Of a stretch of DNA of 64,000 nt, positions 1 through 64,000 are shown piece after piece. The notes beneath the pieces were generated by a model. The model saw only the letters and a program-made list of their open reading frames with translations. It made no database searches and was not told where the DNA came from. This stretch comes from Terrabacter aerolatus (lineage in GTDB: Bacteria > Actinomycetota > Actinomycetes > Actinomycetales > Dermatophilaceae). Each line of letters starts with the position of its first letter. Position 1 is the stretch's first letter. The position numbers were made by a program, and so were the translations under genes. The DNA lies in contig NZ_BJYX01000001.1 in NCBI RefSeq assembly GCF_007991735.1, positions 372,001-436,000 on the forward strand. The letters are read 5' to 3'.

Positions 1-287
1 GCGTTGTCACGGAGGATGTCGAGGACGACCGGGTCGTACGGTCCGTCGACCGCCCCACCCGGGATGGCGACGAGATCGACGCTTCGGGCGGCCTCCAACG
101 GGAAGGGGGCGACGATGCCCAGGCCACTCGTCGTGCGCAGCGCCTCGCCCGGACGCGCCGAGCAGACCCGGAAGTCGAAGGCCGGGACGCCGTCGTCGGT
201 GCGGTCGATGCCGAAGACCTCGCACAACACGCCGAGCTCGAACATGGCGACGGGCTCCTGGGCGACGACGGCGATGGTGCGCAGCAT
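1..287 (-). CDS. GlxA-type regulator, N-terminal part (DJ-1/PfpI domain), cut by window edge
   Basis: Reading leftwards from ATG 287-285 the frame runs open off the window start, giving 95 residues that begin MLRTIAVVAQEPVAMFELG. The segment LGVLCEVFGIDR and the later IPGGAVDGPYDP are the pattern of the DJ-1/PfpI-like domain of GlxA-family regulators, which carry an AraC-type helix-turn-helix at the C-terminus; that part lies outside the window. The family regulates transcription, often of amine or sulfonate catabolism, but the target cannot be inferred here. An upstream ATG at 298-296 is out of frame. It is divergent from the small membrane protein at 379. Confidence 0.75.
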   Translation of the reverse strand, partial: MLRTIAVVAQEPVAMFELGVLCEVFGIDRTDDGVPAFDFRVCSARPGEALRTTSGLGIVAPFPLEAARSVDLVAIPGGAVDGPYDPVVLDILRDN

Positions 288-378
288 CGGATCAGCATGA
301 CACCGCTGGCAGGATCTTGTCGATGAGCGACAGTTCTGCCACTCGTGGCGGGATCGAGATGGGCGCAGGCTTTCTGCC

Positions 379-558
379 ATGGACATCATCTTCTTCATGG
401 CCCTGTTCGCCGCTCTCGTCGCAGCCCTGGGGCGCCACCACCGGCGCACCTTCTCACTGCCGCGAGCCCCGTTCGGGGCCGACGCCGAGCTCGACCGCGA
501 CATCGACCGCGTGCTCCACGACGCACCGCTCGCCCACGACACGCGCGTCGCCCACTGA
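379..558 (+). CDS. small single-pass membrane protein (59 aa)
   Basis: ATG at 379 opens a 59-codon frame ending TGA 556-558. The first 17 residues (MDIIFFMALFAALVAAL) are one hydrophobic helix, followed by a basic stretch GRHHRR and a charged tail ending DTRVAH, so the tail is probably cytoplasmic. I do not recognise a family. There is no clear ribosome site, and support rests on the membrane segment and on the frame filling the gap before the VOC gene 52 bases downstream. It could be spurious. Confidence 0.45.
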   Translation: MDIIFFMALFAALVAALGRHHRRTFSLPRAPFGADAELDRDIDRVLHDAPLAHDTRVAH

Positions 559-610
559 GTCTCGACCGGGGCGCGACCGGGACGTCGGACCGGGATGGAA
601 GGCTCGACGC

Positions 611-1003
611 ATGACGACTTCACCCGCACCGGCCGTCGGCCGACTCGCCTCCGTGTCCCTCGACTGTCCCGACCCCTCCACGCTCGCCGACTTCTACGGC
701 GCGCTGCTCGGCCTGCCGCGTGCCTACGAGAGCCCGGACGGGGGTGTCGTGTCACTGTCCGACGGCGGCATGGCCGTCACGATGATGCGGGCGGCCGACC
801 ACGTCCCACCCACCTGGCCGGAGCCGGGCCAGCAGCAGCAGCTGCACCTCGACATCCTCGTCACCGACCTCGACGACGCGGTGACGCGGTCGATCGCCCT
901 CGGAGCCACCGAGGCCGCCCACCAGCCGGCTCCGTCGGCCTGGCGAGTGCTGCTCGACCCGGTCGGGCACCCCTTCTGCCTGACCACCGTCACCGGCGAC
1001 TGA
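611..1003 (+). CDS. VOC family protein (glyoxalase/bleomycin-resistance fold)
   Basis: A 130-residue single-domain protein. LASVSLDCPDPSTLADFY at the start of the domain and LHLDILVTDLDDAVTRSIALGA in the second half are the two beta-alpha-beta-beta-beta halves of the vicinal-oxygen-chelate fold; the ending LLDPVGHPFCL is typical of actinobacterial members. Metal-ligand positions H93 (in LHLDI) and D/E in the last strand are only partly kept, so catalysis is uncertain. Substrate unknown. The start is ATG 611 with GGAAGG at 597-602, eight bases upstream; the long frame upstream of it has no support. Confidence 0.85.
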   Translation: MTTSPAPAVGRLASVSLDCPDPSTLADFYGALLGLPRAYESPDGGVVSLSDGGMAVTMMRAADHVPPTWPEPGQQQQLHLDILVTDLDDAVTRSIALGATEAAHQPAPSAWRVLLDPVGHPFCLTTVTGD

Positions 1004-1023
1004 CGATGCTCCCCGGCGCCCGA

Positions 1024-1077
1024 CACATCACCGGCGACCGACACCTCACCGGCGACCGACACGTCACCGGCCACTGA
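1024..1077. repeat. three tandem 18-bp units after the VOC gene
   Basis: Units at 1024-1041, 1042-1059 and 1060-1077 share the core TCACCGGCGACCGA, differing mainly at base 4 (A, C, G) and at the end of the third. The last codons and stop of the VOC gene (989-1003) have the same core, GTCACCGGCGACTGA, so the array looks like slippage or duplication of the gene's 3' end. No coding role is evident. Confidence 0.8.
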
Positions 1078-1107
1078 CGAAGGTCACCGCCGACTCACCG
1101 ACGTCAC

Positions 1108-2652
1108 TCAGAACGGCGGCGGGTCATGGGGTCGGGACCGGGCCGACAGGCCGGGTGGCCGCTCCTGCGCGACGGATGGTCGGGCCTGCGTGGCGGGTGG
1201 CCCCGATCCGGGGTCGCGAAGGGACTCGCGCCAGTCCTTGGGATAGGTGACGTACTCCCGGCCGGCGAGCGAGGTCCACGAGATCCCGTCGTCGTCGACG
1301 CGACGGACCGTCCAGACCCGCGCGGTCTTGCCGTTGTGGCACCCGCGACTCAGGGCGTCGAGGTTGGAGACGTGGGTCCGGCCGGTCGGCCATGGTTCGA
1401 GGTGGTCGACGTCGCAGCGATCGGCTGGAACCTGGCACCCGGGGCCGCGGCAGACACCGTCGACCGCCTTGACGTGGGCCACCATCTCGGGCGTCGGCGC
1501 ATAGCGCTCCGTCGAGAGCTCGAGGGCCCGGCCGGTGTCGACGTCGGCGGCGAGGCGCTGCCAGACGGAGCCCGGCGCGGTGATGATCTGGCGGGCATGG
1601 GGGGCCGTGACCCAGCCGTGTCCGGTCAGCTCGCACGCGGCGTCCGACAGGCCAGTCGCGACCTCGAAGGGAACGACGATGCGCACGGCGGCCGGAGGGG
1701 CATCCGACAGGCCCGACCAGCTCGGTCCGCCCGTCCCGGCAGGTCCGCCCGCCCCGGCAGGTCCGCCTGGCCCACCAGGGCAGGCCGGGCCGGCGGGGCC
1801 TCCAGCTCGCGCCGAGCTGGAGGCGTCGGGGACCACCCCGAAGAGCACGAGGTCACAGAGCAGGTCGCTGCGCAGCTGGTCGAGGGAGCGCGCGTCACCG
1901 GAGGCACGCGCCGACCGAGCCATGGCCTCGACCCGGTCGAGGACGCCGACGACGCGCTCGGCAGGGGCCACGACGGTGAAGGTCCCCATGCCGTCCTCGA
2001 CCAGCCGACCGAACACCGTGCGCCGCGCAGTCGCCGCACGCCGCCGCTCCTCCTGACCGCGAGGGTCAGCCGCTCGCACGCAGCGGCGAAGCCGTTCCCC
2101 GAAGAGCCGGTGGGAGGAGATCCCGCCGTCCCGGGACGGCGAGAGCACCGCTGCCTCGAGGTCGGGCAGGGCATCGTCGTCGAGCATGCGCGTCTCGACG
2201 ACGATCCGGAGCGCCCGGTGCAGACTCACGCCACCGGCCCGGAGCCGCGCGCGGAGCACCCGGTGACGCCGCGGAGCCGTGGCGAGCTCGAGTCGGCGCG
2301 CGACCTCGGCCACACCGACACCGGTGGCGCAGGAGATCTCCTGCGCGGCGACCTGGTCTGCGGTGAGCGGCACCGGTGAGCTGGTCACCATCCGCGCGAG
2401 CTGCTCCTCCTCGACCGAGTGCAGGGCGGCGTACGCGTCGACGATGCGCGCCTCGAGCCGACACTTCTGGACCTCGAGACGCTCGATCTGCGACAGCCTC
2501 GCGTCGGCCTCGTCGAGGAGGGACCGGCCGGGACGCTCCTTCGGGCCGGGCGGCGCCTCGGTGACCCGGAGCACGTGGGCGATCCGAGCGTTGAGCCCAC
2601 TCCCGTGCGAGTCCGCGTCAGGCGTCGGGCGCCCGGTGTCGAGGAATGGCAC
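1108..2652 (-). CDS. DUF222/HNH endonuclease (13E12-repeat family)
   Basis: A 514-residue protein with an N-terminal DUF222 region and a C-terminal HNH module: CRGPGCQVPADRCDVDHLEP followed by the conserved N and the CHNGKT segment, supplying the zinc pair and the D-H catalytic dyad. Family members are abundant in mycobacteria and relatives as 13E12-repeat proteins; their targets are mostly unknown. Between the two domains lies a collagen-like Gly-Pro-Ala stretch encoded by imperfect 18-bp repeats. Start is GTG 2652-2650 with GGGAGGAG eight bases upstream. A LexA-type box lies 39 bases upstream, so damage induction is likely. Confidence 0.9.
   Translation of the reverse strand: MPFLDTGRPTPDADSHGSGLNARIAHVLRVTEAPPGPKERPGRSLLDEADARLSQIERLEVQKCRLEARIVDAYAALHSVEEEQLARMVTSSPVPLTADQVAAQEISCATGVGVAEVARRLELATAPRRHRVLRARLRAGGVSLHRALRIVVETRMLDDDALPDLEAAVLSPSRDGGISSHRLFGERLRRCVRAADPRGQEERRRAATARRTVFGRLVEDGMGTFTVVAPAERVVGVLDRVEAMARSARASGDARSLDQLRSDLLCDLVLFGVVPDASSSARAGGPAGPACPGGPGGPAGAGGPAGTGGPSWSGLSDAPPAAVRIVVPFEVATGLSDAACELTGHGWVTAPHARQIITAPGSVWQRLAADVDTGRALELSTERYAPTPEMVAHVKAVDGVCRGPGCQVPADRCDVDHLEPWPTGRTHVSNLDALSRGCHNGKTARVWTVRRVDDDGISWTSLAGREYVTYPKDWRESLRDPGSGPPATQARPSVAQERPPGLSARSRPHDPPPF
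1725..1778. repeat. 18-bp repeats coding a Gly-Pro linker in the HNH gene
   Basis: Units at 1725-1742, 1743-1760 and 1761-1778 (GTCCGCCCGTCCCGGCAG and variants) encode six-residue Gly/Pro/Ala repeats on the minus strand. They sit between the DUF222 and HNH domains, so repeat-number change would alter linker length without breaking the frame. Confidence 0.75.
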
Positions 2653-2690
2653 GAACTCACTCCTCCCACCCGGGTCGCCGACTCCTCAAG

Positions 2691-2706
2691 TAGAACACAT
2701 GTTCGA
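2691..2706 (-). promoter_or_regulatory. LexA (SOS) box upstream of the HNH gene
   Basis: Read on the minus strand the site is TCGAACATGTGTTCTA, which matches the actinobacterial SOS consensus TCGAAC-N4-GTTCGA at 11 of 12 fixed positions. It lies 39 bases from the GTG start of the DUF222/HNH gene, a position suited to LexA repression. 13E12-family genes in mycobacteria are reported in the LexA regulon, which agrees. Confidence 0.75.
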
Positions 2707-2775
2707 ACGAAGGGGAAGGGTTGTCCCCAGCCAGATCTCATCGATCCGCCTGCGGCGCAGCGAGATCCGGCGCTC

Positions 2776-3708
2776 TCAGGCCTTGGGCTCCACCCGGTCC
2801 CGCGGGCGGCGGCGCGTCAGCAGCACTCCCGCGATGCACAGGGCGCCACCGACGAACGTCAGCGCGGGCGGCACCTCCGAGAGGAGCGCCCAGGCGATGA
2901 GGGTCGCGATGAAGGGCACGAGGAACGTCGTCAGGGTGAGCTTGCCGGCGTCGGTGCGAGCCAGCACGTAGGCCGAGGTCGAGAAGGCGATGGCCGTCGG
3001 GAAGACGCCGAGGTAGGCGATCCACCACAGCGTGCTCGCGTCGCTGTCACGCACGACGGTGACGAGCTCGCCGGTCCACGGCAGGCAGACCACGGCGCCG
3101 ATGATGCAGGCGAGCCACGTCACCTCGGGGCCGGGCAGGCGCCCGAGGAGCGGCTTCTGTGCGAGGACGCCCACGGCATACGTGATCGCTGCGAGGACGG
3201 CGAGCCACACGCCCACCATGTCGCCCGAGCCCCCGGAGGAGAACCCGCGGGCGATGACGACGACACCGGCGAACCCGACGGCCATGCCGATGAGGAGCCA
3301 GCGGTTCATCCGCTCCCCGAGGAAGACGGTGGCGAGCAGGGCCACGATGATCGGCCCGATCTGCACGATGAGAGCCGACGTGCCGGCGTCGATGCGTCGC
3401 TCGGCCTCGTTGAGGGCGAGGTTGTAGACGCCGAACCAGCCGACACCGCAGAGCAGGAGCAACGGCCAGTCGCGCCTGGCCGGCCACGTGCGCGGGCGGC
3501 GGAAGACGAGCACGCCCAGAGCCACGGACGCGACGAGCAGACGACCGAGAGACAGGGCACCGGGCGGCACGTCGCGGCCGAGGTGGCGGATCGCGACGAA
3601 GGCGGACGCCCACAGCAGGAGGGTCACCGCCACGGCGGCGAGCACGAGCAGGTTGGCGCGCCGGGCGCCCGACGGGGTCTCGGAGGCAGTGCGGGAGTCG
3701 ACGGTCAC
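2776..3708 (-). CDS. EamA/DMT-family exporter
   Basis: 310 residues with ten hydrophobic helices in two five-helix halves, the layout of drug/metabolite transporters. The motif ALNEAERRIDAGTSALIVQIGP in half one and ATYAVGVLAQKPLL at the start of half two are typical EamA positions. Substrate cannot be told; relatives export amino acids or metabolites. Start is GTG 3708-3706 without a convincing ribosome site. It stands alone, divergent from the cysteine dioxygenase operon. One TAT-GCC tyrosine-alanine pair here is a copy of the GTATGCCG motif (3174-3181). Confidence 0.88.
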   Translation of the reverse strand: MTVDSRTASETPSGARRANLLVLAAVAVTLLLWASAFVAIRHLGRDVPPGALSLGRLLVASVALGVLVFRRPRTWPARRDWPLLLLCGVGWFGVYNLALNEAERRIDAGTSALIVQIGPIIVALLATVFLGERMNRWLLIGMAVGFAGVVVIARGFSSGGSGDMVGVWLAVLAAITYAVGVLAQKPLLGRLPGPEVTWLACIIGAVVCLPWTGELVTVVRDSDASTLWWIAYLGVFPTAIAFSTSAYVLARTDAGKLTLTTFLVPFIATLIAWALLSEVPPALTFVGGALCIAGVLLTRRRPRDRVEPKA

Positions 3709-3793
3709 CCACAGACCGTAGGGGGCGACACCGACAGCGCGCCGCCCGGTATCCGGTCAGATGCCCCCGAGATCCCGCCACGGCCGATCACGC

Positions 3794-3846
3794 TTGTGAC
3801 ACCCGACATGTATAAGTTAACGTTTGCATTATGGCAATGCATGGTT
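3794..3846. promoter_or_regulatory. AT-rich control region before the cysteine dioxygenase operon
   Basis: In a 249-base gap this is the only AT-rich stretch. It holds TATAAG (3811-3816), a plausible -10, and the inverted repeat TGCATT-N5-AATGCA close behind it, which could be an operator. No regulator can be named from the site. Confidence 0.4.
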
Positions 3847-3957
3847 ATGTCCGGGTTGACGGAAGGTGTCAGCCGCTCGGGACGGACGCAGCGCACTGAG
3901 CGCGGCCCCTCCCGAGCGCCCCGCCCACCCCGCACACCGACCTCGAAAGGCACGACC

Positions 3958-4455
3958 ATGTCCCGCGGCGCCCAGCGCACCTCCGTCGACCTCGCCGACA
4001 CCGCCCGACGCCTGTCCCGCCAGCGCACCCTCTGGCAGGGCCTCGTCGACTTCGACCCCATCACCCGCTACTACGCACGCCTTCTCGCCGACCACGACCA
4101 CGAGGCGTGGCTGCTCACCTGGCTGCCCGGCCAAGGCACCCCCTGGCACGACCACGGCGGCAGCGCCGGCTCGTTCGTCGTGCTCCAGGGCGCCCTCACC
4201 GAGGAGGTGGCCGGATACCGCACCGCCGTCGACCTCGACAGCGTGCGGCGCGTCACCGGTCCGGGCGTCCTGCTCACGCCGGGCGACCAGCGCACCTTCG
4301 GCAGCCGGCACCTGCACCGGGTGACGAACGCGGGGCCGGACCCCGCCGTCAGCCTGCACGTCTACGCCCCCAGACTGACCTCCATGACGAACTACCGCGC
4401 TGTCGAAGGCCTGCTCGAGGTCGAGGAGCAGGCCGAGGTCGGGGTCGACTGGTGA
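3958..4455 (+). CDS. cysteine dioxygenase-type cupin
   Basis: 165 residues. The iron-binding pattern is present: WHDHGGSAG gives H64 and H66, and HLHRVTN gives H120; H134 and Y136 occupy the later conserved positions. This matches bacterial cysteine dioxygenases, which oxidise L-cysteine to cysteine sulfinate in the cytoplasm; 3-mercaptopropionate dioxygenase is a possible alternative within the same family. Start ATG 3958 with a GAAAGG-type site. The stop overlaps the GTG of the rhodanese by four bases, so the two are translated together, consistent with handling sulfur released from cysteine. Confidence 0.88.
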   Translation: MSRGAQRTSVDLADTARRLSRQRTLWQGLVDFDPITRYYARLLADHDHEAWLLTWLPGQGTPWHDHGGSAGSFVVLQGALTEEVAGYRTAVDLDSVRRVTGPGVLLTPGDQRTFGSRHLHRVTNAGPDPAVSLHVYAPRLTSMTNYRAVEGLLEVEEQAEVGVDW

Positions 4456-4907
4456 CGACACCCACCGGCCGCCCGCGCACCATCGACGAGGTGCTCGCCG
4501 ACGCCCGCAGCCGACTGCGTCGCCTCACCCCGGCAGAGGCCGAGCGGGTCTGCGCGGACGGCGCGTTCGTCGTCGACATCCGTCCCGCGGCCCAGCGTGC
4601 TGCCGAGGGCGAGCTGTCGTTCGCGACGCCGATCGAGCGCAACGTGCTCGAGTGGCGCCTCGACCCAGCCAGCGACGCTTCCCTGCCGATCGCGAGCCAC
4701 GACCTCCAAGTGGTGGTCCTCTGCCAGGAGGGCTACACCTCGAGTCTCGCGGCGGCAGCCTTGCAGGAGCTGGGGATCCACCGCGCCACCGACGTCATCG
4801 GGGGGTATGCCGCGTGGCGCACCCTCAGGGGCGACGCACCGTCGCGCGCGGCGGGCGCGGCGGGCGCGGAAGGCGCGGAACCACCGCCGCCGCCGACGAC
4901 GACCTGA
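4452..4907 (+). CDS. rhodanese-like sulfurtransferase
   Basis: 151 residues with a single rhodanese domain. The catalytic loop CQEGYTS places the persulfide-forming cysteine at residue 91, and GGYAAWRTL closes the domain. A Pro/Ala-rich tail ends PPPPPTTT. It starts at GTG 4452 inside the stop of the dioxygenase gene (GTGA overlap), so it is the second gene of a two-gene sulfur operon. Its last 83 bases overlap, in opposite direction, the 3' end of the LysG-type regulator gene. Confidence 0.87.
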   Translation: MTTPTGRPRTIDEVLADARSRLRRLTPAEAERVCADGAFVVDIRPAAQRAAEGELSFATPIERNVLEWRLDPASDASLPIASHDLQVVVLCQEGYTSSLAAAALQELGIHRATDVIGGYAAWRTLRGDAPSRAAGAAGAEGAEPPPPPTTT

Positions 4908-5751
4908 GGGCCGCGCTCAGCCGGTCGAGGTGCGCGGAGGGCAGCCGCCAACGCTGCCAGTAGAGCTGGACGTCGACGTGGTCGCGCGACCCGAGGCGGA
5001 CGAGCTCGCCGGTCTCGAGCAGCGAGGCGACATGTGTCGCCAGCAGAGCACCCCAGCCGAGACCGGATCGCACCGCGGTCACGAATCCGCCACCGTCGGG
5101 CACCTCGTGGGTCGGGGGCGTGGCTGACACTCCGTGTCGGTCGAGGATGCGCTGCTGGATGTCGTCCTTGACGTTGAAGCGCACGAGCGGCGCTGCAGCC
5201 CAGTCGAACCCACGACCCGCGCGATGCCGGTCGAGCAGCTGCGGTGTCGCACACGGCAGGTAGCGCATCGTCACGAGCGGCTCCGTCGAACAGCCCTGGA
5301 CGGGTGTCGGGTCGGAGGTCACCGCGCCGAGCACCTCGCCCGAGCGCAGCAGGCGAGCGGAGTGGTCCTGGTCCTCCACCCGGACCCGGAGCGCGACGTC
5401 GTCCCACGCCGAGGCGGCCGCGAGCACCCTGCCGAACCACGTCGACATCGAGTCGGCGTTGACGACGATCGGCAGGTCCACCCGCGCGCGGTCGCCGGTG
5501 GCGAGGCCGGCGAGCGCCTCGGACTCGAGCAGGCTCTGCTGACGTGCGAGCCGGACCAGGGCCTCCCCGGCGCGCGTGGCACGACACGGCGCCGTGCGCA
5601 CGACGACGACCTGGCCGACCTCCGCCTCGAGCGCCTTGACCCTCTGGCTGACCGCCGACGGCGTGACGTGCAGGCGCCGCGCTGCCGCGTCGAAGGTCCC
5701 CGTGTCGACGATGGCGAGGAGGGTCGCGAGGTGTTCCGGCTGGAGCCGCAT
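4825..5751 (-). CDS. lysG: LysR regulator of the LysG/ArgP (IciA) group
   Basis: 308 residues: an N-terminal winged helix-turn-helix (about 3-60, DAAARRLHVTPSAVSQRVKA) and a periplasmic-binding-protein-like effector domain. The ArgP/LysG group controls lysine/arginine export, and the gene is divergent from a LysE exporter, the arrangement known from Corynebacterium glutamicum; the assignment rests on both. Start ATG 5751; TAGCAT lies six bases upstream (5758-5763 on the minus strand), so the transcript may be leaderless. A Pro/Arg tail ends ATVRRP. Confidence 0.85.
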   Translation of the reverse strand: MRLQPEHLATLLAIVDTGTFDAAARRLHVTPSAVSQRVKALEAEVGQVVVVRTAPCRATRAGEALVRLARQQSLLESEALAGLATGDRARVDLPIVVNADSMSTWFGRVLAAASAWDDVALRVRVEDQDHSARLLRSGEVLGAVTSDPTPVQGCSTEPLVTMRYLPCATPQLLDRHRAGRGFDWAAAPLVRFNVKDDIQQRILDRHGVSATPPTHEVPDGGGFVTAVRSGLGWGALLATHVASLLETGELVRLGSRDHVDVQLYWQRWRLPSAHLDRLSAALRSSSAAAVVPRLPRPPRPPRATVRRP

Positions 5752-5820
5752 GAAGCCATGCTAATGATGCTAAAGAAACCTTCGCTTCACTGAAGCAGCC
5801 CCGGCTCGTAGCGTCGACGC
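5752..5820. promoter_or_regulatory. divergent lysG-lysE control region
   Basis: A 69-base gap between two divergent starts. It contains TAGCGT (5809-5814) six bases before the exporter GTG, TAGCAT (minus, 5758-5763) six bases before the regulator ATG, and between them TTCGCTTCACTGAA, a TTC-N8-GAA dyad suited to LysR binding. Both genes therefore look leaderless and share one operator. Confidence 0.6.
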
Positions 5821-6417
5821 GTGACCTCCCTGCTGCCCGGCTTCCTCACCATGGCCTCCCTCATCGTGGCCATCGGCGCGCAGAACGCCTACGTGCTCCG
5901 CACCGGCCTCGCGCGCCAGCACGTCGGGCTCGTCGTCGCGGTGTGCGCGCTCAGCGACGCGGTCCTCGTCGCGGCAGGCGTGCTCGGCGTCGGTGGGCTC
6001 GTCACGGCCCACCCGGGACTACTCACGGTCGTTCGCTGGGTCGGGGCGGCCTACCTCGTCGGCTACGGAGTGCTCTGCCTGCGGAACGCGCGCCACCCCA
6101 AGGCCCTCGCGACCGACGGCACCGCACCGAGCCGCACCGGCGTGCTGGCCACCGTCGTCGCCCTCACCTGGCTCAACCCGCACGTCTACCTCGACACGGT
6201 GCTGCTCGTCGGCTCGCTCGCCAACCAGCACGGCCCCGACGGGCGGTGGTGGTTCGCGGGCGGGGCAGCGATCGCGAGCATCGCCTGGTTCACGGCACTC
6301 GGCTACGGCGCCCGGCTCCTCGCACCCCTCTTCGCCCGCCCGGCCACGTGGCGCGTGCTCGACGTCGCAATCGCCCTCGTCATGTTCACCATCGCCATCA
6401 CCCTGCTGCTCGGCTGA
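5821..6417 (+). CDS. lysE: LysE/ArgO-family amino-acid exporter
   Basis: 198 residues with about six hydrophobic helices. The signature GAQNAYVLRTGL near residue 20 and TWLNPHVYLDTV near residue 122 are diagnostic of LysE/ArgO exporters of lysine and arginine. It sits in the cytoplasmic membrane and is paired with the divergent LysG-type activator, which in C. glutamicum responds to basic amino acids. GTG 5821 is the start because the promoter hexamer TAGCGT ends six bases before it. The protein is slightly shorter than the C. glutamicum LysE. Confidence 0.9.
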   Translation: MTSLLPGFLTMASLIVAIGAQNAYVLRTGLARQHVGLVVAVCALSDAVLVAAGVLGVGGLVTAHPGLLTVVRWVGAAYLVGYGVLCLRNARHPKALATDGTAPSRTGVLATVVALTWLNPHVYLDTVLLVGSLANQHGPDGRWWFAGGAAIASIAWFTALGYGARLLAPLFARPATWRVLDVAIALVMFTIAITLLLG

Positions 6418-6468
6418 GTTCTCGCGTTGGCCCGACGCGCTCCCCCGACCCCACCTACCCTCGGCTGC

Positions 6469-6630
6469 GTGAGCACAGGGGACGCCGCCGACATCGCTGA
6501 CGACAAGCGCATGAGGCTTCGGTATGCCGGCCGCTGCCGTGAGTGCGGCGCCGACCTCCCAGCCGGGACCCAAGTCGTCGACGTGGCTACCGTCCGCGCC
6601 CGGATCGCTCGGGCCTTCCCGCCCGCCTGA
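6469..6630 (+). CDS. small zinc-ribbon-like protein (53 aa)
   Basis: GTG 6469 opens a 53-codon frame. RYAGRCRECGADLPAGTQVV has one CxxC pair and the RYAGxCxxCGxxLPxG pattern found as a half zinc ribbon in many actinobacterial proteins; with only two cysteines it may bind metal as a dimer or not at all. TACCCT (6456-6461) is seven bases before GTG, a leaderless layout that decides the start. Function unknown. A hairpin 14 bases after the stop probably ends the transcript. Confidence 0.6.
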   Translation: MSTGDAADIADDKRMRLRYAGRCRECGADLPAGTQVVDVATVRARIARAFPPA

Positions 6631-6643
6631 CGCGGCACCGCGG

Positions 6644-6740
6644 GGCTACCTCAGGGCGAGGGGGACGGCATACGCCATCCGATCTGAGGTAGCCGGGACG
6701 CCGGGATAGGGAGGTCGCCCGATGTGGGGCCCTACCTCAG
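6644..6740. promoter_or_regulatory. three-arm CTACCTCAG element, terminator or attenuator
   Basis: GGCTACCTCAG (6644-6654) is the exact inverse of CTGAGGTAGCC (6684-6694); a third copy, CTACCTCAG, is at 6732-6740. Arm 2 can pair with arm 1 or with arm 3, so two mutually exclusive hairpins are possible. The loop of the first holds a near-palindrome around the GTATGCCG motif (6666-6673). The element lies between the zinc-ribbon gene and the 52-aa ORF/LuxR pair. It may be a terminator, an attenuator or an operator array. Confidence 0.55.
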
Positions 6741-6787
6741 CCGCCGAGTCTGGAGGAGTCCAGAACGGCACCAGCAGAGGAAAGACC

Positions 6788-6946
6788 ATGATCGAGCACT
6801 ACAGCGACCTCCGAGCGGTCCAGGCCGAGATCCGGGCCCGCTACCCCCAGCGTCGTCGCGCGCGTCGCGACTCGTCGCTGGAGGTCATCCGGCGCACGAT
6901 GGCGCGCACCTTCCGGGAGGAGAACGGCGCGGACCGCCGCCGGTGA
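6788..6946 (+). CDS. 52-aa basic ORF coupled to the LuxR gene
   Basis: ATG 6788, preceded by a GAGGAAAG-type site, starts a 52-residue protein MIEHYSDLRAVQAEIRARYP with a strongly basic middle (QRRRARRDS) and end. No family recognised. Its stop overlaps the GTG of the AAA-LuxR gene by four bases (GTGA), so it may serve as a partner of, or a translational lead for, that regulator. A leader-peptide role is possible given the repeat element just upstream. Confidence 0.6.
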   Translation: MIEHYSDLRAVQAEIRARYPQRRRARRDSSLEVIRRTMARTFREENGADRRR

Positions 6947-9900
6947 CGGTGACCACGGGGTCCGTGTCCCCCGCTGCCCCGCCGCTGTCCGCGGAGTACG
7001 CGATGATGCCCCGTATGCCGCTGCGCACGGGCCCACTCATCGGCCGGGACACCGACCTGTCCCGTCTCGCCGACGCCATCGGGCTGCGCCCCTCACCGGG
7101 CGCGCAGCCCGGTGGCGTCGTCGTGCTGTCGGGTGACGCCGGGATCGGCAAGTCACGTCTCGTCCGGCAGCTCGTCGACGACGCCACCGCTGCGGGGTGG
7201 TTCACCGCGCTCGGCCACTGCGTCGGGCAGGCCGGCGCCAGTCTCGCCTACCTCCCCTTCGTCGAGCTCGTCGCCACGGTCGACGCCGGCCACCCCGACG
7301 TCGTCGAGCGCGTGCTCGACACGCACCCCAGCCTCGGACACCTCCTGCCCGGACGCGCCGCCGCTCACGACGGCACGGCCGTCGAACGGGCCGGGAGCCC
7401 CACCGACCCCGGCCAGGTCGCCGAGGCCGTCCACGCGCTGCTGTCCGCGCTGGGCGACGCGCAGCCCTCCCTCGTCGTCGTCGAGGACGTCCACTGGGCC
7501 GACCACTCCTCGCGCGACCTCATCACCCTGCTGCTGACGCGCGGCTTCACCAGGGCCGTCGGCCTCGTCGTGACGTACCGCTCCGACGACCTCCATCGCC
7601 GCCACCCCCTCCACGACACCCTGGCCGTGTGGGCGCGCATCGCGGGGCTCGAGCACGTCGATCTCGCCCCGCTCACCGATGACGCCGTCCGTGAGCTCGT
7701 CTCCGGCGTTGAGGGGGCGCCCACCGACGCCGGGACCAACGCCGAGATCGCCCGTCGGGCCGAGGGCAACCCGTTCTTCGCCGAGGAGCTCGTCGCGAGC
7801 GCCGCGGCCGGCCAGTCCCTCAGCGGTGGACTGAGCCGCGTGCTGCGCGCCCGGGTCGAGCAGCTCGACGACACGGCGCAGCGCGTGCTGCGGGCGATCG
7901 CGCTCAAGGGCGGCCAGTTCATCGGTCACGAGCTCCTCTCCCGCGTCGTCGCTCTCCCCGACGAGACGCTCGAGGCGGCGCTGGCGGCCGCCGTCGAGCA
8001 CCATGTGCTCGAGGCCCGCTGGCCGCCGGCCTACACCTTTCGCCACGCCCTGCTCGGCGAGACCGTCGCCGACGGCCTGCTGCCGGGCGAGCGGCTGCGG
8101 CTGCACCGGGCGTATGCCGCCGCGCTGGCCGAGCGCCCCGAGCTGGCTCCGGCGTCCGAGCTCGCCCGCCACGCCGCCGCCGTGGGCGACCTGCCGACCG
8201 CGGTGCGGGCCAGCCGCGCGGCGGCCGAGTCGGCCATGGCCGTGGGCGGCCCGCAGGAGGCGCTGCTGCACCTCGAGCGAGCCCTGTCGTGGCTCGACGA
8301 GGACGACCCCGAGCGCGACGAGGTGACCCTCCGGGCCTCGCGCGCCGCGATGGTCGCCGGTGAGCCGATCCGGGCCGTCGACCTGCTGCGCGACCGACTC
8401 GACCACCCCGGCAGCGCGCAGGAGCCGGGCACGCGGGCCGACCTGCTCGCGACGCTCGTCATCCGCTCGCGCGTGCTCGACCTTCCCGTGGACTCGGTCG
8501 CGCTGACCGACGAGGCGCTCTCGCTCATCGGCGAGGAGGCCGACGAGCGGCGCGTCCGCGTGCTCGTCGCGCGGGTGCAGGCCCTCGTCGACACGGGGTC
8601 GTTCGTCGAGGCGGCCGTCGTCGGCAACGAGGTGTCGCTGCTCGCCGAGCGCCTCGGGATGGGCGTCGCGCTGGCCGAGGTGCGCACGATCCTGGCGCGG
8701 GTGCTCGAGGCCCAGGAGAACCTCGAGTCGGTCGAGGCCCACCTGCGGTCGGTCGTCGCCGACATCCCGGCCGAGGACCCGCTCCTGCTCCGCGCCGTGC
8801 ACCAGCTCGCCTCGGTCGCGCACCGCCGTGGTGACCTGCCCGGCTCGCTCGCCCTCTACGACCGCGGCGCCGAGGTGGCCCGGCGGATGCACCGCGAGTG
8901 GGCGCCCTGGGGGCAGGAGTGCCGACTCCTCGGCGGCCTGACGGCCTACGAGCTCGGCGACTGGGACGGCGCGGTCCGTCGCCTCGACCTGGCCGGTCGG
9001 CCCTCTCCGCAGCCGGGACGGGCGATCTTCACGGCCGCGGCCCTGTCGGTGCACGCCGGTCGCGGGGAGCGGGTCGACCCCGACCTCGTCGCGGGGCTGC
9101 GCGAGTGGTGGCACGTCGACGGACTCTGCGTCGTGCTGACGGTCATGCCGGCGGTCGACGTGCTCGGGCAGTCCGGTGACCTCGCCGGGGTGCTCGAGGT
9201 GGCCGAGGCCGCCGTGCGGGTGCTCGACGCGGCCTGGGGCGACTACCACGCCGTCGCTCGGCTCGGCGCGCTCGTCGCGGGACAGGCTGCGGCGCTCGTG
9301 CCGCACGCCGACGCCGACCTGCGGGCCCGGGCGGTGGCCCTCGTCGACGAGCTCACCGACCGCGCCCGTCGCATCGGCGAGCCCCGCCCCGCGCTCGAGA
9401 GGCCGAGTCGGCCGACCTTCGAGCGCGCGGCCGCCGAACCGCTCGAGGACACGAGCCGCGAGACCTGGGCCTGGACGGCGCGGCTCGAGGCCGAGGCGCT
9501 GCGCCTGCAGCGGGTCGCCGGCGCCGACGAACCGCCACCCGTGGACGAGCTCGTCGCGGCCTGGCGCGAGAGCGTGGCGGCCTTCGAGCGCTACGGCCAC
9601 GTCTTCGAGACCGCGCGGTCGCAGGCCCGTCTGGCCGCGGCGCTACGGGCGGGCGGCGACGCCGTGGCCTCGCGCGAGGTCGCCGAGCAGGCCCGGGCGG
9701 TCGCCGTGCGCCTCGGGGCCGAACCGCTGCTCGCCGAGCTCGGCGAGGCCCGCCCGGTCCCGTCCGGCACACGCCCGACCGGCAGCCGCCCGTCCGGCGC
9801 GGACCACGGCGGCACTCCCGAGCTGACGCCGCGCGAGCTCGAGGTGCTCGCGCTGCTCGCCGAGGGCCTGACCAACGGCCAGATCGGCAAGCAGCTCTAC

Positions 9901-10014
9901 ATCAGCACCAAGACGGTCAGCGTCCACGTGTCCAACCTGCTCGCCAAGCTCGGGGCCTCCGGGCGCACCGAGGCGGCCGCTGTCGCACGTCGGCGAGGTC
10001 TCGTCCGCCAGTGA
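6943..10014 (+). CDS. large AAA/LuxR transcriptional regulator (LAL-like)
   Basis: About 1023 residues. An AAA domain at the N-terminus has Walker A GDAGIGKSRLV (about residue 64) and Walker B LVVVEDVHWAD (about 178). A long helical, TPR-like middle follows, and the last 65 residues form a LuxR/GerE helix-turn-helix (LTPRELEVLALLAEGLTN, ISTKTVSVHVSNLLAKLG). Such regulators bind ATP and an inducer before activating targets; targets are not visible. GTG 6943 overlaps the stop of the 52-aa gene and gives coupling; ATG 7003 or 7015 are later alternatives. Confidence 0.9.
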   Translation: MTVTTGSVSPAAPPLSAEYAMMPRMPLRTGPLIGRDTDLSRLADAIGLRPSPGAQPGGVVVLSGDAGIGKSRLVRQLVDDATAAGWFTALGHCVGQAGASLAYLPFVELVATVDAGHPDVVERVLDTHPSLGHLLPGRAAAHDGTAVERAGSPTDPGQVAEAVHALLSALGDAQPSLVVVEDVHWADHSSRDLITLLLTRGFTRAVGLVVTYRSDDLHRRHPLHDTLAVWARIAGLEHVDLAPLTDDAVRELVSGVEGAPTDAGTNAEIARRAEGNPFFAEELVASAAAGQSLSGGLSRVLRARVEQLDDTAQRVLRAIALKGGQFIGHELLSRVVALPDETLEAALAAAVEHHVLEARWPPAYTFRHALLGETVADGLLPGERLRLHRAYAAALAERPELAPASELARHAAAVGDLPTAVRASRAAAESAMAVGGPQEALLHLERALSWLDEDDPERDEVTLRASRAAMVAGEPIRAVDLLRDRLDHPGSAQEPGTRADLLATLVIRSRVLDLPVDSVALTDEALSLIGEEADERRVRVLVARVQALVDTGSFVEAAVVGNEVSLLAERLGMGVALAEVRTILARVLEAQENLESVEAHLRSVVADIPAEDPLLLRAVHQLASVAHRRGDLPGSLALYDRGAEVARRMHREWAPWGQECRLLGGLTAYELGDWDGAVRRLDLAGRPSPQPGRAIFTAAALSVHAGRGERVDPDLVAGLREWWHVDGLCVVLTVMPAVDVLGQSGDLAGVLEVAEAAVRVLDAAWGDYHAVARLGALVAGQAAALVPHADADLRARAVALVDELTDRARRIGEPRPALERPSRPTFERAAAEPLEDTSRETWAWTARLEAEALRLQRVAGADEPPPVDELVAAWRESVAAFERYGHVFETARSQARLAAALRAGGDAVASREVAEQARAVAVRLGAEPLLAELGEARPVPSGTRPTGSRPSGADHGGTPELTPRELEVLALLAEGLTNGQIGKQLYISTKTVSVHVSNLLAKLGASGRTEAAAVARRRGLVRQ

Positions 10015-10104
10015 CGAGTCCCGCGGTGCGGCCGTCGACGTGACCTCGACCTCGGTGTGCCGGGAAGCGCCTCGCGACACGGGTCCGAGGCGCACCATGA
10101 AGAG

Positions 10105-12795
10105 GTGACCTCCGGGGTGCTGGCACCCAGCAGCGCGACGGCCTCGATCCGCGCCGCCGCGGGCCGGTCCGCACCCGCGGTGCTGCAGTCGCTCGGGGTG
10201 GATGCCGCCACGGGACTCGCGCACGACGAGGTCGAGTGTCGCCGGGTCACCTTCGGCCCCAACGCCATCGCGACCCACCACGCGCGCGTCCTCACCGTGC
10301 TCTGGCACCAGCTGAACTCACCCCTGCTCGGCCTGCTCCTCGTCGCCGCGACGGCGTCCTACTTCGTCGGGGAGAAGAGCGACGCCGTCATCATCGGGCT
10401 CATCGTCGTCGTCTCCGTGGGACTCGGGTTCGTCAACGAGTACCGCGCCGAGAAGGCCGCCGCCTCGCTGCACTCGCAGGTCAGCCACGAGGCGGTCGTC
10501 CTGCGCGACGGCGTCTCGGGCCGGGTCGACGTGACCTCCCTCGTGCCCGGTGACGTCGTCGAGCTCACCCTGGGCGAGATCGTGCCCGCAGACATCCGCC
10601 TCCTCTCCGTCGTGCGGCTCGAGTGCGACGAGTCGGTGCTGACGGGAGAGTCGCAGCCGGTCGAGAAGACGACGGATGCCGTGGAGGGGACGGCGACGCT
10701 CGCCGACCTCGACGGCTGCGCGCTCATGGGGACGGTCGTCCACGCCGGCAGCGCGCGCGGCGTCGTCGTCGCCACCGGCTCGCGCACCGAGTTCGGGGCC
10801 ATCGCCACCGGCCTCAGCACCCACCAGCTCGACACGGAGTTCCAGCTCGGGCTGCGCCGGTTCTCGATGCTGCTCGTCAAGGTCGCCGGGGCGCTGACGG
10901 GCTCGGTCTTCGTCGTCAACGTGCTGCTGCACAAGCCGTTCCTCGACGCCCTACTCTTCTCGCTCGCCATCGCCGTCGGCATCACGCCCCAGCTGCTGCC
11001 GGCCGTCGTCTCGACGAGCCTGGCCGCAGGCTCGCGCCAGATGAGCCGCCGCAAGGTCCTCGTCAAGCGGCTCGTCTGCATCGAGGACCTCGGGGACATC
11101 GACCTGCTCTTCACCGACAAGACGGGCACCCTGACCGCCGGCCGCATCGACTACGCGAGAGCGGTCCCCGTCGAGGGGCAGCGCTCCGACGACGTGCTGC
11201 GCTGGGGCCTGTTGTGCACCGAGAACGTCCCCGGCGCCGCGGCGGCCGTCGGGACCAACCCGCTCGACCAGGCCCTGTGGGAGTCGCCGGCCACCGCGGC
11301 CGTGCGCGAGGCGCTGACCGGTCACGCGGTGCTCGGCGTCCTGCCCTTCGACCACGAGCGACGCATGCTGTCGGTCACGGTCCGCGACGGGGACGGCGCC
11401 GTGCACCTCGTCACCAAGGGCGCGCCCGAGACGGTCCTCGAGCGGTGCACCGACGTCGCGCCGGAGACCCGCGCCGCCCTGGACGCGGAGTTCGCGGCCG
11501 GCAACCGCGTCGTCGCCGTCGCCAGCCGACCCGTCTCGGCCTCCCGTGCTCCCGAGCCGGCGGACGAGCACGACCTGCAGCTGCTCGGTCTCCTCGTCTT
11601 CCTCGACCCGCCCAAGCCCGATGCGGCCGTGGCCCTCGGTCGGCTCGCCCGGCTCGGCATCCGCGTCAAGGTGGTCACGGGCGACAACGCCGTCGTGGCG
11701 GCCAAGGTGTGCAGCGACCTCGGCCTACCGGGCGATGCCGTGCTCACCGGGGTCGACCTCGACGCCCTCGACGACGAGCACCTCATCGACGCCGTCACGG
11801 CCACCACGGTCTTCGCCCGGGTCAGCCCCGAGCACAAGGCCCGCCTCGTGCGGGCCCACCGGCACGGCGGGGGCGGCGTCGCGTTCCTCGGCGACGGGGT
11901 CAACGACGCCCTCGCCCTCCACGCCGCCGACGTCGGCATCTCCGTCGACTCCGGCACCGACGTGGCCAAGGACGCCGCCGACGTCATCCTGCTCGAGAAG
12001 AGTCTCGACGTGCTCGCCGACGGCGTCGTCGAGGGCCGGCGCATCTTCGCCAACACGTTGAAGTACGTCCTCATGGGCACGTCGAGCAACTTCGGCAACA
12101 TGGCCTCCGCCGCAGGGGCCTCGCTCTTCCTGCCGTTCCTGCCGATGCTCCCGTCGCAGATCCTGCTGGGCAACCTGCTCTACGACACGGGGCAGCTCGC
12201 GATCCCCACCGACAACGTCGACGCGGACCAGCTGCGCCGGCCCTCGCACTGGGACATCGCCTTCATCCGGCGCTTCATGCTCCTCTTCGGCCCGCTCAGC
12301 TCGCTCTTCGACTTCCTCACCTTCGGCGTCATGCTCTGGGCCTTCCATGCCGGACCCGACCTCTTCCGGTCCGGGTGGTTCGTCGAGTCGCTCGCGACGC
12401 AGACGCTCGTCATCTTCGCGATCCGGACCCGCACCGTGCCGTTCTTCCGCAGCCACCCGAGCCTGCCGCTGACACTCGCCGCCCTCGGCGTCGTCCTCGT
12501 CGGTGCCGTCCTGCCCGCGACGCCCCTGGCGGCCGCGCTCGGTTTCGCGCCGCTGCCCGGCGGGTTCTTCGCCGCCCTCGGCGTCATGGTCGTCGCCTAC
12601 CTCGTGCTCGTCGAGGTCGGCAAGCGGTGGTTCTACCGCGCCGCCGGGGCACAGCCCCCCGTCGGTCCCACCGACCTCGGCCAGCGCTTCGTGCGACGTC
12701 GCGCGGCCCGCTTCAGCATCGCGGCCCCGGCGGCCCTCCCACTCAGAGCGTCGAGCACGAAGGCCCCGGTCGCCGGGGGTGAACATTCGCCCTGA
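10105..12795 (+). CDS. mgtA: Mg2+-importing P-type ATPase (P3B, MgtA/MgtB)
   Basis: 896 residues. TGES at 180-183 (actuator), DKTGTLT with phosphorylated Asp338, and GDGVND from residue 596 are the P-type signatures; GIVPADIRLL-type actuator text and the C-terminal QILLGNLLYDTGQLAIPTDN are specific to magnesium importers. It brings Mg2+ across the cytoplasmic membrane at ATP cost. GTG 10105 is chosen with GAAGAG just upstream. The 90-base gap before it is too short for a classical M-box riboswitch. Upstream regulator linkage is not evident. Confidence 0.92.
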   Translation: MTSGVLAPSSATASIRAAAGRSAPAVLQSLGVDAATGLAHDEVECRRVTFGPNAIATHHARVLTVLWHQLNSPLLGLLLVAATASYFVGEKSDAVIIGLIVVVSVGLGFVNEYRAEKAAASLHSQVSHEAVVLRDGVSGRVDVTSLVPGDVVELTLGEIVPADIRLLSVVRLECDESVLTGESQPVEKTTDAVEGTATLADLDGCALMGTVVHAGSARGVVVATGSRTEFGAIATGLSTHQLDTEFQLGLRRFSMLLVKVAGALTGSVFVVNVLLHKPFLDALLFSLAIAVGITPQLLPAVVSTSLAAGSRQMSRRKVLVKRLVCIEDLGDIDLLFTDKTGTLTAGRIDYARAVPVEGQRSDDVLRWGLLCTENVPGAAAAVGTNPLDQALWESPATAAVREALTGHAVLGVLPFDHERRMLSVTVRDGDGAVHLVTKGAPETVLERCTDVAPETRAALDAEFAAGNRVVAVASRPVSASRAPEPADEHDLQLLGLLVFLDPPKPDAAVALGRLARLGIRVKVVTGDNAVVAAKVCSDLGLPGDAVLTGVDLDALDDEHLIDAVTATTVFARVSPEHKARLVRAHRHGGGGVAFLGDGVNDALALHAADVGISVDSGTDVAKDAADVILLEKSLDVLADGVVEGRRIFANTLKYVLMGTSSNFGNMASAAGASLFLPFLPMLPSQILLGNLLYDTGQLAIPTDNVDADQLRRPSHWDIAFIRRFMLLFGPLSSLFDFLTFGVMLWAFHAGPDLFRSGWFVESLATQTLVIFAIRTRTVPFFRSHPSLPLTLAALGVVLVGAVLPATPLAAALGFAPLPGGFFAALGVMVVAYLVLVEVGKRWFYRAAGAQPPVGPTDLGQRFVRRRAARFSIAAPAALPLRASSTKAPVAGGEHSP

Positions 12796-12869
12796 GCCCC
12801 TTCTCATGGGCCGCTCACGGGTTTAGCGTCGCTCCTGTTCCAGCCAATCAACGAAGAGGGGCACGGCAC

Positions 12870-13190
12870 ATGGCAGAAGACTGGGCAGCAGACGTCAAGA
12901 AGTACTCCCCCGACGCCGACGACGCCGCGATCAAGGGCATCGTCCGACACTGCGGCATCGCACTCCAGAAGCGGGACTCGTCACTCGTGTCGTTCAGCGA
13001 CAAGAGCGAGACCGACCGCGTGCGTGACGGTTTCATGAAGAAGAAGCTGGGCCTGACCGGCTCCGACGCCGAGCTCGACGCATCGTTGGCCGAGGTGGGC
13101 CAGACGCTCAAGGGCGACCGCACGAAGAACCGCGTCACCGTCTACTACCTGCTGGCCGAGAAGCACGGGAAGCTCGACCTCTTCCGCTGA
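12870..13190 (+). CDS. DUF2853 family protein
   Basis: 106 residues with the DUF2853 pattern WAADVKKYSPDADDAAIKGI near the start and KNRVTVYYLLAEKHGKL at the end, full family length. All-helical, soluble, function unknown. ATG 12870 has AGAGGGG eleven bases upstream. A TTTAGCGT promoter element lies at about 12821. The gene is followed by a strong hairpin (13211-13253), so it is a single-gene unit. Confidence 0.88.
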   Translation: MAEDWAADVKKYSPDADDAAIKGIVRHCGIALQKRDSSLVSFSDKSETDRVRDGFMKKKLGLTGSDAELDASLAEVGQTLKGDRTKNRVTVYYLLAEKHGKLDLFR

Positions 13191-13210
13191 CCTCGTCGGG
13201 CAGGACGCGA

Positions 13211-13253
13211 ACGCAGGTATGCCGCCGGGCCCGGCCCGGCGGCATACCTGCGT
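13211..13253. terminator. bidirectional hairpin with GTATGCCG arms
   Basis: Perfect inverted repeat: 21-base arms 13211-13231 and 13233-13253 around one base. Each arm contains one GTATGCCG copy (13217-13224, 13240-13247). It lies 20 bases after the DUF2853 stop and 21 bases after the CsbD stop on the other strand, so it can end both convergent transcripts. There is no U-tract, which is common in high-GC actinobacteria. Confidence 0.85.
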
Positions 13254-13274
13254 CTGTCTCGCGTGACCGTCAGG

Positions 13275-13448
13275 TCACTTCTTGAAGGCGTCCTTGACGT
13301 TCTCGCCGGCCTTGCGCGCGGCGGCCTCCGTCTGGTCCTTCTTGCCCTCGGCCTCGAGACGCTCGTTGTCGGTCGCGTCGCCGATGGCTTCCTTCGCCTT
13401 GCCGGCGAGGTCCTGAGCGGCGTTCTTGGCCTTGTCAGCGATACCCAT
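13275..13448 (-). CDS. CsbD-like stress protein (57 aa)
   Basis: 57 residues, MGIADKAKNAAQDLAGKAKE onward, with the CsbD repeat pattern KAKEAIGDATDNERLEAEGK; small, Lys/Glu/Ala-rich and helical. CsbD is a general-stress protein under sigma-B in Bacillus; molecular function unknown. Start ATG 13448-13446 with AGAAGGA just upstream. It is the last gene of, or next to, the alkaline-shock cluster that is read in the same direction. Confidence 0.88.
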   Translation of the reverse strand: MGIADKAKNAAQDLAGKAKEAIGDATDNERLEAEGKKDQTEAAARKAGENVKDAFKK

Positions 13449-13501
13449 GATGTTCCTTCTCTCGGTGCGCCGGCCGCGGTGGCAGCCGGGGTCTGTGGTG
13501 G

Positions 13502-14071
13502 TCAGGCGACCCGGCGGGGTGCCGGGGCGCGGCGTCCGACGACGACGCGGACCCGGAGGCGCACGCTGTCGTCGGTGGCTGTGGCGAGCTCGCGGGCGAC
13601 GTCGGCGACGGCCCGCTCGATGCTCGTGACGTCGGTCCGTGAGGACGTCGTGGCCCTGAGCTCGACGACCGGCTGCCCGCCGGCGTATGCCGTGCTCGAC
13701 CGCACGCTCGTCACGTCCGGCCGGGCGGCGAGCGAGCGGGCTGCGGCGTCGGCCACGGCCGAGACGTCGTAGCCGAGCCGACCGTCGGTGGAGCTGCCCG
13801 CCAGGCCCAGCCGGGTCGGCCGCGACCGGGTCAGGTGGGAGAGCAGCCACCAGAGCGCGAGGCCGAGCAGGAGCAGTCCGGCGAGCGCGAGCGCTGCCGT
13901 CCACCAGCCCTGGCGGGGTGCGTCCGCGACCGCCGGGGCCAGGACGAGCCGGCCGGGGGTGCCGGACACCCAGCGCAGCTGCCAGAGCGCGGCGCCGGCT
14001 CCGACGGCGACGAGGACGAGCCCCGCGAGGAGGACGAGGACGCGGTCGACGGCGAGGGTGCGGCGGGTCAT
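13502..14071 (-). CDS. alkaline-shock membrane anchor, AmaP-like
   Basis: 189 residues: helix at about 10-30 (VLVLLAGLVLVAVGAGAALW), second helix near 58-78, then a soluble alpha/beta domain (SAVADAAARSLAARPDVTSV ... ADVARELATATDD) resembling the Asp23-type fold. The two-helix plus Asp23-like layout is that of AmaP, which anchors Asp23 to the membrane in Staphylococcus; identity here is inference from layout and neighbours. ATG 14071 overlaps the stop of the preceding gene (ATGA). Confidence 0.72.
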   Translation of the reverse strand: MTRRTLAVDRVLVLLAGLVLVAVGAGAALWQLRWVSGTPGRLVLAPAVADAPRQGWWTAALALAGLLLLGLALWWLLSHLTRSRPTRLGLAGSSTDGRLGYDVSAVADAAARSLAARPDVTSVRSSTAYAGGQPVVELRATTSSRTDVTSIERAVADVARELATATDDSVRLRVRVVVGRRAPAPRRVA

Positions 14072-14697
14072 GCGGCGTCTCCCATCGCTCGGGTGGTGAC
14101 CCGGACCTTCGGGACCGGGGCGAGTCCGCGGAGCGACTGCTCGACGGCACTCGTGATGCGCGAGCCCACCTCGGGGTCGCGGGTGGTCGTGCGCGCCGTG
14201 ACGCGGACGCTCCGGCGTCCGGCGGTGGCTCGGGCCTCGACGACTCCGTCGACACCGGCAGCGCTCGCGCGGGCGATGGCTGCAGCGGCCGACGGCGTGA
14301 GCCAGACGAGCGACGAGTCGCCGACGGCGAGGTCTCGGCGCGGCCGGCGGCGCAGCGCGGCCGCGACGAGCCAGAGGCCGACGAGAGCCACGACGACACC
14401 GACGGGGACGTACCAGGCCTGCGGTCCGACGCTGCGGAGCCGGTCGACGAGCGGCGTCGTGACGGGGGTCCCGCCGAGCAGCCCGACGGCGACCGCGGCG
14501 TCGCGGAGCAGGAGCAGCCCGGCTGCGGCGACGACGATCCCGAGGACGACGGCCCACGTGGACGCCGGCGCGGCACCGGTCGGGGCCGGTGCACCCGACG
14601 GCGTGATCGCGTGCGGCTGCGCTGACGTGGACGATGGGCCAGGAGCGGACGTGGGAGCCGACGGCGTCGGCTGTGGTTCGTGCTGCGTCTGGGTCAC
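14068..14697 (-). CDS. DUF6286-like membrane protein of the alkaline-shock cluster
   Basis: 209 residues. A Pro/Ser/Thr/Ala-rich N-terminus (about 45 residues) precedes two hydrophobic helices (about 48-75 and 98-118) and a soluble C-terminal domain (DSSLVWLTPSAAAAIARASA ... VEQSLRGLAPVPKVRVTT). The pattern agrees with DUF6286 proteins that accompany Asp23 genes. GTG 14697 has GAGGAGG upstream and overlaps the previous gene's stop by four bases (GTGA), so the start is well placed. Confidence 0.7.
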   Translation of the reverse strand: MTQTQHEPQPTPSAPTSAPGPSSTSAQPHAITPSGAPAPTGAAPASTWAVVLGIVVAAAGLLLLRDAAVAVGLLGGTPVTTPLVDRLRSVGPQAWYVPVGVVVALVGLWLVAAALRRRPRRDLAVGDSSLVWLTPSAAAAIARASAAGVDGVVEARATAGRRSVRVTARTTTRDPEVGSRITSAVEQSLRGLAPVPKVRVTTRAMGDAA

Positions 14698-15074
14698 TGG
14701 ACCCGCCTCCTCTCGGGAGCGTCGGTGCTGAGGTGGGCGACGTGCACGTCGACGGCGTCGACGGTGAGACCGGCCAGGCGCTCGAGGGCGCGGGTGACGC
14801 TCGCCCGCGTCCGCGCGGCCAGGTCTGCCAGCGGCGTCGGCCACCGGGTCGCGACCTCGACGGAGGCCCGGACGCGGCTGCCCGCGACCACGACCTCGAC
14901 GCGAGGCAGCTGGCGGCCGGTGACCCGGTCGAGGGTGTCGGCGTGACGCAGCACGCCGTCCACCTCGAGCACGGCGGCCTCGACGATCCGCTCGACGGCA
15001 CGGTCTCGCAGGTGCAGGGACCCCCGCTCCCCCGGATCGGTCACACCGGTGTCGGGGGCGACGGTCTCATTCAC
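14694..15074 (-). CDS. Asp23/Gls24-like envelope stress protein
   Basis: 126 residues. LRDRAVERIVEAAVLEVDGV is the standard opening of an Asp23/Gls24 domain, followed by RVEVVVAGSRVRASVEVATR and RALERLAGLTVDAVDVHV. These proteins form membrane-associated networks that support the cell envelope. It begins at GTG 15074, eight bases inside the 3' end of the DUF2273-like gene; ATG 15070 is out of frame. A weak ribosome site suggests coupling. Confidence 0.78.
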   Translation of the reverse strand: MNETVAPDTGVTDPGERGSLHLRDRAVERIVEAAVLEVDGVLRHADTLDRVTGRQLPRVEVVVAGSRVRASVEVATRWPTPLADLAARTRASVTRALERLAGLTVDAVDVHVAHLSTDAPERRRVQ

Positions 15075-15246
15075 GTCCGCGTCCGCGCAGCACGCGGCCG
15101 AGGTCGAACTCGCCGTCGCGCTGGCCGCCGAGGGCGAAGCCGACGCCGCCGAGCACGAGGGCGAGAAGGAATCCGGCGAATCCGCCTGCGGCGCCGGCGA
15201 CTCCGAGCAGGAGGCCGGCGAGGAGGCCGACGGTCGAAGTGGTCAT
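15067..15246 (-). CDS. small membrane protein, DUF2273-like
   Basis: 59 residues, almost wholly two hydrophobic Gly/Ala/Leu-rich helices (GLLAGLLLGVAGAAGGFAGF, LALVLGGVGFALGG) with a short charged tail EFDLGRVLRGRGRE. DUF2273 proteins of this size accompany Asp23 and AmaP. ATG 15246 is preferred over ATG 15255 because GGAG lies nine bases before the former and touches the latter. Confidence 0.68.
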   Translation of the reverse strand: MTTSTVGLLAGLLLGVAGAAGGFAGFLLALVLGGVGFALGGQRDGEFDLGRVLRGRGRE

Positions 15247-15319
15247 GTGTCTCATCTCCAGGTCATACGGTTCGAACAGAAGGGATGTCGGGTCGGGGCA
15301 CCGACGTGGGCGTGCGCTC

Positions 15320-15688
15320 TCAGGCGATGTCCTCGACGGTGACGCGTACGGGCTGGTCGACGATGTCGCGCACGACCCGGCGGACGTCGTCCGCGACCTG
15401 CCGCACGGGACGCCCGGCCGCCACGGTGACGTGGACCTCCGTGTGGTCGTCGCGTCGTCGGATGCCGACGACGCGACGACCGGGGAGGTAGGTGGCGAGC
15501 GCGCCGTACGGACCGCCGTGCAGCCCGCTCACGCCGGGCACGGCGAGCACGGCCGCCTGCAGCCGCTCGACGAGCTCGGTCGACCCGGTCGAATCAGTCG
15601 ACCCGGTCGAGTCGGTCGAATCGACCGACTCGGGCTGCAGGCCGGGGTCCGTGGGGTCGACGGCAGGTCCACCATCCATGTCGGTCAC
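15320..15688 (-). CDS. short Asp23/Gls24-like protein with Ser-Thr-Asp repeats
   Basis: 122 residues. The first 38 hold the repeat DSTDSTGSTDSTGSTE, encoded by TCGACCCGGTCGA-type units; the remainder (ERLQAAVLAVPGVSGLHGG, VHVTVAAGRPVRQVADDVRR) is a reduced Asp23-like domain. GTG 15688 overlaps the stop of the full Asp23 gene upstream by four bases. The repeat may be a flexible spacer. Confidence 0.65.
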   Translation of the reverse strand: MTDMDGGPAVDPTDPGLQPESVDSTDSTGSTDSTGSTELVERLQAAVLAVPGVSGLHGGPYGALATYLPGRRVVGIRRRDDHTEVHVTVAAGRPVRQVADDVRRVVRDIVDQPVRVTVEDIA

Positions 15689-16131
15689 TGCACCCGCGGT
15701 GCCTCGGCGGGTGCGTCGTCGCCCTCGTCGAGGTAGACGTCGTGGACGGTGACGTTGACCTCGACGACGTCGAGACCGGTCATGCGCTCGACGGACGAGA
15801 TGACGTTGCGGCGGATGTCGGCCGCGAGGTCGGCGATGGCGACGCCGTACTCGGCGACGATGTCGATGTCGACGGCGGCCTGGGTCTCGCCGACCTCGAC
15901 GCCGACGCCCTGGCTCTGGTTGACGCGGCCGCCGGGGATGCGCTCGCGGAGGGCACCGACGGCGCGCGCCGCGCCACCGCCGAGGTCGTGCACGCCGGAC
16001 ACCTCACGGGTGGCGATGCCCGCGATCTTGGACACGACGGTGTCGGAGATGATCGTGCGGCCCTGCTGGTTCGAGGAGCCTGCGTCGCCGGTCTGGGTGG
16101 TCTGGACCTTGGTGGCGTTCGTGTCAGCCAT
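15685..16131 (-). CDS. Asp23/Gls24 family envelope stress response protein
   Basis: 148 residues, the most canonical member of the cluster: TIISDTVVSKIAGIATREVS opens the domain, VDIDIVAEYGVAIADLAADI and RNVISSVERMTGLDVVEVNV complete it, and the acidic tail ends EAPRVQ. In Staphylococcus, Asp23 is an abundant membrane-attached protein linked to alkaline and cell-wall stress. It is the first gene of a leftward operon reaching at least to 13502, and is divergent from the ECF sigma gene. Confidence 0.88.
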   Translation of the reverse strand: MADTNATKVQTTQTGDAGSSNQQGRTIISDTVVSKIAGIATREVSGVHDLGGGAARAVGALRERIPGGRVNQSQGVGVEVGETQAAVDIDIVAEYGVAIADLAADIRRNVISSVERMTGLDVVEVNVTVHDVYLDEGDDAPAEAPRVQ

Positions 16132-16341
16132 GGCTGGATGCCTTTCGTGTCGTTCGGTCTGTCAGAGGTGTAGTCGCTTCGACCTCGCGAAACCGCACGC
16201 CCTGATCGACGTGACCTGGGTCACACCGACGCGCACCGGGCCCGGCCACCGGCGAAGCCCTCTCGGCGAACCGGGTACGTCCTGTGGGCAGGAGCCCTGG
16301 CACACGCGCCCGGGCCGGGGGCACCACGGGAGGGCCGGAAG
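16132..16341. promoter_or_regulatory. divergent asp23-cluster / sigma-factor control region
   Basis: A 210-base gap between the leftward Asp23 operon and the rightward sigma factor. It includes GTGACC-TG-GGTCAC (16211-16224), a near-perfect palindrome that could be an operator. No clear ECF promoter pair could be fixed by eye. Confidence 0.45.
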
Positions 16342-16893
16342 GTGAGCGAGGTCGTCGACCGCAGTGACGCGAGCCTGGCCCGCGACGCCGCCCTCGGGGA
16401 CCGGCTCGCCTTCGAGGTGCTGCTCCACCGTCACGGTCCGGCGCTGCACCGGTACGCGCTCCGCACCTGCGCGACGCCCGCGGACGCGGAGGACGTCGTG
16501 CAGGAGACGTTCGTCGCCGCGTGGCGCGGCCTGAACCGCTGGGACGGGCGCGCCAGCGTCAAGACGTGGCTCTTCGCCATCGCGGCGCGTAAGGTCGCCG
16601 ACGCGAGCCGGAAGCGGCGCGCGGTGCCCATCGACGACCAGCTGCTCGAACCCGTGGCGTCGGGGGACGCCGGGCCCGACGACCACGCCCGTGAGCGGGA
16701 GCTCCTCCAGGCTCTGGAGGCCGCCCTCGACGAGCTGCCCTACAACCAGCGCGCCTGCTGGGTCCTCATCGAGGTCGAGGGACTGAGCCAGGCCGAGGTG
16801 GCGTCGGTGCTCGAGATGAGCCCCGACGCGGTTCGCGGCACGATCTTCCGCGCGCGGCGCAACCTGACCGAGAGGATGGCGAGATGGCGGTGA
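16342..16893 (+). CDS. ECF RNA polymerase sigma factor
   Basis: 183 residues. Region 2 is ATPADAEDVVQETFVAAWRG, with RWDGRASVKTWLFAIAARKV; region 4 is LDELPYNQRACWVLIEVEGL followed by SQAEVASVLEMSPDAVRGTI. No anti-sigma factor of ordinary zinc type follows; instead the next gene, overlapping by ten bases, encodes an Asp23-like protein. With the divergent alkaline-shock operon, the likely regulon is envelope stress. Start GTG 16342 with GGAAG close upstream. Confidence 0.9.
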   Translation: MSEVVDRSDASLARDAALGDRLAFEVLLHRHGPALHRYALRTCATPADAEDVVQETFVAAWRGLNRWDGRASVKTWLFAIAARKVADASRKRRAVPIDDQLLEPVASGDAGPDDHARERELLQALEAALDELPYNQRACWVLIEVEGLSQAEVASVLEMSPDAVRGTIFRARRNLTERMARWR

Positions 16894-17435
16894 ACGGGAC
16901 ACCTCGCGAGACCGGTGAGGCTGCCGAGACCCCGACGCCGGACGAGCTCCGTCGGGCCGAGCGCCTCCTGCGGGAGGGGGCGGAGACGATGCGCTCCGAG
17001 GCCGCCCCCGGCTGGTTCGACGTCGCCCAGCGGGTGACCGGGGCGGTCCGCTCCGCCGCCCGCCGCAGCATCGAGATCGACGCCGCCTGGCCCGAGCCGA
17101 CCCACGGATCCGCGACCGGGGACCGGCTCCGTGTCAGCGACCTCGTCGTCGTCGACGCCCTGCGCCGCGCCCTCGTCTCGGTCCCACAGTGCCAGCCGAG
17201 CGCCGTCGACCTGGTCGTCGAGGAGGAGCCGTCCGGCGCCGTCCGCTGCCGGGGCGCGCGGGTCGGCCTCGTCGCCGCCTTCGACGTCGATCTCCACGCC
17301 GCCGCCGACCGGGCCCGGCGCCTCACGCTCGACACCCTCTCCGACGTGCTGGGGCCGCCTCCCGACGGCGTGTCGCGCGAGGCCGTGGTCGACGTGGAGA
17401 TCGTCGACGTCACGCCGCACGACCCTCGCCGCTGA
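16884..17435 (+). CDS. Asp23/Gls24-like protein coupled to the sigma factor
   Basis: 183 residues. The N-terminal half is charged and helical (DELRRAERLLREGAETMRSE); the C-terminal half (LRVSDLVVVDALRRALVSVP ... RVGLVAAFDVDLHAAADRAR) resembles Asp23-like domains. ATG 16884 lies within the end of the sigma gene (ten-base overlap). Position suggests it could sense or modulate sigma activity, as anti-sigma factors often do from this place; that role is inference. Confidence 0.68.
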   Translation: MAVNGTPRETGEAAETPTPDELRRAERLLREGAETMRSEAAPGWFDVAQRVTGAVRSAARRSIEIDAAWPEPTHGSATGDRLRVSDLVVVDALRRALVSVPQCQPSAVDLVVEEEPSGAVRCRGARVGLVAAFDVDLHAAADRARRLTLDTLSDVLGPPPDGVSREAVVDVEIVDVTPHDPRR

Positions 17436-17475
17436 GGACGACCCGCCTCGCCGGTGCGCCCGGGATCACGCGGGG

Positions 17476-18435
17476 TCACCCGGGCCAGGCGTCGAGCCAG
17501 GTCGAGCGGGAACTGACGTAGGGCGCGACGAGCGCCACGAGCCCCGGATCGGACTGCCCGGCAAGGACGTTCGAGGCGATGCGGCGCGCCGCACCGGCGA
17601 GGAAGTCGGCCAGCTGCACGCGAGCGTCGTCCTGCGAGTCGACGAACCGGATCCCCTCGAGCCACTCCGCGGACCCGTCGGCGCTGGCCCCCACGGCGGT
17701 GCGGATGGCGGCGTCGGTCAGGGCGGCCTGCACGTCGTGGACCACCCAGAGCGGACGACCTGTGGCACCCCAGTGGTGGAGCACCTCGGCGAGTGCCGGA
17801 ACGATCGGGTCCAGGGCGCCCCGGCCACGCGCCACGAGGGCGAGCAGCCCCTCCGGATCGCGGGGCACCGCGGACACGAGGTCCGGCACCAGGCCCGGAT
17901 CGAGGTGCGCCACCTGGTCGAGCCCCCGGCGCAGCGATCCCGCGGCCGTCACGGCGTCGTCGAGGGAGCGGGCCCGCACCACGTCGTTGAAGTCCGCGAG
18001 CACCGCCTCCCACCCGGCCCGACCGAGGCGTCGCGACGCCGTCCGGTGCACCGACGCCGAGCGGCCGGCCACGTCGTGGGCCGACGTCTCGCCGTCCCCG
18101 AGCAGCGCGACGAGACGCCCGGTGAGGTGCAGTGCCTTGTCGGTGAGGTGCACGTGGGCATGGCCCAGGAGCGGCCCGTCCTCACCGAGGAGCCACTCGA
18201 GCAGCCGCCGGTTCTGCGGACGCAGGACGACGCTGGCCTTGACCTCGGTCGCCGGTGAGCGCGCCTCGACGCGCACCCGCTCGATCGTCGCCAGCGCCGC
18301 GGCCGTCGTGACGTCGACGCTCGCGTGGGCGAACGTGTCAGTGCTCCCGTGGACGAGCTTCTCGCCCTCCGAGCCCGACTCGTCGCACGCCACCTCGAGG
18401 AGGACGGCGGAGCGCGCGGGCGCGGCGGACGGCAT
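17476..18435 (-). CDS. DUF3800 domain protein
   Basis: 319 residues. ACDESGSEGE near the N-terminus supplies D18/E19 and FVDSQDDARVQLADFLAGAA near the C-terminus is the second conserved block; together they mark DUF3800, an RNase-H-like fold of unknown activity often found in defence or mobile contexts, though neighbours here give no such sign. The ATG (18435-18433) lies inside a GTATGCCG motif copy. Confidence 0.75.
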   Translation of the reverse strand: MPSAAPARSAVLLEVACDESGSEGEKLVHGSTDTFAHASVDVTTAAALATIERVRVEARSPATEVKASVVLRPQNRRLLEWLLGEDGPLLGHAHVHLTDKALHLTGRLVALLGDGETSAHDVAGRSASVHRTASRRLGRAGWEAVLADFNDVVRARSLDDAVTAAGSLRRGLDQVAHLDPGLVPDLVSAVPRDPEGLLALVARGRGALDPIVPALAEVLHHWGATGRPLWVVHDVQAALTDAAIRTAVGASADGSAEWLEGIRFVDSQDDARVQLADFLAGAARRIASNVLAGQSDPGLVALVAPYVSSRSTWLDAWPG

Positions 18436-18497
18436 ACCTCATCCTCTGCGCGCGGCGCCGCGACGCCAACCCGGTTCGGCCGCCGAGGGCACGATTC

Positions 18498-18513
18498 GGT
18501 CACGGCCGTGACC
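18498..18513. promoter_or_regulatory. 16-bp perfect palindrome upstream of the B12-domain gene
   Basis: GGTCACGGCCGTGACC is fully symmetric and lies 80 bases before ATG 18594 and 63 bases before the divergent DUF3800 start. It is a good operator candidate for either gene. Its GTGACC half-site also occurs in the palindrome at 16211-16224. Confidence 0.55.
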
Positions 18514-18593
18514 TCCTCCCGGGGAACGGGTACGACGCGTCAGTTCCGACCCGGGACCCTCGCGGTCCCCACCCGGCCGTGAGGAGCATGCCC

Positions 18594-19262
18594 ATGACCA
18601 CGCCGCACCCCGCGACGCCCAGCGACTGGCGGGACGCGCTCCAGCAGACCCTCGAGTCCTTCGACGAGACCGGTGGCCACCGGGTCCTCAGCCAGGTCTT
18701 CGACGAGCTCGGCGTCGAGGACGCGCTCTCGCAGGTCGTGCTGCCCTACCTCCACGACGTCGGCGAGCGCTGGTCCGCCGGGTCGATCGGCGTGGCCCAG
18801 GAGCACTGCGCGAGCAACGTCCTGCGGTCCCGGCTCTCGCTCCTCATGGGGGCCACGGAGCGCACGGAGGGCCCGCTCGCGGTGCTCGCGTGCATGCCGG
18901 GCGAGCGCCACGAGTTCGGGCTCATGGCCACGGCCGTCGTGCTCTCGCGCCTCGGGTGGCGCATCGCCTACCTCGGCGCCAGCACGCCGACCGCCGAGCT
19001 CGTCCACGCCTGCCGGTCCCTCCAGCCCGTGGCCGTCGTCGTCACGGCGCAGCGGGCCACCGCCTTCGCCGCCCACGCCCCCGCGCTGCGCCGGCTCGCC
19101 GCGTCGACGACCGTGCACCTCGCGGCTCGGGGAGCCACCGACGAGATGGCCACCCTGTGCGGCGCGACCCTCCTCGAGGGCGACCCGGTGTGGGCGGCCC
19201 GCGGCCTGCACGAGGCCCTCGGCCGGTCCGAGCCGGACGCGAGCGAGAGCACCGCCGTCTGA
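18594..19262 (+). CDS. free-standing cobalamin-binding protein, CarH/LitR-like, lacking a DNA-binding domain
   Basis: 222 residues. W60 and E70-H71 are spaced exactly as Wx9EH (WSAGSIGVAQEH), the motif of adenosylcobalamin photoreceptors of the CarH/LitR group. ERHEFG (104-109) matches the (D/E)xHxxG signature with H106 as lower axial ligand; VVLSRLGWRIAYLGASTPTA is the Rossmann core. Unlike CarH there is no MerR helix-turn-helix; about 30 residues precede the helical bundle. It may bind B12 and signal to a partner protein. ATG 18594 has GAGGAG seven bases upstream. Confidence 0.85.
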   Translation: MTTPHPATPSDWRDALQQTLESFDETGGHRVLSQVFDELGVEDALSQVVLPYLHDVGERWSAGSIGVAQEHCASNVLRSRLSLLMGATERTEGPLAVLACMPGERHEFGLMATAVVLSRLGWRIAYLGASTPTAELVHACRSLQPVAVVVTAQRATAFAAHAPALRRLAASTTVHLAARGATDEMATLCGATLLEGDPVWAARGLHEALGRSEPDASESTAV

Positions 19263-19352
19263 GGTGCGGGCGACGTCCGTGACCCCCACGGCGATAGGCT
19301 CGTTTGCCGTGCCCAGGCACCGTGACGCGCAGCACCGACCGAGGGAGCTCAC

Positions 19353-19601
19353 ATGACCGCAGGACCGACCGGACAGCAGCATCCCCTCGAGCCCGTCGAG
19401 CAGGTGGAGCCGGTGGAGCAGGTGGAGCTGGTGGGGAGTGCCGAGGGCGCAGAGCCGGTCGAGCCGCTCGGGACGGGGCTCATGGGAGGCGCCGGGCACA
19501 AGGGTCGCGACGCCCGCCTCGGCCTCGTCATCGCGGGCATCGCCGGCGCCGCGCTGCTCGTCGGTGGCCTCATCGCCCTCGTCATCGGGATGGCCGGCTG
19601 A
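19353..19601 (+). CDS. small membrane protein with Glu-Pro-Val repeats
   Basis: 82 residues. The N-terminal half has repeats EPVEQVEPVEQVELV; the C-terminal third is one hydrophobic helix (LGLVIAGIAGAALLVGGLIA). Likely a tail-anchored protein with an acidic cytoplasmic tail. ATG 19353 has GAGGGAG upstream, and GATAGGCT near 19294 is a promoter-like element. No family recognised. Its 3' end overlaps the convergent LysR gene by 20 bases. Confidence 0.7.
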   Translation: MTAGPTGQQHPLEPVEQVEPVEQVELVGSAEGAEPVEPLGTGLMGGAGHKGRDARLGLVIAGIAGAALLVGGLIALVIGMAG

Positions 19602-20514
19602 GCGCGGCGAGCGCGACCGACCGACCCGAGCGCGTCACGAACTCCTCGAACGCCGCGACGGTGGGGTCGTGCGCGGGGTGGCGCACGAGGGCACCGATCG
19701 TCCGCAGGGCCTGGGGATGGTCGAGCCCGACCGGCACCACGTCGCCCTCGGGCGTGAAGGCCGGGAGGATGGCCACCCCGAGGCCGGCACCGACGAGTCC
19801 CCTTGCGGTGTGGACGTCCTCGGCCTCGAAGCCGACCCGCAACGGCACACCGGCATCGGCGTAGATCTCCTCGACCCGGCCGCGCAGGCCGAAGCCGGTC
19901 TTGAGCACGATGAGCTCGTCGCTCGCCACGGCGGCAAGCCGCTCCACCGAGACCGAGCCCGCGCCGGCGACGGGGTGGGAGCGGTGCACGGCGACGACGA
20001 GGGGCTCGTCGTAGAGCACGGTCGTCGACGCACCGGGCAGTGACGGCGGCGACGCGACGAGCGCCACGGCGCAGCGGCCGGCCTCGAAGTCGTCGAGCGC
20101 CTTCTGCCGCGAGCCCTGCGCCAGCTCGAACCGCACCCCCGGGAACCGGTCGCGGAAGCGCCGGATGAGGGCCGGCACGACGGTCTCTCCCAGCAGCGTC
20201 TGGAACGACAGGGAGACGGTGCCGTGGCCGACGACCCTCGACCGCGTCACGACGTCGACGCCGCGCTCGAGGGCGCCGACACCCTCCTGCGCGAAGGGCA
20301 GCAGCGCCCGGCCGGCCGCCGTGAGGGCGATGCCGCGCCCGTCCCGCTCGACGACCGGCGTGCCCAGGAGCTCGCCGAGCCGGGCCAGGGCCCGACTCAC
20401 CGTGGGCTGCGGCATGCCGAGGACGGCGGCGGCGGTCGTCACCTGGCCGACCTCGGCGACGACGACGAAGACGGGCAGCAGCCGCACGACGGCCCGGAAC
20501 TCGGCAGGTCTCAT
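19582..20514 (-). CDS. LysR-family regulator
   Basis: 310 residues with the N-terminal helix-turn-helix (VTTAAAVLGMPQPTVSRALA) and the effector domain from about residue 90 (GTVSLSFQTLLGETVVPALI). Divergent from the MFS gene, which it most likely controls; the effector is unknown. Start ATG 20514. The 71-base gap to the MFS start contains ATCG-N11-CGAT, a LysR-style dyad, at about 20520-20540. Confidence 0.88.
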   Translation of the reverse strand: MRPAEFRAVVRLLPVFVVVAEVGQVTTAAAVLGMPQPTVSRALARLGELLGTPVVERDGRGIALTAAGRALLPFAQEGVGALERGVDVVTRSRVVGHGTVSLSFQTLLGETVVPALIRRFRDRFPGVRFELAQGSRQKALDDFEAGRCAVALVASPPSLPGASTTVLYDEPLVVAVHRSHPVAGAGSVSVERLAAVASDELIVLKTGFGLRGRVEEIYADAGVPLRVGFEAEDVHTARGLVGAGLGVAILPAFTPEGDVVPVGLDHPQALRTIGALVRHPAHDPTVAAFEEFVTRSGRSVALAALSRPSR

Positions 20515-20585
20515 GCCTCGATCGTATGAGTGACTCGATTGACATGCATTGGTGCTCTGGATCTGCGCCGCCTAGCGTCGAGCGC

Positions 20586-21860
20586 ATGACCTGGGCCGGA
20601 CACCTCCCCGCGAGCCGCGAGTACCGCCGCATCCTCGTGGGTCTCGGGGCGGCCGGCGTCGCCACCTTCGCCCAGCTCTACTCCCCGCAGGGCCTGCTGC
20701 CGACCCTCGCGCGAGGTCTCGAGGTGAGCCCGGCCGAGGCCGCACTGTCGGTCTCGCTCGCCACCCTGGGCGTCGCGCTCGCCGTCCTGCCGTGGTCGTG
20801 GGTCGCCGACCGGGTGGGACGGCTGCGCGCCATGCAGGTCGCGATCGTCGCCTCGACGGTGCTCGGGGTCCTCGTCGCCCTCGCCCCCGACATCGAGGCC
20901 CTTCTCGCCCTCCGGCTCGTCGAGGGCATGGCCCTCGGCGGCCTGCCCGCCCTCGCCGTGACCTACCTCCACGACGAAGTCCATGCGCGCCACACCGCCG
21001 CCGCGGCGGCCGCCTACATCTCGGGGACGACGATCGGAGGCGCGGCCGGGCGACTCATCGCCGGCCCGCTCGCCGGACTCGTCGGCTGGCGCCCCGCCCT
21101 GCTCACCGTGGCCGCCGTCTGCGCGGTCGCCTCCGTCGTGTTCCTGCGCCTCATGCCGCGCCCGCGGGGCTACCGGCCCACCGGGGCCTCGGTGCGCACC
21201 GTCACCGACGGCATCCGCACGAGCCTGCGCGACCCGGCCCTGCTCGCGCTCTACGCGCAGGGTGCCCTGCTCATGGGCGGCTTCGTCGGGGTCTACAACT
21301 ACCTCGCCTTCCGGCTGGAGGGGGCGGAGTTCGGCCTCCCGGCGACCGTCGGGTCGCTCATCTTCGCCGCGTATGCCGCGGGCACCGTCAGCTCGCGCCT
21401 GACCGGTCGGTGGGTGCCGCTTCTCGGGAGGCGCCGCGTGCTCGTCGGCGGGACCCTGACCATGGCCCTGGGCGCGCTGCTCACGCTGTCGTCCTCGCTG
21501 GCCGTCGTCGTCGTCGGGCTGCTCGTGCTCACGGCCGGCTTCTTCGCCGCCCACGCGACCGCCTCCGCCTGGGTCGGGGCTCGCGCGACGACCGGCCGCG
21601 CGCAGGCGACGGCGCTCTACAACGTCCTCTACTACAGCGGGTCCGCGCTCGTCGGCTGGCTGCTCGGCTACGCCTGGTCCGGCCCCGGCTGGGGGGCCGT
21701 CGTCGGGGCGGTCGTGGCACTGGCCGCGCTGGCCGCCGGCATCGCCGTCGTCGTCCTGCCCGGACGGTCCCCCGCTCGTGCCGGCGTTACGCCTCCGACG
21801 ACCGCCGACGCGGTGCATGCTGTCCCGCATGAGCGACGGTCCGGTGGGGGGACCACGTAG
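20586..21860 (+). CDS. MFS transporter (YnfM-like)
   Basis: 424 residues, twelve hydrophobic helices in two halves, with VADRVGRLRAMQ between helices 2 and 3 as the MFS loop motif. FAQLYSPQGLLPTLARGL in helix 1 resembles the YnfM/arabinose-efflux subgroup. Probably exports a small molecule under control of the divergent LysR. ATG 20586 is chosen because TAGCGT (20573-20578) ends seven bases before it; the longer frame upstream lies across the operator. Confidence 0.88.
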   Translation: MTWAGHLPASREYRRILVGLGAAGVATFAQLYSPQGLLPTLARGLEVSPAEAALSVSLATLGVALAVLPWSWVADRVGRLRAMQVAIVASTVLGVLVALAPDIEALLALRLVEGMALGGLPALAVTYLHDEVHARHTAAAAAAYISGTTIGGAAGRLIAGPLAGLVGWRPALLTVAAVCAVASVVFLRLMPRPRGYRPTGASVRTVTDGIRTSLRDPALLALYAQGALLMGGFVGVYNYLAFRLEGAEFGLPATVGSLIFAAYAAGTVSSRLTGRWVPLLGRRRVLVGGTLTMALGALLTLSSSLAVVVVGLLVLTAGFFAAHATASAWVGARATTGRAQATALYNVLYYSGSALVGWLLGYAWSGPGWGAVVGAVVALAALAAGIAVVVLPGRSPARAGVTPPTTADAVHAVPHERRSGGGTT

Positions 21861-22023
21861 GGCGGACATCCAGGGCCTGCGGGTCGTGACAGGTCCCAGC
21901 GGGGCGAGATCGAGGTGCGCGGGACGCAGATGCCGAGACCGTGCGCAGCGGTGAGTTCGCGCCCTGCACTGCTCGTACGACGCCAGCCCGCCAGCCCCGC
22001 CCATGCGCTCAGGACGCCCGACG

Positions 22024-22716
22024 TCAGCTCGTGAACGCTGTCGAAGGCAGGTCGCGCTCGTCGTCGGCGAGCGCGCGCACGACCCGGTCGGCCACGGCCT
22101 CGGGATCGAGTCCCCGGGGCAGGCGCGGCGCCTCTCCGGCGACGGGCCGCGAGGCGAGGCCCGTCTCGGTGTGCGGCGGGCGCACGTCGAGGACGCGGAT
22201 GCGGCGCCGGCGCAGCTCCGTCGCGAGCGCCACGTCGAAGGCCGTCAGGCCGGCTTTGGCGGCGCTGTAGGCCGCCATCCCGGGCATCGCCTTCTCGGCG
22301 ACCACGGCGCTGACCTGCGCGAGGAAGCCGCCCTCCGGGATGACGCCGAGAGCGGCCCGGGCCAGGCGGATCGGCGCGACGAGGTCGAGGAGCAGCACCT
22401 CGTCGAGGGTGTCGTCGTCGAGGTCCTCCACCGCGCCGAAGGCGACGACCCCCGCGGCGTTGACGACCCCGGTCAGCGGCGCTGCCGCACTGGCTGCCGC
22501 GACCACGGAGGCCGGTCCGCCCGGCATCGTCAGGTCGGCGACCGCCGTCGTGACGACCGCGGCGCCGAGCTCGTCGGCGAGAGCCTGCAACCGGGCCTCG
22601 TCCCTGCCCGAGAGGGCGACCCGGGCGCCCGACGCCACGAGCCGTCTAGCGATCGCCGACCCCAGACCACCGGTCGCGCCGAGGACGAGGACGTGGGCTG
22701 CAGCGAGGTCGGTCAC
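22024..22716 (-). CDS. short-chain dehydrogenase/reductase
   Basis: 230 residues. GATGGLG (about 13-19) is the nucleotide-binding glycine motif, NAAG the stabilising motif, and YSAAK the catalytic Tyr/Lys; the serine is in QVSAVV. NAD(P)-dependent oxidoreductase; substrate unknown. Start GTG 22716, which has only a weak ribosome site. It is divergent from the BldC-like regulator, 138 bases apart. Confidence 0.88.
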   Translation of the reverse strand: MTDLAAAHVLVLGATGGLGSAIARRLVASGARVALSGRDEARLQALADELGAAVVTTAVADLTMPGGPASVVAAASAAAPLTGVVNAAGVVAFGAVEDLDDDTLDEVLLLDLVAPIRLARAALGVIPEGGFLAQVSAVVAEKAMPGMAAYSAAKAGLTAFDVALATELRRRRIRVLDVRPPHTETGLASRPVAGEAPRLPRGLDPEAVADRVVRALADDERDLPSTAFTS

Positions 22717-22854
22717 GAGGTCATCATCACCCGGTCCGGCCGGCGTCGGAAGGTTCGCAAAATCCGTGGGGTCCTCCGAGGCCCACAGGGGGTCGAGTTG
22801 GGTAAGACTGGAGCAGCAGCGTCAAGGGGGCGCGGATTCTCGGGGGAGAGCACC

Positions 22855-23097
22855 ATGACACAGACGCATCCGTCCACGCGGCAGCACGACGACCTGATGG
22901 CCCCGCACGAGGTGGCCCGGATCTTCCGGGTCTCGCCCGGCACCATCACCCGCTGGGCCAGGGTCGGGCTGCTGCCCTTCACCTGCACCCCGGGCGGCCA
23001 CCGCCGGTTCGATCGCAGCTGCGTCGTCGCACACCTGGAGCGCTTGGCACGCGAGGGCGACGACGACCGCGTGCGCCTCGCCCACGCTGACGACTGA
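22855..23097 (+). CDS. BldC-like MerR-family small DNA-binding protein
   Basis: 80 residues. LMAPHEVARIFRVSPGTITR followed by WARVGLLPFTCTPGGHRRFD is the winged-helix of BldC, a developmental regulator in Streptomyces that binds DNA as a cooperative array; the GGHRR wing is complete. No effector domain. ATG 22855 has GGGGAG just upstream, and TAAGACT at 22804-22810 could be its -10. Targets unknown. Confidence 0.85.
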   Translation: MTQTHPSTRQHDDLMAPHEVARIFRVSPGTITRWARVGLLPFTCTPGGHRRFDRSCVVAHLERLAREGDDDRVRLAHADD

Positions 23098-23104
23098 CGC
23101 GCAC

Positions 23105-23515
23105 CTACGCGTCCACGTCGTCCAGCTCCAGCCGCAGCACCGCCTGCGGCCCGGTCCAGCGACGCCAGGACGGCCGGAACCGTCCGAGCACGCGGATGAC
23201 GGCGTGCTCGACGACGTACTTGCGCCGGACCAGCGACCACACGTGCCGGACGACGTCCGGGTCGGTCACGACCAGCGCACGTCCGCGCACGGGCGGGGTC
23301 GCCACCGTCGGCTCTCCACCCGGGGTGCACGGCACCAGCGTGACGGTGGAGTCGCGCGCGAGCCGTCGCACCTTCCCGGAGTCGAGGTCCGTGAGGATCG
23401 CGAGCCGGTCGTCGTCGCGGACGATCCACACCGGCGTGGAGACCGCCTCGCCCGAGGCGCGGAAGGTGGCGAGCAGCACGAAGCGGGCCCGGGCGACCTC
23501 CTCGGCGGGAGTCAT
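23105..23515 (-). CDS. PPOX-class (F420/flavin) oxidoreductase
   Basis: 136 residues with a split-barrel fold: ARFVLLATFRASGEAVSTPV opens strand 1-2, VWIVRDDDRLAILT strand 3-4, and TVTLVPCTPGGEPT follows; these match the PPOX-class F420-dependent reductases of Actinobacteria. Deazaflavin or FMN cofactor is likely but not proved. ATG 23515 overlaps the MDMPI-type gene's stop by four bases (ATGA), so they form an operon. Confidence 0.82.
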   Translation of the reverse strand: MTPAEEVARARFVLLATFRASGEAVSTPVWIVRDDDRLAILTDLDSGKVRRLARDSTVTLVPCTPGGEPTVATPPVRGRALVVTDPDVVRHVWSLVRRKYVVEHAVIRVLGRFRPSWRRWTGPQAVLRLELDDVDA

Positions 23516-24138
23516 CGCGGCACCCGCGCCAGCCCGGCGCCGCTGAGGTGCGGCACCGCAGCCGACGTGCGGCCGGTGACGAGCAGCAGCAGGATCCGCA
23601 GCTCGCCCTCGAGCACCGGCCCCTGCCCGACGTCGAGATCGGCGTCGGTGGCGACGAGGCGCACCCCCGCGAGGCGCCGCTTCGCGTGGAAGGGCCAACC
23701 CATCCCCCACACCCGGGCGAAGGCCGCCAGGGCTGCGGCCCGCGGCATGGGGCGGGGCAGGCCGAGCGGGACCGCGATGTCCTGGCCGTGGACGAGCGCG
23801 TCCATGAGGAGGTTGTCGGCGCTCGTGACGAGAGGCATGGTGCGGGCGGCGGCGTCACGCCGAAGCTCCTCCACGATCTGCGCGGTGGGCCGGCGGGCGT
23901 GGTCGACGGCGATCTGCGCGCCGGCCGCCCAGAGGTCGCCCCGGGCCCGGACGAGCCGGTTGACGAGGGTGGGCAGGGACGGCGCGGTCGGTGTCATCGC
24001 CACGTGTGCCGCGACGTCACGCACGCGCCAGCGGTCACAGAGCGAGGGCGCCCCCCACTGCTCGGGCGTCAGCTCGTCGAGCATGTCGGCCAGGCTCAGG
24101 CGCTCGTGCTCGAGCGCGGACCACAACGTCTCGTCCAT
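23512..24138 (-). CDS. maleylpyruvate isomerase-family, mycothiol-dependent enzyme (DinB fold)
   Basis: 208 residues. WRVRDVAAHVAM near residue 38-49 and VHGQDIAVPLG near 115-125 carry the three metal ligands (H, H, D) of the MDMPI N-terminal domain, a four-helix DinB bundle using mycothiol. Many members remain uncharacterised. It is divergent from MarR, with the palindromic operator between, so it is likely MarR-controlled. ATG 24138 with GGGGAG upstream. Confidence 0.82.
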   Translation of the reverse strand: MDETLWSALEHERLSLADMLDELTPEQWGAPSLCDRWRVRDVAAHVAMTPTAPSLPTLVNRLVRARGDLWAAGAQIAVDHARRPTAQIVEELRRDAAARTMPLVTSADNLLMDALVHGQDIAVPLGLPRPMPRAAALAAFARVWGMGWPFHAKRRLAGVRLVATDADLDVGQGPVLEGELRILLLLVTGRTSAAVPHLSGAGLARVPR

Positions 24139-24157
24139 GGGAGTCTCCCCGAATATG

Positions 24158-24172
24158 GTAAGAAGTTCTTAC
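24158..24172. promoter_or_regulatory. MarR operator GTAAGAAGTTCTTAC
   Basis: A perfect 15-base palindrome (arms GTAAGAA/TTCTTAC, central G) between the divergent MDMPI-family and MarR genes. It lies across an upstream ATG (24155) of the MarR frame, which argues that the true MarR start is downstream. The layout suggests autoregulation plus control of the enzyme operon. Confidence 0.75.
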
Positions 24173-24214
24173 TACATTCCCACCCTCACCACGGACGTCG
24201 CAAGGGGGTTTCGC

Positions 24215-24649
24215 GTGACAGATCCCAGCCTCGGCGTCCTGCTCTTGATCCCCTACCGCCACCTCGAGCAGCGCGTCCTCGCGGCCGTGCACGCGGCCGG
24301 CCACCCCCTGACCCTGGCCCAGGCCCGGATGGCACAGCGCATCGACGACGACGGCTCACGGCTGACACGGCTCGCCGAGTCCGCACAGGTCACCAAACCG
24401 ACCGCCGGCTACCTCGTCGACCAGCTCGAGCGCGACGGTTACGTCGAACGCGTCGCCGACCCCCGCGACGCCCGCGCCCGACTCATCCGCTTCACACCGA
24501 AGGGGCACGAGGTCATCGCCCTCGCCCGCCAGGTGCAGGACGCCGTCGAGGACGAGTGGCGCGAGCACCTGGGTGAGCGTCGGTCGCGCGCCCTCCTCGA
24601 GGCGCTCCTCGCCCTCCGCCCCCTGACGGACCCCTACGTCGAGGACTGA
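24215..24649 (+). CDS. MarR-family transcriptional regulator
   Basis: 144 residues. LTRLAESAQVTKPTAGYLVD is the recognition helix-turn-helix and ERVADPRDARARLIRFTPKG the wing with the conserved DPRD and T-x-K-G. Start GTG 24215 with AAGGGGG upstream; the in-frame ATG 24155 is rejected because it lies inside the operator. Probably represses the divergent PPOX/MDMPI operon and itself; ligand unknown. Confidence 0.87.
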   Translation: MTDPSLGVLLLIPYRHLEQRVLAAVHAAGHPLTLAQARMAQRIDDDGSRLTRLAESAQVTKPTAGYLVDQLERDGYVERVADPRDARARLIRFTPKGHEVIALARQVQDAVEDEWREHLGERRSRALLEALLALRPLTDPYVED

Positions 24650-24711
24650 GCGACGCGGCATACGCCCGTCCGCCCGCGGTTGTGGGAGGTGTCGGTCATG
24701 ATGTGCGAGTC

Positions 24712-26019
24712 ATGACGCGATGGACTGCCCAGCAGGTGGCCGGACTGGCCCCCGACGCCTCGTCGCTCACGGCTGCCCGCAAGCTGGCGCGGCCGGGGCC
24801 GTGGTCCGACACCGGATCCACCGAGACGCTGCTGTGGGGCAAGTGCCAGGGCTCGGGCAAGACGCCCTACCAGGTGAGCATCGACCTCGTCGGTCCGGCG
24901 TTCCGCTGCACGTGCCCGAGCCGCAAGTTCCCGTGCAAGCACGGCCTCGCGCTGCTCCTGCTCTGGGTCGACGGGTCGGGCTCGGTGGCCGACACCGACG
25001 AGGCGGCCGGATTCGCGCAGGAGTGGGCGGCCGAGCGCTCGGCCCGTGCCGAGGCCAGGGCGGCCGGCGACGCGGCCCGCCCGGCACGGACCCCCGATCC
25101 CGCGGCGGCGGCCAGGCGCCTCGAGGAGCGGCTCGCCCTCATGGACGGCGGCATGGACGACTTCGCCCGATGGCTCACCGACCTCGCCCGCGGCGGCACG
25201 GCGTCCGCGCGGCAGCAGTCCTACGCGTGGTGGGACGGCACGGCAGCGCGACTCGTCGACGCCCAGCTGCCCGGCCTCGCCGACGACGTGCGGTCGGTCG
25301 GCGGGGCGGTGAGCGGCCGCCCCGACTGGCCCGAGCGGCTCCTCGTCGCGATCGGCCGCTGGTGGACGGCGACCCGCGCGTGGGCGGCGCGTGACGCGCT
25401 CGAGCCCGCACAGCTCGGCGACCTGCGCGCCTACCTCGGCTGGTCGACGAGCACCGAGTCGGTGCGCCGTGGTGACGCCGTGACCGACCGCTGGCTCGTC
25501 CTCGGCGCCCACCGCAGCGACGACGGGCGCCTCCAGCAGCAGCGCACGTGGCTGCGCGGGAGCGCGACCGGCGAGACCGTGCAGGTGCTCGACTTCGCCG
25601 CCGGTGGCCAGGTGCTGCCGGTCGCGCGCGTCGTCGGCTCGAGCCTCGACGCGACCCTCGCGCGCTACCCGGGCGCCGCCGTGCGCCGCGCCCTCTTCGT
25701 CGACGAGCCCGCGGTGGCAGGCGACAGCGAGCGTATGCCGTCCGGTGCCTCCCTCGAGGACGCTCGCGCCGCGGCAGCGCAGGCATGGGGACACAACCCC
25801 TGGGCGCGAAGGGTGCCCGTGGTCCTGGCGGACGTCCGCGTCGGCGTCGACCGGGTCGTCGACGCCGACGGCGCGAGCATGGCGCTCACCGATGACGCCG
25901 ACGTCTGGTCGCTGCTCGCCCTGACCGGGGGGCGTCCGGCACGCGTCTTCGGCGAGCTCGAGGACGCACGGTTGCGGCCGCTCACCGCCGTGGTCGACGA
26001 CGAGGTCGTGGGCCTGTGA
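24712..26019 (+). CDS. SWIM zinc-finger protein, first gene of the MoxR-VWA operon
   Basis: 435 residues. FRCTCPSRKFPCKHGLALLL gives the CxC-x6-CxH zinc finger (C66, C68, C75, H77) that defines SWIM domains, which bind DNA or proteins. The rest is Ala/Arg-rich with a C-terminal region rich in Asp and Val (VPVVLADVRVGVDRVVDADG). The next gene begins in its stop (GTGA), starting a five-gene coupled array. ATG 24712 follows TGATGT by seven bases, a weak leaderless layout. Confidence 0.85.
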   Translation: MTRWTAQQVAGLAPDASSLTAARKLARPGPWSDTGSTETLLWGKCQGSGKTPYQVSIDLVGPAFRCTCPSRKFPCKHGLALLLLWVDGSGSVADTDEAAGFAQEWAAERSARAEARAAGDAARPARTPDPAAAARRLEERLALMDGGMDDFARWLTDLARGGTASARQQSYAWWDGTAARLVDAQLPGLADDVRSVGGAVSGRPDWPERLLVAIGRWWTATRAWAARDALEPAQLGDLRAYLGWSTSTESVRRGDAVTDRWLVLGAHRSDDGRLQQQRTWLRGSATGETVQVLDFAAGGQVLPVARVVGSSLDATLARYPGAAVRRALFVDEPAVAGDSERMPSGASLEDARAAAAQAWGHNPWARRVPVVLADVRVGVDRVVDADGASMALTDDADVWSLLALTGGRPARVFGELEDARLRPLTAVVDDEVVGL

Positions 26020-27536
26020 GCGACCTCGACACGTGGTGGCGCGACGTGGGCAACGTCGCCCTCGTGGGCACCGCCCGCCGACCCGTGCCACCGCTGCCCG
26101 ACCTCGGCGCCGCGGGCGTGCGCCCGCGTGCGGTCGAGGCACGGCGCGAGGAGGCGCTTCTCGACTCCGCGGCCCTCGGCGGGGCGGCCCTGCGCGCCGG
26201 CCGTCGACTGGAGCGCTCCGAGCCTCCAGCGGCGGCACCCGACGACCGCCGGCCGGAGGCTCCGCGGCGGGCCGTGCAGCTGCTCGAGCTCGTCATGACG
26301 CAGCCGCCCGCCGGAGCCGCACAGCGCGGCGGCCTGCTCGTCCACTGGCTGCTCGCGGCCGACGACGCCGGCTGTCGCGTCCCCCACGTGCTGCTGCCGA
26401 CCCTGCTCGCGCTCGCCACGGGATCGCGCGAGCTGCGCAGGCCCACGGCGGCGGTGCTCGACGAGCGCGGGCGGTGGCTCGCGGGCCTGCGCCACGAGTG
26501 GTCGTGGGCGACCGATGCCGCCGCGGGCGTCGGCGCGCGCACGGCCTCGCGCACCGAGGGCACCGCCCCTGACGCGGACGAGTGGGCGCGGCTCCCCTCC
26601 GCCGACCGCGTCGTCGTGCTGGCCGGCGTGCGCGCCCACGACCCCGAGGCGGCCCGGGGACTCGTGCGCTCCACGTGGACCACCGACTCGGCGCGGGACC
26701 GCCGCGCGCACCTCGAGGCGCTGCGCATCGGCCTGGGCCCCGACGACGAGGCCCTCCTCGAGAGCGCCCTCGACGACCGCGCCGGCACCGTCCGCGAGAT
26801 CTCGACCGAGCTGCTCGACGCCCTGCCTGGCTCGTCCCGTGCCGCACGTCTGGCCGACCGGCTCCGACCCCTCGTGCGCCGCACCGGCATGCTCGGCCGC
26901 GGCCTCGAGGTGCTCCTGCCCGACGAGCCCGACCCGGCCGGGGTGCGCGACGGACTCGGCACGCCCCCGCCGCGCCGCTCGGCCCGCGGGTGGTTGCTCG
27001 AACAGATCTGTGCGGGCGCGCCGCTCGAGGTCTGGGCCGAGCTGACCGGCGCCGACCCGTCCGCCACGGTCAAGCGCCTGGCCGACGCGCAGGCGACGGA
27101 CGCGCTGGCCGGCATCCGCAGGGCCGTGCGGGCGCGCCGCGACCCCGAGTGGGCGGCCGCACTGCTCGAGCGGGGCTGGGACGCGACGCTCGTCGCCGCG
27201 CTGCCCCGCGAACGCCGTGAGCGGGTCGTGCTGACGCGCATCGACGCCACGACCGACCGCGTGCACGAGATCGGCGCCGTCGTCGGCGCGGTCGACCCAC
27301 CGTGGTCCGCGGACTTCAGCGTGGCGCTCGTGTCCCGCCTCCGCGCGTCCAGAGTGGGCTCGGCGATGGTGCTCGCGACGATGCCCGACCTGCTCGTCGG
27401 CCTCCACCCCGCCGCGCTCGACCCCGTCGAGCGGTGGATCGAGCACGGCGGCGGCGACCAGACCCTCACGACCAACCTGCGCAACCTGGTCCAGTTCCAC
27501 TCCGTCAAGCGATCGATCACCGAGGCCTTCAGATGA
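26016..27536 (+). CDS. DUF5691-like helical protein
   Basis: 506 residues, mostly helical and leucine/arginine-rich. WWRDVGNVALVGTARRP opens it, and a HEAT-like helical stretch with paired LEALRIGLGPDDEALLESAL and EISTELLDALPGSS repeats occupies the middle. Matches the DUF5691 proteins placed between SWIM and MoxR genes in actinobacteria; no activity known. It may be a scaffold or substrate adaptor. GTG 26016 overlaps the SWIM stop, and the next gene overlaps its stop. Confidence 0.78.
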   Translation: MSDLDTWWRDVGNVALVGTARRPVPPLPDLGAAGVRPRAVEARREEALLDSAALGGAALRAGRRLERSEPPAAAPDDRRPEAPRRAVQLLELVMTQPPAGAAQRGGLLVHWLLAADDAGCRVPHVLLPTLLALATGSRELRRPTAAVLDERGRWLAGLRHEWSWATDAAAGVGARTASRTEGTAPDADEWARLPSADRVVVLAGVRAHDPEAARGLVRSTWTTDSARDRRAHLEALRIGLGPDDEALLESALDDRAGTVREISTELLDALPGSSRAARLADRLRPLVRRTGMLGRGLEVLLPDEPDPAGVRDGLGTPPPRRSARGWLLEQICAGAPLEVWAELTGADPSATVKRLADAQATDALAGIRRAVRARRDPEWAAALLERGWDATLVAALPRERRERVVLTRIDATTDRVHEIGAVVGAVDPPWSADFSVALVSRLRASRVGSAMVLATMPDLLVGLHPAALDPVERWIEHGGGDQTLTTNLRNLVQFHSVKRSITEAFR

Positions 27537-28630
27537 GCGAATCCCCCTCTGCCACCACGGTCCTGCGGGCCCACGCCGAAGACGCGTACGCCGACGAGCT
27601 CACGGCTCTCGCCGCCGCCGACGACCGTCCACGCCCACCGAGGTGGAGGCTGTCGCCCTGGGCCGTCACGACCTACCTCCTCGGCGGCACGCTCGACGAC
27701 GGCACCGAGATCACGCCCAAGTACCTCGGGTCGCGCCGCCTCATGGAGGTCGCGGTGGCCTCGCTCGCCACCGACCGCGCGCTCCTGCTGCTCGGCGTGC
27801 CGGGCACGGCCAAGACGTGGGTCAGCGAACACCTCGCGGCCGCAGTCAGCGGTTCGTCGACGCTCGTCGTCCAGGGGACGGCCGGCACGCCGGAGGAGTC
27901 GCTGCGCTACGGCTGGAACTACGCCCGGCTGCTCGCCGAGGGGCCCACCCGCGCAGCCCTCGTGCCGAGCCCCGTCATGCGCGCCATGGAGGCGGGCTCG
28001 CTCGTGCGCATCGAGGAGCTGACCCGCATCCCCGCCGACGTGCAGGACGCCCTCATCACGATCCTGTCCGAGAAGCACCTGCCGATCCCCGAGCTCGACT
28101 CCGAGGTGCAGGCGCAGCAGGGCTTCAACGTCATCGCGACCGCCAACAACCGCGACAAGGGCGTCAACGACCTGTCGTCGGCGCTCAGGCGCCGCTTCAA
28201 CACCCTCGTGCTGCCGCTGCCCGACACCCTCGCCCAGGAGGTCGAGATCGTCCGCACCCGTGTCGACTCCCTCGGCCGCTCGCTCGAGCTGCCGCCCGGG
28301 CTCGAGTCGCTCGCCGAGATCGAGCGGGTCGTCACGATCTTCCGCGAGCTCAGGTCGGGCGTCACCGCCGACCAGCGCACCACGGTCAAGTCGCCGTCGG
28401 CCACCCTCTCGACGGCCGAGGCGATCTCGGTCATGGCCAACGGCCTGTCGCTGGCCGCCCACTTCGGCGACGGCGTCGTGCGGGCCGACGACGTCGCAGC
28501 CGGCCTCGTCGGCGCGGTCGTCAAGGACCCCGTCCAGGACCGGATCGTCTGGCAGGAGTACCTCGAGACCGTCGTCAAGGACCGCACCGAGTGGACCGAC
28601 CTCTACCGCGCCTGCCGCGAGCTGGGCTGA
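27533..28630 (+). CDS. MoxR-type AAA+ ATPase
   Basis: 365 residues. Walker A is GVPGTAKT (88-95), Walker B is LVRIEELTRI (E in place of the usual D), and sensor 1 is ATANNRDKG, with an arginine-finger region SSALRRRFNT. MoxR ATPases work as chaperone-like remodelers with VWA proteins, as in RavA-ViaA; the VWA protein here is two genes on. ATG 27533 overlaps the previous stop (ATGA). Confidence 0.92.
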   Translation: MSESPSATTVLRAHAEDAYADELTALAAADDRPRPPRWRLSPWAVTTYLLGGTLDDGTEITPKYLGSRRLMEVAVASLATDRALLLLGVPGTAKTWVSEHLAAAVSGSSTLVVQGTAGTPEESLRYGWNYARLLAEGPTRAALVPSPVMRAMEAGSLVRIEELTRIPADVQDALITILSEKHLPIPELDSEVQAQQGFNVIATANNRDKGVNDLSSALRRRFNTLVLPLPDTLAQEVEIVRTRVDSLGRSLELPPGLESLAEIERVVTIFRELRSGVTADQRTTVKSPSATLSTAEAISVMANGLSLAAHFGDGVVRADDVAAGLVGAVVKDPVQDRIVWQEYLETVVKDRTEWTDLYRACRELG

Positions 28631-28631
28631 G

Positions 28632-30857
28632 ATGACCCGGGTGGAGGTGCTGGGCGTCCGGCACCACGGTCCGGGGTCGGCGCGGTCCGTCGCGCGCGCC
28701 CTCGACGAGCTGCAGCCCGACGTCGTCGTCATAGAGGGCCCGCCGGAGCTCGACGCCCTGATCCCGCTCGCCGCCGACCCCGACCTCGTGCCCCCGGTGG
28801 CCGGGCTCGTCTATGCCGTCGACGAGCCGAGGCGGGCGGCCTTCTACCCGTTCGCCGTCTTCTCGCCCGAGTGGGTGGCCCTGCGCTGGGCCCTCGGGCA
28901 CGGCGTCGACGCGCGCTTCGCCGACCTGCCCGCCACCCACCACCTCGCCGACGCGGCGGAGACCCCGGAGGGCGACCCCGAGGCCGGCCCGCGACGTCAG
29001 GTCCGGCGCATAGACCCCATCTGCGCCCTGGCCTCGGCTGCGGGCTACGACGACCCGGAGCGCTGGTGGGAGGACGCCGTCGAGCACCGGCGCACGTCGT
29101 CGCTCACGCACTTCGCCCACCTGCGGGAAGCCATGCGAGGAGTGCGCGGCGACCTCGAGGTCGACGACGACGGCCTGCGGGAGGCCTTCATGCGCAAGGT
29201 GATCCGCGCCGAGATGCGCAACGGCCGCGAGCGCGTCGCCGTGGTCTGCGGCGCCTTCCACGCGCCGGTGCTCGACCCGGAGTCGTTCTCGCCGGCCAGC
29301 CGCGACAACGCGCTGACGAGCCGGCTGCCGAAGATCAAGGTCGCCGCGACGTGGGCTCCCTGGAGCTCCGAGAGGCTGTCGTATGCCAGTGGCTACGGCG
29401 CCGGGGTGCGCTCGCCGGGGTGGTACCACCACCTCTTCGTCACCCCCGACGACGAGGTCGTGCCGTCGTGGTTCGTGCGGGTGGCCCGCGCCCTGCGCGG
29501 CGAGAACCTCGACGCCTCGACGGCGTCCGTCGTCGAGGCGACCCGCCTCGCCGGCGCCCTGGCGGCGGTGCGCGGGCGCCCGTCGGTCGGGCTGGCCGAG
29601 CTCACCGACGCCGCGCGCGCCGTGCTCACCGACGGGGCCGACCTCCCGCTTCGCCTCGTCGACCGCACCCTCGTCATCGGCGAGGAGCTGGGCCGGGTCC
29701 CCGAGTCGACGCCGATGGTGCCGCTCGCCGGTGACCTGACGAGGCAGCAGAAGTCGTTGCGGCTCAAGGCGTCGGCCACCTCGACCGTCGTGCAGCTCGA
29801 CCTGCGCCGCGAGTCCCAGCTCGCCCGGTCGGTCCTGCTGCACCGCCTGTCGGTGCTCGACGTGCCGTGGGGCACGCCGGTGGAGGCCGGCCGCACGACG
29901 GGCACCTTCAAGGAGGCGTGGGCACTCGAGTGGACGCCCGAGCTGGCCGTGGCCGTCATCGAGGCGAGCCTCTACGGCACGACCGTGCGCAGCGCGGCCG
30001 AGGCGCGCATCACCGAGCAGGCGCGCGACGCGGCCGACCTCGGGGTGCTCGGACGACTCATCGAGGAGTGTCTCCTGGCCGACCTGCCCGAGGGGCTGCG
30101 GGCCGTCGTCGCCGCCCTCGCCGAGCGCACGGCACGACAGCACGACACCCGGGCCCTGCTCGAGACGGTCGAGCCGCTCGCCCGCACGTGCCGCTACGGC
30201 GACGTGCGCGGTGTCGACGTCGCGGACGTCGCCCACGTGCTCCAGACGGTCGTCGTGCGCTCGGCGGTCGGGCTCCGAGCGGCCTGCTCGAGCCTCGACG
30301 ACGACGGCGCGACCGCCATGCGCGCGGCCGTCGAGGCGGCCCACCGGGGCATCGCCCTCGTCGATCGCGACGACCTGCGCGAGCCGTGGGCCGAGGCGCT
30401 CGTCGGCGTCGGACGCGACGAGGCCATCCACGGCGCCGTCTCCGGTCGGGTCAACCGGCTCCTGCTCGACGGCGGACACCTCACCCACGCGGAGGCGGCC
30501 GCTCGCCTGGGTCGCCGCCTCTCCCCCGGCACACCGGCACCCGCCGCGGCGGCGTGGCTCGACGGCTTCCTCGCCGGCGAGGCGCTGCTGCTCATCCACG
30601 GCGACGACCTGCTCTCGATCATCGACGAGTGGCTCGTCGGCGCGACCGAGGAGGGCTTCGAGGACCTCCTGCCCCTCGTGCGCAGGACCTTCTCGCGCTA
30701 CCAGTCGGCGGAGCGGCGGCTCATCGGGACGCACCTGCGCCAGCTCGCGAGCGGCACGCGTTCGCCGACCCCCACGACGGACTCGCTCGACCTCGAGCGC
30801 GCCGCCCCCGCGATCGCCGCGGTGGCCCGCCTGCTGGGACTGGAGGTGGCGTCATGA
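28632..30857 (+). CDS. DUF5682 protein with an EreA/ChaN-like N-terminus
   Basis: 741 residues. The beginning VLGVRHHGPGSARSVARALD, then VVVIEGPPELDALIPLA, resembles the H-x-x-G-x-x-S ... EGP pattern of EreA/ChaN-type hydrolases, and HFAHLREAMRG comes later. The C-terminal half is helical. It is the largest operon protein and could be its effector enzyme; activity is not established. Begins one base after the MoxR stop; its own stop overlaps the VWA start (ATGA). Confidence 0.82.
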   Translation: MTRVEVLGVRHHGPGSARSVARALDELQPDVVVIEGPPELDALIPLAADPDLVPPVAGLVYAVDEPRRAAFYPFAVFSPEWVALRWALGHGVDARFADLPATHHLADAAETPEGDPEAGPRRQVRRIDPICALASAAGYDDPERWWEDAVEHRRTSSLTHFAHLREAMRGVRGDLEVDDDGLREAFMRKVIRAEMRNGRERVAVVCGAFHAPVLDPESFSPASRDNALTSRLPKIKVAATWAPWSSERLSYASGYGAGVRSPGWYHHLFVTPDDEVVPSWFVRVARALRGENLDASTASVVEATRLAGALAAVRGRPSVGLAELTDAARAVLTDGADLPLRLVDRTLVIGEELGRVPESTPMVPLAGDLTRQQKSLRLKASATSTVVQLDLRRESQLARSVLLHRLSVLDVPWGTPVEAGRTTGTFKEAWALEWTPELAVAVIEASLYGTTVRSAAEARITEQARDAADLGVLGRLIEECLLADLPEGLRAVVAALAERTARQHDTRALLETVEPLARTCRYGDVRGVDVADVAHVLQTVVVRSAVGLRAACSSLDDDGATAMRAAVEAAHRGIALVDRDDLREPWAEALVGVGRDEAIHGAVSGRVNRLLLDGGHLTHAEAAARLGRRLSPGTPAPAAAAWLDGFLAGEALLLIHGDDLLSIIDEWLVGATEEGFEDLLPLVRRTFSRYQSAERRLIGTHLRQLASGTRSPTPTTDSLDLERAAPAIAAVARLLGLEVAS

Positions 30858-32056
30858 CGGACGAGACGGCACACGGCAGCGCCGAGCAGGAGCGGAGGCG
30901 CGACCGGCTGACCCGGTGGCGGCTCGTCCTCGGCGGCGAGCAGTCCGACGGGATCGGCGAGTCGGCGGTCCTCGACGCCGACGACCTCAAGCGCGACGAG
31001 GCCCTGCATGAGCTCTACGACGGCGAGCGCCGCAGCGGCCTCGGCGCCTCCGCCCCGCGGGTCGCCCGCTGGCTCGGCGACATCCGCGGCTACTTCCCGT
31101 CGTCGGTCGTGCAGGTCATGCAGCACGACGCGATGGACCGTCTCGGCCTGACCCAGCTGCTCCTCGAGCCCGAGCTGATGGAGGCGGTCCAGCCGGACGT
31201 CAACCTCGTCGCGACGCTCGTCGGCCTGAACCGCGTCATCCCGGAGCGGTCCCGCGCCACCGCCCGCGCCGTCGTCCGCGTCGTCACCGACGAGCTCGAG
31301 GAGCGGTTGCGGGCCGAGACCGTCCAAGCCGTGACGGGGGCGCTCAACCGCGCCGCGCGCACGCGCCGGCCCCGGGCCTCCGACATCGACTGGAACCGCA
31401 CCATCGCCGCCAACCTCAGGCACTACCAGCCCGAGCACGGCAGCGTGGTGCCCGAGCGGCTCGTCGGGCACGCGCGCCGGGCGCACCGGGTCGAGCGACG
31501 GATCATCCTCTGCATCGACCAGTCCGGGTCGATGGCCGAGTCCGTCGTCTACTCGAGCGTCTTCGGCGCCGTCCTCGCCTCGCTGCGGTCGGTCGAGACG
31601 CGGCTCGTCGTCTTCGACACCGCCGTCGTCGACCTCACGGACGAGCTCGACGACCCCGTCGACGTGCTCTTCGGCGTCCAGCTCGGCGGAGGCACCGACA
31701 TCAACCAGGCCCTCGCCTACTGCGAGAGCCTCATCGAGCAGCCGGGCGAGACGATCCTCGTGCTCATCAGCGACCTGTACGAGGGCGGCATCGCCGAGGA
31801 GATGGTGCGCCGCGCGTCGTCGGTCGTCGCGTCCGGGGCCACCATGGTCGCCCTGCTCGCGCTCAGCGACTCGGGCCGGCCGAGCTTCGACGCCGACCAC
31901 GCCGCCGCCCTGGCTGCTGTCGGGGTCCCGGCGTTCGCGTGCACCCCCGACCGCTTCCCCGACCTCATGGCCACGGCCATCGAGAAGCGCGACATCACCG
32001 CCTGGGCCGCCTCCAACGACATCGTCACCACCCACGAGCCGGAGCCGTCACCCTGA
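30854..32056 (+). CDS. VWA-domain protein of the MoxR operon
   Basis: 400 residues. The C-terminal half is a von Willebrand A domain with a complete metal site: DQSGSMAES (D222, S224, S226), the T in GGGTDINQA and the D in LISDLYEGG. The N-terminal half is helical (RWLGDIRGYFPSSVVQVMQH). Resembles ViaA/CoxE-type partners of MoxR ATPases. It is the last gene of the coupled operon, ending 25 bases before the next gene. Confidence 0.9.
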   Translation: MTDETAHGSAEQERRRDRLTRWRLVLGGEQSDGIGESAVLDADDLKRDEALHELYDGERRSGLGASAPRVARWLGDIRGYFPSSVVQVMQHDAMDRLGLTQLLLEPELMEAVQPDVNLVATLVGLNRVIPERSRATARAVVRVVTDELEERLRAETVQAVTGALNRAARTRRPRASDIDWNRTIAANLRHYQPEHGSVVPERLVGHARRAHRVERRIILCIDQSGSMAESVVYSSVFGAVLASLRSVETRLVVFDTAVVDLTDELDDPVDVLFGVQLGGGTDINQALAYCESLIEQPGETILVLISDLYEGGIAEEMVRRASSVVASGATMVALLALSDSGRPSFDADHAAALAAVGVPAFACTPDRFPDLMATAIEKRDITAWAASNDIVTTHEPEPSP

Positions 32057-32081
32057 GCCGGCCGGACGGCATACTCACCGC

Positions 32082-32759
32082 ATGCGACTGCACCCCGAGG
32101 AGCCCGAGGCCGGCCCGTGGCACCCCGTCGGCGACGACGAGCTCGCGACGCTGCTGGCAGGACTCCTGCCTGCAGGTCGGGGTGTGCTGCTCGTCGACGG
32201 ACGCTCCGGCGGCGGCAAGACGACCTTCGCCGAGCATGCGGCCGCCCTCGTCGGAGGTGCCGTCGTGCACACCGACGACCTCGCGTGGCAGCACGACGCG
32301 ACCGCGTGGGACGACCTCGCGCTGGCGCACGTCATCGAGCCGTGGCGGCGCGGTGAGGACGTCGGCTACCGCCCGCCGGGCTGGGTCGCCACGGGCCGCG
32401 ACGGCTCGGTGACGGCATCCGCGGACGCCGGCCTGCTCGTCCTCGAGGGGGTCGGTGCCGGTCGCGCGTCGCTGGCCGCCCAGGCCGACGCGGTCGCCTG
32501 GGTGCAGGCCGACCGTGACGAGGCACGCGAGCGCGGACTGCGCCGCGACGTGGAGCTCGGGCGCACGCCCGAGGAGGCGGAGCGCTTCTGGGACGAGTGG
32601 ATGTCGGCCGAGGAGCCGTTCCTCGCCGCCGACCGCCCGTGGGAGCGCGCCGACCTCGTGGTCCGGTTGAGCGGGGCGGGATGGGCGACCGGAAGGACGT
32701 CTCGGGAGACGACCGGTTGGACGACGACGGGTGCGGTAGGTCGCTCGTCCGTTCCCTGA
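32082..32759 (+). CDS. P-loop kinase, uridine-kinase-like
   Basis: 225 residues. GRSGGGKTT (40-48) is a Walker A loop, AVVHTDDLAWQHD the following strand with D-D, and LLVLEGVGAGRASL a Walker B-like strand, as in uridine kinase-like nucleoside or metabolite kinases. Substrate unknown. ATG 32082 follows CATACT (32070-32075) by six bases; that hexamer overlaps a GTATGCCG motif copy. The last 25 residues are Thr/Gly-rich and unconserved. Confidence 0.8.
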   Translation: MRLHPEEPEAGPWHPVGDDELATLLAGLLPAGRGVLLVDGRSGGGKTTFAEHAAALVGGAVVHTDDLAWQHDATAWDDLALAHVIEPWRRGEDVGYRPPGWVATGRDGSVTASADAGLLVLEGVGAGRASLAAQADAVAWVQADRDEARERGLRRDVELGRTPEEAERFWDEWMSAEEPFLAADRPWERADLVVRLSGAGWATGRTSRETTGWTTTGAVGRSSVP

Positions 32760-32812
32760 GTCCGCAAAAGGTGCAAAAGGTGTGTCAGCGGTCCCACCCG
32801 GGCGATAGCGCG

Positions 32813-33421
32813 TCAGGTCCTCGCGGGCCGGACGAAGCAGGAGCGGCAGCGCGCCTCGTAGGTGAAGGTGCCGTCGTCGGGCAGGGCCTCCGACCCGCCG
32901 AGATGGTCGAGGAACGGCTCCCCCGACCGGAGCACCTGGGTGTGGGTGGCGCTGAAGTCGCGGCACTGGTCGCACACGGCGCGTCGGTAGCTGACCGTGT
33001 CGGGGCCGAGCTCGAGCAGCGCCCGCACGGGCGCGAAGAGCTCGCCGCGGTGGTCGAGGTCGATGCCCGCCACGACGACGCGCGTGCCCCGACGCAGCAG
33101 CTCGGCGACGACGGCCACGTCGGCGAGGTCGAACATGTGCACCTCGTCGACACCCACGACGTCGAGCTGCTCGTCGAGCGCCGCGCTCAGGGACGCGACC
33201 TTCGTCGTCGCGAGCTCACCGCCGCTGCGGGAGGTGACGCCGGTGTCGCGCACGTGCCGCTCGGACTGATAGACGCGGTGGCGCACCCGGGTGAACTGCA
33301 GCGGGGACAGCGTCGAGATGAGGGCCAGGCTCTTGCCCGACTTCATCGGGCCGAGGACGACGTCGAGCGACACCCCTGACGCGGTGCGGACGGCCTGCCT
33401 GACGTCGTCGATCGTGGTCAC
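32813..33421 (-). CDS. tdk: thymidine kinase, type II
   Basis: 202 residues. GPMKSGKS (24-31) is the phosphate loop, GVDEVHMFD the catalytic region with Glu as base, and GIDLDHRGELF the lasso; two CxxC pairs near the C-terminus (CDQC, CRSC) bind structural zinc. It phosphorylates thymidine for DNA synthesis by salvage. K in place of the usual F in GPMFSGKS is a small deviation. Start is GTG 33421; divergent from the phosphotransferase gene. Confidence 0.92.
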   Translation of the reverse strand: MTTIDDVRQAVRTASGVSLDVVLGPMKSGKSLALISTLSPLQFTRVRHRVYQSERHVRDTGVTSRSGGELATTKVASLSAALDEQLDVVGVDEVHMFDLADVAVVAELLRRGTRVVVAGIDLDHRGELFAPVRALLELGPDTVSYRRAVCDQCRDFSATHTQVLRSGEPFLDHLGGSEALPDDGTFTYEARCRSCFVRPART

Positions 33422-33500
33422 GGGCGAGAACGCTATCGGCCACCGGTGTCAGTCCGAAAACCCCTCGCCCCGGACCGCGTCGCCCCCTAGCGTGGCCGGG

Positions 33501-34403
33501 ATGCCGATGCACGAGGACGAGGTCCGCGCCACACCCGAGCTCGTCGGACGGCTCGTCGCCGAGCAGTGCCCGCAGTGGGCGCACCTGCCGGTCACCACGC
33601 TGCCCGACGACCTCGAGGGCACCGACAACGTGCTCTTCCGCCTCGGCGACGCGCTCGTCGTCCGCATGCCGAAGATCGAGTGGGCCCAGGGCCAGGCCGA
33701 GTCGGACGCCCGCTGGCTGCCGCGTCTGGCGCCGCACCTGCCCGCGGGGGTGCCCGTCCCGGTCCACCTCGGCCGCCCCTCGCACGGCTACCCGTGGGCG
33801 TGGTCCGTCGTGCCGTGGGTCGAGGGCTCGACGCCGCCGCGGCTCGGGGTCGACGACGTGCGGCTCGCCCGAGACCTCGCCGCCTTCGCCCTGCAGCTGC
33901 GAGAGATCGACACCGCGCGAGGTCCCACCAAGCCGCCGGGCTCGCGCGGGACCCCGCTCGTGCACGTCGACGACGCCGCTCGGGCAGGTCTCGAGCGCCT
34001 GCGCGCCCACGACGACGGTCTCGACCTCGACGCCGCCGAGCACGCCTGGGAGCGGTGCGTCCGCGCCGCCGACTGGGACGGTGACCCGGTGTGGCTCCAC
34101 GGCGACCTCCAGCCCGGCAACCTCGTCGTCGACGGCGGTCGTCTCGCCGCCGTCATCGACTGGGGCGCCCTCGGCGTCGGAGACCCCGCTCCGGACGTCG
34201 CCGCCGCGCTCTGGACCTTCACCGGCGAGGCCCGGCAGGTCTACCGCGAGGCCGTCTGCCCCGACGACGCGACGTGGCTGCGCGCGTGCGGGTGGGCCCT
34301 GGCGCCGTCCCTGACCGGGATCGACTACTACCGGCACACGTTCCCGCGGATGGCCGAGCACGGGCGCCGGATGGTCCGCGCCGTCGTCGCCGAGCTGACC
34401 TGA
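33501..34403 (+). CDS. aminoglycoside phosphotransferase-family kinase
   Basis: 300 residues. LHGDLQPGN puts the catalytic Asp at 202 (HGD motif) and VIDWGALGVGDPAPD gives the metal-binding Asp220, with the N-lobe KIEWAQGQ lysine. APH-fold kinases act on antibiotics, choline or other small molecules; substrate not inferable. ATG 33501 is chosen because TAGCGT (33488-33493) ends seven bases before it, giving a leaderless layout; ATG 33507 is an alternative. Confidence 0.87.
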   Translation: MPMHEDEVRATPELVGRLVAEQCPQWAHLPVTTLPDDLEGTDNVLFRLGDALVVRMPKIEWAQGQAESDARWLPRLAPHLPAGVPVPVHLGRPSHGYPWAWSVVPWVEGSTPPRLGVDDVRLARDLAAFALQLREIDTARGPTKPPGSRGTPLVHVDDAARAGLERLRAHDDGLDLDAAEHAWERCVRAADWDGDPVWLHGDLQPGNLVVDGGRLAAVIDWGALGVGDPAPDVAAALWTFTGEARQVYREAVCPDDATWLRACGWALAPSLTGIDYYRHTFPRMAEHGRRMVRAVVAELT

Positions 34404-34505
34404 GCGGCGACTCCGCGCCTGTCTGCGTGCCTGTCTACTCGCCGGTCACCGCGATGGCGTGGAAGGCTGCAGGGTGCGACACCACCCCCGTCTGAAGGAG
34501 CACGC

Positions 34506-37500
34506 ATGATCTCGCGCATCGCCATCGTGAACCGCGGCGAGGCCGCCATGCGGCTCATCCACGCGGTGCGGGACCTCAACGCCGCAGCAGGACGCGACGG
34601 GCACCGCATCGAGACGATCGCGCTGCACACCGAGGGCGAGCGACGAGCGATGTTCGTGCGCGAGAGCGACCACGCCTACGACCTCGGGCCGGCCTCGGCC
34701 CGCCCCTACCTCGACTACGCCGTCCTCGAGCGCGCCCTCCTCGAGACGGGCGCCGACGCCGCGTGGGTGGGCTGGGGCTTCGTCGCCGAGCATCCGGCCT
34801 TCGCCGAGCTGTGCGACCGCATCGGTGTCACCTTCATCGGCCCGAGCGCGGAGGCGATGGTCAAGCTCGGCGACAAGATCGGCAGCAAGCTCATCGCCGA
34901 GGAGGTCGGCGTGCCCGTCGCGCCGTGGAGCCGTGGCGGCGTCGACACCCTCGAGGACGCCAAGGCCGCAGCAGCGCGCATCGGCTACCCCCTCATGCTC
35001 AAGGCGACCGCCGGCGGCGGTGGCCGCGGCATCCGCCGCGTCGACTCCGACGCCGACCTCACCGACGCCTACGAGCGCACCCGCGACGAGGCCGAGCGCG
35101 CGTTCGGCTCCGGCGTCGTCTTCCTCGAGAAGCTCGTCACCGGGGCCCGCCACATCGAGGTGCAGGTCATCGCCGACGGCCAGGGCTCGGCGTGGGCCGT
35201 CGGTGTGCGCGACTGCTCGGTCCAGCGACGCAACCAGAAGGTCATCGAGGAGTCCGCCTCACCGGTGCTGAGCCGCGAGCAGGAGGACGAGGTCCGCACG
35301 AGCGCCGAGCGGCTCGCCGTCGCCGTCGGCTACGCCGGTGCCGGCACCGTCGAGTTCCTCTACCACCCGGGTGAGAGGTTCTTCGCGTTCCTCGAGGTCA
35401 ACACGCGCCTGCAGGTCGAGCACCCGATCACCGAGGTCGTCACCGACACCGACCTCGTCAAGCTCCAGATCCACGTCGCGAACGGCGGACGTCTCGACGA
35501 TCTTCCCGGCGGCCGCCCGACCCAGCGCGGCCACGCCGTCGAGGCGCGCCTCAACGCGGAGGACCCCGACCGCGACTTCGCGCCGAGCCCCGGCCACATC
35601 AGCCTGCTCCAGTTCCCCGCCGGGCCCGGCATCCGCGTCGACACCGGGGTGGGAGAAGGCGACTCGATCCCCGCCGACTTCGACTCGATGATCGCCAAGA
35701 TCATCGCGTACGGCCGCGACCGCGACGAGGCGCTCGCCCGCCTCCGCCGCGCCATGGCCGAGACGACCGTCGTCATCGACGGCGGCTCGACGAACAAGAG
35801 CTTCATCCTCGACCTGCTCGACCAGCCCGAGATCATCGACGGCTCGGCCGACACCGGCTGGATCGACCGCGTCCGCGCCGAGGGCCGGCTCGTGTCGCAC
35901 CGTCACTCCGGCGTCGCGCTCGTCGCCGCCGGCATCGAGGCCTACGAGGATGCCGAGGCCATCGAGCGGGCCCGCCTGCTCGAGTCGGCCCGGGGCGGTC
36001 GTCCCCAGGTCCAGCACACGGTCGGCCGCGCCATCGACCTCAAGCTGCGCGGCACGGCATACAAGGTCATGGTGCTGCGCACCGCGTCGCACCGCTACCG
36101 CGTCTCCATCACGAACGGCGGCGACGAGCACGTCGTCGACGCCACGCTCGACCGCATCGACGAGTATGCCGGCCGCATCGTCGTCGAGGGCCGCGCGCAC
36201 CGCCTCGTCACCGCCACCCACGGCCCCGTCCACCTCGTCGAGGTCGACGGCGTGACCCACCGCGTCTCGCGTGACGAGGGCGGCGTCGTGCGCTCCCCCG
36301 CCCCCGCGCTCGTCGTCGCGACCCCGGCCGCCGTCGGCGACGAGGTCGCGGCCGGCGCACCGGTGCTCGTCCTCGAGTCGATGAAGATGGAGACGGTGCT
36401 CCCGGCCCCCTTCGCGGCGCGCGTGCGCGAGCTGCTCGTCAGCGTCGGCAGCCAGGTCGAGACCGGCGCACCGCTCGTGCGGCTCGAGCCGACCGGCGAC
36501 GAGGAGGAGGTCGCCGAGGCGGCGGCCACCGAGACGGTCGACCTCGACCTGCCCGACTCGAGCGCCGGCCACGCCAGCGTGCGCGAGCGCGTCGACCGCG
36601 GCATCGAGGACCTGTCCGCGAGCGTCCTCGGCTTCGACGGCGACCCGAGCGGTGACCGCCGGATGCTCGAGGGCTACCTCACGGCCCGCGACGAGCTGGC
36701 CGCGAGCGGCACGATCCCGCTCGGCGAGGAGATCGCCGTCCTCGAGCTGCTCACCGACTTCGCCGAGCTGAGCCGCAACCGCCCGGCCGCCGAGGAGCGC
36801 CACACCGAGCTGCTCGTGCACAGCCCGCGCGAGCACTTCCACTCCTACCTCCAGAGCCTCGACGTCGAGCGCTCCGGACTGTCGGCGGACTTCCGCGACA
36901 AGCTCGCCCGCGTGCTGCGCCACTACGGCGTCACCGAGTTCGAGCGCACGCCCGACCTCGAGGAGGCGGTCTTCCGCATCTTCCTGGCCCAGCAGCGCTC
37001 GGCCCCCGAGGTGCAGGTCGCGACCTCGATCCTGCAGCGCTGGCTCGCCGAGCCCATCCCGGCAGCGCCGCTCGACGCCGCCGCCCGCGAAGCGCTCGAC
37101 CGGCTCGTCGTCGCGACCCAGCTGCGCTTCCCCGTCATCGGCGACCTCGCCCGCAGCGTCCGGTTCCGCTGGTTCGACCAGCCGCTCGTCGACGAGGAGC
37201 GCCAGAGCGTCCTCGCCGGGGTCCGCGACGAGCTGGCGTCGCTCGCGGCCGAGCCCGACGCCCCCGACCACACGGCCCGCATCGACGAGCTGGCCGCCAT
37301 CCCCGAGCAGATCGTCCGGTTCCTCACCGAGCGACTGCACGAGGAGGCGCCGGAGCGCCTGCCCGAGCACGAGCCGATGCTCGAGGTGCTCATCAAGCGG
37401 CACTACCGCGAGCACGAGCTCCACGGCCTGCGCACGTTCTCCGAGGGTGGCCGGCCCTTCGCCGTCGCCGACTACACGCTCGACGACCGTCCGACGCACC

Positions 37501-40043
37501 TGACGTCGACGATCGGCGGCGTCGACGAGCTCGTCCCGGGCGGCCCGCTCGACGCGGCCGTGTCCAACGACGTGTGGTCGCGCGCGACGGGCCTGCACTC
37601 CGTCGTCGACCTCTACCTGCGCTGGCCGCAGGAGCCGGAGTCCCCCGACGCCGCGAGCGACGAGCTCGCGACGCTGCTGCAGCAGCTGCCCTTCGCGCAG
37701 GACGTCCGCCGCGTGGCGGTCGCCGTCAGCGCCGGCCAGGGGCGCCCGGTCGACTACTTCACCTTCCGCCCGGTCGAGGGCACGCTCGTCGAGGACCGCC
37801 TCGTCCGCGGCGTGCACCCCATGGTGGGGCGCCGGCTCAACCTGTGGCGCCTCACGGCGTTCGACGTGACCCGCCTCGCGGCTCCCGAGGACGTGCTGCT
37901 CTACGAGTGCGTGGCCAAGGACAACCCCGAGGACCGACGTCTCGTCGCCCTGGCGCAGGTGCGCCAGGTCGTCGTCGTGCGCGACGAGGCCGGACAGGTG
38001 TCGGGCCTGCCGCACGTCGAGCGGGCCATCGCCAACTGTCTCGAGGCGATCCGCCGGCTCCGGGCGAGCCGTGGTGCCAAGGGTTCCCGGCTCGACATGA
38101 ACCACGTGTGGGTGCAGATCTGGCCGACCATCGAGGCCGACCTCAGCCAGCTGACCGCGCTCCAGAGCAAGATCGCCCCCGTGACCGCAGGTGCCGGCAT
38201 AGAGGAGGTCCTCGTGCAGGCCAAGGTCGCGGGCGCTCCCGGCGAGGCGCCTCTGCCGATCGCCGGCCGGTTCTTCTACCAGCCCGGTTCCGGCGTCACC
38301 GCGTCGCTCGGGGCGCCTCCCACCGAGCCGCTCAAGCCGCTCGACGACTACGCCTCCAAGGTGGTCCGAGCCCGCCGCCGCGGCCTCGTCTACCCCTACG
38401 AGCTCCAGTCGATGATCGCCGGAGACGGCGGCTCCGTCGTCGAGCACGACCTCGACGACACCGGCGCGCTCGTGCCGGTCGACCGGCCCCAGGGCCTCAA
38501 CAAGGCCGGCATCATCGTCGCCGTCGTCAGCTCGCCGACGGTGCGCCACCCCGAGGGGGTCACGCGCGTCGTGCTGTCGGGCGACCCGCTGCGCTCGCTC
38601 GGGTCGGTCGCCGAGGCCGAGTGCGCCCGGGTCATCGCGGCGATCGACCTCGCGGAGCAGATGAAGGTGCCGCTCGAGTGGTACTCCCTCTCGGCCGGGG
38701 CGCGCATCTCGATGGACTCCGGCACCGAGAACATGGACTGGGTCGCCCGCGCCCTCAAGCGCATCATCGAGTTCACCCAGGCGGGCGGCGAGATCAACAT
38801 CGTCGTCGCCGGCATCAACGTCGGCGCCCAGCCCTACTGGAACGCCGAGGCGACGATGCTCATGCACACCAAGGGCATCCTCGTCATGACGCCCGACAGC
38901 GCCATGGTCCTCACCGGCAAGCAGAGCCTCGACTTCTCCGGCGGTGTCTCGGCCGAGGACAACTTCGGCATCGGCGGCTACGACCGCGTCATGGGCCCCA
39001 ACGGGCAGGCGCAGTACTGGGCCAAGGACCTCGCCGGCGCGCGCGACATCCTCATGGCGCACTACGAGCACGCCTACGTCAGCCCGGGCGAGTCCGGCCC
39101 CCGCCGCGTCACGACGAGCGACCCGTCGCACCGCGACGTGACGCTCTACCCGCACGACGCGCCCGGCTCGGACTTCGCGACGGTCGGCGAGATCTTCAGC
39201 TCGCTCACCAACCCCGACCGCAAGAAGCCGTTCGACATCCGCACCGTCATGCGGGCCGTCAGCGACCAGGACCACGAGCCGCTCGAGCGATGGGCCGGCA
39301 TGGCCGACGCCGAGACGGCCGTCGTGCAGGACGCCCACCTCGGGGGCGTCCCCGTGTGCCTCATCGGCATCGAGAGCAAGTCGGTGCCGCGCCGCGGCTT
39401 CCCGCCCACCGACGGTCCCGACACCTACACGGCCGGCACGCTGTTCCCGCGGTCGAGCAAGAAGGTGGCGCGCGCCATCAACGCGGCCAGCGGCAACCGT
39501 CCCGTCGTCGTGCTCGCCAACCTGTCGGGCTTCGACGGGTCGCCCGAGTCGATGCGCAGCCTCCAGCTCGAGTACGGCGCCGAGATCGGCCGGGCCATCG
39601 TCAACTTCGACGGCCCGATCGTCTTCACCGTCGTCTCCCGCTACCACGGTGGCGCGTTCGTCGTCTTCTCCAAGACGCTCAACCCGCGCATGACGGTGCT
39701 GGCGGTCGAGGGTTCCTTCGCGTCGGTGCTCGGTGGCGCCCCGGCGGCCGCCGTCGTCTTCTCGCGCGACGTCGACGCCCGCACGGCGGCCGACTCCCGC
39801 GTCGCCGAGCTCGAGGGTCGCCTCGCCTCGGCCTCCGGGGTCGAGCGCGCCCGCCTCGCGACCGAGCTCGCGGAGCTGCGCACCTCGGTGCGCGCCGAGA
39901 AGCTCGGCCAGGTCGCCTCGGAGTTCGACGCGGTGCACAGCATCCACCGCGCCGTGTCGGTCGGTTCGGTCGACGCCGTCATCGAGGCGCACGACATGCG
40001 ACCGCGCATCATCGCCGCCATCGAGGCCGGCCTGCAGGGCTGA
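34506..40043 (+). CDS. single-chain multidomain acyl-CoA carboxylase
   Basis: 1845 residues fused in one chain: biotin carboxylase (about 1-450; TAGGGGRGIRRV ATP-grasp loop, SVQRRNQKVIEESAS, EVNTRLQVEHPITEV), biotin carboxyl carrier (about 600-660; ESMKME with biotinyl Lys627), a helical central linker (about 670-1300) and both carboxyltransferase halves (about 1310-1845). Actinobacteria usually have separate AccA/AccD chains; this order resembles eukaryotic ACC. It makes malonyl-CoA or methylmalonyl-CoA. ATG 34506 with AAGGAG upstream; a hairpin terminator follows. Confidence 0.9.
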   Translation: MISRIAIVNRGEAAMRLIHAVRDLNAAAGRDGHRIETIALHTEGERRAMFVRESDHAYDLGPASARPYLDYAVLERALLETGADAAWVGWGFVAEHPAFAELCDRIGVTFIGPSAEAMVKLGDKIGSKLIAEEVGVPVAPWSRGGVDTLEDAKAAAARIGYPLMLKATAGGGGRGIRRVDSDADLTDAYERTRDEAERAFGSGVVFLEKLVTGARHIEVQVIADGQGSAWAVGVRDCSVQRRNQKVIEESASPVLSREQEDEVRTSAERLAVAVGYAGAGTVEFLYHPGERFFAFLEVNTRLQVEHPITEVVTDTDLVKLQIHVANGGRLDDLPGGRPTQRGHAVEARLNAEDPDRDFAPSPGHISLLQFPAGPGIRVDTGVGEGDSIPADFDSMIAKIIAYGRDRDEALARLRRAMAETTVVIDGGSTNKSFILDLLDQPEIIDGSADTGWIDRVRAEGRLVSHRHSGVALVAAGIEAYEDAEAIERARLLESARGGRPQVQHTVGRAIDLKLRGTAYKVMVLRTASHRYRVSITNGGDEHVVDATLDRIDEYAGRIVVEGRAHRLVTATHGPVHLVEVDGVTHRVSRDEGGVVRSPAPALVVATPAAVGDEVAAGAPVLVLESMKMETVLPAPFAARVRELLVSVGSQVETGAPLVRLEPTGDEEEVAEAAATETVDLDLPDSSAGHASVRERVDRGIEDLSASVLGFDGDPSGDRRMLEGYLTARDELAASGTIPLGEEIAVLELLTDFAELSRNRPAAEERHTELLVHSPREHFHSYLQSLDVERSGLSADFRDKLARVLRHYGVTEFERTPDLEEAVFRIFLAQQRSAPEVQVATSILQRWLAEPIPAAPLDAAAREALDRLVVATQLRFPVIGDLARSVRFRWFDQPLVDEERQSVLAGVRDELASLAAEPDAPDHTARIDELAAIPEQIVRFLTERLHEEAPERLPEHEPMLEVLIKRHYREHELHGLRTFSEGGRPFAVADYTLDDRPTHLTSTIGGVDELVPGGPLDAAVSNDVWSRATGLHSVVDLYLRWPQEPESPDAASDELATLLQQLPFAQDVRRVAVAVSAGQGRPVDYFTFRPVEGTLVEDRLVRGVHPMVGRRLNLWRLTAFDVTRLAAPEDVLLYECVAKDNPEDRRLVALAQVRQVVVVRDEAGQVSGLPHVERAIANCLEAIRRLRASRGAKGSRLDMNHVWVQIWPTIEADLSQLTALQSKIAPVTAGAGIEEVLVQAKVAGAPGEAPLPIAGRFFYQPGSGVTASLGAPPTEPLKPLDDYASKVVRARRRGLVYPYELQSMIAGDGGSVVEHDLDDTGALVPVDRPQGLNKAGIIVAVVSSPTVRHPEGVTRVVLSGDPLRSLGSVAEAECARVIAAIDLAEQMKVPLEWYSLSAGARISMDSGTENMDWVARALKRIIEFTQAGGEINIVVAGINVGAQPYWNAEATMLMHTKGILVMTPDSAMVLTGKQSLDFSGGVSAEDNFGIGGYDRVMGPNGQAQYWAKDLAGARDILMAHYEHAYVSPGESGPRRVTTSDPSHRDVTLYPHDAPGSDFATVGEIFSSLTNPDRKKPFDIRTVMRAVSDQDHEPLERWAGMADAETAVVQDAHLGGVPVCLIGIESKSVPRRGFPPTDGPDTYTAGTLFPRSSKKVARAINAASGNRPVVVLANLSGFDGSPESMRSLQLEYGAEIGRAIVNFDGPIVFTVVSRYHGGAFVVFSKTLNPRMTVLAVEGSFASVLGGAPAAAVVFSRDVDARTAADSRVAELEGRLASASGVERARLATELAELRTSVRAEKLGQVASEFDAVHSIHRAVSVGSVDAVIEAHDMRPRIIAAIEAGLQG

Positions 40044-40062
40044 CCTCCGCCGACGACGAAGA

Positions 40063-40099
40063 GGGCGTATGCCGTGTGGCCGGCTCACGGCATACGCCC
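40063..40099 (+). terminator. hairpin with GTATGCCG arms after the carboxylase
   Basis: GGGCGTATGCCGTG (40063-40076) and its exact complement CACGGCATACGCCC (40086-40099) around a nine-base loop, 20 bases after the carboxylase stop. Both arms carry the GTATGCCG motif (40067-40074, 40088-40095). No U-tract. Confidence 0.82.
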
Positions 40100-40143
40100 G
40101 ACCACCCAGCCGGGACCGACCACGACACACCACAGGGGAACTC

Positions 40144-40668
40144 ATGCAGGATGCACACGAGCTGATGGACCGCGTCCGTGACGGGGCGCGGGGCACGCCC
40201 TACGCCGTCGTCGAGCGGCCGTACGGCTTCGACCTCACGATCGACGTCGCCGACGCACGGTGGGTCGACCTCACGGCGGCGCACGGCCTGACGAAGGTCT
40301 TCACGCACGAGGTCCACGTCAAGGGGCCCGGCCGCTACGGCATCACCGACGTCGAGCACACGGTGAGCTACGGCGCCGGCGGCGCGTCGCTCACGGCCGC
40401 CCGCTCGATCAGGCGCGGACGGGTCTACGGCTACCAGCGCCGGGTCGAGCTCGGGGTCGACGCCCGCACCGGGGAGGTCGGCAAGGTCGTCGACTACACG
40501 TTCCGCGCCGGCGAGGGCCGGGGCATCGTCCGGCGCGCCGCCGACGAGCTGGGCTGGAAGGAGGCGATGAACGGCGAGCAGAAGGGCGGACTCATCGTCG
40601 GCATCGTCGCGATCGTCCTCACCGTCGGTGTCTTCGCCGCCGTCGGCATCGCCGCCCTGCTGCGCTGA
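40144..40668 (+). CDS. hypothetical protein with C-terminal membrane anchor
   Basis: 174 residues. A soluble beta-rich body (FDLTIDVADARWVDLTAAHG ... VEHTVSYGAGGASLTAARSI) is followed by one hydrophobic helix at the very end (LIVGIVAIVLTVGVFAAVGI), so it is tail-anchored with the body inside. No family recognised. ATG 40144 with AGGGGAA upstream. Its stop is five bases before the convergent DUF6510 gene's stop. Confidence 0.8.
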   Translation: MQDAHELMDRVRDGARGTPYAVVERPYGFDLTIDVADARWVDLTAAHGLTKVFTHEVHVKGPGRYGITDVEHTVSYGAGGASLTAARSIRRGRVYGYQRRVELGVDARTGEVGKVVDYTFRAGEGRGIVRRAADELGWKEAMNGEQKGGLIVGIVAIVLTVGVFAAVGIAALLR

Positions 40669-40672
40669 CGCG

Positions 40673-40954
40673 TCAGGCCGACGGCCCCGGCAGCTCCGCC
40701 GGGACCCGCAGCGAGGTGACGCCGCCGAGGTCGAGCCACACGGCGTCGGGGGTGCGCACGACCCGCAGCAGCACGTCGTCGCACCCCGGGCAGCGCCCGA
40801 CGAGGCCGGGGTCCGGTCCGTAGACCCGAAGCGTGGCGACCTCGGTGGCCGAGCCGCAGCCGCGGCAGCGGACGACGGCCGCGGTGACGTCGAGGGCGAA
40901 GAGCTCGGAGAGGGGGCCGGCCATGAGGTTGCCGTCCCAGTCGGGCGTGGTCAT
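40673..40954 (-). CDS. DUF6510 family protein (zinc-ribbon-like)
   Basis: 93 residues. VRCRGCGSAT and GRCPGCDDVL give two CxxC pairs, a zinc-ribbon arrangement typical of DUF6510. Last gene of a three-gene operon behind the flavin reductase and the sulfite-oxidase-like enzyme, and usually found with them; it may aid metal or electron-transfer assembly. ATG 40954 with GAGGAGG upstream. Confidence 0.8.
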   Translation of the reverse strand: MTTPDWDGNLMAGPLSELFALDVTAAVVRCRGCGSATEVATLRVYGPDPGLVGRCPGCDDVLLRVVRTPDAVWLDLGGVTSLRVPAELPGPSA

Positions 40955-40968
40955 GGTGATGCGCCTCC

Positions 40969-41745
40969 TCACGGGCCGCTCGGCCCGAATCTCTCTGTCC
41001 TGATGTGCTCGGCGGCGTGGCCGAGCCCGACGAGCAGGTCGGCGGCGCTCTCGACGAAACCCGTCGGTCCGCAGACGTAGCAGGTGGGCGCGTCGGCTGC
41101 CTCCCACCCGGGCGCGACGAGGTCGTCCTCGCGCAGCCGTCCGGCCGGGCGCACGTCGCCGTCGGGCGCCCGACGGGTGTGCACGAGGTGGAGCCGCACC
41201 CCGGCGCCGGACGGGAGTGCGGCGAGCGCCACCAGCTCGTCCCGGTAGATGACGTCGTCGGGCTCGCGCACCGAGTAGACGAGGCGGAAGGGAGGCGAAG
41301 CGTCCGGGTCCTGTTCGGTGCGCGCCCTGAGCATCGACATGAGCGGCACCACCCCGGAGCCTCCGGCGACGAGGAGCACCGGCTCGGGCTGGGCTGCGCG
41401 CCAGACGAACCAGCCCCCGACGGGACCTCGCAGCCGCACGGCATCGCCCACCGCGAGGCCGTCGGCGAGGAAGCTCGAGACCTCGCCGTCGGGGACGCGC
41501 TGCACCGTCAGCTCTACGTGGTCCCCGCGCGCCGGCGCCGAGACGGAGTAGCTGCGCGTCGCGGTGTAGCCGTCGGGGGCGGTGAGCCGGACGTCGACGT
41601 GCTGACCCGGCAGGTGCCCCGGCCAGTCCGGGACGTCGAGCACGAGGGTCACGGCGCTGTCGGTCTCGGGCCGGCGCTCGAGGAGTCTGGCTTCGCGCCA
41701 GGCCCTGGGGGCACTCAGTCCCCCTGGTACCGCTGCTCGCGCCAT
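40969..41745 (-). CDS. FAD-binding ferredoxin-reductase-type oxidoreductase
   Basis: 258 residues. TRSYSVSAP is the FAD-binding RxYS motif, GGSGVVPLMSML the NAD(P)-binding loop, and YVCGPTGFVESAA the closing motif; the 2Fe-2S domain is absent. With the neighbouring molybdoenzyme it probably supplies or withdraws electrons, a two-component layout seen in actinobacterial operons. It overlaps the molybdoenzyme gene's 3' end by 31 bases; start ATG 41745 is the first plausible one. Confidence 0.87.
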   Translation of the reverse strand: MARAAVPGGLSAPRAWREARLLERRPETDSAVTLVLDVPDWPGHLPGQHVDVRLTAPDGYTATRSYSVSAPARGDHVELTVQRVPDGEVSSFLADGLAVGDAVRLRGPVGGWFVWRAAQPEPVLLVAGGSGVVPLMSMLRARTEQDPDASPPFRLVYSVREPDDVIYRDELVALAALPSGAGVRLHLVHTRRAPDGDVRPAGRLREDDLVAPGWEAADAPTCYVCGPTGFVESAADLLVGLGHAAEHIRTERFGPSGP

Positions 41746-42314
41746 GGGTCGCCGTAGTCGTGGTAGCCGAGCTGCTCCCAGAATCCGGGCGAGTCCTCGA
41801 GCAGCAGCTCGATGCCGCGGACCCACTTCGCGGACTTCCAGAAGTAGAGGTGGGGCACGAGCAGCCTGGCGGGGCCGCCGTGCTCGGGCCTCAGGTCGTC
41901 GCCGTCGAACTCGAACGCGACCCAGGCCTGCCCGTCGAGGAGGTCCTCGAGCGGCAGGTTGGTCGTGTAGCCCCCGTAGCTGTGCACGAGCGCGAAGTCG
42001 GCGGCGGTCTCGACGTCGGCGAGCACCGTGTCGAGCGAGACCCCCCGCCACTCCGTGTCGAGCTTGGACCAGCTCGTGACGCAGTGGATGTCGACCGTCA
42101 CCGTGTCGCTCGGCAGCTCCATGAGCTCCGCCCACGACCACGTGTGCCTGGTGCCGTCCTCGGTGGCGACCCACAGCTCCCAGTCGTCGTGATCGACGCC
42201 GGGGGTCGGCCCCGCCGACAGCACCGGGAAGTCGGCGGTGAGGTACTGGCCCGGGGGCAGCCGGTCGTCGCGGCCGCGCGGTCGACCCTGGAAACCTCGC
42301 GTGACGAAGTCCAT
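41715..42314 (-). CDS. sulfite-oxidase-like molybdopterin enzyme
   Basis: 199 residues. DIHCVTSWSKLDTEWRGVSL carries the molybdenum-ligating Cys78, and the body HSYGGYTTNLPLEDLL, VPHLYFWKSAKWVRG matches the sulfite-oxidase/YedY cofactor domain. Lacking a Tat signal or heme domain, it is probably cytoplasmic. First gene of the operon with the flavin reductase and DUF6510. Its substrate is unknown; relatives act on sulfite or oxidised methionine. Confidence 0.87.
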   Translation of the reverse strand: MDFVTRGFQGRPRGRDDRLPPGQYLTADFPVLSAGPTPGVDHDDWELWVATEDGTRHTWSWAELMELPSDTVTVDIHCVTSWSKLDTEWRGVSLDTVLADVETAADFALVHSYGGYTTNLPLEDLLDGQAWVAFEFDGDDLRPEHGGPARLLVPHLYFWKSAKWVRGIELLLEDSPGFWEQLGYHDYGDPWREQRYQGD

Positions 42315-42418
42315 GCCCCCTGACTCTAGGGGCGGCCGGGCCCCGGCGGAACGTCCACGACGTGGGCGGTCCCGGCGGGGACCTCCCGCTCGGGGCGCCC
42401 GCGGGGCAGGATGAGCCC

Positions 42419-43222
42419 GTGCCGACGACGATGCCGCCCGTGTCGCTGTCGGCGTCGGACGGTGTGGCCACGATCCGGCTCGCCCGTCCCGACGCCGGCA
42501 ACGCCCTCGACCTGCCCGGCGCGCTCGCGTTCCGCGACACCGTCCGCGAGGTCGCGGAGGCGGTCGACCGGGTCCACGTCGTCGTGCTGCGGGCGGAGGG
42601 CCGGCTCTTCTGCGCGGGCGGTGACGTGCGGGCCATGGCCGCGGCCGCGGACCGCCCGGCGTTCGTCGCCGAGCTCGCGGGCGTGCTCCACGAAGCGCTG
42701 ACCGAGCTGCGCGCCCTGCCGGTGCCCGTCGTCGCCGTCGTCCAGGGCGCGGCGGCGGGGGCGGGCGTGGGCCTCGTGCTCGCGGCCGACGTCGTGCTGG
42801 CCGCCGACCACGCGAGCTTCGTGGCGGCGTACCCGTCGGTGGGTCTCTCGCCCGACTGCGGGGTCAGCGCGCTGCTACCGGCCGTGGTCGGTGCCAGACG
42901 GGCCGCGCTCTTCCTGCTGACCGGCGCCCCGGTCGACGCGGCCACGGCGCTCGACTGGGGCCTCGTCTCCGAGGTGTGCCCCGCCGAGACCCTCGAGGCC
43001 CGCGCGGGTGAGGTCGTCGCCGCGATGGCCGCCCTGCCGCGACGAGCCGTGGGCGAGGCGGCCCGGCTGCTGCGCCGGTCCGGTGAGAGGGCGTATGCCG
43101 CGCAGCTCGCCGACGAGGCCGCGACCATCGCGCGCCTGTCGGCGACCGCCGAGGCGGAGGCGCTCCTCACCGCCTTCGCGACCCCAGCCCCTGCCCGACC
43201 GAGCAACGGAGACTCCCCATGA
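42419..43222 (+). CDS. enoyl-CoA hydratase/isomerase-family protein
   Basis: 267 residues. VLRAEGRLFCAGGDVRAMAA is the oxyanion-hole strand, and YPSVGLSPDCGVSALLPAVV the following conserved region; the crotonase fold is complete. The catalytic acids cannot be assigned with confidence, so hydratase, isomerase or dehalogenase activity are all open. It overlaps the ligase start by four bases (ATGA). GTG 42419 follows CAGGAT by six bases. Confidence 0.87.
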   Translation: MPTTMPPVSLSASDGVATIRLARPDAGNALDLPGALAFRDTVREVAEAVDRVHVVVLRAEGRLFCAGGDVRAMAAAADRPAFVAELAGVLHEALTELRALPVPVVAVVQGAAAGAGVGLVLAADVVLAADHASFVAAYPSVGLSPDCGVSALLPAVVGARRAALFLLTGAPVDAATALDWGLVSEVCPAETLEARAGEVVAAMAALPRRAVGEAARLLRRSGERAYAAQLADEAATIARLSATAEAEALLTAFATPAPARPSNGDSP

Positions 43223-44805
43223 GCGCCACCACGTCGAACGTCACCTCGAGCATCACGTCGAGCATCACGTCGAGCATCACGTCGAGCAGGGTCGACGACA
43301 TCGTCCGTCGCAGCGCGACGCGCCACCCGGACCGGGTGGCGCTCGTCTTCGAGGACCGCACGTGGACGTATGCCGCCCTCGACGACGCCGTGTCCCGCGC
43401 GGCCGCGCACCTACTGGGTCTCGGGCTCGTCGCCGGCGACCGGGTCGCGACGGTCGGGGTCAACTCCGATGCCTACCTGCTCGCGTTCCTCGGCTGCGCG
43501 CGCGCCGGGCTCGTCCACGTGCCCGTCAACTACGCCCTGACCGGGCCCGAGCTGACCTACCTGCTCGGCGACTCCGGCGCACGAGTGGCGCTCGTCGACG
43601 TCGCCCTGCGCGACTCGGTCGAGTCGGTCCGGGCCGACACCGCCCTCGAGCGGGTGCTGCTCCTGCACGGCGGCGACGACGCGGTGCTGCCCGGCTGGAG
43701 CGAGGGCGACGTGCCCGTGGTCGAGGTCAGGACCGCCGACACCGACCTCGTGCAGCTGCTCTACACGTCCGGCACGACGTCACAGCCGAAGGGCGCGATG
43801 ATGACGCACCGCGCCCTCGTGCACGAGTACGTCTCGAGCATCGTCGGGCTCGACCTGCGCGAGGACGACGCGCCGTTGCACTCGATGCCGCTCTACCACT
43901 CGGCACAGATGCACGTCTTCCTGCTGCCCTACCTCGCGGTCGGTGCGACGAACCACCTGCTGACCCGGCCCGACGTCGCCGCGATCCTCGAGCACGTGCA
44001 GGCCGACGGCATCGGCTCGCTCTTCCTCGCCCCGACCGTGTGGGTGCCGCTGTCGAACCACCCGGACCTCGACACGGCCGACCTCAGCGCGTTGCGCAAG
44101 GCCTACTACGGCGCCTCGATCATGCCGTTGCCGGTGCGCGACCGCCTCCAGCAGCGGCTGCCCGGGCTCGGCTTCTGGAACTGCTTCGGCCAGTCCGAGA
44201 TCGGGCCGCTCGCCACGGTGCTTTGTCCCGAGGAGCACGCCGAGCGACCGGAGGCGTGCGGCCGGACGGTGCTCTTCGTCGAGGCGCGTGTCGTCGACCC
44301 CGAGGGTGAGGACGTCCCGGCCGGCGAGCCGGGAGAGCTGCTCTACCGCTCCCCGCAGCTGTGCGCCGGCTACTGGAACAAGCCCGACGCGACGGACGAG
44401 GCCTTCCGCGACGGCTGGTTCCACTCCGGCGACCTCGTGACGCGCGACGAGGGCGGCTACCTCACCGTCGTCGACCGCATCAAGGACGTCATCAACACCG
44501 GCGGCGTCATGGTCGCCTCCCGCGAGGTCGAGGACGCGCTCTACACCCACCCCGCGGTGGCGGAGGTCGCCGTCATCGCGACCCCGCACGAGCGGTGGGT
44601 CGAGGCCGTCACGGCCGTCGTCGTGCTGCGTCCCGGGCAGTCCGTCACCGAGACCGAGCTCGTCGACCACGCGCGGTCGACACTCGCACCGTTCAAGCTG
44701 CCCAAGGCGATCCACTTCGTCGACGAGCTCCCCCGCAACCAGAGCGGCAAGCTGCTCAAGCGGGTGCTGCGCGACGACCTCGCCGAACGCCCCGCCACGT
44801 CCTGA
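43219..44805 (+). CDS. AMP-dependent acyl-CoA synthetase/ligase
   Basis: 528 residues. LLYTSGTTSQPKGAMMTHRA is the ATP-binding P-loop; the A5-A7 region GFWNCFGQSEIGPLATV, then DGWFHSGDLVTRDEGGYLTV and the catalytic Lys near RNQSGKLLKRVLRDDL, complete it. Activates a carboxylic acid as acyl-AMP and then acyl-CoA; substrate unknown. The N-terminus carries SSITSSITSSITSS, from a 12-bp tandem repeat. Coupled to the crotonase gene (ATGA overlap). Confidence 0.9.
   Translation: MSATTSNVTSSITSSITSSITSSRVDDIVRRSATRHPDRVALVFEDRTWTYAALDDAVSRAAAHLLGLGLVAGDRVATVGVNSDAYLLAFLGCARAGLVHVPVNYALTGPELTYLLGDSGARVALVDVALRDSVESVRADTALERVLLLHGGDDAVLPGWSEGDVPVVEVRTADTDLVQLLYTSGTTSQPKGAMMTHRALVHEYVSSIVGLDLREDDAPLHSMPLYHSAQMHVFLLPYLAVGATNHLLTRPDVAAILEHVQADGIGSLFLAPTVWVPLSNHPDLDTADLSALRKAYYGASIMPLPVRDRLQQRLPGLGFWNCFGQSEIGPLATVLCPEEHAERPEACGRTVLFVEARVVDPEGEDVPAGEPGELLYRSPQLCAGYWNKPDATDEAFRDGWFHSGDLVTRDEGGYLTVVDRIKDVINTGGVMVASREVEDALYTHPAVAEVAVIATPHERWVEAVTAVVVLRPGQSVTETELVDHARSTLAPFKLPKAIHFVDELPRNQSGKLLKRVLRDDLAERPATS
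43249..43284 (+). repeat. three 12-bp repeats in the ligase N-terminus
   Basis: AGCATCACGTCG at 43249-43260, 43261-43272 and 43273-43284, in frame, encoding Ser-Ile-Thr-Ser each time. Slippage-prone; changes repeat number without a frameshift, upstream of the conserved domain. Confidence 0.85.
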
Positions 44806-44820
44806 CCGCGGCCGCAGCCG

Positions 44821-45819
44821 TCACCGCGGCGACACGGCATACGCGAGGAAGGCGGTGCCGGCGACCCACACGCCGAGGCCGGCGAGGTTGACCCGGGGGT
44901 GGAGCGTCAGCGCGGCGAGGAACTCGCGGAGGAAGGCGCTCGGCAGGAAGTGCCAGGCCGTCGGGGCACCCGTGACGTCGGCGTCGAGCTGCAGGCGCCG
45001 CGTCAGCAGCGCCGCCCGGCCCACGTGGTAGCCGCTCGTCACGACCCGGAGGTGCCCGGCCCCGTCGAGTCCCCGGGCGCGCAGGATCTCGCGCGAGAGC
45101 AGGAGGTTCTCCTCCGTGGTGGTCGAGCGGTCCTCTGTCGCAAGCACGTCCGGGGGGACGCCGTGGGCGACGAGGTATGCCGTCATGGCCACTCCCTCGG
45201 GCATCGGCTCGTCGTCGCCCTGGCCGCCGCTCGGGACGACGATCGGGTCGTGACCGAGCGCCTGCTCGTCGCGCCACGCGTCGGCGGCCGCGTCGAGACG
45301 GTTGGCCAGCAGGGTCGGGACGGTGCCGTTGACGAGTCCTGAGCCCAGGACGACGATCGCGGCCGGCGCCACGCGGGCCCGCCGGCGCAGGTAGGCGAGG
45401 CAGAAGAGCGCGTACGAGACGAGCACGAGGCCCGGGTAGCCGGGCAGCAGGAGAACGACGACGGCGACCACCGCCGACCGGCTCGTCCCGGCCGGGAGAA
45501 CACCGACGGCCAGGGCACTCGCGGCGAGGATGGCGAGGCCCAGGACGAGGGCGACTGCGTTGGTGCGGCTGCGACCCGCGGGACCGAGCAGCCGCAGGCC
45601 GTTGCCGACGAAGAGCAGGCCCAGCACGGCTGCGCCGACGAGCGGCAGCAGGAGCAGGGACCTGGCGCCGGCGGACGGTGCGGCGGTTGCCGTCGTCGCG
45701 GCCCACAGGGCGCCGGTGAGCAGGACGCCGGTCAGCCATCGCCGGGGCGCGGCGCGCGCCGTGAGCACGAAGAGGACGAGCAGCGCCGCCGCGAGGACGA
45801 GGGCGACGAGCGATGGCAT
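44821..45819 (-). CDS. YdcF/SanA-like (DUF218) membrane protein
   Basis: 332 residues. Several N-terminal helices (about 1-150), then the DUF218 domain AIVVLGSGLVNGTVPTLLAN ... VPSGGQGDDEPMPEGVAMTA ... ATEDRSTTTEENLLLSREIL, and a final helix. DUF218 members affect the envelope or peptidoglycan precursor balance (ElyC, SanA) in E. coli; here only the family is clear. ATG 45819 with GGGAGG upstream. Confidence 0.85.
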   Translation of the reverse strand: MPSLVALVLAAALLVLFVLTARAAPRRWLTGVLLTGALWAATTATAAPSAGARSLLLLPLVGAAVLGLLFVGNGLRLLGPAGRSRTNAVALVLGLAILAASALAVGVLPAGTSRSAVVAVVVLLLPGYPGLVLVSYALFCLAYLRRRARVAPAAIVVLGSGLVNGTVPTLLANRLDAAADAWRDEQALGHDPIVVPSGGQGDDEPMPEGVAMTAYLVAHGVPPDVLATEDRSTTTEENLLLSREILRARGLDGAGHLRVVTSGYHVGRAALLTRRLQLDADVTGAPTAWHFLPSAFLREFLAALTLHPRVNLAGLGVWVAGTAFLAYAVSPR

Positions 45820-46130
45820 GCGACGAGCATGCCCTCCCCGACCCGGTGTCACGAAACCGGCACGTGGCGCGTCGAGTTCGACGAGCACGTGGCGGCTGGG
45901 CGGGCACGCTCGCGGGGGCGACCTGCCGCCCCGCATGACGGCTGCGTGACAGCTGTGTGGCGGCTGCGAATCGTCGGGGCTTTCCAGCCCACCACGAGCG
46001 TCCGGTCCCGTAACCTGTCCTTCTGGAAGGGCCGGGATTGACTGCCACACCACCCCTCCCTCACGGCTTGGCAGTCAGGTGGGGTCCGGCCCTTCCGCCA
46101 TGTCCGGCCGTCGCGGCCCGGCAGGCTGCG
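45820..46130. other. 311-bp gene-free region between YdcF and the DUF1524 gene
   Basis: No coding frame with support. It holds GGGCT-TTCC-AGCCC, a -10-like TAACCT (46011-46016), and the large hairpin at 46025-46096. Both flanking genes run leftwards, so this is the terminator region of the DUF1524 gene and the promoter region of ydcF. Confidence 0.6.
46025..46096. terminator. two-step hairpin downstream of the DUF1524 gene (or small RNA)
   Basis: GGAAGGGCCGG (46025-46035) pairs with CCGGCCCTTCC (46086-46096), and GACTGCC (46040-46046) with GGCAGTC (46070-46076), leaving a 23-base loop. Begins 35 bases beyond the nuclease stop on the minus strand, so a terminator is likeliest. On the plus strand TAACCT (46011-46016) is placed to start a transcript at the foot of the hairpin, so a small structured RNA is possible. 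Confidence 0.55.
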
Positions 46131-46970
46131 TCAGTGGCGGCAGCCGGCGAGCACTCGCGCGATCTGTGCGCGCTCCGCGGCCGTGACCCAGAGGTGGTAG
46201 CGCTGCTTCACGGCGACCTGCCGCGCGACGTAGGCGCACCGGAAGGCCTGGTTCGGCGGCAGCCACGAGGCGGCGTCCGCATCACGCTTGGAGCTGTTGG
46301 TGGGGCCGTCGACGGCGAGCAGGTTGAGCGGGTCGTTGGCGAGGGCGGCCCGTTGGGTGGCGGTCAGCTGCTGGGCGCCCTTGACCCAGGCGTCACCGAG
46401 CGCCACGACGTGGTCGATCTGCACGCGCGAGGACGTCGCGCGTCCGCGCGCGAACGTGATCGTCCGGGCCGTGTAGGGGTCGGCGAGCGCGCCGGCCAGC
46501 ACGACACAGCCGTGCGTCCCCGGCTTGAGGCGCACGGCCGTGAGGTCGCGCCGGAGGATGTCGTTGCGGGTGTCGCAGCCGTTGTGGCCGAGTGCGACGT
46601 CGACGTCGTCGGACCAGGCGATCCCGAACGCGGCCCTGGAGTAGCCGGTCTTCGGTGCCCGGCCCTTGACCGGGAGGGTGGCGAGCGCCGCCGCCGCATC
46701 CTGCAGCTGCGAAGGGCTGAGCGACCAGGTGCGCGCCGGGGTCGTCGTGGTGGTGATGGTCGTGCTGCTGCCGGAGGCCGCCGGCTCGACCCGCGTCGAG
46801 GCGTGGTGCGCGTCGGCTCCGGCACCCGGGGAGGCGAGCGGCAGGCCGCAGGCGGTGAGCAGGCCGGCGACGAGCAGTCCGGTCAGACCGGGCAGACCCC
46901 TGCTGACGAGCGGTCGCGCAGGGCGGGGACGGGGCGCGAGGGTCGTGGGCACGAGGAGAGACATTGCCAC
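46131..46970 (-). CDS. secreted lipoprotein nuclease, DUF1524/GmrSD HNH type
   Basis: 279 residues. LVAGLLTACG forms a lipobox (Cys at about residue 41), and a Thr/Ser/Ala-rich spacer TTTITTTTTPARTW-like follows. The DUF1524 core has VQIDHVVALGDAW (catalytic His and Asp), then NDPLNLLAVDGPTN and KRDADAASWLPP, typical secreted HNH nucleases. Probably degrades extracellular nucleic acid, for nutrition or competition. GTG 46970 or ATG 46964 can be the start. Confidence 0.86.
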   Translation of the reverse strand: MAMSLLVPTTLAPRPRPARPLVSRGLPGLTGLLVAGLLTACGLPLASPGAGADAHHASTRVEPAASGSSTTITTTTTPARTWSLSPSQLQDAAAALATLPVKGRAPKTGYSRAAFGIAWSDDVDVALGHNGCDTRNDILRRDLTAVRLKPGTHGCVVLAGALADPYTARTITFARGRATSSRVQIDHVVALGDAWVKGAQQLTATQRAALANDPLNLLAVDGPTNSSKRDADAASWLPPNQAFRCAYVARQVAVKQRYHLWVTAAERAQIARVLAGCRH

Positions 46971-47085
46971 ACAGTCGAATTCACGTCTGCCGCGGCGCGC
47001 CGGAGTCGGGGTCGGACGTAGGGGTGCCGGCGGCGGTGTCGGCAGGGCTGGCTAGAGTCTGCCGTCGTGAGAAGGGTGGCAGGAA

Positions 47086-47823
47086 GTGCTCGGTAGGACG
47101 CATGCCCTGTCCGGTGCGGTGGCCGTGCTGGCCCTCACCCCCGTGCTGCGGGCTCACGGCGTCACGGTCGACGCCTGGGCGGTCCCGGTGGCGGCGGTCA
47201 CCGCGGCAGGGGCCGCGATCCTGCCTGACGTCGACCACGCCCATGCCACTCCAGCGCGCTCACTCGGCCCCGTCTCGGCCGGACTCGCCTGGTGCGTCGG
47301 CAAGCTCAGCGGCGGACACCGCAACGGCACGCACTCGTTCGTCGGTCTGGCCGCCTTCACCGGCCTGTCGTTCTGGCTGACGCAGGTCGGCGGACTGCCC
47401 CTCGGCCTCTTCCTGTCGTTCCTCTTCGCCATCGCGGCAGCAGCCCTGCGCGTCAACATGGTCCGGGCCACCGTCGGACACACGCTGCTGTGCCTCGTCA
47501 TGGGCGCGATGCTCGTGCGTGGTGCGGTGCTCGACTCGTTCCCGGTCGAGGTCGTGCCGTGGGCCGTCGCGACCGGCGTGACGGTGCACCTGCTCGGCGA
47601 CATGGCCACGGTCCAGGGCTGCCCGTTGTTCTGGCCGGTGCACCGCCACCGCTACAACTACCTCGCGCTCAGCACCGACCACGCCGTCGAGCGCTGGGTC
47701 GTCGGGCCCGCCCTCACGCTCGCGGCCGCGTGGCTCGTCGTGACGCTGGCCGGCGGCGTCGACGTCATCGGCCCCGCGCTCCACACGACCTGGCGGACGG
47801 TGCGGTCGCTCGTGCCGGGCTGA
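47086..47823 (+). CDS. membrane-bound DUF457 (YdjM-like) metal-dependent hydrolase
   Basis: 245 residues with about six helices. RTHALSGAV and ILPDVDHAHATPARSLG at the N-terminus, GHRNGTHSFVG in the middle and HLLGDMATVQGCPLFWP at the C-terminus place conserved His/Asp residues at helix ends, as in YdjM/DUF457. Members are annotated metal-dependent hydrolases; the lipid or other substrate is not known. GTG 47086 with AGGAA upstream. Confidence 0.87.
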   Translation: MLGRTHALSGAVAVLALTPVLRAHGVTVDAWAVPVAAVTAAGAAILPDVDHAHATPARSLGPVSAGLAWCVGKLSGGHRNGTHSFVGLAAFTGLSFWLTQVGGLPLGLFLSFLFAIAAAALRVNMVRATVGHTLLCLVMGAMLVRGAVLDSFPVEVVPWAVATGVTVHLLGDMATVQGCPLFWPVHRHRYNYLALSTDHAVERWVVGPALTLAAAWLVVTLAGGVDVIGPALHTTWRTVRSLVPG

Positions 47824-47850
47824 CTCCTCGTCCACCGCACGCTCGAGGGA

Positions 47851-48015
47851 TCAGACGTTGACGTCGAAGCCCGGCTCGAAGACCGCGAGCCGGACGTAGC
47901 GGTCCTCCACGGGGATCCGGAACGCGGCGACGAGCGCGCCGTGCACGGCGTCGATGATCGCGACCTCCTCGTCCGGCGTGTAGGACCTGCGGACCTCGAT
48001 CAGGGTGCTCGGCAT
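47851..48015 (-). pseudogene. internally deleted tautomerase-family gene (54 aa)
   Basis: MPSTLIEVRRSYTPDEEVAI onward is the normal N-terminal 47 residues of a tautomerase family that usually spans about 120-130 residues, then EPGFDVNV, the usual C-terminal end, follows directly. The middle, which carries the FAGRS-type and GIRGG-type blocks, is missing; the frame is intact. The joined product lacks residues needed for activity. Start ATG 48015 is clear. A short functional homologue is possible but unlikely. Confidence 0.7.
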
Positions 48016-48084
48016 GAGCCAGAGATACCAGAGAAGCCGCCGCGACTACCGCCGCCGCGACCGGGCTGCCCCACGGCGGCCGGC

Positions 48085-48402
48085 CTAGACCGTTGCCGCG
48101 CCTTCGGGTGCGAGCTCGGCCACCTCGAGGAAGACGGTGGCGCTGCCGCCGGCCGGCACCAGCTCCATCAGCTCACCCGAGTGCCGCGCCTGCTCCCCGG
48201 CCCAGGCTGCGACGGCCTCGCCGCTCTCCCAGCGCCGCACGACCACGAAGTGCGCCGGGTCGTGCGCGTCCTGCAGGATCATCCCCTCGCGAGCCCCGCC
48301 GCGGGCCGTCGCCGCGTCCGCGAACCGGCGGAAGGCCGCGAGGAAGGCCTCTGGGTCGGCGTCGCCGATCGACCAGTCGCTCATCGTCCACGTATCGGCC
48401 AT
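48085..48402 (-). CDS. antibiotic-biosynthesis-monooxygenase-like (ABM) protein
   Basis: 105 residues. ATARGGAREGMILQDAHDPA HFVVVRRWESGEAVAAWAGE is arranged as in dimeric ferredoxin-like ABM domains, which include quinol monooxygenases and heme-degrading enzymes; activity not inferable. Start ATG 48402 with AAGGAGA upstream. Upstream of it on the same strand come the SnoaL and SRPBCC genes, so an operon read leftwards is possible. Confidence 0.75.
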   Translation of the reverse strand: MADTWTMSDWSIGDADPEAFLAAFRRFADAATARGGAREGMILQDAHDPAHFVVVRRWESGEAVAAWAGEQARHSGELMELVPAGGSATVFLEVAELAPEGAATV

Positions 48403-48487
48403 GGCCCATCTCCTTCGACTCTCCGTTCGTGCGACGAAGCGGCCGCCGTTCGGGTGACTGGCAGGACGGCATCGGGGCCCGCGGCTG

Positions 48488-48913
48488 TCACGAGGCAACC
48501 GCCGGTATGGCTCCGAGCTGCTGGAGCAGGGCCAGGTTGTCCATGAGGATCCGGCTCGAGACGATCCTCCCGTCGTGGACGACGTCCCTCGTCCACGCCT
48601 CCACGGTGACGCGGGTTCCCGTCGGCGGGATGCCGAGGAAGGCGTCTCGGTGGGTGCCCTTCCACGTGCTCCAGGCCATGACCGCCTCGCCGTCCGCCAC
48701 CATCTGCTCGACGGTCCACTCGAGATCCGGGAAGGCCGTGAAGAGCTGTCCGAGAAAGTCGCGGAGGCCGTCGCGACCAGGGCCCTGACCCGGTGGAGGG
48801 TTCTCCTCGACGAAGTCGTCGGAGACGAGGTCGGGGATGACGTCGAGGTTGTGCCCGTTGAGCACCTCCTCGACGAAACGGACCGGTACGGCCGCGCCTT
48901 CAGGTCTGGGCAT
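48488..48913 (-). CDS. SnoaL-like ester cyclase
   Basis: 141 residues. [20 protein letters not shown], then [20 protein letters not shown] and [20 protein letters not shown], are the conserved blocks of SnoaL-like polyketide-cyclase folds, a cone-shaped alpha+beta barrel. Enzyme or binding protein; substrate unknown. ATG 48913 is chosen with AGGAG nine bases upstream; GTG 48922 abuts that site. The SRPBCC gene precedes it by 15 bases. Confidence 0.86.
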
Positions 48914-48928
48914 GGCAGTCACTCCTGT

Positions 48929-49459
48929 TCAGTCGTTCTGGCCACCGTGCGCAGTGGACGGCAGGTGGCCGGTGGACGCCTCGGCCGCGAGGACGGCAAG
49001 GCGTTCGAGGCTCAGTTCCATGTGCTGGTGCAGGTCAGCCTCCAGGTCATCGACGCCGAAGAGGAGCTTGAGGATCACCTGCAAGGCGGTGGGGACCCGG
49101 TCGACCACCTCGTAGGCGAGGCTCACCCTGCACTGCTCCCCGCCGGCCCGCTCCATCTCGTACGTCCATCGCAGGGTTCCACCCCCGCGCTCGGTGCGCG
49201 AGAACGAGAAGACTCGTCCGGGCTCGGCAGCCGTGACGACGGGATGGTTGGTCCACCTCATCCACCGACGGCGGTTGGTCGCCGCGAAACGCGCTCCGAC
49301 ACCGGCACCACCGACGCTGCCGGGCGGGGTCTCCCACCGGACGGCCACGACCTCGGGGCTCCACTCGGGTGTCCGGGTGACGTCGGCGACGATGCCGTAC
49401 ACGGTCGCCGGGTCGGTGTCTACGAGCCGGGTGACTCTGTCCGCGGTCAAAGGGTTCAT
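48929..49459 (-). CDS. SRPBCC (START-like) family protein
   Basis: 176 residues. DTDPATVYGIVADVTRTPEW opens the SRPBCC fold and the repeated beta strands RVFSFSRTERGGGTLRWTYE and MERAGGEQCRVSLAYEVVDR close it: a hydrophobic ligand-binding cavity. Function unknown. ATG 49459 with AGGAGAA upstream. Divergent from the TetR gene and next to its palindromic operators, so it is probably the regulated target, together with the SnoaL gene. Confidence 0.86.
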   Translation of the reverse strand: MNPLTADRVTRLVDTDPATVYGIVADVTRTPEWSPEVVAVRWETPPGSVGGAGVGARFAATNRRRWMRWTNHPVVTAAEPGRVFSFSRTERGGGTLRWTYEMERAGGEQCRVSLAYEVVDRVPTALQVILKLLFGVDDLEADLHQHMELSLERLAVLAAEASTGHLPSTAHGGQND

Positions 49460-49510
49460 GGGTTCTCCTGGGGTGCTACCCCTGATTATGCGACCGCAGC
49501 AGCCACCTCC

Positions 49511-49541
49511 GCAATAGGGTATTGCATGTGTAATATGTAAT
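49511..49541. promoter_or_regulatory. TetR operators (overlapping palindromes)
   Basis: GCAATA-GGG-TATTGC (49511-49525) is a perfect dyad; ATTGCAT-N7-ATGTAAT (49521-49541) is a second with one mismatch. Both lie just before GTG 49543 of the TetR gene and between the divergent genes, a likely autoregulatory site. Confidence 0.7.
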
Positions 49542-49542
49542 C

Positions 49543-50166
49543 GTGACGAAGGCGGAACAGGACGTCGGTCGCGCCACACCGCGGGCACGGCAGCGAGCCG
49601 CGACCGAGGCGGAGATCCTCGCCGCGGCGCTCGCCCAGATGGGCCGCGAGGGGGTCGCCGCGTTGAACCTCAGCCAGGTCGCACGGGAGGTCGGACTGCG
49701 CCAACCCTCGCTGTTCCGCTACTTCCCGTCCCGGCTTGCCCTGTACGACGCGCTGTTCGCCCACGGGATGCGTGAGCACCGAGCGGCAGTGGCAGCGGCA
49801 CTGGCAGAGGGCGCCGGCGGCTGGGCGACGGTCCGTGGCGTCGCGGAGGCAACCGCCCGGTTCTCCGCTGCGAACCCGGTGCTCGGGCAACTGCTGTTCA
49901 CCCGGCCCGTGCCGGGGTTCGAGCCTTCCGCAGAGGCCTATGCCCCGAGTGTCGACGTGAGGCAGATGGTCTCGGACTCCGTCGCGGATGCCGTGGCGGC
50001 CGGCGAGCTGAGGGCGGAGGCTGCCACGCCGGAGGGCGTGCAGCTGCTCGTGGCGTTGACGGCGGGGGTCATCAGTCTCCACGCCGCCAACGACCCCGGC
50101 ACCGAGGAGCCCAGCCCGCTGCTGGAGTCCGCACTCGAGATGTATGCCGCGTACTACCGGCCCTGA
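49543..50166 (+). CDS. TetR-family regulator
   Basis: 207 residues. NLSQVAREVGLRQPSLFRYF is the recognition helix-turn-helix and RLALYDALFAHGMREHRA the following helix; the C-terminal domain (PEGVQLLVALTAGVISLHAA) is the ligand-binding part. Most likely represses the divergent SRPBCC-SnoaL-ABM genes. GTG 49543 is the start; the operator leaves no room for a ribosome site, so it may be leaderless. Confidence 0.85.
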   Translation: MTKAEQDVGRATPRARQRAATEAEILAAALAQMGREGVAALNLSQVAREVGLRQPSLFRYFPSRLALYDALFAHGMREHRAAVAAALAEGAGGWATVRGVAEATARFSAANPVLGQLLFTRPVPGFEPSAEAYAPSVDVRQMVSDSVADAVAAGELRAEAATPEGVQLLVALTAGVISLHAANDPGTEEPSPLLESALEMYAAYYRP

Positions 50167-50232
50167 CCGCCGGGCAGCGCCTCACGGCCCGGCGGGGAAC
50201 CGAACGTCCCCGCGCGGCCCGGACCTGTCGAT

Positions 50233-50388
50233 ATGCGCCGTCTCGCGTCCCAGGTTCGGTTGACTCAGCAGCTGGGCAACGCCGCGGTCACCACGACGTC
50301 GCGTGCGGGGACGGTCATCGACACGGACGACCTGACCCCGGCACAGACGGCTGCCCAGATCGTCGAGGCGCTGGACACCGCTCGATAG
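50233..50388 (+). pseudogene. 3' remnant of a P-loop kinase-like gene
   Basis: The last 40 codons AGTVIDTDDLTPAQTAAQIV EALDTAR resemble the C-terminus of small P-loop kinases (pattern G-x-V-x-D-T-x-x-L-T-P). The upstream portion is missing; the nearest ATG, 50233, gives only 51 residues with no Walker A. It appears to be the tail of a deleted gene. It may instead be an unrelated small ORF. Confidence 0.4.
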
Positions 50389-50424
50389 ACGCCGGCTGGT
50401 GGGCCGAAGCCGTCTGCCGGAGCG

Positions 50425-50913
50425 TCACCGCCTCCGCATGGTGTCGATGAGGACCGGCGAGCCCTCGCGCAGCGGCTGCACCTCACCCGTCGTCACGAAC
50501 CCGTGCCGCTCGTACAACCGGCGGGCGGAGTCGTTGCCCTGGCTGACGTGCAGGACGACCGGTCGGCCGACCCGGTCGGCATGCTCGAGCAGTCTCTCGA
50601 GGATGCGCGCGGCCACACCGTCACCGCGGAACGTCGGACGGACCCACATCCCCCAGACGAACGCGTCGTCCGAGGCGTCCGGCACGAACAGGCCACCCAT
50701 GGCGACCGGTCCGTGGTCGGCGAACGCCAGCACCACGGGACCCGGGCCGGCGGCCCGTTCGCGCCACACCTCGGGAGGCTGCGCGGAGGCCTCCGCCAGG
50801 GTCGCCCCGAACGCATCGGGCGCGTCGGCCAGTGCTTCGAGCCGAACGGCCCGGAAGTCCTCCCAGTCGTCAGCACCGATGACGCGGAGCTCAGTGCTGC
50901 TCACGGTCGACAC
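50425..50913 (-). CDS. GNAT-family N-acetyltransferase
   Basis: 162 residues. GMWVRPTFRGDGVAARILER is motif A with the R/Q-x-x-G-x-G/A acetyl-CoA loop, and LHVSQGNDSARRLYERHGFV motif B. Substrate unknown. GTG 50913 with GGAG upstream, 13 bases after the stop of the ATPase gene that precedes it on this strand, so they may be co-transcribed. Confidence 0.88.
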   Translation of the reverse strand: MSTVSSTELRVIGADDWEDFRAVRLEALADAPDAFGATLAEASAQPPEVWRERAAGPGPVVLAFADHGPVAMGGLFVPDASDDAFVWGMWVRPTFRGDGVAARILERLLEHADRVGRPVVLHVSQGNDSARRLYERHGFVTTGEVQPLREGSPVLIDTMRRR

Positions 50914-50926
50914 GGCAGCACTCCGA

Positions 50927-52195
50927 TCAGGACTGGGTGCGCAGGTAGCGCCCGAAGTGGGGCACGGTGAAGGCGATGAGGCCGCGCTCACCGGAGTAGA
51001 TGAGGCCCTTCTTGATGAGGGCGTCGCGGGCGGGCGACAGCGACTGCGGCTTGCGCCCGAGCACGTCCGCCACGGCCGAGGTCGGCACGGCCTCCCGCTC
51101 GGTCACCCCATCGCGCACGTATGCCGCGACGTCGCCCTCAGCGTCGTCCAGGCCTCCCGAGTCCGCCTGTGCCACAGACGGGTTCACGAGTGCTGCGTCT
51201 GCCATCGCCCGGAGGTACTCGCGCTCCGCCGGGGTCGCACGCTCGAACCGCGATCCGAAGAAGCCCACGGCGAGCTCGGACTCTGCCTCGGGCACCGCCA
51301 CGCGGATGTCCTCCGCCGTCACCGGTGAGCTCGGCGCGACGTCCCAGACGACCTTGCCGTACGCCTGGATGAAGTAGGGATAGCCGGCCGTCACGGCATA
51401 CATCTCGTCGAGGGCCTCGGGGGTGAACTCGCACGCCTCCTCGGCGGCCGGGCCGACGAGCGCCCGGTCGGCGGCCTCGCGCGGCAACCGATCGATGCGG
51501 GAATAGCGAAAGAGCCTCTCGGAGTAGGACTTCGAGGCCGACAGCACGGCCGGCAGGTGCGGCAGCCCGGCCCCGACGACGATGACGGGCAGGCCCGACT
51601 GCGAGATCTCGTGGCAGGCCGCGCACAGGGCGGAGACGTCCTCGGGGTCGAGGTCCTGCATCTCGTCGATGAAGAAGGCGACGCCCTTGCCGACGTCGGC
51701 CGCCAGGCCCCCGATGTCGGTGAGCAGTTCGACGAGGTCGATCTCGACGTCGCCCGAGTCGGCGCGGCCCGTCACTGCGGGCACGTCGATGCCGGGGTGC
51801 CACCTCTCACGCAGCTTGGCCCCGGTCGGGGCGTCGCGCAGCGCGAACGCCTTGATGCTCCCCAGCACCTGGTCGACGTCGTCGCCACGCGGGTGGCCGA
51901 GCTCGCGCACCGCCTGGTGGGCGGCGGCGGCGAGCGGCCGGCGCAGGCGCTGGTCGGGGCGCGCCTCGAACTTGCCTGTGCCCCAGTCGGCCCGGACGGC
52001 TGACGAGCGAAGAGCGTTGAGCAGCACCGTCTTTCCGACGCCGCGCAGGCCGGTCAGCACGATCGAGCGTTCGGCGCGTCCGCGGGCGATCCGCTCGAGG
52101 ACGACGTCGAAGGTGCGCAGCTGCTCGTCGCGCCCGGCGAGCTCGGGCGGGCGCTGGCCCGCGCCCGGGGCGTACGGGTTCGTGATCGGGTCCAC
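50927..52195 (-). CDS. AAA ATPase with winged-helix C-terminus (Orc1/Cdc6-like)
   Basis: 422 residues. GLRGVGKT (49-56) is Walker A, FFIDEMQDLD Walker B, PREAADRALVGPAAEEACEF a lid-like region, and the C-terminus PTSAVADVLGRKPQSLSPAR DALIKKGLIYSGERG a winged helix. Similar stand-alone ATPases are common in actinobacteria; role unknown. GTG 52195. A 10-bp-arm inverted repeat lies about 100 bases upstream. Confidence 0.83.
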   Translation of the reverse strand: MDPITNPYAPGAGQRPPELAGRDEQLRTFDVVLERIARGRAERSIVLTGLRGVGKTVLLNALRSSAVRADWGTGKFEARPDQRLRRPLAAAAHQAVRELGHPRGDDVDQVLGSIKAFALRDAPTGAKLRERWHPGIDVPAVTGRADSGDVEIDLVELLTDIGGLAADVGKGVAFFIDEMQDLDPEDVSALCAACHEISQSGLPVIVVGAGLPHLPAVLSASKSYSERLFRYSRIDRLPREAADRALVGPAAEEACEFTPEALDEMYAVTAGYPYFIQAYGKVVWDVAPSSPVTAEDIRVAVPEAESELAVGFFGSRFERATPAEREYLRAMADAALVNPSVAQADSGGLDDAEGDVAAYVRDGVTEREAVPTSAVADVLGRKPQSLSPARDALIKKGLIYSGERGLIAFTVPHFGRYLRTQS

Positions 52196-52292
52196 GCTCG
52201 GAGGCTATACGCGTCTCTACGGCAAACCTGAGACATCCGCAGACAGCGCCATCGGCGAGTCGCGGGGTTGCCGTCACACGGAGCAACTCGAC

Positions 52293-52321
52293 GGAATCCG
52301 AAGTGACTTGATTCGGATTCC
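52293..52321. promoter_or_regulatory. 10-bp-arm inverted repeat upstream of the AAA ATPase gene
   Basis: GGAATCCGAA (52293-52302) and TTCGGATTCC (52312-52321) around nine bases. It is 98 bases before the ATPase start and 22 bases before the pdxY terminator. Could be an operator for the ATPase gene or an additional terminator stem; AT content is higher than around it. Confidence 0.5.
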
Positions 52322-52334
52322 ACTGAATTCGGGC

Positions 52335-52384
52335 AAGAAAAAGCGCCGTTCCGCACGGTCAGGGGTGGTCATGCGGAACGGCGC
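52335..52384 (-). terminator. rho-independent terminator of pdxY
   Basis: GCGCCGTTCCGCA (52343-52355) and TGCGGAACGGCGC (52372-52384) form a perfect 13-bp stem with a 16-base loop. On the minus strand it is followed by TTTTTCTT (52342-52335). It lies 34 bases after the pdxY stop. This is the only classical stem plus U-tract terminator I found. Confidence 0.9.
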
Positions 52385-52417
52385 GTTGCGACTATAACGC
52401 GGTTTTGGGCGAAACGG

Positions 52418-53266
52418 TCAAGCGACCGACAAGATTTCAAAAATCTCGTTCGGGTGCGCGATGGCGTCCTGCTCCGCCACGAGGAGCATCTCGTCGGAGC
52501 CGCTCGCGTGCGTGCGCTCGAGGACGGCATACATCGTGGCCGCCGTACGTCGCAGGGCCACCTCGGCCCCGTCGGTCAGGTAGTGCGCGAGGAAGACCGC
52601 GGCGGTGACGTCGCCGCCCCCGCGGACGGTCATCGGCAGCATGGGGGTCGTGACGACCCACGCGTCGTCGGCGGTGATGCAGGCCATCTGGATCGAGTCG
52701 GCCGGGGTGTCGGACGTCAGTGCCGACGTCACGAGCACGACCTTCGGCCCGCGCGCGACGAGCTCGCGCGCAGCGGCCACGAGGTCGGCCTGCGTGGCGA
52801 CCTCGCGCCCGACGAGGTACTCGAGCTCGAACTGGTTCGGCGTCACGATGTCGGCCCGCGGCACGACGTGGTCACGGAGGTACTCCGGGATGCCCTCGCG
52901 CACGAAGAAGCCGCGGCCGACGTCGCCCATCACCGGGTCGCAGCAGTAGACCGCGGCGGGGTTGGCCGCCTTGACGCGCGCGACCGCGTCGAGCACGACC
53001 TCTCCGACGGCCTCGGCGCCCTGGTAGCCCGAGAGCACCGCATCGATCGTCGGGAAGGCGCCGCGCTCCTCGACACCGTCGATGACGGCAGCCACGTCGG
53101 CGGGCGCGATGAGAGGGCCGCGGGTCGAGCCGTAGCCCGTGTGGTTGGAGAACGTCACCGTGAGGACGGGATAGACCTCGTGCCCGAGCCGCTGGAGCGG
53201 GAAGACCGCGGCCGAGTTGCCGGCGTGACCGTAGGCGACGTGGGACTGGATCGACAGGATCTTCAC
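52418..53266 (-). CDS. pdxY: pyridoxal kinase PdxY
   Basis: 282 residues. SIQSHVAYGHAGNSAAVFPL is the PdxY signature start, CCDPVMGDVGRGFF the nucleotide/substrate strand, TPNQFELEYLVG the middle motif and VRGGGDVTAAVFLAHYL the anion-hole GGGD loop with catalytic Asp. Phosphorylates pyridoxal for B6 salvage. GTG 53266. Convergence is absent downstream; the U-tract terminator follows. Divergent from GntR-DUF1648, 53 bases apart. Confidence 0.93.
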   Translation of the reverse strand: MKILSIQSHVAYGHAGNSAAVFPLQRLGHEVYPVLTVTFSNHTGYGSTRGPLIAPADVAAVIDGVEERGAFPTIDAVLSGYQGAEAVGEVVLDAVARVKAANPAAVYCCDPVMGDVGRGFFVREGIPEYLRDHVVPRADIVTPNQFELEYLVGREVATQADLVAAARELVARGPKVVLVTSALTSDTPADSIQMACITADDAWVVTTPMLPMTVRGGGDVTAAVFLAHYLTDGAEVALRRTAATMYAVLERTHASGSDEMLLVAEQDAIAHPNEIFEILSVA

Positions 53267-53297
53267 GCGCCCACCCTAGCCGCTTGCATACCCTAAA

Positions 53298-53320
53298 TAG
53301 TTCTAGTCATAATAGAACTA
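53298..53320. promoter_or_regulatory. GntR operator over the leaderless promoter
   Basis: TAGTTCTA (53298-53305) and TAGAACTA (53313-53320) form a perfect 8-bp-arm dyad with a seven-base centre. Inside it CATAAT (53308-53313) is a -10 and ATG 53320 starts six bases later. A bound regulator would cover the -10 and the start, hence autorepression. Confidence 0.82.
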
Positions 53321-53676
53321 TGCTGTGGCAGGTCGACCCCACCTCGAGCACCCCGCTCCACGCCCAGGTCGCGGCCTGCGTCCGTCGCGAGATGGCCTCG
53401 GGTCGCCTCGCCCGCGGGGACCGCCTCCCGTCGGCCAAGGAGGTCGCCGGCGTCCTCGACGTCAACCTCCACACCGTGCTGCGCGCCTACCAGGCGCTGC
53501 GCGACGAGGGCCTCATCGACCTGCGCCGCGGCCGGGGTGCCATCGTCACCGCCACCGATCCTGCCGGGGACGCCCGCCTGCGATCGCTCGTCGCCGAGCT
53601 CGTCGCCGAGGCCCGCCTCACCGGCACCACCCCCACCGACCTCACCCGACTCATCGAGAGCGAGTTCCAGCGATGA
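53320..53676 (+). CDS. GntR regulator of the YtrA type
   Basis: 118 residues. A short GntR winged helix (PLHAQVAACVRREMASGRLA, SAKEVAGVLDVNLHTVLRAY) with a small C-terminal tail and no large effector domain, the YtrA subgroup, which usually controls an adjacent transporter or membrane gene. Coupled to the DUF1648 gene (ATGA overlap). ATG 53320 is fixed by the promoter and operator. Confidence 0.87.
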   Translation: MLWQVDPTSSTPLHAQVAACVRREMASGRLARGDRLPSAKEVAGVLDVNLHTVLRAYQALRDEGLIDLRRGRGAIVTATDPAGDARLRSLVAELVAEARLTGTTPTDLTRLIESEFQR

Positions 53677-54629
53677 CCACCGACCGTCGCCCCACCCGCG
53701 CCCTCGTCGCGAGCGCCGTCGTCCCCCTCGGCGTCGCGGTCACCGGCACGGCGACGGCGTATGCCGTCCGCGACCGTCTGCCCGACCGGCTGGCCGTGCA
53801 CTGGGGCGTGGACGGGGCGCCCGACCGCTACAGCTCCTTCACCGGTGCGGTCGTGACGGCAGCCGCCCTCACGGTCGCCGTCCCGCTCGCGATCATCGGG
53901 CTCGGGGCACTCATGCACCGCTCGGCCCGCGGGCCGGTCGCCGCCATCGCCGGAGGTCTCTCCGTCGCTCTGGGCGGGCTGCTCTTCGGCGGTCTGCTCG
54001 CGCAGCGTCCGGGCCAGCCGCCTCAGGCCTTCCCGCCGCAGTGGGCGGTGCCGTCCCTCGTGCTGGCCGTGCTCGTCGGCGTCGGTCTGTGGCGCTGGGG
54101 CCGGATCACGCCCCCGGAGGTCACGGGCCCGCGCGGGCCGCTCCCCGCCGACGCCGCACGCCTCGACGTCGCACCGACGACGCGGCTCGCGTGGACCGGG
54201 CGGGCCAGCCTGCCGACCGGGCCCGCACTCGCGCTCGCCGTCGTCGTCGCGCTGCCGCTCGTGTGGGTGGCCCTCGCCGGCCTGCCGTGGGTGTGGCTGC
54301 TGGCGCTCGCCCTCGGCGCCCTGCTCGCCGTCACGCTGTCGGCCCGGGTGGTCGTCGACAGCGCCGGGCTGCGCGTCTCGAGCGCCGGGTTCACGTGGTC
54401 CCGGGTCCCGCTCGAGCGCGTGACGTCGGCGACGACGTGCACGGTGTCGCCCCTGCGCGAGTTCGGCGGCTGGGGCTGGCGCCTCGCGATGGACGGGCGT
54501 CGCGGCTACATCACCCGCGCGGGCGAGGCGCTCGTCGTGCACCGGGTCGGCGAGCCGGACGTCGTCGTGACCGTCGACGACGCCGACGAGGCCGCCGCGG
54601 TCCTCAACACGCTCGCCGCCCGCACCTAG
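53673..54629 (+). CDS. DUF1648-domain membrane protein
   Basis: 318 residues with about six helices. LPDRLAVHWGVDGAPDRYSS near residue 35-55 is the DUF1648 hallmark (W-x-x-x-G-x-P-D). The C-terminal part VVVDSAGLRVSSAGFTWSRV resembles a PH-like bacterial domain. Paired with YtrA-type regulators in many Gram-positives; function unknown. ATG 53673 overlaps the regulator's stop. The 30-bp tandem repeat follows its stop. Confidence 0.88.
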   Translation: MTTDRRPTRALVASAVVPLGVAVTGTATAYAVRDRLPDRLAVHWGVDGAPDRYSSFTGAVVTAAALTVAVPLAIIGLGALMHRSARGPVAAIAGGLSVALGGLLFGGLLAQRPGQPPQAFPPQWAVPSLVLAVLVGVGLWRWGRITPPEVTGPRGPLPADAARLDVAPTTRLAWTGRASLPTGPALALAVVVALPLVWVALAGLPWVWLLALALGALLAVTLSARVVVDSAGLRVSSAGFTWSRVPLERVTSATTCTVSPLREFGGWGWRLAMDGRRGYITRAGEALVVHRVGEPDVVVTVDDADEAAAVLNTLAART

Positions 54630-54630
54630 G

Positions 54631-54690
54631 CCTGGACCGGCCTGAGACGGCGAGGACCGTCCTGAACCGGTCTGAGACGGCGAGGACCGT
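54631..54690. repeat. 30-bp tandem duplication with internal mini-hairpins
   Basis: Two 30-base units, 54631-54660 and 54661-54690, differ at two positions (unit bases 5 and 11). Each holds GACGG-N6-CCGTC, a small hairpin. The array starts one base after the DUF1648 stop and precedes the rhodanese; probably a duplicated terminator-like unit. Confidence 0.85.
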
Positions 54691-54721
54691 CGATCGACAT
54701 CGCCGTGTCAGGATGGATCGC

Positions 54722-55045
54722 ATGAACGCGATCCCCACGACGACCGTGTCCGAGCTGCCCGACGACGCCGTCCTCGTCGACGTCCGCGAGGCCGACGAGT
54801 GGGCTGCGGGCCACGCCCCGAACGCCATCCACATCCCCCTCGGCGAGCTGCCCTCCCGCATCGACGAGCTGCCCGAGACCGATGACACCGTCGCCGTCGT
54901 GTGCCGCATGGGCGGCCGCTCGGCGCGCGCCGTGCAGTGGCTCGTCCAGCAGGGCTACGACGTCACCAACGTCGAGGGCGGCATGGTCGAGTGGCAGCGC
55001 GCCGGCAAGCAGCTCGCCGCCGACGGCGAGCCGAACATCATCTGA
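54722..55045 (+). CDS. single-domain rhodanese
   Basis: 107 residues. VDVREADEWAAGHAPNAIHI opens the rhodanese fold and VVCRMGGRSARAVQWL is the active-site loop (catalytic Cys, CRMGGRS). Cytoplasmic sulfurtransferase; partner unknown. ATG 54722 follows CAGGAT by seven bases; ATG 54713, nine bases upstream in frame, is an alternative. The next gene follows after 26 bases. Confidence 0.88.
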   Translation: MNAIPTTTVSELPDDAVLVDVREADEWAAGHAPNAIHIPLGELPSRIDELPETDDTVAVVCRMGGRSARAVQWLVQQGYDVTNVEGGMVEWQRAGKQLAADGEPNII

Positions 55046-55071
55046 CCCGCGACCCGACGGAGGGTGACCCG

Positions 55072-55593
55072 GTGAACGACCGCGACAGGCACGACGACGC
55101 GCGCCAGCCGGACCCGACGGCCGACGAGTGGTCGGCCTGGCTGCCCCGCCTCGACCCGCCGACGACCCCGCTCCCGCAGCCCTCCGCGCCGCCCGACGCC
55201 GCAGTCCCGCCGGCCCCGTCGCCTGCGCCCGATGCCCCTCACGCTCCGCCGTCGCTGCCGCACCTGCCGCCTCCCCCTGCCACACCGACGAGCTGGTATG
55301 CCGGGTCGTCGCGGCCCGCGCCCATGCCGGCTCCCGCGGGCGCGCCGCTCTACAGCCCACCCCCGCCGAACCGGCTCGGGCTCGCGATCTTCTGCACCGT
55401 GTTCTGCTTCATGCCCTTCGGCATCGTCGCGCTCGTCAAGGCGAGCTCCGTCAACGCCAGATGGGCGCAGGGCCGGCTCGTCGAGGCGCGCCGGGCCTCG
55501 GAGTCGGTCCGGAGCTGGTGCCTCCTCGCCGCCCTCGTCTGGCCCGGGCTCGGCCTCCTGACGGCGTTCACCGCCGTCCTCGGCTTCCGCTGA
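55072..55593 (+). CDS. dispanin (CD225)-like membrane protein with Pro-rich N-terminus
   Basis: 173 residues. The first 95 are Pro/Ala/Ser-rich and probably disordered. Then LGLAIFCTVFCFMPFGIVAL starts the CD225/dispanin pair of helices, with VKASSVNARWAQGRLVEARR as the linking loop and WCLLAALVWPGLGLLTAFTA as the second helix. Function unknown. GTG 55072 with GGAGGG eight bases upstream. Confidence 0.85.
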   Translation: MNDRDRHDDARQPDPTADEWSAWLPRLDPPTTPLPQPSAPPDAAVPPAPSPAPDAPHAPPSLPHLPPPPATPTSWYAGSSRPAPMPAPAGAPLYSPPPPNRLGLAIFCTVFCFMPFGIVALVKASSVNARWAQGRLVEARRASESVRSWCLLAALVWPGLGLLTAFTAVLGFR

Positions 55594-55609
55594 CGCCGCT
55601 CCCGCCCTG

Positions 55610-56332
55610 TCAGGCGACGGGGATCGACGCCGGTCGGGTGCAGACGAGCTCGTCGCCCTGCGGAGCCGCCACGGGGGCCTGCACCACCCCACCCCCTGCC
55701 GACGCTGGACGCGCCTGGGCGACGCGGCCGTCGACCTGCACGCAGAGCTGCCACTGCTTCAGGCCGCGGTCCACCGCGCCCCGCGGCGCCTGGAACGAGT
55801 CGCCCGGGACGTCGAGCACGGGCGGCGACACGGCATACGCCCTCCCGGTGACGCTCGCCCCGGGAGCGATGACGTGGCCACCCATGACGGGCGCGGCGGC
55901 GAAGCGCACGTTCGGCGCCGTCGCGAAACCCTGCTTGCTCAGACGCAGCACCCCGGACTGCTCGTAGACCCACGCGTGCTGCTGGTCCACGCCCCGGGGC
56001 AGCGCGGCGCTCCCGAGGTCGTGGGGCACGAGGTCGTAGGCCAGGAGCGGGGTCGACCCCGTGTTGGTCACCGTGTAGTCGACGACGAGCCCCGGCCGGA
56101 CGGCCATGCCCGACCCGGTCGGGCCGTGGTGCGCGCCTCCTGCCGGAGCCATCGTCGCCTCGAGGCGCACGCCGCCGGACGTCACGGTCTGCACCGGGGC
56201 GACGGACCCGACGGCCGACGTGGGCGCCCCCGGGGAGGGCTCGGCCTGCCCGCAGGCGCTCGTGGCGAGCACCGCGCCGAGAGCGAGCGCGGCACCGGTC
56301 GAGGTCTTCAGGGTCGTCGTCAACGGCTTCAT
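55610..56332 (-). CDS. lipoprotein, DUF4232-like
   Basis: 240 residues. Signal sequence with lipobox LATSACG (Cys near 27); then a beta-rich body with VDYTVTNTGSTPLLAYDLVP and a Gly-rich middle. The exported body resembles DUF4232 lipoproteins of unknown role. ATG 56332 is preferred; GTG 56350 is an in-frame alternative with no better ribosome site. Divergent from the phosphoesterase gene. Confidence 0.75.
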   Translation of the reverse strand: MKPLTTTLKTSTGAALALGAVLATSACGQAEPSPGAPTSAVGSVAPVQTVTSGGVRLEATMAPAGGAHHGPTGSGMAVRPGLVVDYTVTNTGSTPLLAYDLVPHDLGSAALPRGVDQQHAWVYEQSGVLRLSKQGFATAPNVRFAAAPVMGGHVIAPGASVTGRAYAVSPPVLDVPGDSFQAPRGAVDRGLKQWQLCVQVDGRVAQARPASAGGGVVQAPVAAPQGDELVCTRPASIPVA

Positions 56333-56395
56333 GGTGGGAGAGACAACCACGCCGGTCGGATCGTTGCAGTCTGAACCGTTTCGACCCGATCCTGA

Positions 56396-56417
56396 GCGTC
56401 ACCTGAACGTCACCCCC
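56396..56417 (+). promoter_or_regulatory. possible PHO-box direct repeat
   Basis: GCGTCACCTGA (56396-56406) and ACGTCACCCCC (56407-56417) are 11-base direct repeats with the CGTCACC core, spaced like PhoP sites in Streptomyces (consensus about GTTCACC, 11-base units). It is 167 bases before the phosphoesterase start, and such enzymes are often phosphate-regulated, so this is suggestive only. Confidence 0.4.
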
Positions 56418-56583
56418 GAGCCCGCTGGCAGTAGCGCCAAGTCGCGGCGCAGTTTGGGCAAACAGTCCTTAAACGACCTCTCCAGCGGGTATGGGGCGCC
56501 CTCCGGCGGGCGTACTTTTGCCCCGGCCCCGAGCGATGCGCAGGCACGCCAACGGCCGATCCGCCATCGCCAGAGGAGACCCC

Positions 56584-58263
56584 ATGAAACGTTCCGCACG
56601 CCTCGCGCTCGCAGGCGTCGGCGCCGCCGCCCTCGTCGTCCCGGTCGTCGCCACCGCCGGCGCCGTCAGCGCCCACCAGCGGCCGACGTCGCACCCCGCG
56701 ACGGTCAGGACGTCCACGCCGATCAAGCACGTCGTCGTCATCTTCGGCGAGAACGTGTCGTTCGACCACTACTTCGCGACGTACCCGCAGGCCGCCAACA
56801 CCCCGGGCGAGCTCAGCCAGGGCTCGGGCACACCGGCCCCGCGCTTCACCGCCGCGCCGGGCACCCCCCGCAGCATCGCGACGCTCGCGCACGACCACCT
56901 GCTCGCCCCGAACAACCCCAACTCGGTGCAGCCGCAGCGCCTCACGCCCGGCCAGGCCGTGACCTGCGACCAGGACCACACCTACACGAACGAGCAGAAG
57001 GCCTACAACGCCGGCGCCATGGACAAGTTCGTGGAGTTCACGAGCAAGGACGCGTGCGCCGCCCCGACCTTCGGCCGGACCGGCCTGACGATGGACTACT
57101 ACGACGGCAACACGGTCACGGCGATGTGGAACTACGCGCAGCACTACGCGATGAGCGACCACGCCTTCAGCACGACCTTCGGCCCGTCCTCCCCCGGCGC
57201 CATCAACCTCGTCTCCGGGCAGACCCACGGCGTCAAGGAGTTCAACGCCGACGGCACGCCGGCCACGACCCCGGCCGGTGGCGACTACACCGTGCGCTTC
57301 CCCGACGCCAACGGCGTCGGCACCATGACCGGCGACCCGGACCCCGTCTACGACGACTGCTCCAACAACAGCCACGCGAAGAGCTACACCCTCGCCGCCA
57401 TGACGGGACGCAACATCGGCGACCTGCTCAACGCCAAGAAGGTCTCGTGGGGCTGGTTCCAGGGCGGCTTCACGCCGACCACGGCCGCCGCCGGCAGCGC
57501 ACCCGCGGCCTGCCTCACCACGCACACCAACGTCGCGGGGATCTCCTCGACCGACTACAACCCGCACCACGAGCCCTTCCAGTACTACGCGTCGACGGCG
57601 AACCCGCACCACCTGCCGCCGGCGAGCGTCGCCGAGATCGGCCACGACGGCCAGGCGAACCACCAGTACGACATGTCCTCCTTCGACCAGGTCGTCGGCA
57701 CCGACAACCTGCCGGCGGTCAGCTTCCTCAAGGCCCCGAACTACCAGGACGGGCACGCGGGCTACTCCGACCCCCTCGACGAGCAGCGCTTCGTCGTCAA
57801 GGAGGTCAACGCCATCCAGAAGTCGAAGCACTGGAAGGACACGGCGATCGTCCTCGCCTACGACGACTCCGACGGCTGGTACGACCACGTCGCCGCGCAG
57901 GTGAAGAACGCCTCCAACACGACGGACGACGCGGCCTTCTGCACCAACGCAGCCGCCTCCGGCGTGCCGATCGCGCAGGGCTACCAGGACCGCTGCGGCC
58001 CCGGCCCGCGCCAGCCGCTCGTCGTGATCTCGCCCTTCTCGAAGACGAACTACGTCGACCACCACCAGACCGACCAGGCCTCGATCCTGCGCCTCATCGA
58101 GGACAACTGGGGCGTCGGCCGCATCGGTGACGGCTCCGCCGACGCCTGGGCCGGCTCGATGCGCGGCCTGTTCTCGTTCGAGGACTCGCGGGCCCCGCAG
58201 GTCATCCTCGACGAGAACCGGGGCACGGTCGCCTCGGTGCAGCGCACCCGTCACGAGGGCTGA
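56584..58263 (+). CDS. secreted phosphoesterase (phospholipase C / acid phosphatase type)
   Basis: 559 residues. A signal peptide ends near residue 29 (VVATAGAVSAHQ). IKHVVVIFGENVSFDHYFAT is the metal-binding opening of the PF04185 phosphoesterase family; DHHQTDQASILRLIEDNWGV and IVLAYDDSDGWYDHVAAQVK are further metal blocks. Members hydrolyse phospholipids or phosphate monoesters outside the cell. ATG 56584 with AGGAG upstream. A strong hairpin terminator follows. Confidence 0.9.
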   Translation: MKRSARLALAGVGAAALVVPVVATAGAVSAHQRPTSHPATVRTSTPIKHVVVIFGENVSFDHYFATYPQAANTPGELSQGSGTPAPRFTAAPGTPRSIATLAHDHLLAPNNPNSVQPQRLTPGQAVTCDQDHTYTNEQKAYNAGAMDKFVEFTSKDACAAPTFGRTGLTMDYYDGNTVTAMWNYAQHYAMSDHAFSTTFGPSSPGAINLVSGQTHGVKEFNADGTPATTPAGGDYTVRFPDANGVGTMTGDPDPVYDDCSNNSHAKSYTLAAMTGRNIGDLLNAKKVSWGWFQGGFTPTTAAAGSAPAACLTTHTNVAGISSTDYNPHHEPFQYYASTANPHHLPPASVAEIGHDGQANHQYDMSSFDQVVGTDNLPAVSFLKAPNYQDGHAGYSDPLDEQRFVVKEVNAIQKSKHWKDTAIVLAYDDSDGWYDHVAAQVKNASNTTDDAAFCTNAAASGVPIAQGYQDRCGPGPRQPLVVISPFSKTNYVDHHQTDQASILRLIEDNWGVGRIGDGSADAWAGSMRGLFSFEDSRAPQVILDENRGTVASVQRTRHEG

Positions 58264-58294
58264 CCCCCTCGGCGACACACGCCACACGCACGAC

Positions 58295-58328
58295 GGAGCG
58301 GGCCGGGTCACCAGACCCGGCCCGCTCC
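58295..58328. terminator. bidirectional hairpin between convergent genes
   Basis: GGAGCGGGCCGGGT (58295-58308) and ACCCGGCCCGCTCC (58315-58328) form a perfect 14-bp stem with six-base loop, between the phosphoesterase stop and the glycosylase stop. Serves both convergent transcripts. Confidence 0.85.
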
Positions 58329-58343
58329 TCGTCGTCCGGGCCG

Positions 58344-59204
58344 CTACTTGAGCAGGCGGGACAGGCGGCGGTCCGCGAGCGGCTTGCCGCCGGTCTGGCA
58401 GGTCGCGCAGTACTGGAGCGAGGTGTCGGCGAACGACACCTCGCGCACGACGTCACCGCACACGGGGCACGCCTCGCCCGTGCGCGCGTGCACGCGCATG
58501 CCGGCCCGCTTGGCGTCCTTGAGCTCCTTGGCCGGCTTGCCCGACGCCGTCGTGACGGCGCTCGCGAGCGTGTCGCGCAGAGCGGCATACAACCGGTCGA
58601 CGACCTCGGGGGCGAGGGATCCGGCGATGGCGAAGGGACTGATCTTCGCGACGTGGAGGATCTCGTCGGAGTAGGCGTTGCCGACCCCGGCGATGAACTC
58701 CTGGTCGCGCAGCAGCCCCTTGATCTGGGTGCGGCGCCCGTCGAGCATCGACCGGAACGTCTCGAGGGAGAAGTCGTCGGCCATCGGGTCGGGTCCCAGC
58801 CGGGCGATCCCTGGCACCTCGGCCGGGTCCTTGACGATGTATGCCGCGAGCGACTTCTTCGTGCCCGCCTCGGTCAGGTCGAAGCCCGACCCGTCGGACA
58901 GGCGCACCCGCAGCGCGATCGGCGACTTGCCGGGGCGCACGACGGTCGCCGGCAGCTGGTCGGACCAGCGCAGCCAGCCGGCGCGGGCGAGGTGGAAGAC
59001 GAGGTGGGTGCCGTCGGCGTCGATGTCGAGGAACTTGCCGTGCCGGTGCACGCCGTCGACCGGGGCACCCTCGAGCGCCTGCGGCGGCGGGTTGAAGGTC
59101 TTGAGCACGCTGAACGACGCGAGCTCGACCCCCGTGATGGCAAGGCCGGCCGTTCGCTCGGCGAGGAAGTCGACGAGCGCCTGCACCTCCGGCAGCTCAG
59201 GCAT
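58344..59204 (-). CDS. Fpg/Nei-family DNA glycosylase
   Basis: 286 residues. MPELPEVQAL carries the catalytic Pro2 and Glu3, AGVGNAYSDEILHVAKISPF the helix-two-turn-helix, and CPVCGDV ... CATC the C-terminal zinc finger. Removes oxidised bases and cleaves the strand by beta/delta elimination. The Nei-like form is likelier than Fpg because HRHGKFLDIDADGTHLVFHL differs from canonical Fpg, but this is not settled. Confidence 0.9.
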   Translation of the reverse strand: MPELPEVQALVDFLAERTAGLAITGVELASFSVLKTFNPPPQALEGAPVDGVHRHGKFLDIDADGTHLVFHLARAGWLRWSDQLPATVVRPGKSPIALRVRLSDGSGFDLTEAGTKKSLAAYIVKDPAEVPGIARLGPDPMADDFSLETFRSMLDGRRTQIKGLLRDQEFIAGVGNAYSDEILHVAKISPFAIAGSLAPEVVDRLYAALRDTLASAVTTASGKPAKELKDAKRAGMRVHARTGEACPVCGDVVREVSFADTSLQYCATCQTGGKPLADRRLSRLLK

Positions 59205-59230
59205 GGCCCCAGTCTGTCATCCGGAGGGGA

Positions 59231-60328
59231 CTATCGGCCGGGACGCGAGGGCTGTTCGTCGGCGGCGAGCACCTCTCCCACCTTGCCCGCGCTCTCGAGG
59301 ACCCGCAGCATGGCGTGCCCGTCCGGCGCCGAGAAGGTCGGCACCGACCGGGCCGCCCAGGACCGGATCGGCGCCTCGATCTTCATCGGGTTGGACAGCA
59401 CCTGCTCGGTCGGCGACAGGTGGCGGATGCAGATGGCCTCGACGCGGTCGGGCCTCGCCTCGGCGAAGTCGGCGTAGATCTGCGGGTCGTGCTGGCCGTC
59501 GTCGCCGACGAGCAGCCACCGGATCTCGGGGAAGTCGCGGGCGAGCCGGTCGAGGCAGCTGCGCTTGTGCGCCTGCCCGCTGCGGAACCAGCCCGTGTTG
59601 GTCGGCCCCCAGTCGGTGAGCATGAGCGGCCCGAGGGGGAAACCGTTCTCGACGAGGAAGCGGTTGAGGGTGGCGGCGGTGTTCCAGGCTCCCGTCGAGA
59701 CGTAGACGATGGGGGCGCCGGGGTGCGCCGAGAGGATGCGGCGGTACATCGGGGCCATTCCCGAGACCGCGTGCCGGGCCTTGCCGCGGCGGACGAAGGT
59801 GTTGAAGGCCGCGATCATCGGGCGCGGCAGCATCGTGGTGATGACGGTGTCGTCGATGTCGCTGACGATGCCCTCGGTCACGCCGTCCGCGACGATGAAG
59901 ACGTCGGCCGCCACCGGGTCGGTGCCCTGCACCTCGACGACGACCTGCTGCCAGCCCGGCGCGAGACCGTGGTCGCGCGCGACGATGTCGACGTGGCCGC
60001 CGCGGTCGGAGCGGCCGTAGACCTCACGGTCGCCCGCCGTGACCTTGACCGGGACGCCGGTGGCCGGCGACGTGATGAAGGCGCGCCAGCCACGGTCGTA
60101 GCGGGCCGGGGTCAGGGCGCCGGTCGCGTCCTGACGGGCCTCGGGCCCCTCGGTGTGCTCCCGGCCCTTGCGGCCCAGCAGGATCCGCGCGTAGACGCGC
60201 ACGAACGACGACGAGCCGTAGCCGACGTGGGTGATGACGCGGTTGCCCCACCCGCGGCTGCGCAGCACGCGTTCGACCTGCTCGTGGACGGTGTCCTCGA
60301 CGATGGCGGCCGCGTGCGGTCGTGACAT
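59231..60328 (-). CDS. App1-family phosphatidate phosphatase-like (DUF2183)
   Basis: 365 residues. IVSDIDDTVITTMLPRPMIA gives the DxDxT nucleophile of the HAD superfamily; MAPMYRRILSAHPGAPIVYV, LMLTDWGPT and LLVGDDGQHDPQIYADFAEA are the remaining motifs. App1 dephosphorylates phosphatidate in yeast; bacterial homologues have unknown substrates. ATG 60328 follows TAGGTT by six bases on the minus strand, so it is a leaderless start. Confidence 0.9.
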   Translation of the reverse strand: MSRPHAAAIVEDTVHEQVERVLRSRGWGNRVITHVGYGSSSFVRVYARILLGRKGREHTEGPEARQDATGALTPARYDRGWRAFITSPATGVPVKVTAGDREVYGRSDRGGHVDIVARDHGLAPGWQQVVVEVQGTDPVAADVFIVADGVTEGIVSDIDDTVITTMLPRPMIAAFNTFVRRGKARHAVSGMAPMYRRILSAHPGAPIVYVSTGAWNTAATLNRFLVENGFPLGPLMLTDWGPTNTGWFRSGQAHKRSCLDRLARDFPEIRWLLVGDDGQHDPQIYADFAEARPDRVEAICIRHLSPTEQVLSNPMKIEAPIRSWAARSVPTFSAPDGHAMLRVLESAGKVGEVLAADEQPSRPGR

Positions 60329-60431
60329 GGCCACAACCTACCCGTGAGGGCTGTCACCCGCGCGAACGCCGGGTTGCCAACAGGTGGACCCCGACGGGCG
60401 CTGGTGCGACGCGGCAGGTTTGATGGTCCGC

Positions 60432-61064
60432 GTGCACCCCATAGCCGAAGTCCTCAGCAAGGCCGCCGGTGGCGACTTCCCCACCGTCGACGGTGGCTGG
60501 CAGCGCGTCGAGCCGTGGCGCCCCGGCGTCGAGGGCGTCGTCGCGTTCACCGGGCACGCCTACCTCGCCGTCGACCACGACGTCTCCGACGGGACGCTCG
60601 TCTCGCTGAGCCCCGACGGCTACGGCGGCGCCAGCAACCCGCGGCTCGTCTCGCGCCTCGCCGGCACCGGCTGGATCGACGCGCTCGACATCATCCTCGT
60701 GGCGCGCGGGACCGGCGGCGAGCCCACCCTCGTGCCGCGAAGCGACCTGCGCAACCACCCGCGCGCCGAGCACGCGACGTCCGTGCGGAGCGACGTCACG
60801 ACGTTCGGGTATGCCGTGCCGGACGACCACACGCTCGTCACCCTCTCGACGGGGCTCGGCGGGCTGCCCGAGGTCGGCCTCGAGACCGACCCGTCCAAGG
60901 ACCACGTCGGCGCCGACGTCGTCCGTGACGCCCTGACGCTCATCCCGGAGGGGGAGGTCGCCGTGGCCGCCTGCGCCCCCGGCAACGCCCGGGCGCTGCG
61001 CGCCTTCCTGTCCGCCGGCTTCGAGCCGGTCGCGTCGGTCCAGCTCTGGCGACCGGAGCGCTGA
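60432..61064 (+). CDS. GNAT-like acetyltransferase-fold protein
   Basis: 210 residues. The C-terminal part PEGEVAVAACAPGNARALRA followed by FLSAGFEPVASVQLWR is the acetyl-CoA-binding end of a GNAT fold; the N-terminal half is variable (FTGHAYLAVDHDVSDGTLVS). GTG 60432 follows TTTGAT by seven bases and is favoured; ATG 60423 is an alternative. Substrate unknown. It is divergent from the App1 gene. Confidence 0.72.
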   Translation: MHPIAEVLSKAAGGDFPTVDGGWQRVEPWRPGVEGVVAFTGHAYLAVDHDVSDGTLVSLSPDGYGGASNPRLVSRLAGTGWIDALDIILVARGTGGEPTLVPRSDLRNHPRAEHATSVRSDVTTFGYAVPDDHTLVTLSTGLGGLPEVGLETDPSKDHVGADVVRDALTLIPEGEVAVAACAPGNARALRAFLSAGFEPVASVQLWRPER

Positions 61065-61119
61065 CCGACACCGGGCCGCGAAACTGGCGGATGTCGGTCG
61101 GACGTGATCGGATCTGCGC

Positions 61120-62193
61120 GTGGACACCGGTGTTGACGAACGAGCTGCGACGCACCGTGGGGCCCGTCGTGGGCTCCGACGTCCGGGTGCCCGCGGTCGC
61201 CTCTGGCCGGTGCTGCCCCTGGCCGCCGCGGCCTGGTGGGTCGGGGGCGCCCTGCCGTGGGTCCTCGACGGACTCGGGTCGAGGTCCCCGAGGGACTGGC
61301 CCTACGACGTCACCACCGGATCGGCCACCGACGGCTACATCACCCTGCTGCCCTTCACGACCGCCCGCCTCGGCCTGCTCCTGACGATCACCCTCGTCGG
61401 CGGCGGGCTCGCGGCGCTGGCCGTGCTGTGGGTGCGCCCGCGCGGTGCCCGACGGCTCGCCACCTCGGCGCTCACCTCGCTCGGGGCGCTCCTCGCCGCC
61501 GCGTACTGCATCGCCCAGTCGGCCGGAGCCACCCGCCAGCTCGGTGGTGACTTCGACCGCGACGACCGCGTCCTGCTCGGCGTGCTCGCCGTCGCCGTCG
61601 TCGGCACCCTCGTCGGCCTCGCCCTCGGGCTGCTCGTCGTGCTCGGTGGACCGGTGTCGCGCGCCCTCGCCGCTGCTCCCCTCGCCGTCGCCCTCGGCAG
61701 CTGGGTCAACGCCGTCGTCGTGGCCCTCGTCGGCCTCGACCGGGCCCTGGGCGTGCTGCGGTGGACCGCGGTCGTCGTCGGGGTCGCGGCCGGGCTGGCC
61801 CTCGCCGGACTCGGCGTGCGACCCGTGCGGCGCCTCCTCGCCTGGGTCGCCGTGCTCGTCGTCGTCACGGTCGCGGCCGCCGGCCAGACGGCCTTCTCCT
61901 ACCTCGCGACCTACCTGCGGCCCCGCACCGGCCTGCCCGACGGGCTGCGCGAGCACGTCCTCGCCAGCCGGGACGTCTTCGTCGCCGCCGTCCGGCCCGA
62001 GAACCAGGCCTGGGGCATCCACGCCGTCGCGGTCGTCGTCGGGGTGCTCGGATCGCTCGCGCTGCGGCGTCGCCCCGGGGCCCGTCCGGCCGGGAAGGAA
62101 GCAGACGGCGAGGCGCCGTCCACGCCCGACCCGGGCACCCGGCCTACGCCCTCGCCTGCAGACGACCGTCACATCGACGCCACGGTCCGATGA
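61120..62193 (+). CDS. polytopic membrane protein
   Basis: 357 residues with about seven hydrophobic helices (for example LLLTITLVGGGLAALAVLWV, LLGVLAVAVVGTLVGLALGL, AVLVVVTVAAAGQTAFSYLA) and an Arg/Gly/Pro-rich C-terminal tail. No family recognised. GTG 61120, short gap to the PBP gene 35 bases downstream. A role in the cell envelope beside the PBP is plausible, not shown. Confidence 0.75.
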   Translation: MDTGVDERAATHRGARRGLRRPGARGRLWPVLPLAAAAWWVGGALPWVLDGLGSRSPRDWPYDVTTGSATDGYITLLPFTTARLGLLLTITLVGGGLAALAVLWVRPRGARRLATSALTSLGALLAAAYCIAQSAGATRQLGGDFDRDDRVLLGVLAVAVVGTLVGLALGLLVVLGGPVSRALAAAPLAVALGSWVNAVVVALVGLDRALGVLRWTAVVVGVAAGLALAGLGVRPVRRLLAWVAVLVVVTVAAAGQTAFSYLATYLRPRTGLPDGLREHVLASRDVFVAAVRPENQAWGIHAVAVVVGVLGSLALRRRPGARPAGKEADGEAPSTPDPGTRPTPSPADDRHIDATVR

Positions 62194-62228
62194 CACGGAC
62201 CCCACGACGCGGCACGTACCGTTGGGCC

Positions 62229-64000
62229 ATGCTCAGGGGATCTCGTGCCAGGACTCTCGTCGCCGTCTCACTCTCGGGGGTGCTCGTCGGCACGCTCGCA
62301 GCCGGGTGCTCGATGTTCGACTCCCCGCCCGACCCCGATGACGCCGCACGCGCCCTCGCTGCCGGCCTGGCCTCCGGCGACCTCGGCGCCGTCACGTTCA
62401 AGGGCACGACCCCGGCCAGGGCGACGGCGTTCGTCACAGCCGCCTACAAGGACCTCGGCACCCTGCGGCCCCAGGTGTCGGTCAGCGAGCTGAGCCACAG
62501 CGACGGTTCCGACCGTGCGACGGCGACGCTGCTCAGCCGGTGGGACGTCTCGACGTCCCCGACGGACTGGACCTACAAGACCCAGGTCAACCTCTCCCTC
62601 GTCGACGCGACGTGGCAGGTGTCGTGGACGCCCGGCATCGTGGCCCCGCAGCTGGCGTCCGACGAGACCCTCGACATCGTGCGCAAGTGGCCCCAGCGCG
62701 CCGACATCGTCGACACCTCCGGCGCCAAGATCATGACCGAGCGCGAGGTCGCCGCCGTCGGCATCGACAAGACCAAGGTGTCCGGCGCCGAGGCCACCGC
62801 CGCGGCGAAGAAGCTGGCGACCCTCGTCGAGATCGACCCGGCGCGCTTCGCCGCCAAGGTCGGCGCGGCCGGCCCCAAGGCCTTCGTCGAGGGCGTCACC
62901 CTCCGCGCGACCGACCCGCTCCTGCAGCGCAACGGCCCTGCCATCGCCAAGGTCAAGGGGGCGCTGACGGTGCCGGCCATGCAGGTGCTCGGCCCGAGCC
63001 GCACCTTCGCCGCCCCGATCCTCGGCACCGTCGGCGAGGCCACCGCCGAGCAGATCAAGGCCTCCAAGGGCACCCTCGAGGCCGGTGACACCGTCGGCAT
63101 GACGGGCCTGCAGTACCGCTACGACGCGCAGCTGCGCGGCACCCCCGGGCTCGCCGTGCAGGCCGTCCGGCGCGGCGCCGACGGCAGCGTCCTCGACAAG
63201 CGCGAGCTCTTCGCCGAGCAGTCCACCGACGGCAAGCCCCTGACGATCACCCTCGACCAGAAGGCGCAGGCCGCGGCCGAGGCGGCCCTCGCCCAGCAGA
63301 CCCAGCACCCCACGGCTCTCGTCGTGGTCCGCGTGTCCACCGGTGAGGTGCTGGCGGCGGCCGTGGGCCCCGCAGCGAACGGCTCGACGCTCGCCCTCGC
63401 CGGCAAGGAGGCTCCCGGCTCGACCTTCAAGATCGTCAGCTCGCTCGCCAACGTGCGCAAGGGCTTCACCGCCGACACCAAGCTGCCGTGCACCCCGACG
63501 CTGACGGTCAACGGGCGCCAGTTCGCCAACTACACGACCTACCCGGCCAAGCACCTCGGTGACATCCCCATGCGCATTGCGCTCGCCTACTCGTGCAACA
63601 CGGCCTTCATCAGCCAGCACGACAAGGTGAGCCAGCAGGACCTCGTCACCGCCGCGCAGTCGCTCGGGATGGGCGAGAAGCTCGACCTGCCGTTCACCGG
63701 CTTCCTCGGCTCGGTGCCGCCGACGGACGATGCCGTCGAGCACGCCGCGTCGTTCATCGGCCAGGGCCGTGTCGAGGCCTCGCCGCTGACGATGGCCCTC
63801 GTCGTGGCCTCCGTCATGAAGGGCCAGACCGTCCGGCCGCAGCTCGTCGCCGGGCTGCCGGCGCTGCCCCAGCCGGCGACCCCGCTCGACCCGGCCGAGG
63901 CGGGCGTGCTGCGAACCGAGATGCGCACGGTGGTCTCGGAGGGGTCCGGCACCGTGCTCAAGCCGCTCGGGGTCGAGTACGCCAAGACCGGGACGGCCGA
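62229..64000 (+). CDS. penicillin-binding protein with MecA-like N-terminus, cut by window end
   Basis: At least 590 residues; the frame is open at the window end. LAAGC near residue 27 is a lipobox. An NTF2-like (MecA-N) domain follows, then a dimerisation region and the transpeptidase domain: STFK with Ser398/Lys401, SCN at 455-457 and KTG from residue 586, just before the edge. Makes peptidoglycan cross-links, possibly with lowered beta-lactam affinity as in other MecA-N proteins. ATG 62229 follows TACCGT by six bases. Confidence 0.9.
   Translation, partial: MLRGSRARTLVAVSLSGVLVGTLAAGCSMFDSPPDPDDAARALAAGLASGDLGAVTFKGTTPARATAFVTAAYKDLGTLRPQVSVSELSHSDGSDRATATLLSRWDVSTSPTDWTYKTQVNLSLVDATWQVSWTPGIVAPQLASDETLDIVRKWPQRADIVDTSGAKIMTEREVAAVGIDKTKVSGAEATAAAKKLATLVEIDPARFAAKVGAAGPKAFVEGVTLRATDPLLQRNGPAIAKVKGALTVPAMQVLGPSRTFAAPILGTVGEATAEQIKASKGTLEAGDTVGMTGLQYRYDAQLRGTPGLAVQAVRRGADGSVLDKRELFAEQSTDGKPLTITLDQKAQAAAEAALAQQTQHPTALVVVRVSTGEVLAAAVGPAANGSTLALAGKEAPGSTFKIVSSLANVRKGFTADTKLPCTPTLTVNGRQFANYTTYPAKHLGDIPMRIALAYSCNTAFISQHDKVSQQDLVTAAQSLGMGEKLDLPFTGFLGSVPPTDDAVEHAASFIGQGRVEASPLTMALVVASVMKGQTVRPQLVAGLPALPQPATPLDPAEAGVLRTEMRTVVSEGSGTVLKPLGVEYAKTGTA

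Follow-up and report, generated by a model that had tools for sequence, protein, structure and literature searches.

A frequent exact octamer in Terrabacter aerolatus with features of a DNA-uptake-type sequence

The distribution of the octamer GTATGCCG was analysed in a 64,000-nt stretch of the Terrabacter aerolatus genome (the window). Thirty-two exact copies, 19 on the plus strand and 13 on the minus strand, lie between positions 3174 and 60816, within genes, between genes and in the arms of two terminator-type hairpins (Table 1), as counted in the preliminary description. The excess over composition claimed there was reproduced: dinucleotide shuffles of the window gave 0.77 copies (maximum among 100 shuffles, 3), and the order-3 Markov expectation was 1.55. 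The count was then taken genome-wide. The 4.42-Mb genome contains 2163 copies (1072 and 1091 on the two strands) versus 195 (90 and 105) for the reversed word used as control, which places the octamer at about 11 times the control and not near the level set by composition. The flanks of the copies differ, the hairpin partners excepted; together with the genome-wide copies, these unrelated flanks reject a local duplicated block. The word is an exact 8-base, non-palindromic core, with a 21-fold enrichment of the octamer compared with 2.7-fold for the top one-mismatch variant.

Table 1. Copies of the octamer and terminator-type hairpins in the window
Feature	Position	Strand	Context and conservation
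GTATGCCG	3174..3181	-	in gene
GTATGCCG	4805..4812	+	in gene
GTATGCCG	6522..6529	+	intergenic
GTATGCCG	6666..6673	-	intergenic
GTATGCCG	7013..7020	+	in gene
GTATGCCG	8112..8119	+	in gene
Terminator-type hairpin	13211..13253	.	20-bp stem, -45.2 kcal/mol, z -8.5; two inverted GTATGCCG; between convergent + gene and - gene
GTATGCCG	13217..13224	+	left arm of 13211-13253 hairpin
GTATGCCG	13240..13247	-	right arm of 13211-13253 hairpin
GTATGCCG	13685..13692	+	in gene
GTATGCCG	18430..18437	-	overlaps end of called gene; counted intergenic
GTATGCCG	21371..21378	+	in gene; kept in 1/1 aligned relative
GTATGCCG	24656..24663	-	intergenic; kept in 4/5 aligned relatives
GTATGCCG	25733..25740	+	in gene; kept in 6/6 aligned relatives
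GTATGCCG	32067..32074	-	intergenic; kept in 4/4 aligned relatives
GTATGCCG	36055..36062	-	in gene; kept in 7/8 aligned relatives
GTATGCCG	36164..36171	+	in gene; kept in 8/8 aligned relatives
Terminator-type hairpin	40063..40099	.	-30.5 kcal/mol, z -5.5; two inverted GTATGCCG; directly 3' of 34506-40043 gene
GTATGCCG	40067..40074	+	left arm of 40063-40099 hairpin; kept in 1/1
GTATGCCG	40088..40095	-	right arm of 40063-40099 hairpin; kept in 1/1
GTATGCCG	43093..43100	+	in gene; kept in 6/6 aligned relatives
GTATGCCG	43368..43375	+	in gene; kept in 6/6 aligned relatives
GTATGCCG	44835..44842	-	in gene; kept in 6/6 aligned relatives
GTATGCCG	45175..45182	+	in gene; missing here in 6/6 aligned relatives, 4/6 with copy at 45156 instead
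GTATGCCG	50142..50149	+	in gene
GTATGCCG	51119..51126	+	in gene
GTATGCCG	51394..51401	-	in gene
GTATGCCG	52525..52532	-	in gene
GTATGCCG	53759..53766	+	in gene
GTATGCCG	55296..55303	+	in gene
GTATGCCG	55831..55838	-	in gene
GTATGCCG	58583..58590	-	in formamidopyrimidine-DNA-glycosylase-like gene
GTATGCCG	58839..58846	+	in same gene as 58583..58590 copy
GTATGCCG	60809..60816	+	in gene

Over 444 kb of one contig, the octamer was about three times as dense between genes (1.42/kb) as in coding DNA (0.456/kb), and its spacing was evener than random (CV 0.787 versus 0.959 simulated, p 0.001). All coding figures derive from our own gene caller, which covers 89%; the close-pair list and the strand bins are independent of gene calls. 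Both hairpins of inverted copies that had been proposed were recovered by folding (Table 1). When pairs less than 60 bp apart were listed, 10 of 13 were convergent, and 8 of these 10 lay outside called genes. Such inverted pairing would not be predicted for a polar recombination or segregation signal of the Chi or KOPS type, Chi and KOPS being polar relative to replication. The E. coli Chi is likewise an octamer over-represented in coding DNA, but the polarity expected of such a signal was not seen: the strand split was 122:128 over the 444 kb, and no consistent strand bias appeared in 12 bins of 40 kb counted along this contig (C1; extremes, 9:14 and 7:12). The mixed orientation that had been held to disfavour a polar signal was thus upheld on this contig, and we regard such a signal as highly improbable. 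The forward fraction of the word was 0.45-0.53 genome-wide in 108 genomes, although whole-genome strand counts are uninformative on replichore polarity because two replichores would cancel.

The codon use of the window was also compared with the earlier count, made by eye, in which about 20 of 24 TAT codons preceded GCC. Our gene calls gave 25 TAT codons against 244 TAC, 19 of the TAT codons being followed by GCC and 16 lying inside the octamer, in agreement with that count. In the 444 kb, tyrosine was written TAT in 114 of 125 G-Tyr-GCC-G contexts versus 71 of 2037 other Tyr codons. The in-frame Tyr-Ala form G-TAT-GCC-G accounts for 114 of the 250 copies, as would suit an effect of codon pairs or of base composition in a GC-rich genome. 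That explanation is already refuted: TAT is rare outside this context, codon shuffles that keep the protein fell far short of the observed number in the genes of the 444 kb (8.7 ± 3.0 versus 180 copies), the octamer is also enriched in other reading frames and in noncoding DNA, and 22 genomes from other families of the same order hold at most 167 copies each.

Conservation of the octamer was examined in relatives. Its sites were kept in 61 of 69 comparisons, versus 39% for all octamers, and in aligned relatives TAT was kept in 27/27 cases inside the motif versus 8/20 outside, so the positional check proposed earlier favoured the word. Within the family Dermatophilaceae, 108 of 186 genomes carry at least 0.1 word/kb, and the rich genomes hold hundreds to 4724 exact copies each. 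Other family members use the dialects GTATGNCG, GGATGCCG and GTACGNCG, at similar abundance in sister lineages. On a ComEC tree built from 46 rows out of the 54 prepared (the anchor pattern did not match the other 8), the dialects were clustered, requiring 14 changes versus 23.6 when shuffled, and 0 of 200 shuffles gave a value as low. One genome (G084) carries two dialects at once, unequal in number, and in G023, alone among the genomes sampled, the word is extended to CGTATGCCGCTG. The word is missing from G065, G126 and G150 though their congeners are rich; G065 and G126 retain ComEC, and the ComEC match of G150 is partial, a truncated gene being rejected there because the match stops at the contig end. 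Dialect shifts were also seen within the genera g54 and g26.

The dialect GTACGNCG is enriched also in Kribbella, Nocardioides and Frankia-like DNA. A mere codon effect for GTACGNCG failed the reading-frame and noncoding test in Kribbella, Nocardioides, Frankia-like MAGs and G126. In G031, its enrichment was clear in coding DNA, but the 6.4 kb of noncoding DNA had just 5 copies; the signal was weaker in G027 and G032.

Mobile DNA was analysed around transposase hits, because the prophage marker PF04860 was present in 1 of 30 genomes only. A stretch of G087 chosen in this way had 24 copies in 80 kb, where 47.8 were expected from the genome mean, and two more had 6 in 60 kb versus 55.6 expected and 3 in 20 kb versus 9.8. 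Of 9 transposase hits, each taken with its surroundings to about 5 kb, 2 showed normal word density (G000:C1:334751, in the genome studied, and G087:C2:947794). Transposase surroundings are often word-poor, with exceptions; this evidence is mixed, a transposase being a mere proxy for recent arrival. Neisserial DUS are described as sparse in many genomic islands in a previous report (PMC7371117).

Low density in some mobile stretches, site conservation, even spacing and dialects would also be given by a co-evolving DNA-binding protein. It is nevertheless unlikely that the sites serve a chromosome protein of the cytoplasm, such as a global regulator, a nucleoid organiser or a factor for anchoring or silencing, and that selection keeps each of them: for a nucleoid protein, exact non-palindromic copies in such numbers per rich genome, with no variant above 2.7-fold in the genome studied, would be unusual, the copies stand in both orientations within gene bodies, and convergent hairpin pairs are unexpected. 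HIP1 of cyanobacteria is a palindromic octamer, iterated genome-wide and lineage-limited; GTATGCCG resembles it in these last two respects and in having no settled function. An iterated word of this kind, arising from a methyltransferase, a mismatch-repair bias or a replication process and having no part in uptake, appears quite unlikely here, since GTATGCCG is non-palindromic, exact to 8 bases, swapped for related words in sister lineages and paired in inverted hairpins, and since a repair bias does not account for its intergenic and hairpin preference.

As the preliminary description had advised, competence genes were searched for, and ComEC, a ComEA-like gene and a Tad/Flp locus were present in the genome studied. 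ComEC was found in 57 of 58 genomes searched, and a ComEA-like frame adjoins it in 50 of 52 loci. Having these genes does not go together with having the word: ComEC and ComEA are likewise present in word-free genomes of Janibacter, Kytococcus and Dermacoccus, and those of the last two genera also give TadE matches. The com/Tad genes as an on/off switch were rejected because word-free relatives carry them. Searches for the type IV pilin signature PF07963 gave hits in 0 of 9 genomes of the genus and in 2 of 36 from the family, indicating that a ComP-type receptor is unlikely in the genus. A lamin-tail-domain gene that follows the Tad locus was dropped as a receptor candidate, its tblastn matches being confined to the Terrabacter loci L280, L281 and L299; it was not found in the other 18 Tad-region stretches (17 genomes), which span about 3 kb and may differ in gene order. 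No receptor for GTATGCCG was found among the candidates examined, and no natural transformation in Dermatophilaceae was reported among the matches listed in a literature search.

The octamer was compared with known uptake systems. The USS of Pasteurellaceae has a 9-bp AAGTGCGGT core with AT-rich flanks; the core is short and exact, occurs in about 1000 or more copies in genes and terminators, and is family-wide with subtypes. GTATGCCG shares the short exact core, the order of copy number, the placement in genes and terminators and the family-wide range with subtypes; its sequence is unrelated, and the hosts of USS are Gram-negative. Micrococcus luteus, for which we know of no uptake word, is an actinobacterium with comEA, comEC and tad, the same kinds of genes as in the genome studied. 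Its transformation requires the tad genes and comEC, and the terms 'uptake sequence' and 'sequence-specific' are absent from the main text of that paper (PMC4322843). The likeness to the DUS of Neisseriaceae lies in hundreds to thousands of near-exact copies, clade dialects, word-free family members and two-dialect genomes, S. muelleri there and G084 here. DUS number 943 to 5918 per genome in clade-specific dialects, S. muelleri has two dialects at once and some family members lack DUS (PMC3630211), and DUS are paired in terminators (PMC1852404). The AT-DUS ATGCCGTCTGAA shares ATGCCG with GTATGCCG, a resemblance noticed post hoc. In contrast, DUS have 10-12 bases with a conserved CTG, whereas the Terrabacter word has 8, and the CTG core of the neisserial ComP-DUS system is absent from GTATGCCG. 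Moreover, DUS belong to Gram-negative hosts with type IV pili and ComP, while in the genus here no pilin signature was found and any uptake is putative.

The earlier reading as an uptake-type sequence is supported by genome-wide enrichment, the lack of polarity on the contig, convergent pairs in hairpins, evenly spaced copies, conserved sites and clustered dialects; the mobile-DNA test was mixed, and uptake itself is putative. We consider it rather probable that GTATGCCG is a DNA-uptake-type self-recognition sequence. A putative surface DNA receptor of a competence apparatus like that of Micrococcus luteus (Tad/Flp pilus, ComEA and ComEC) would prefer octamer-bearing fragments, which would be imported and then recombined into the chromosome. 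Word-bearing alleles would be imported more often and would spread, and copies would accumulate between genes and where the code permits, as in Tyr-Ala written G-TAT-GCC-G, some intergenic copies perhaps acting as terminators. Altered receptor specificity might shift the word and so give rise to dialects. More tentatively, and with doubt somewhat outweighing belief, GTATGCCG could be one dialect of a class-wide actinobacterial family of uptake words, GTAYGNCG (including GGATGCCG). This family would have an origin separate from the words of Neisseria and Haemophilus, and its receptor would belong to the Tad/Flp-ComEA pathway instead of being a type IV minor pilin. If so, Kribbella, Nocardioides and many other soil genera would have undiscovered species-selective transformation.

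The only uptake words known to us are those of two Gram-negative families with type IV pili, the Neisseriaceae and the Pasteurellaceae. An uptake word in GC-rich Gram-positives without type IV pilins would be a third, independent case, pointing to convergent evolution and new for the phylum. It would also provide a sign, open to testing, of natural competence across many genera in which no transformation is known to us. The dialect shifts within g54 and g26 let the evolution of uptake specificity be compared directly. If the uptake reading is true, DNA tagging could transform intractable soil and sludge actinobacteria, and the word would offer a route to the first sequence-specific DNA receptor outside type IV pilins.

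The octamer GTATGCCG occurs 32 times as an exact match in the window (19 plus, 13 minus), against 0.77 copies expected from dinucleotide shuffles and 1.55 from an order-3 Markov model, confirming the excess over composition claimed in the preliminary description. Counting was extended to the whole source genome, G000 (4.42 Mb, 62 contigs), in which the window corresponds to C1:372001-436000 and which carries 1072 + 1091 copies of the word and 90 + 105 of a control made by reversing its letters. This control is presumably inflated wherever GCC precedes the word, so the true excess would be larger. In 444 kb of contig C1, 250 exact copies were found; the word was 21-fold enriched and every one-mismatch variant at most 2.7-fold, with a flank preference for C at -1 (57%) and T at +9 (52%). 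Hairpin partners excepted, the window copies have unrelated flanks, and since copies are genome-wide, a local duplicated block, considered earlier as another explanation, did not appear.

The placement of the word in this part of C1 was analyzed with our own gene caller (89% coding). Genes contained 180 copies against 8.7 ± 3.0 expected (largest of 50 shuffles, 15) under synonymous codon shuffling, which keeps proteins and codon usage. TAT was chosen in 114 of 125 G-Tyr-GCC-G contexts and was rare outside them (71 of 2037 Tyr codons), in line with the proposal that the octamer drives TAT use in a genome that writes TAC. Separately, the synonymous counterpart GTACGCCG was depleted in genes of the first 200 kb of C1 (6 vs 29 expected). 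Density of GTATGCCG was 1.42/kb in intergenic and 0.456/kb in genic DNA, and spacing over 360 kb was more even than random (CV 0.787 vs simulated 0.959, p 0.001). Orientation was mixed, as described before, and near balanced in 12 bins of 40 kb (extremes 7:12 and 9:14). Among 13 neighbouring pairs less than 60 bp apart, 10 were convergent, 2 same-strand and 1 divergent; 8 of the 10 convergent pairs lay outside any called gene. Both convergent pairs of the window fold as strong hairpins, in agreement with the hairpin arms described before.

To measure positional conservation, DNA of the window and of the ComEC region was aligned with its counterparts (86-88% identity) in 8 genomes of the genus and in a Terracoccus locus that may duplicate one of the eight. 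The word was kept in 61 of 69 comparisons, which are not independent (88%, 18 sites), vs 66020 of 167243 (39%) for all octamers together. Near-words were retained in 3/17 (GTACGCCG), 18/46 (GGATGCCG), 1/16 (GCATGCCG), 5/14 (GTGTGCCG) and 1/2 (GTAGGCCG) cases. Aligned TAT codons of the window stayed TAT in 27/27 comparisons inside the word vs 8/20 outside, again not independent. Reciprocally, where a relative carries the octamer, G000 carries it too in 61 of 86 cases. One case of site turnover is listed in the table.

Features located by coordinate in the window and in compared DNA
Position	Strand	Feature	Observation
Window 6943-10014	+	Large regulator	N-terminal match to kinase/cyclase fusion family; C-terminal LuxR-type HTH
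Window 34506-40043	+	1845-aa single chain	Biotin carboxylase, biotin carrier, ACC central-like and carboxyltransferase domains
Window 45175		GTATGCCG copy of G000	Missing in 6/6 relatives
Window 45156		GTATGCCG site	Copy in 4 of those 6 relatives
L280:8960-9415		Secreted-looking lamin-tail-domain protein	Directly after G000 Tad pilus genes; matches close to the Tad genes in G001 and in G008; no match in 18 other Tad-region stretches (17 genomes)
G000:C1:334751-335005		Transposase-type (rve) frame	Normal word density (7 copies); convergent octamer pair directly after; stretch not selected for its transposase
G087:C2:947794		Transposase match	Normal word density (7 copies)

Relatives were also counted. 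G000 itself falls in GTDB Dermatophilaceae, and the named loci closest to it are those of Terracoccus and Terrabacter. Among 58 genomes, all 9 of the genus (G000 included) were rich in GTATGCCG; none of the 22 that represent the order's other families exceeded 167 copies. Across 186 genomes and 53 genera of the family (GTDB Dermatophilaceae), density was at least 0.1/kb in 108, 0.045-0.1/kb in 11 and lower in 67, both thresholds being our own choice; 25 genera were entirely rich, 6 mixed and 22 not rich. In the 108 rich genomes the ratio to the reversed word ranged from 2.5 to 70, with a top density of 1.36/kb. A survey of 80 named loci, each up to 20.8 kb, found the word abundant in Terrabacter, Terracoccus, Humibacillus xanthopallidus, Intrasporangium oryzae, Knoellia and some Phycicoccus and Nostocoides; Ornithinimicrobium, Flexivirga and Arsenicicoccus loci had fewer copies or carried GTATGRCG, and none was found in the Janibacter, Kytococcus, Dermacoccus, Intrasporangium flavum and Phycicoccus jejuensis loci.

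Related octamers, or dialects, replace the word in other lineages, with fold values taken against codon-preserving nulls. Strict GTATGCCG was 11-15-fold enriched in G000, G023 and G033, and genes in 200 kb of G000 held no GTATG[A/G/T]CG; in G011, G012 and G035 position 6 can be any of the four bases, each form being 4.6-20-fold enriched. GGATGCCG is the word of G034 (5.7-fold) and G082 (7.4-fold). Among 29 genomes searched, it reached 3949 copies in G034, 3816 in G024, 3838 in G071, 4480 in G082 and 2195 in G084, and 383-1336 in the other 24; G084 carries it together with 1217 copies of GTATGCCG. G009 showed a 3-fold excess of GGATGCCG in genes and none outside them. In genus g54, GTATGCCG counts were 361 (G082), 288 (G083), 1217 (G084) and 1189 (G085); with the GGATGCCG counts of two of these four, G082 and G084, they are perhaps a dialect shift caught midway. 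In G023 (loci L118-L121) the word is lengthened to CGTATGCCGCTG. It has ATGCCG and CTG in common with what we take to be the neisserial word, ATGCCGTCTGAA, an overlap that is probably chance. GTACGNCG was enriched in all six frames and noncoding DNA (2.1/kb) of G126 and in five of six frames of G031 (noncoding 0.8/kb), with a weaker signal in G032 and G027. Within genus g26, G126 has 19 copies of GTATGCCG, with GTACGNCG in its place, vs 3681 in G127 and 1062 in G033. No outstanding dialect was found in G016, G010, G017, G018, G022 (just half of its DNA called as genes) or G065.

In a 46-row ComEC tree, with some rows labelled from 20-kb counts, dialect labels changed 14 times vs 23.6 when shuffled (0/200 as low). 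Clustering was clear for TAT (8 vs 14.9 changes, 0/500 as low) and GGA (1 vs 3.0, 0/500), modest for TATN (4 vs 5.8, 12/500) and 'none' (9 vs 11.5, 20/500), and weak for TACN (3 vs 3.9, 50/500).

Beyond the family, Kribbella, Nocardioides and Frankia-like MAGs showed enrichment of GTACGNCG, in coding DNA in both orientations and in noncoding DNA (18, 17 and 10 copies, 1.5-1.8/kb; reversed word 2, 1 and 1). Four control sets (Janibacter with Dermacoccus and Kytococcus; Jiangella and kin; G016; G009) were near expectation in coding DNA and had 0.25-0.56/kb in noncoding DNA (7, 6, 5 and 7 copies; reversed 0, 1, 2 and 2), indicating that the reversed word understates the background. Among 296 genomes of the class, raw GTACGNCG counts reached 12,732 (G357, 5.3 Mb; reversed 788), and at least 34 exceeded 5x the reversed control and 0.9/kb in raw counts uncorrected for codons; 36 had been picked by eye and then checked, two falling just under these limits. 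In L220, a 20-kb locus of a Propionibacterium MAG, GGACGCCG occurred 42 times in coding DNA vs 15 by codon shuffling, possibly a further dialect.

Competence genes were sought and found in G000: an SLBB-HhH ComEA and a ComEC that carries a metallo-beta-lactamase domain. Its Tad locus encodes T2SSE, two T2SSF, TadE and TadG-like proteins as well as a 71-aa pilin-like protein without Pfam match. ComEC was present in 57 of 58 genomes and 16 of 16 further ones (one match partial), TadE in 56 of 58, and a ComEA-like frame, by our own pattern, beside ComEC in 50 of 52 loci, some from the same genome twice. Micrococcus luteus is described as transforming with tad genes and comEC (PMC4322843). Type IV pilins (PF07963) were not found in 9/9 genus genomes or in 34/36 family genomes, and no DNA receptor for the word was identified in this analysis. 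Word-free Kytococcus and Dermacoccus also possess ComEC, ComEA and TadE; the switch must therefore be one of specificity, not of pathway possession.

Three stretches chosen for transposase (PF00665) matches held fewer copies than expected from genome mean density: 24 vs 47.8 in 80 kb of G087:C2 (18 in the final 25 kb), 6 vs 55.6 in 60 kb of G178:C8, and 3 vs 9.8 in 20 kb of G000:C7. Within about 5 kb of nine transposase matches, seven had 0-2 copies and two had normal density (see table); scarcity around transposases is frequent, not general. The sole prophage marker used, PF04860 phage portal, was present in just 1 of 30 word-rich genomes. Because this mobile-DNA evidence is mixed and whole-genome strand counts are uninformative on replichore polarity, confidence in uptake is slightly reduced; most of the remaining probability goes to some unknown chromosomal protein or to a process of the HIP1 kind.

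The pattern is like that of DUS systems in copy numbers, dialects, a two-dialect genome, word-free members and terminator pairing, the likeness in islands being the least secure. According to Frye et al. (PMC3630211), Neisseriaceae have 943 to 5918 DUS copies per genome and eight dialects; one genome combines two dialects almost equally, and five genomes of the family are without obvious DUS. PMC1852404 quantifies uptake words inside terminators, and PMC7371117 describes low uptake-word density in genomic islands. The present pattern differs from these in phylum, word and length and in being without ComP-type pilins. Among the open-licence PubMed Central matches listed, none described the octamer, uptake sequences or transformation in these taxa. 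That the word is genome-wide, maintained and accompanied by dialects is established; on these sequence comparisons, we lean moderately towards a function of GTATGCCG in DNA uptake.
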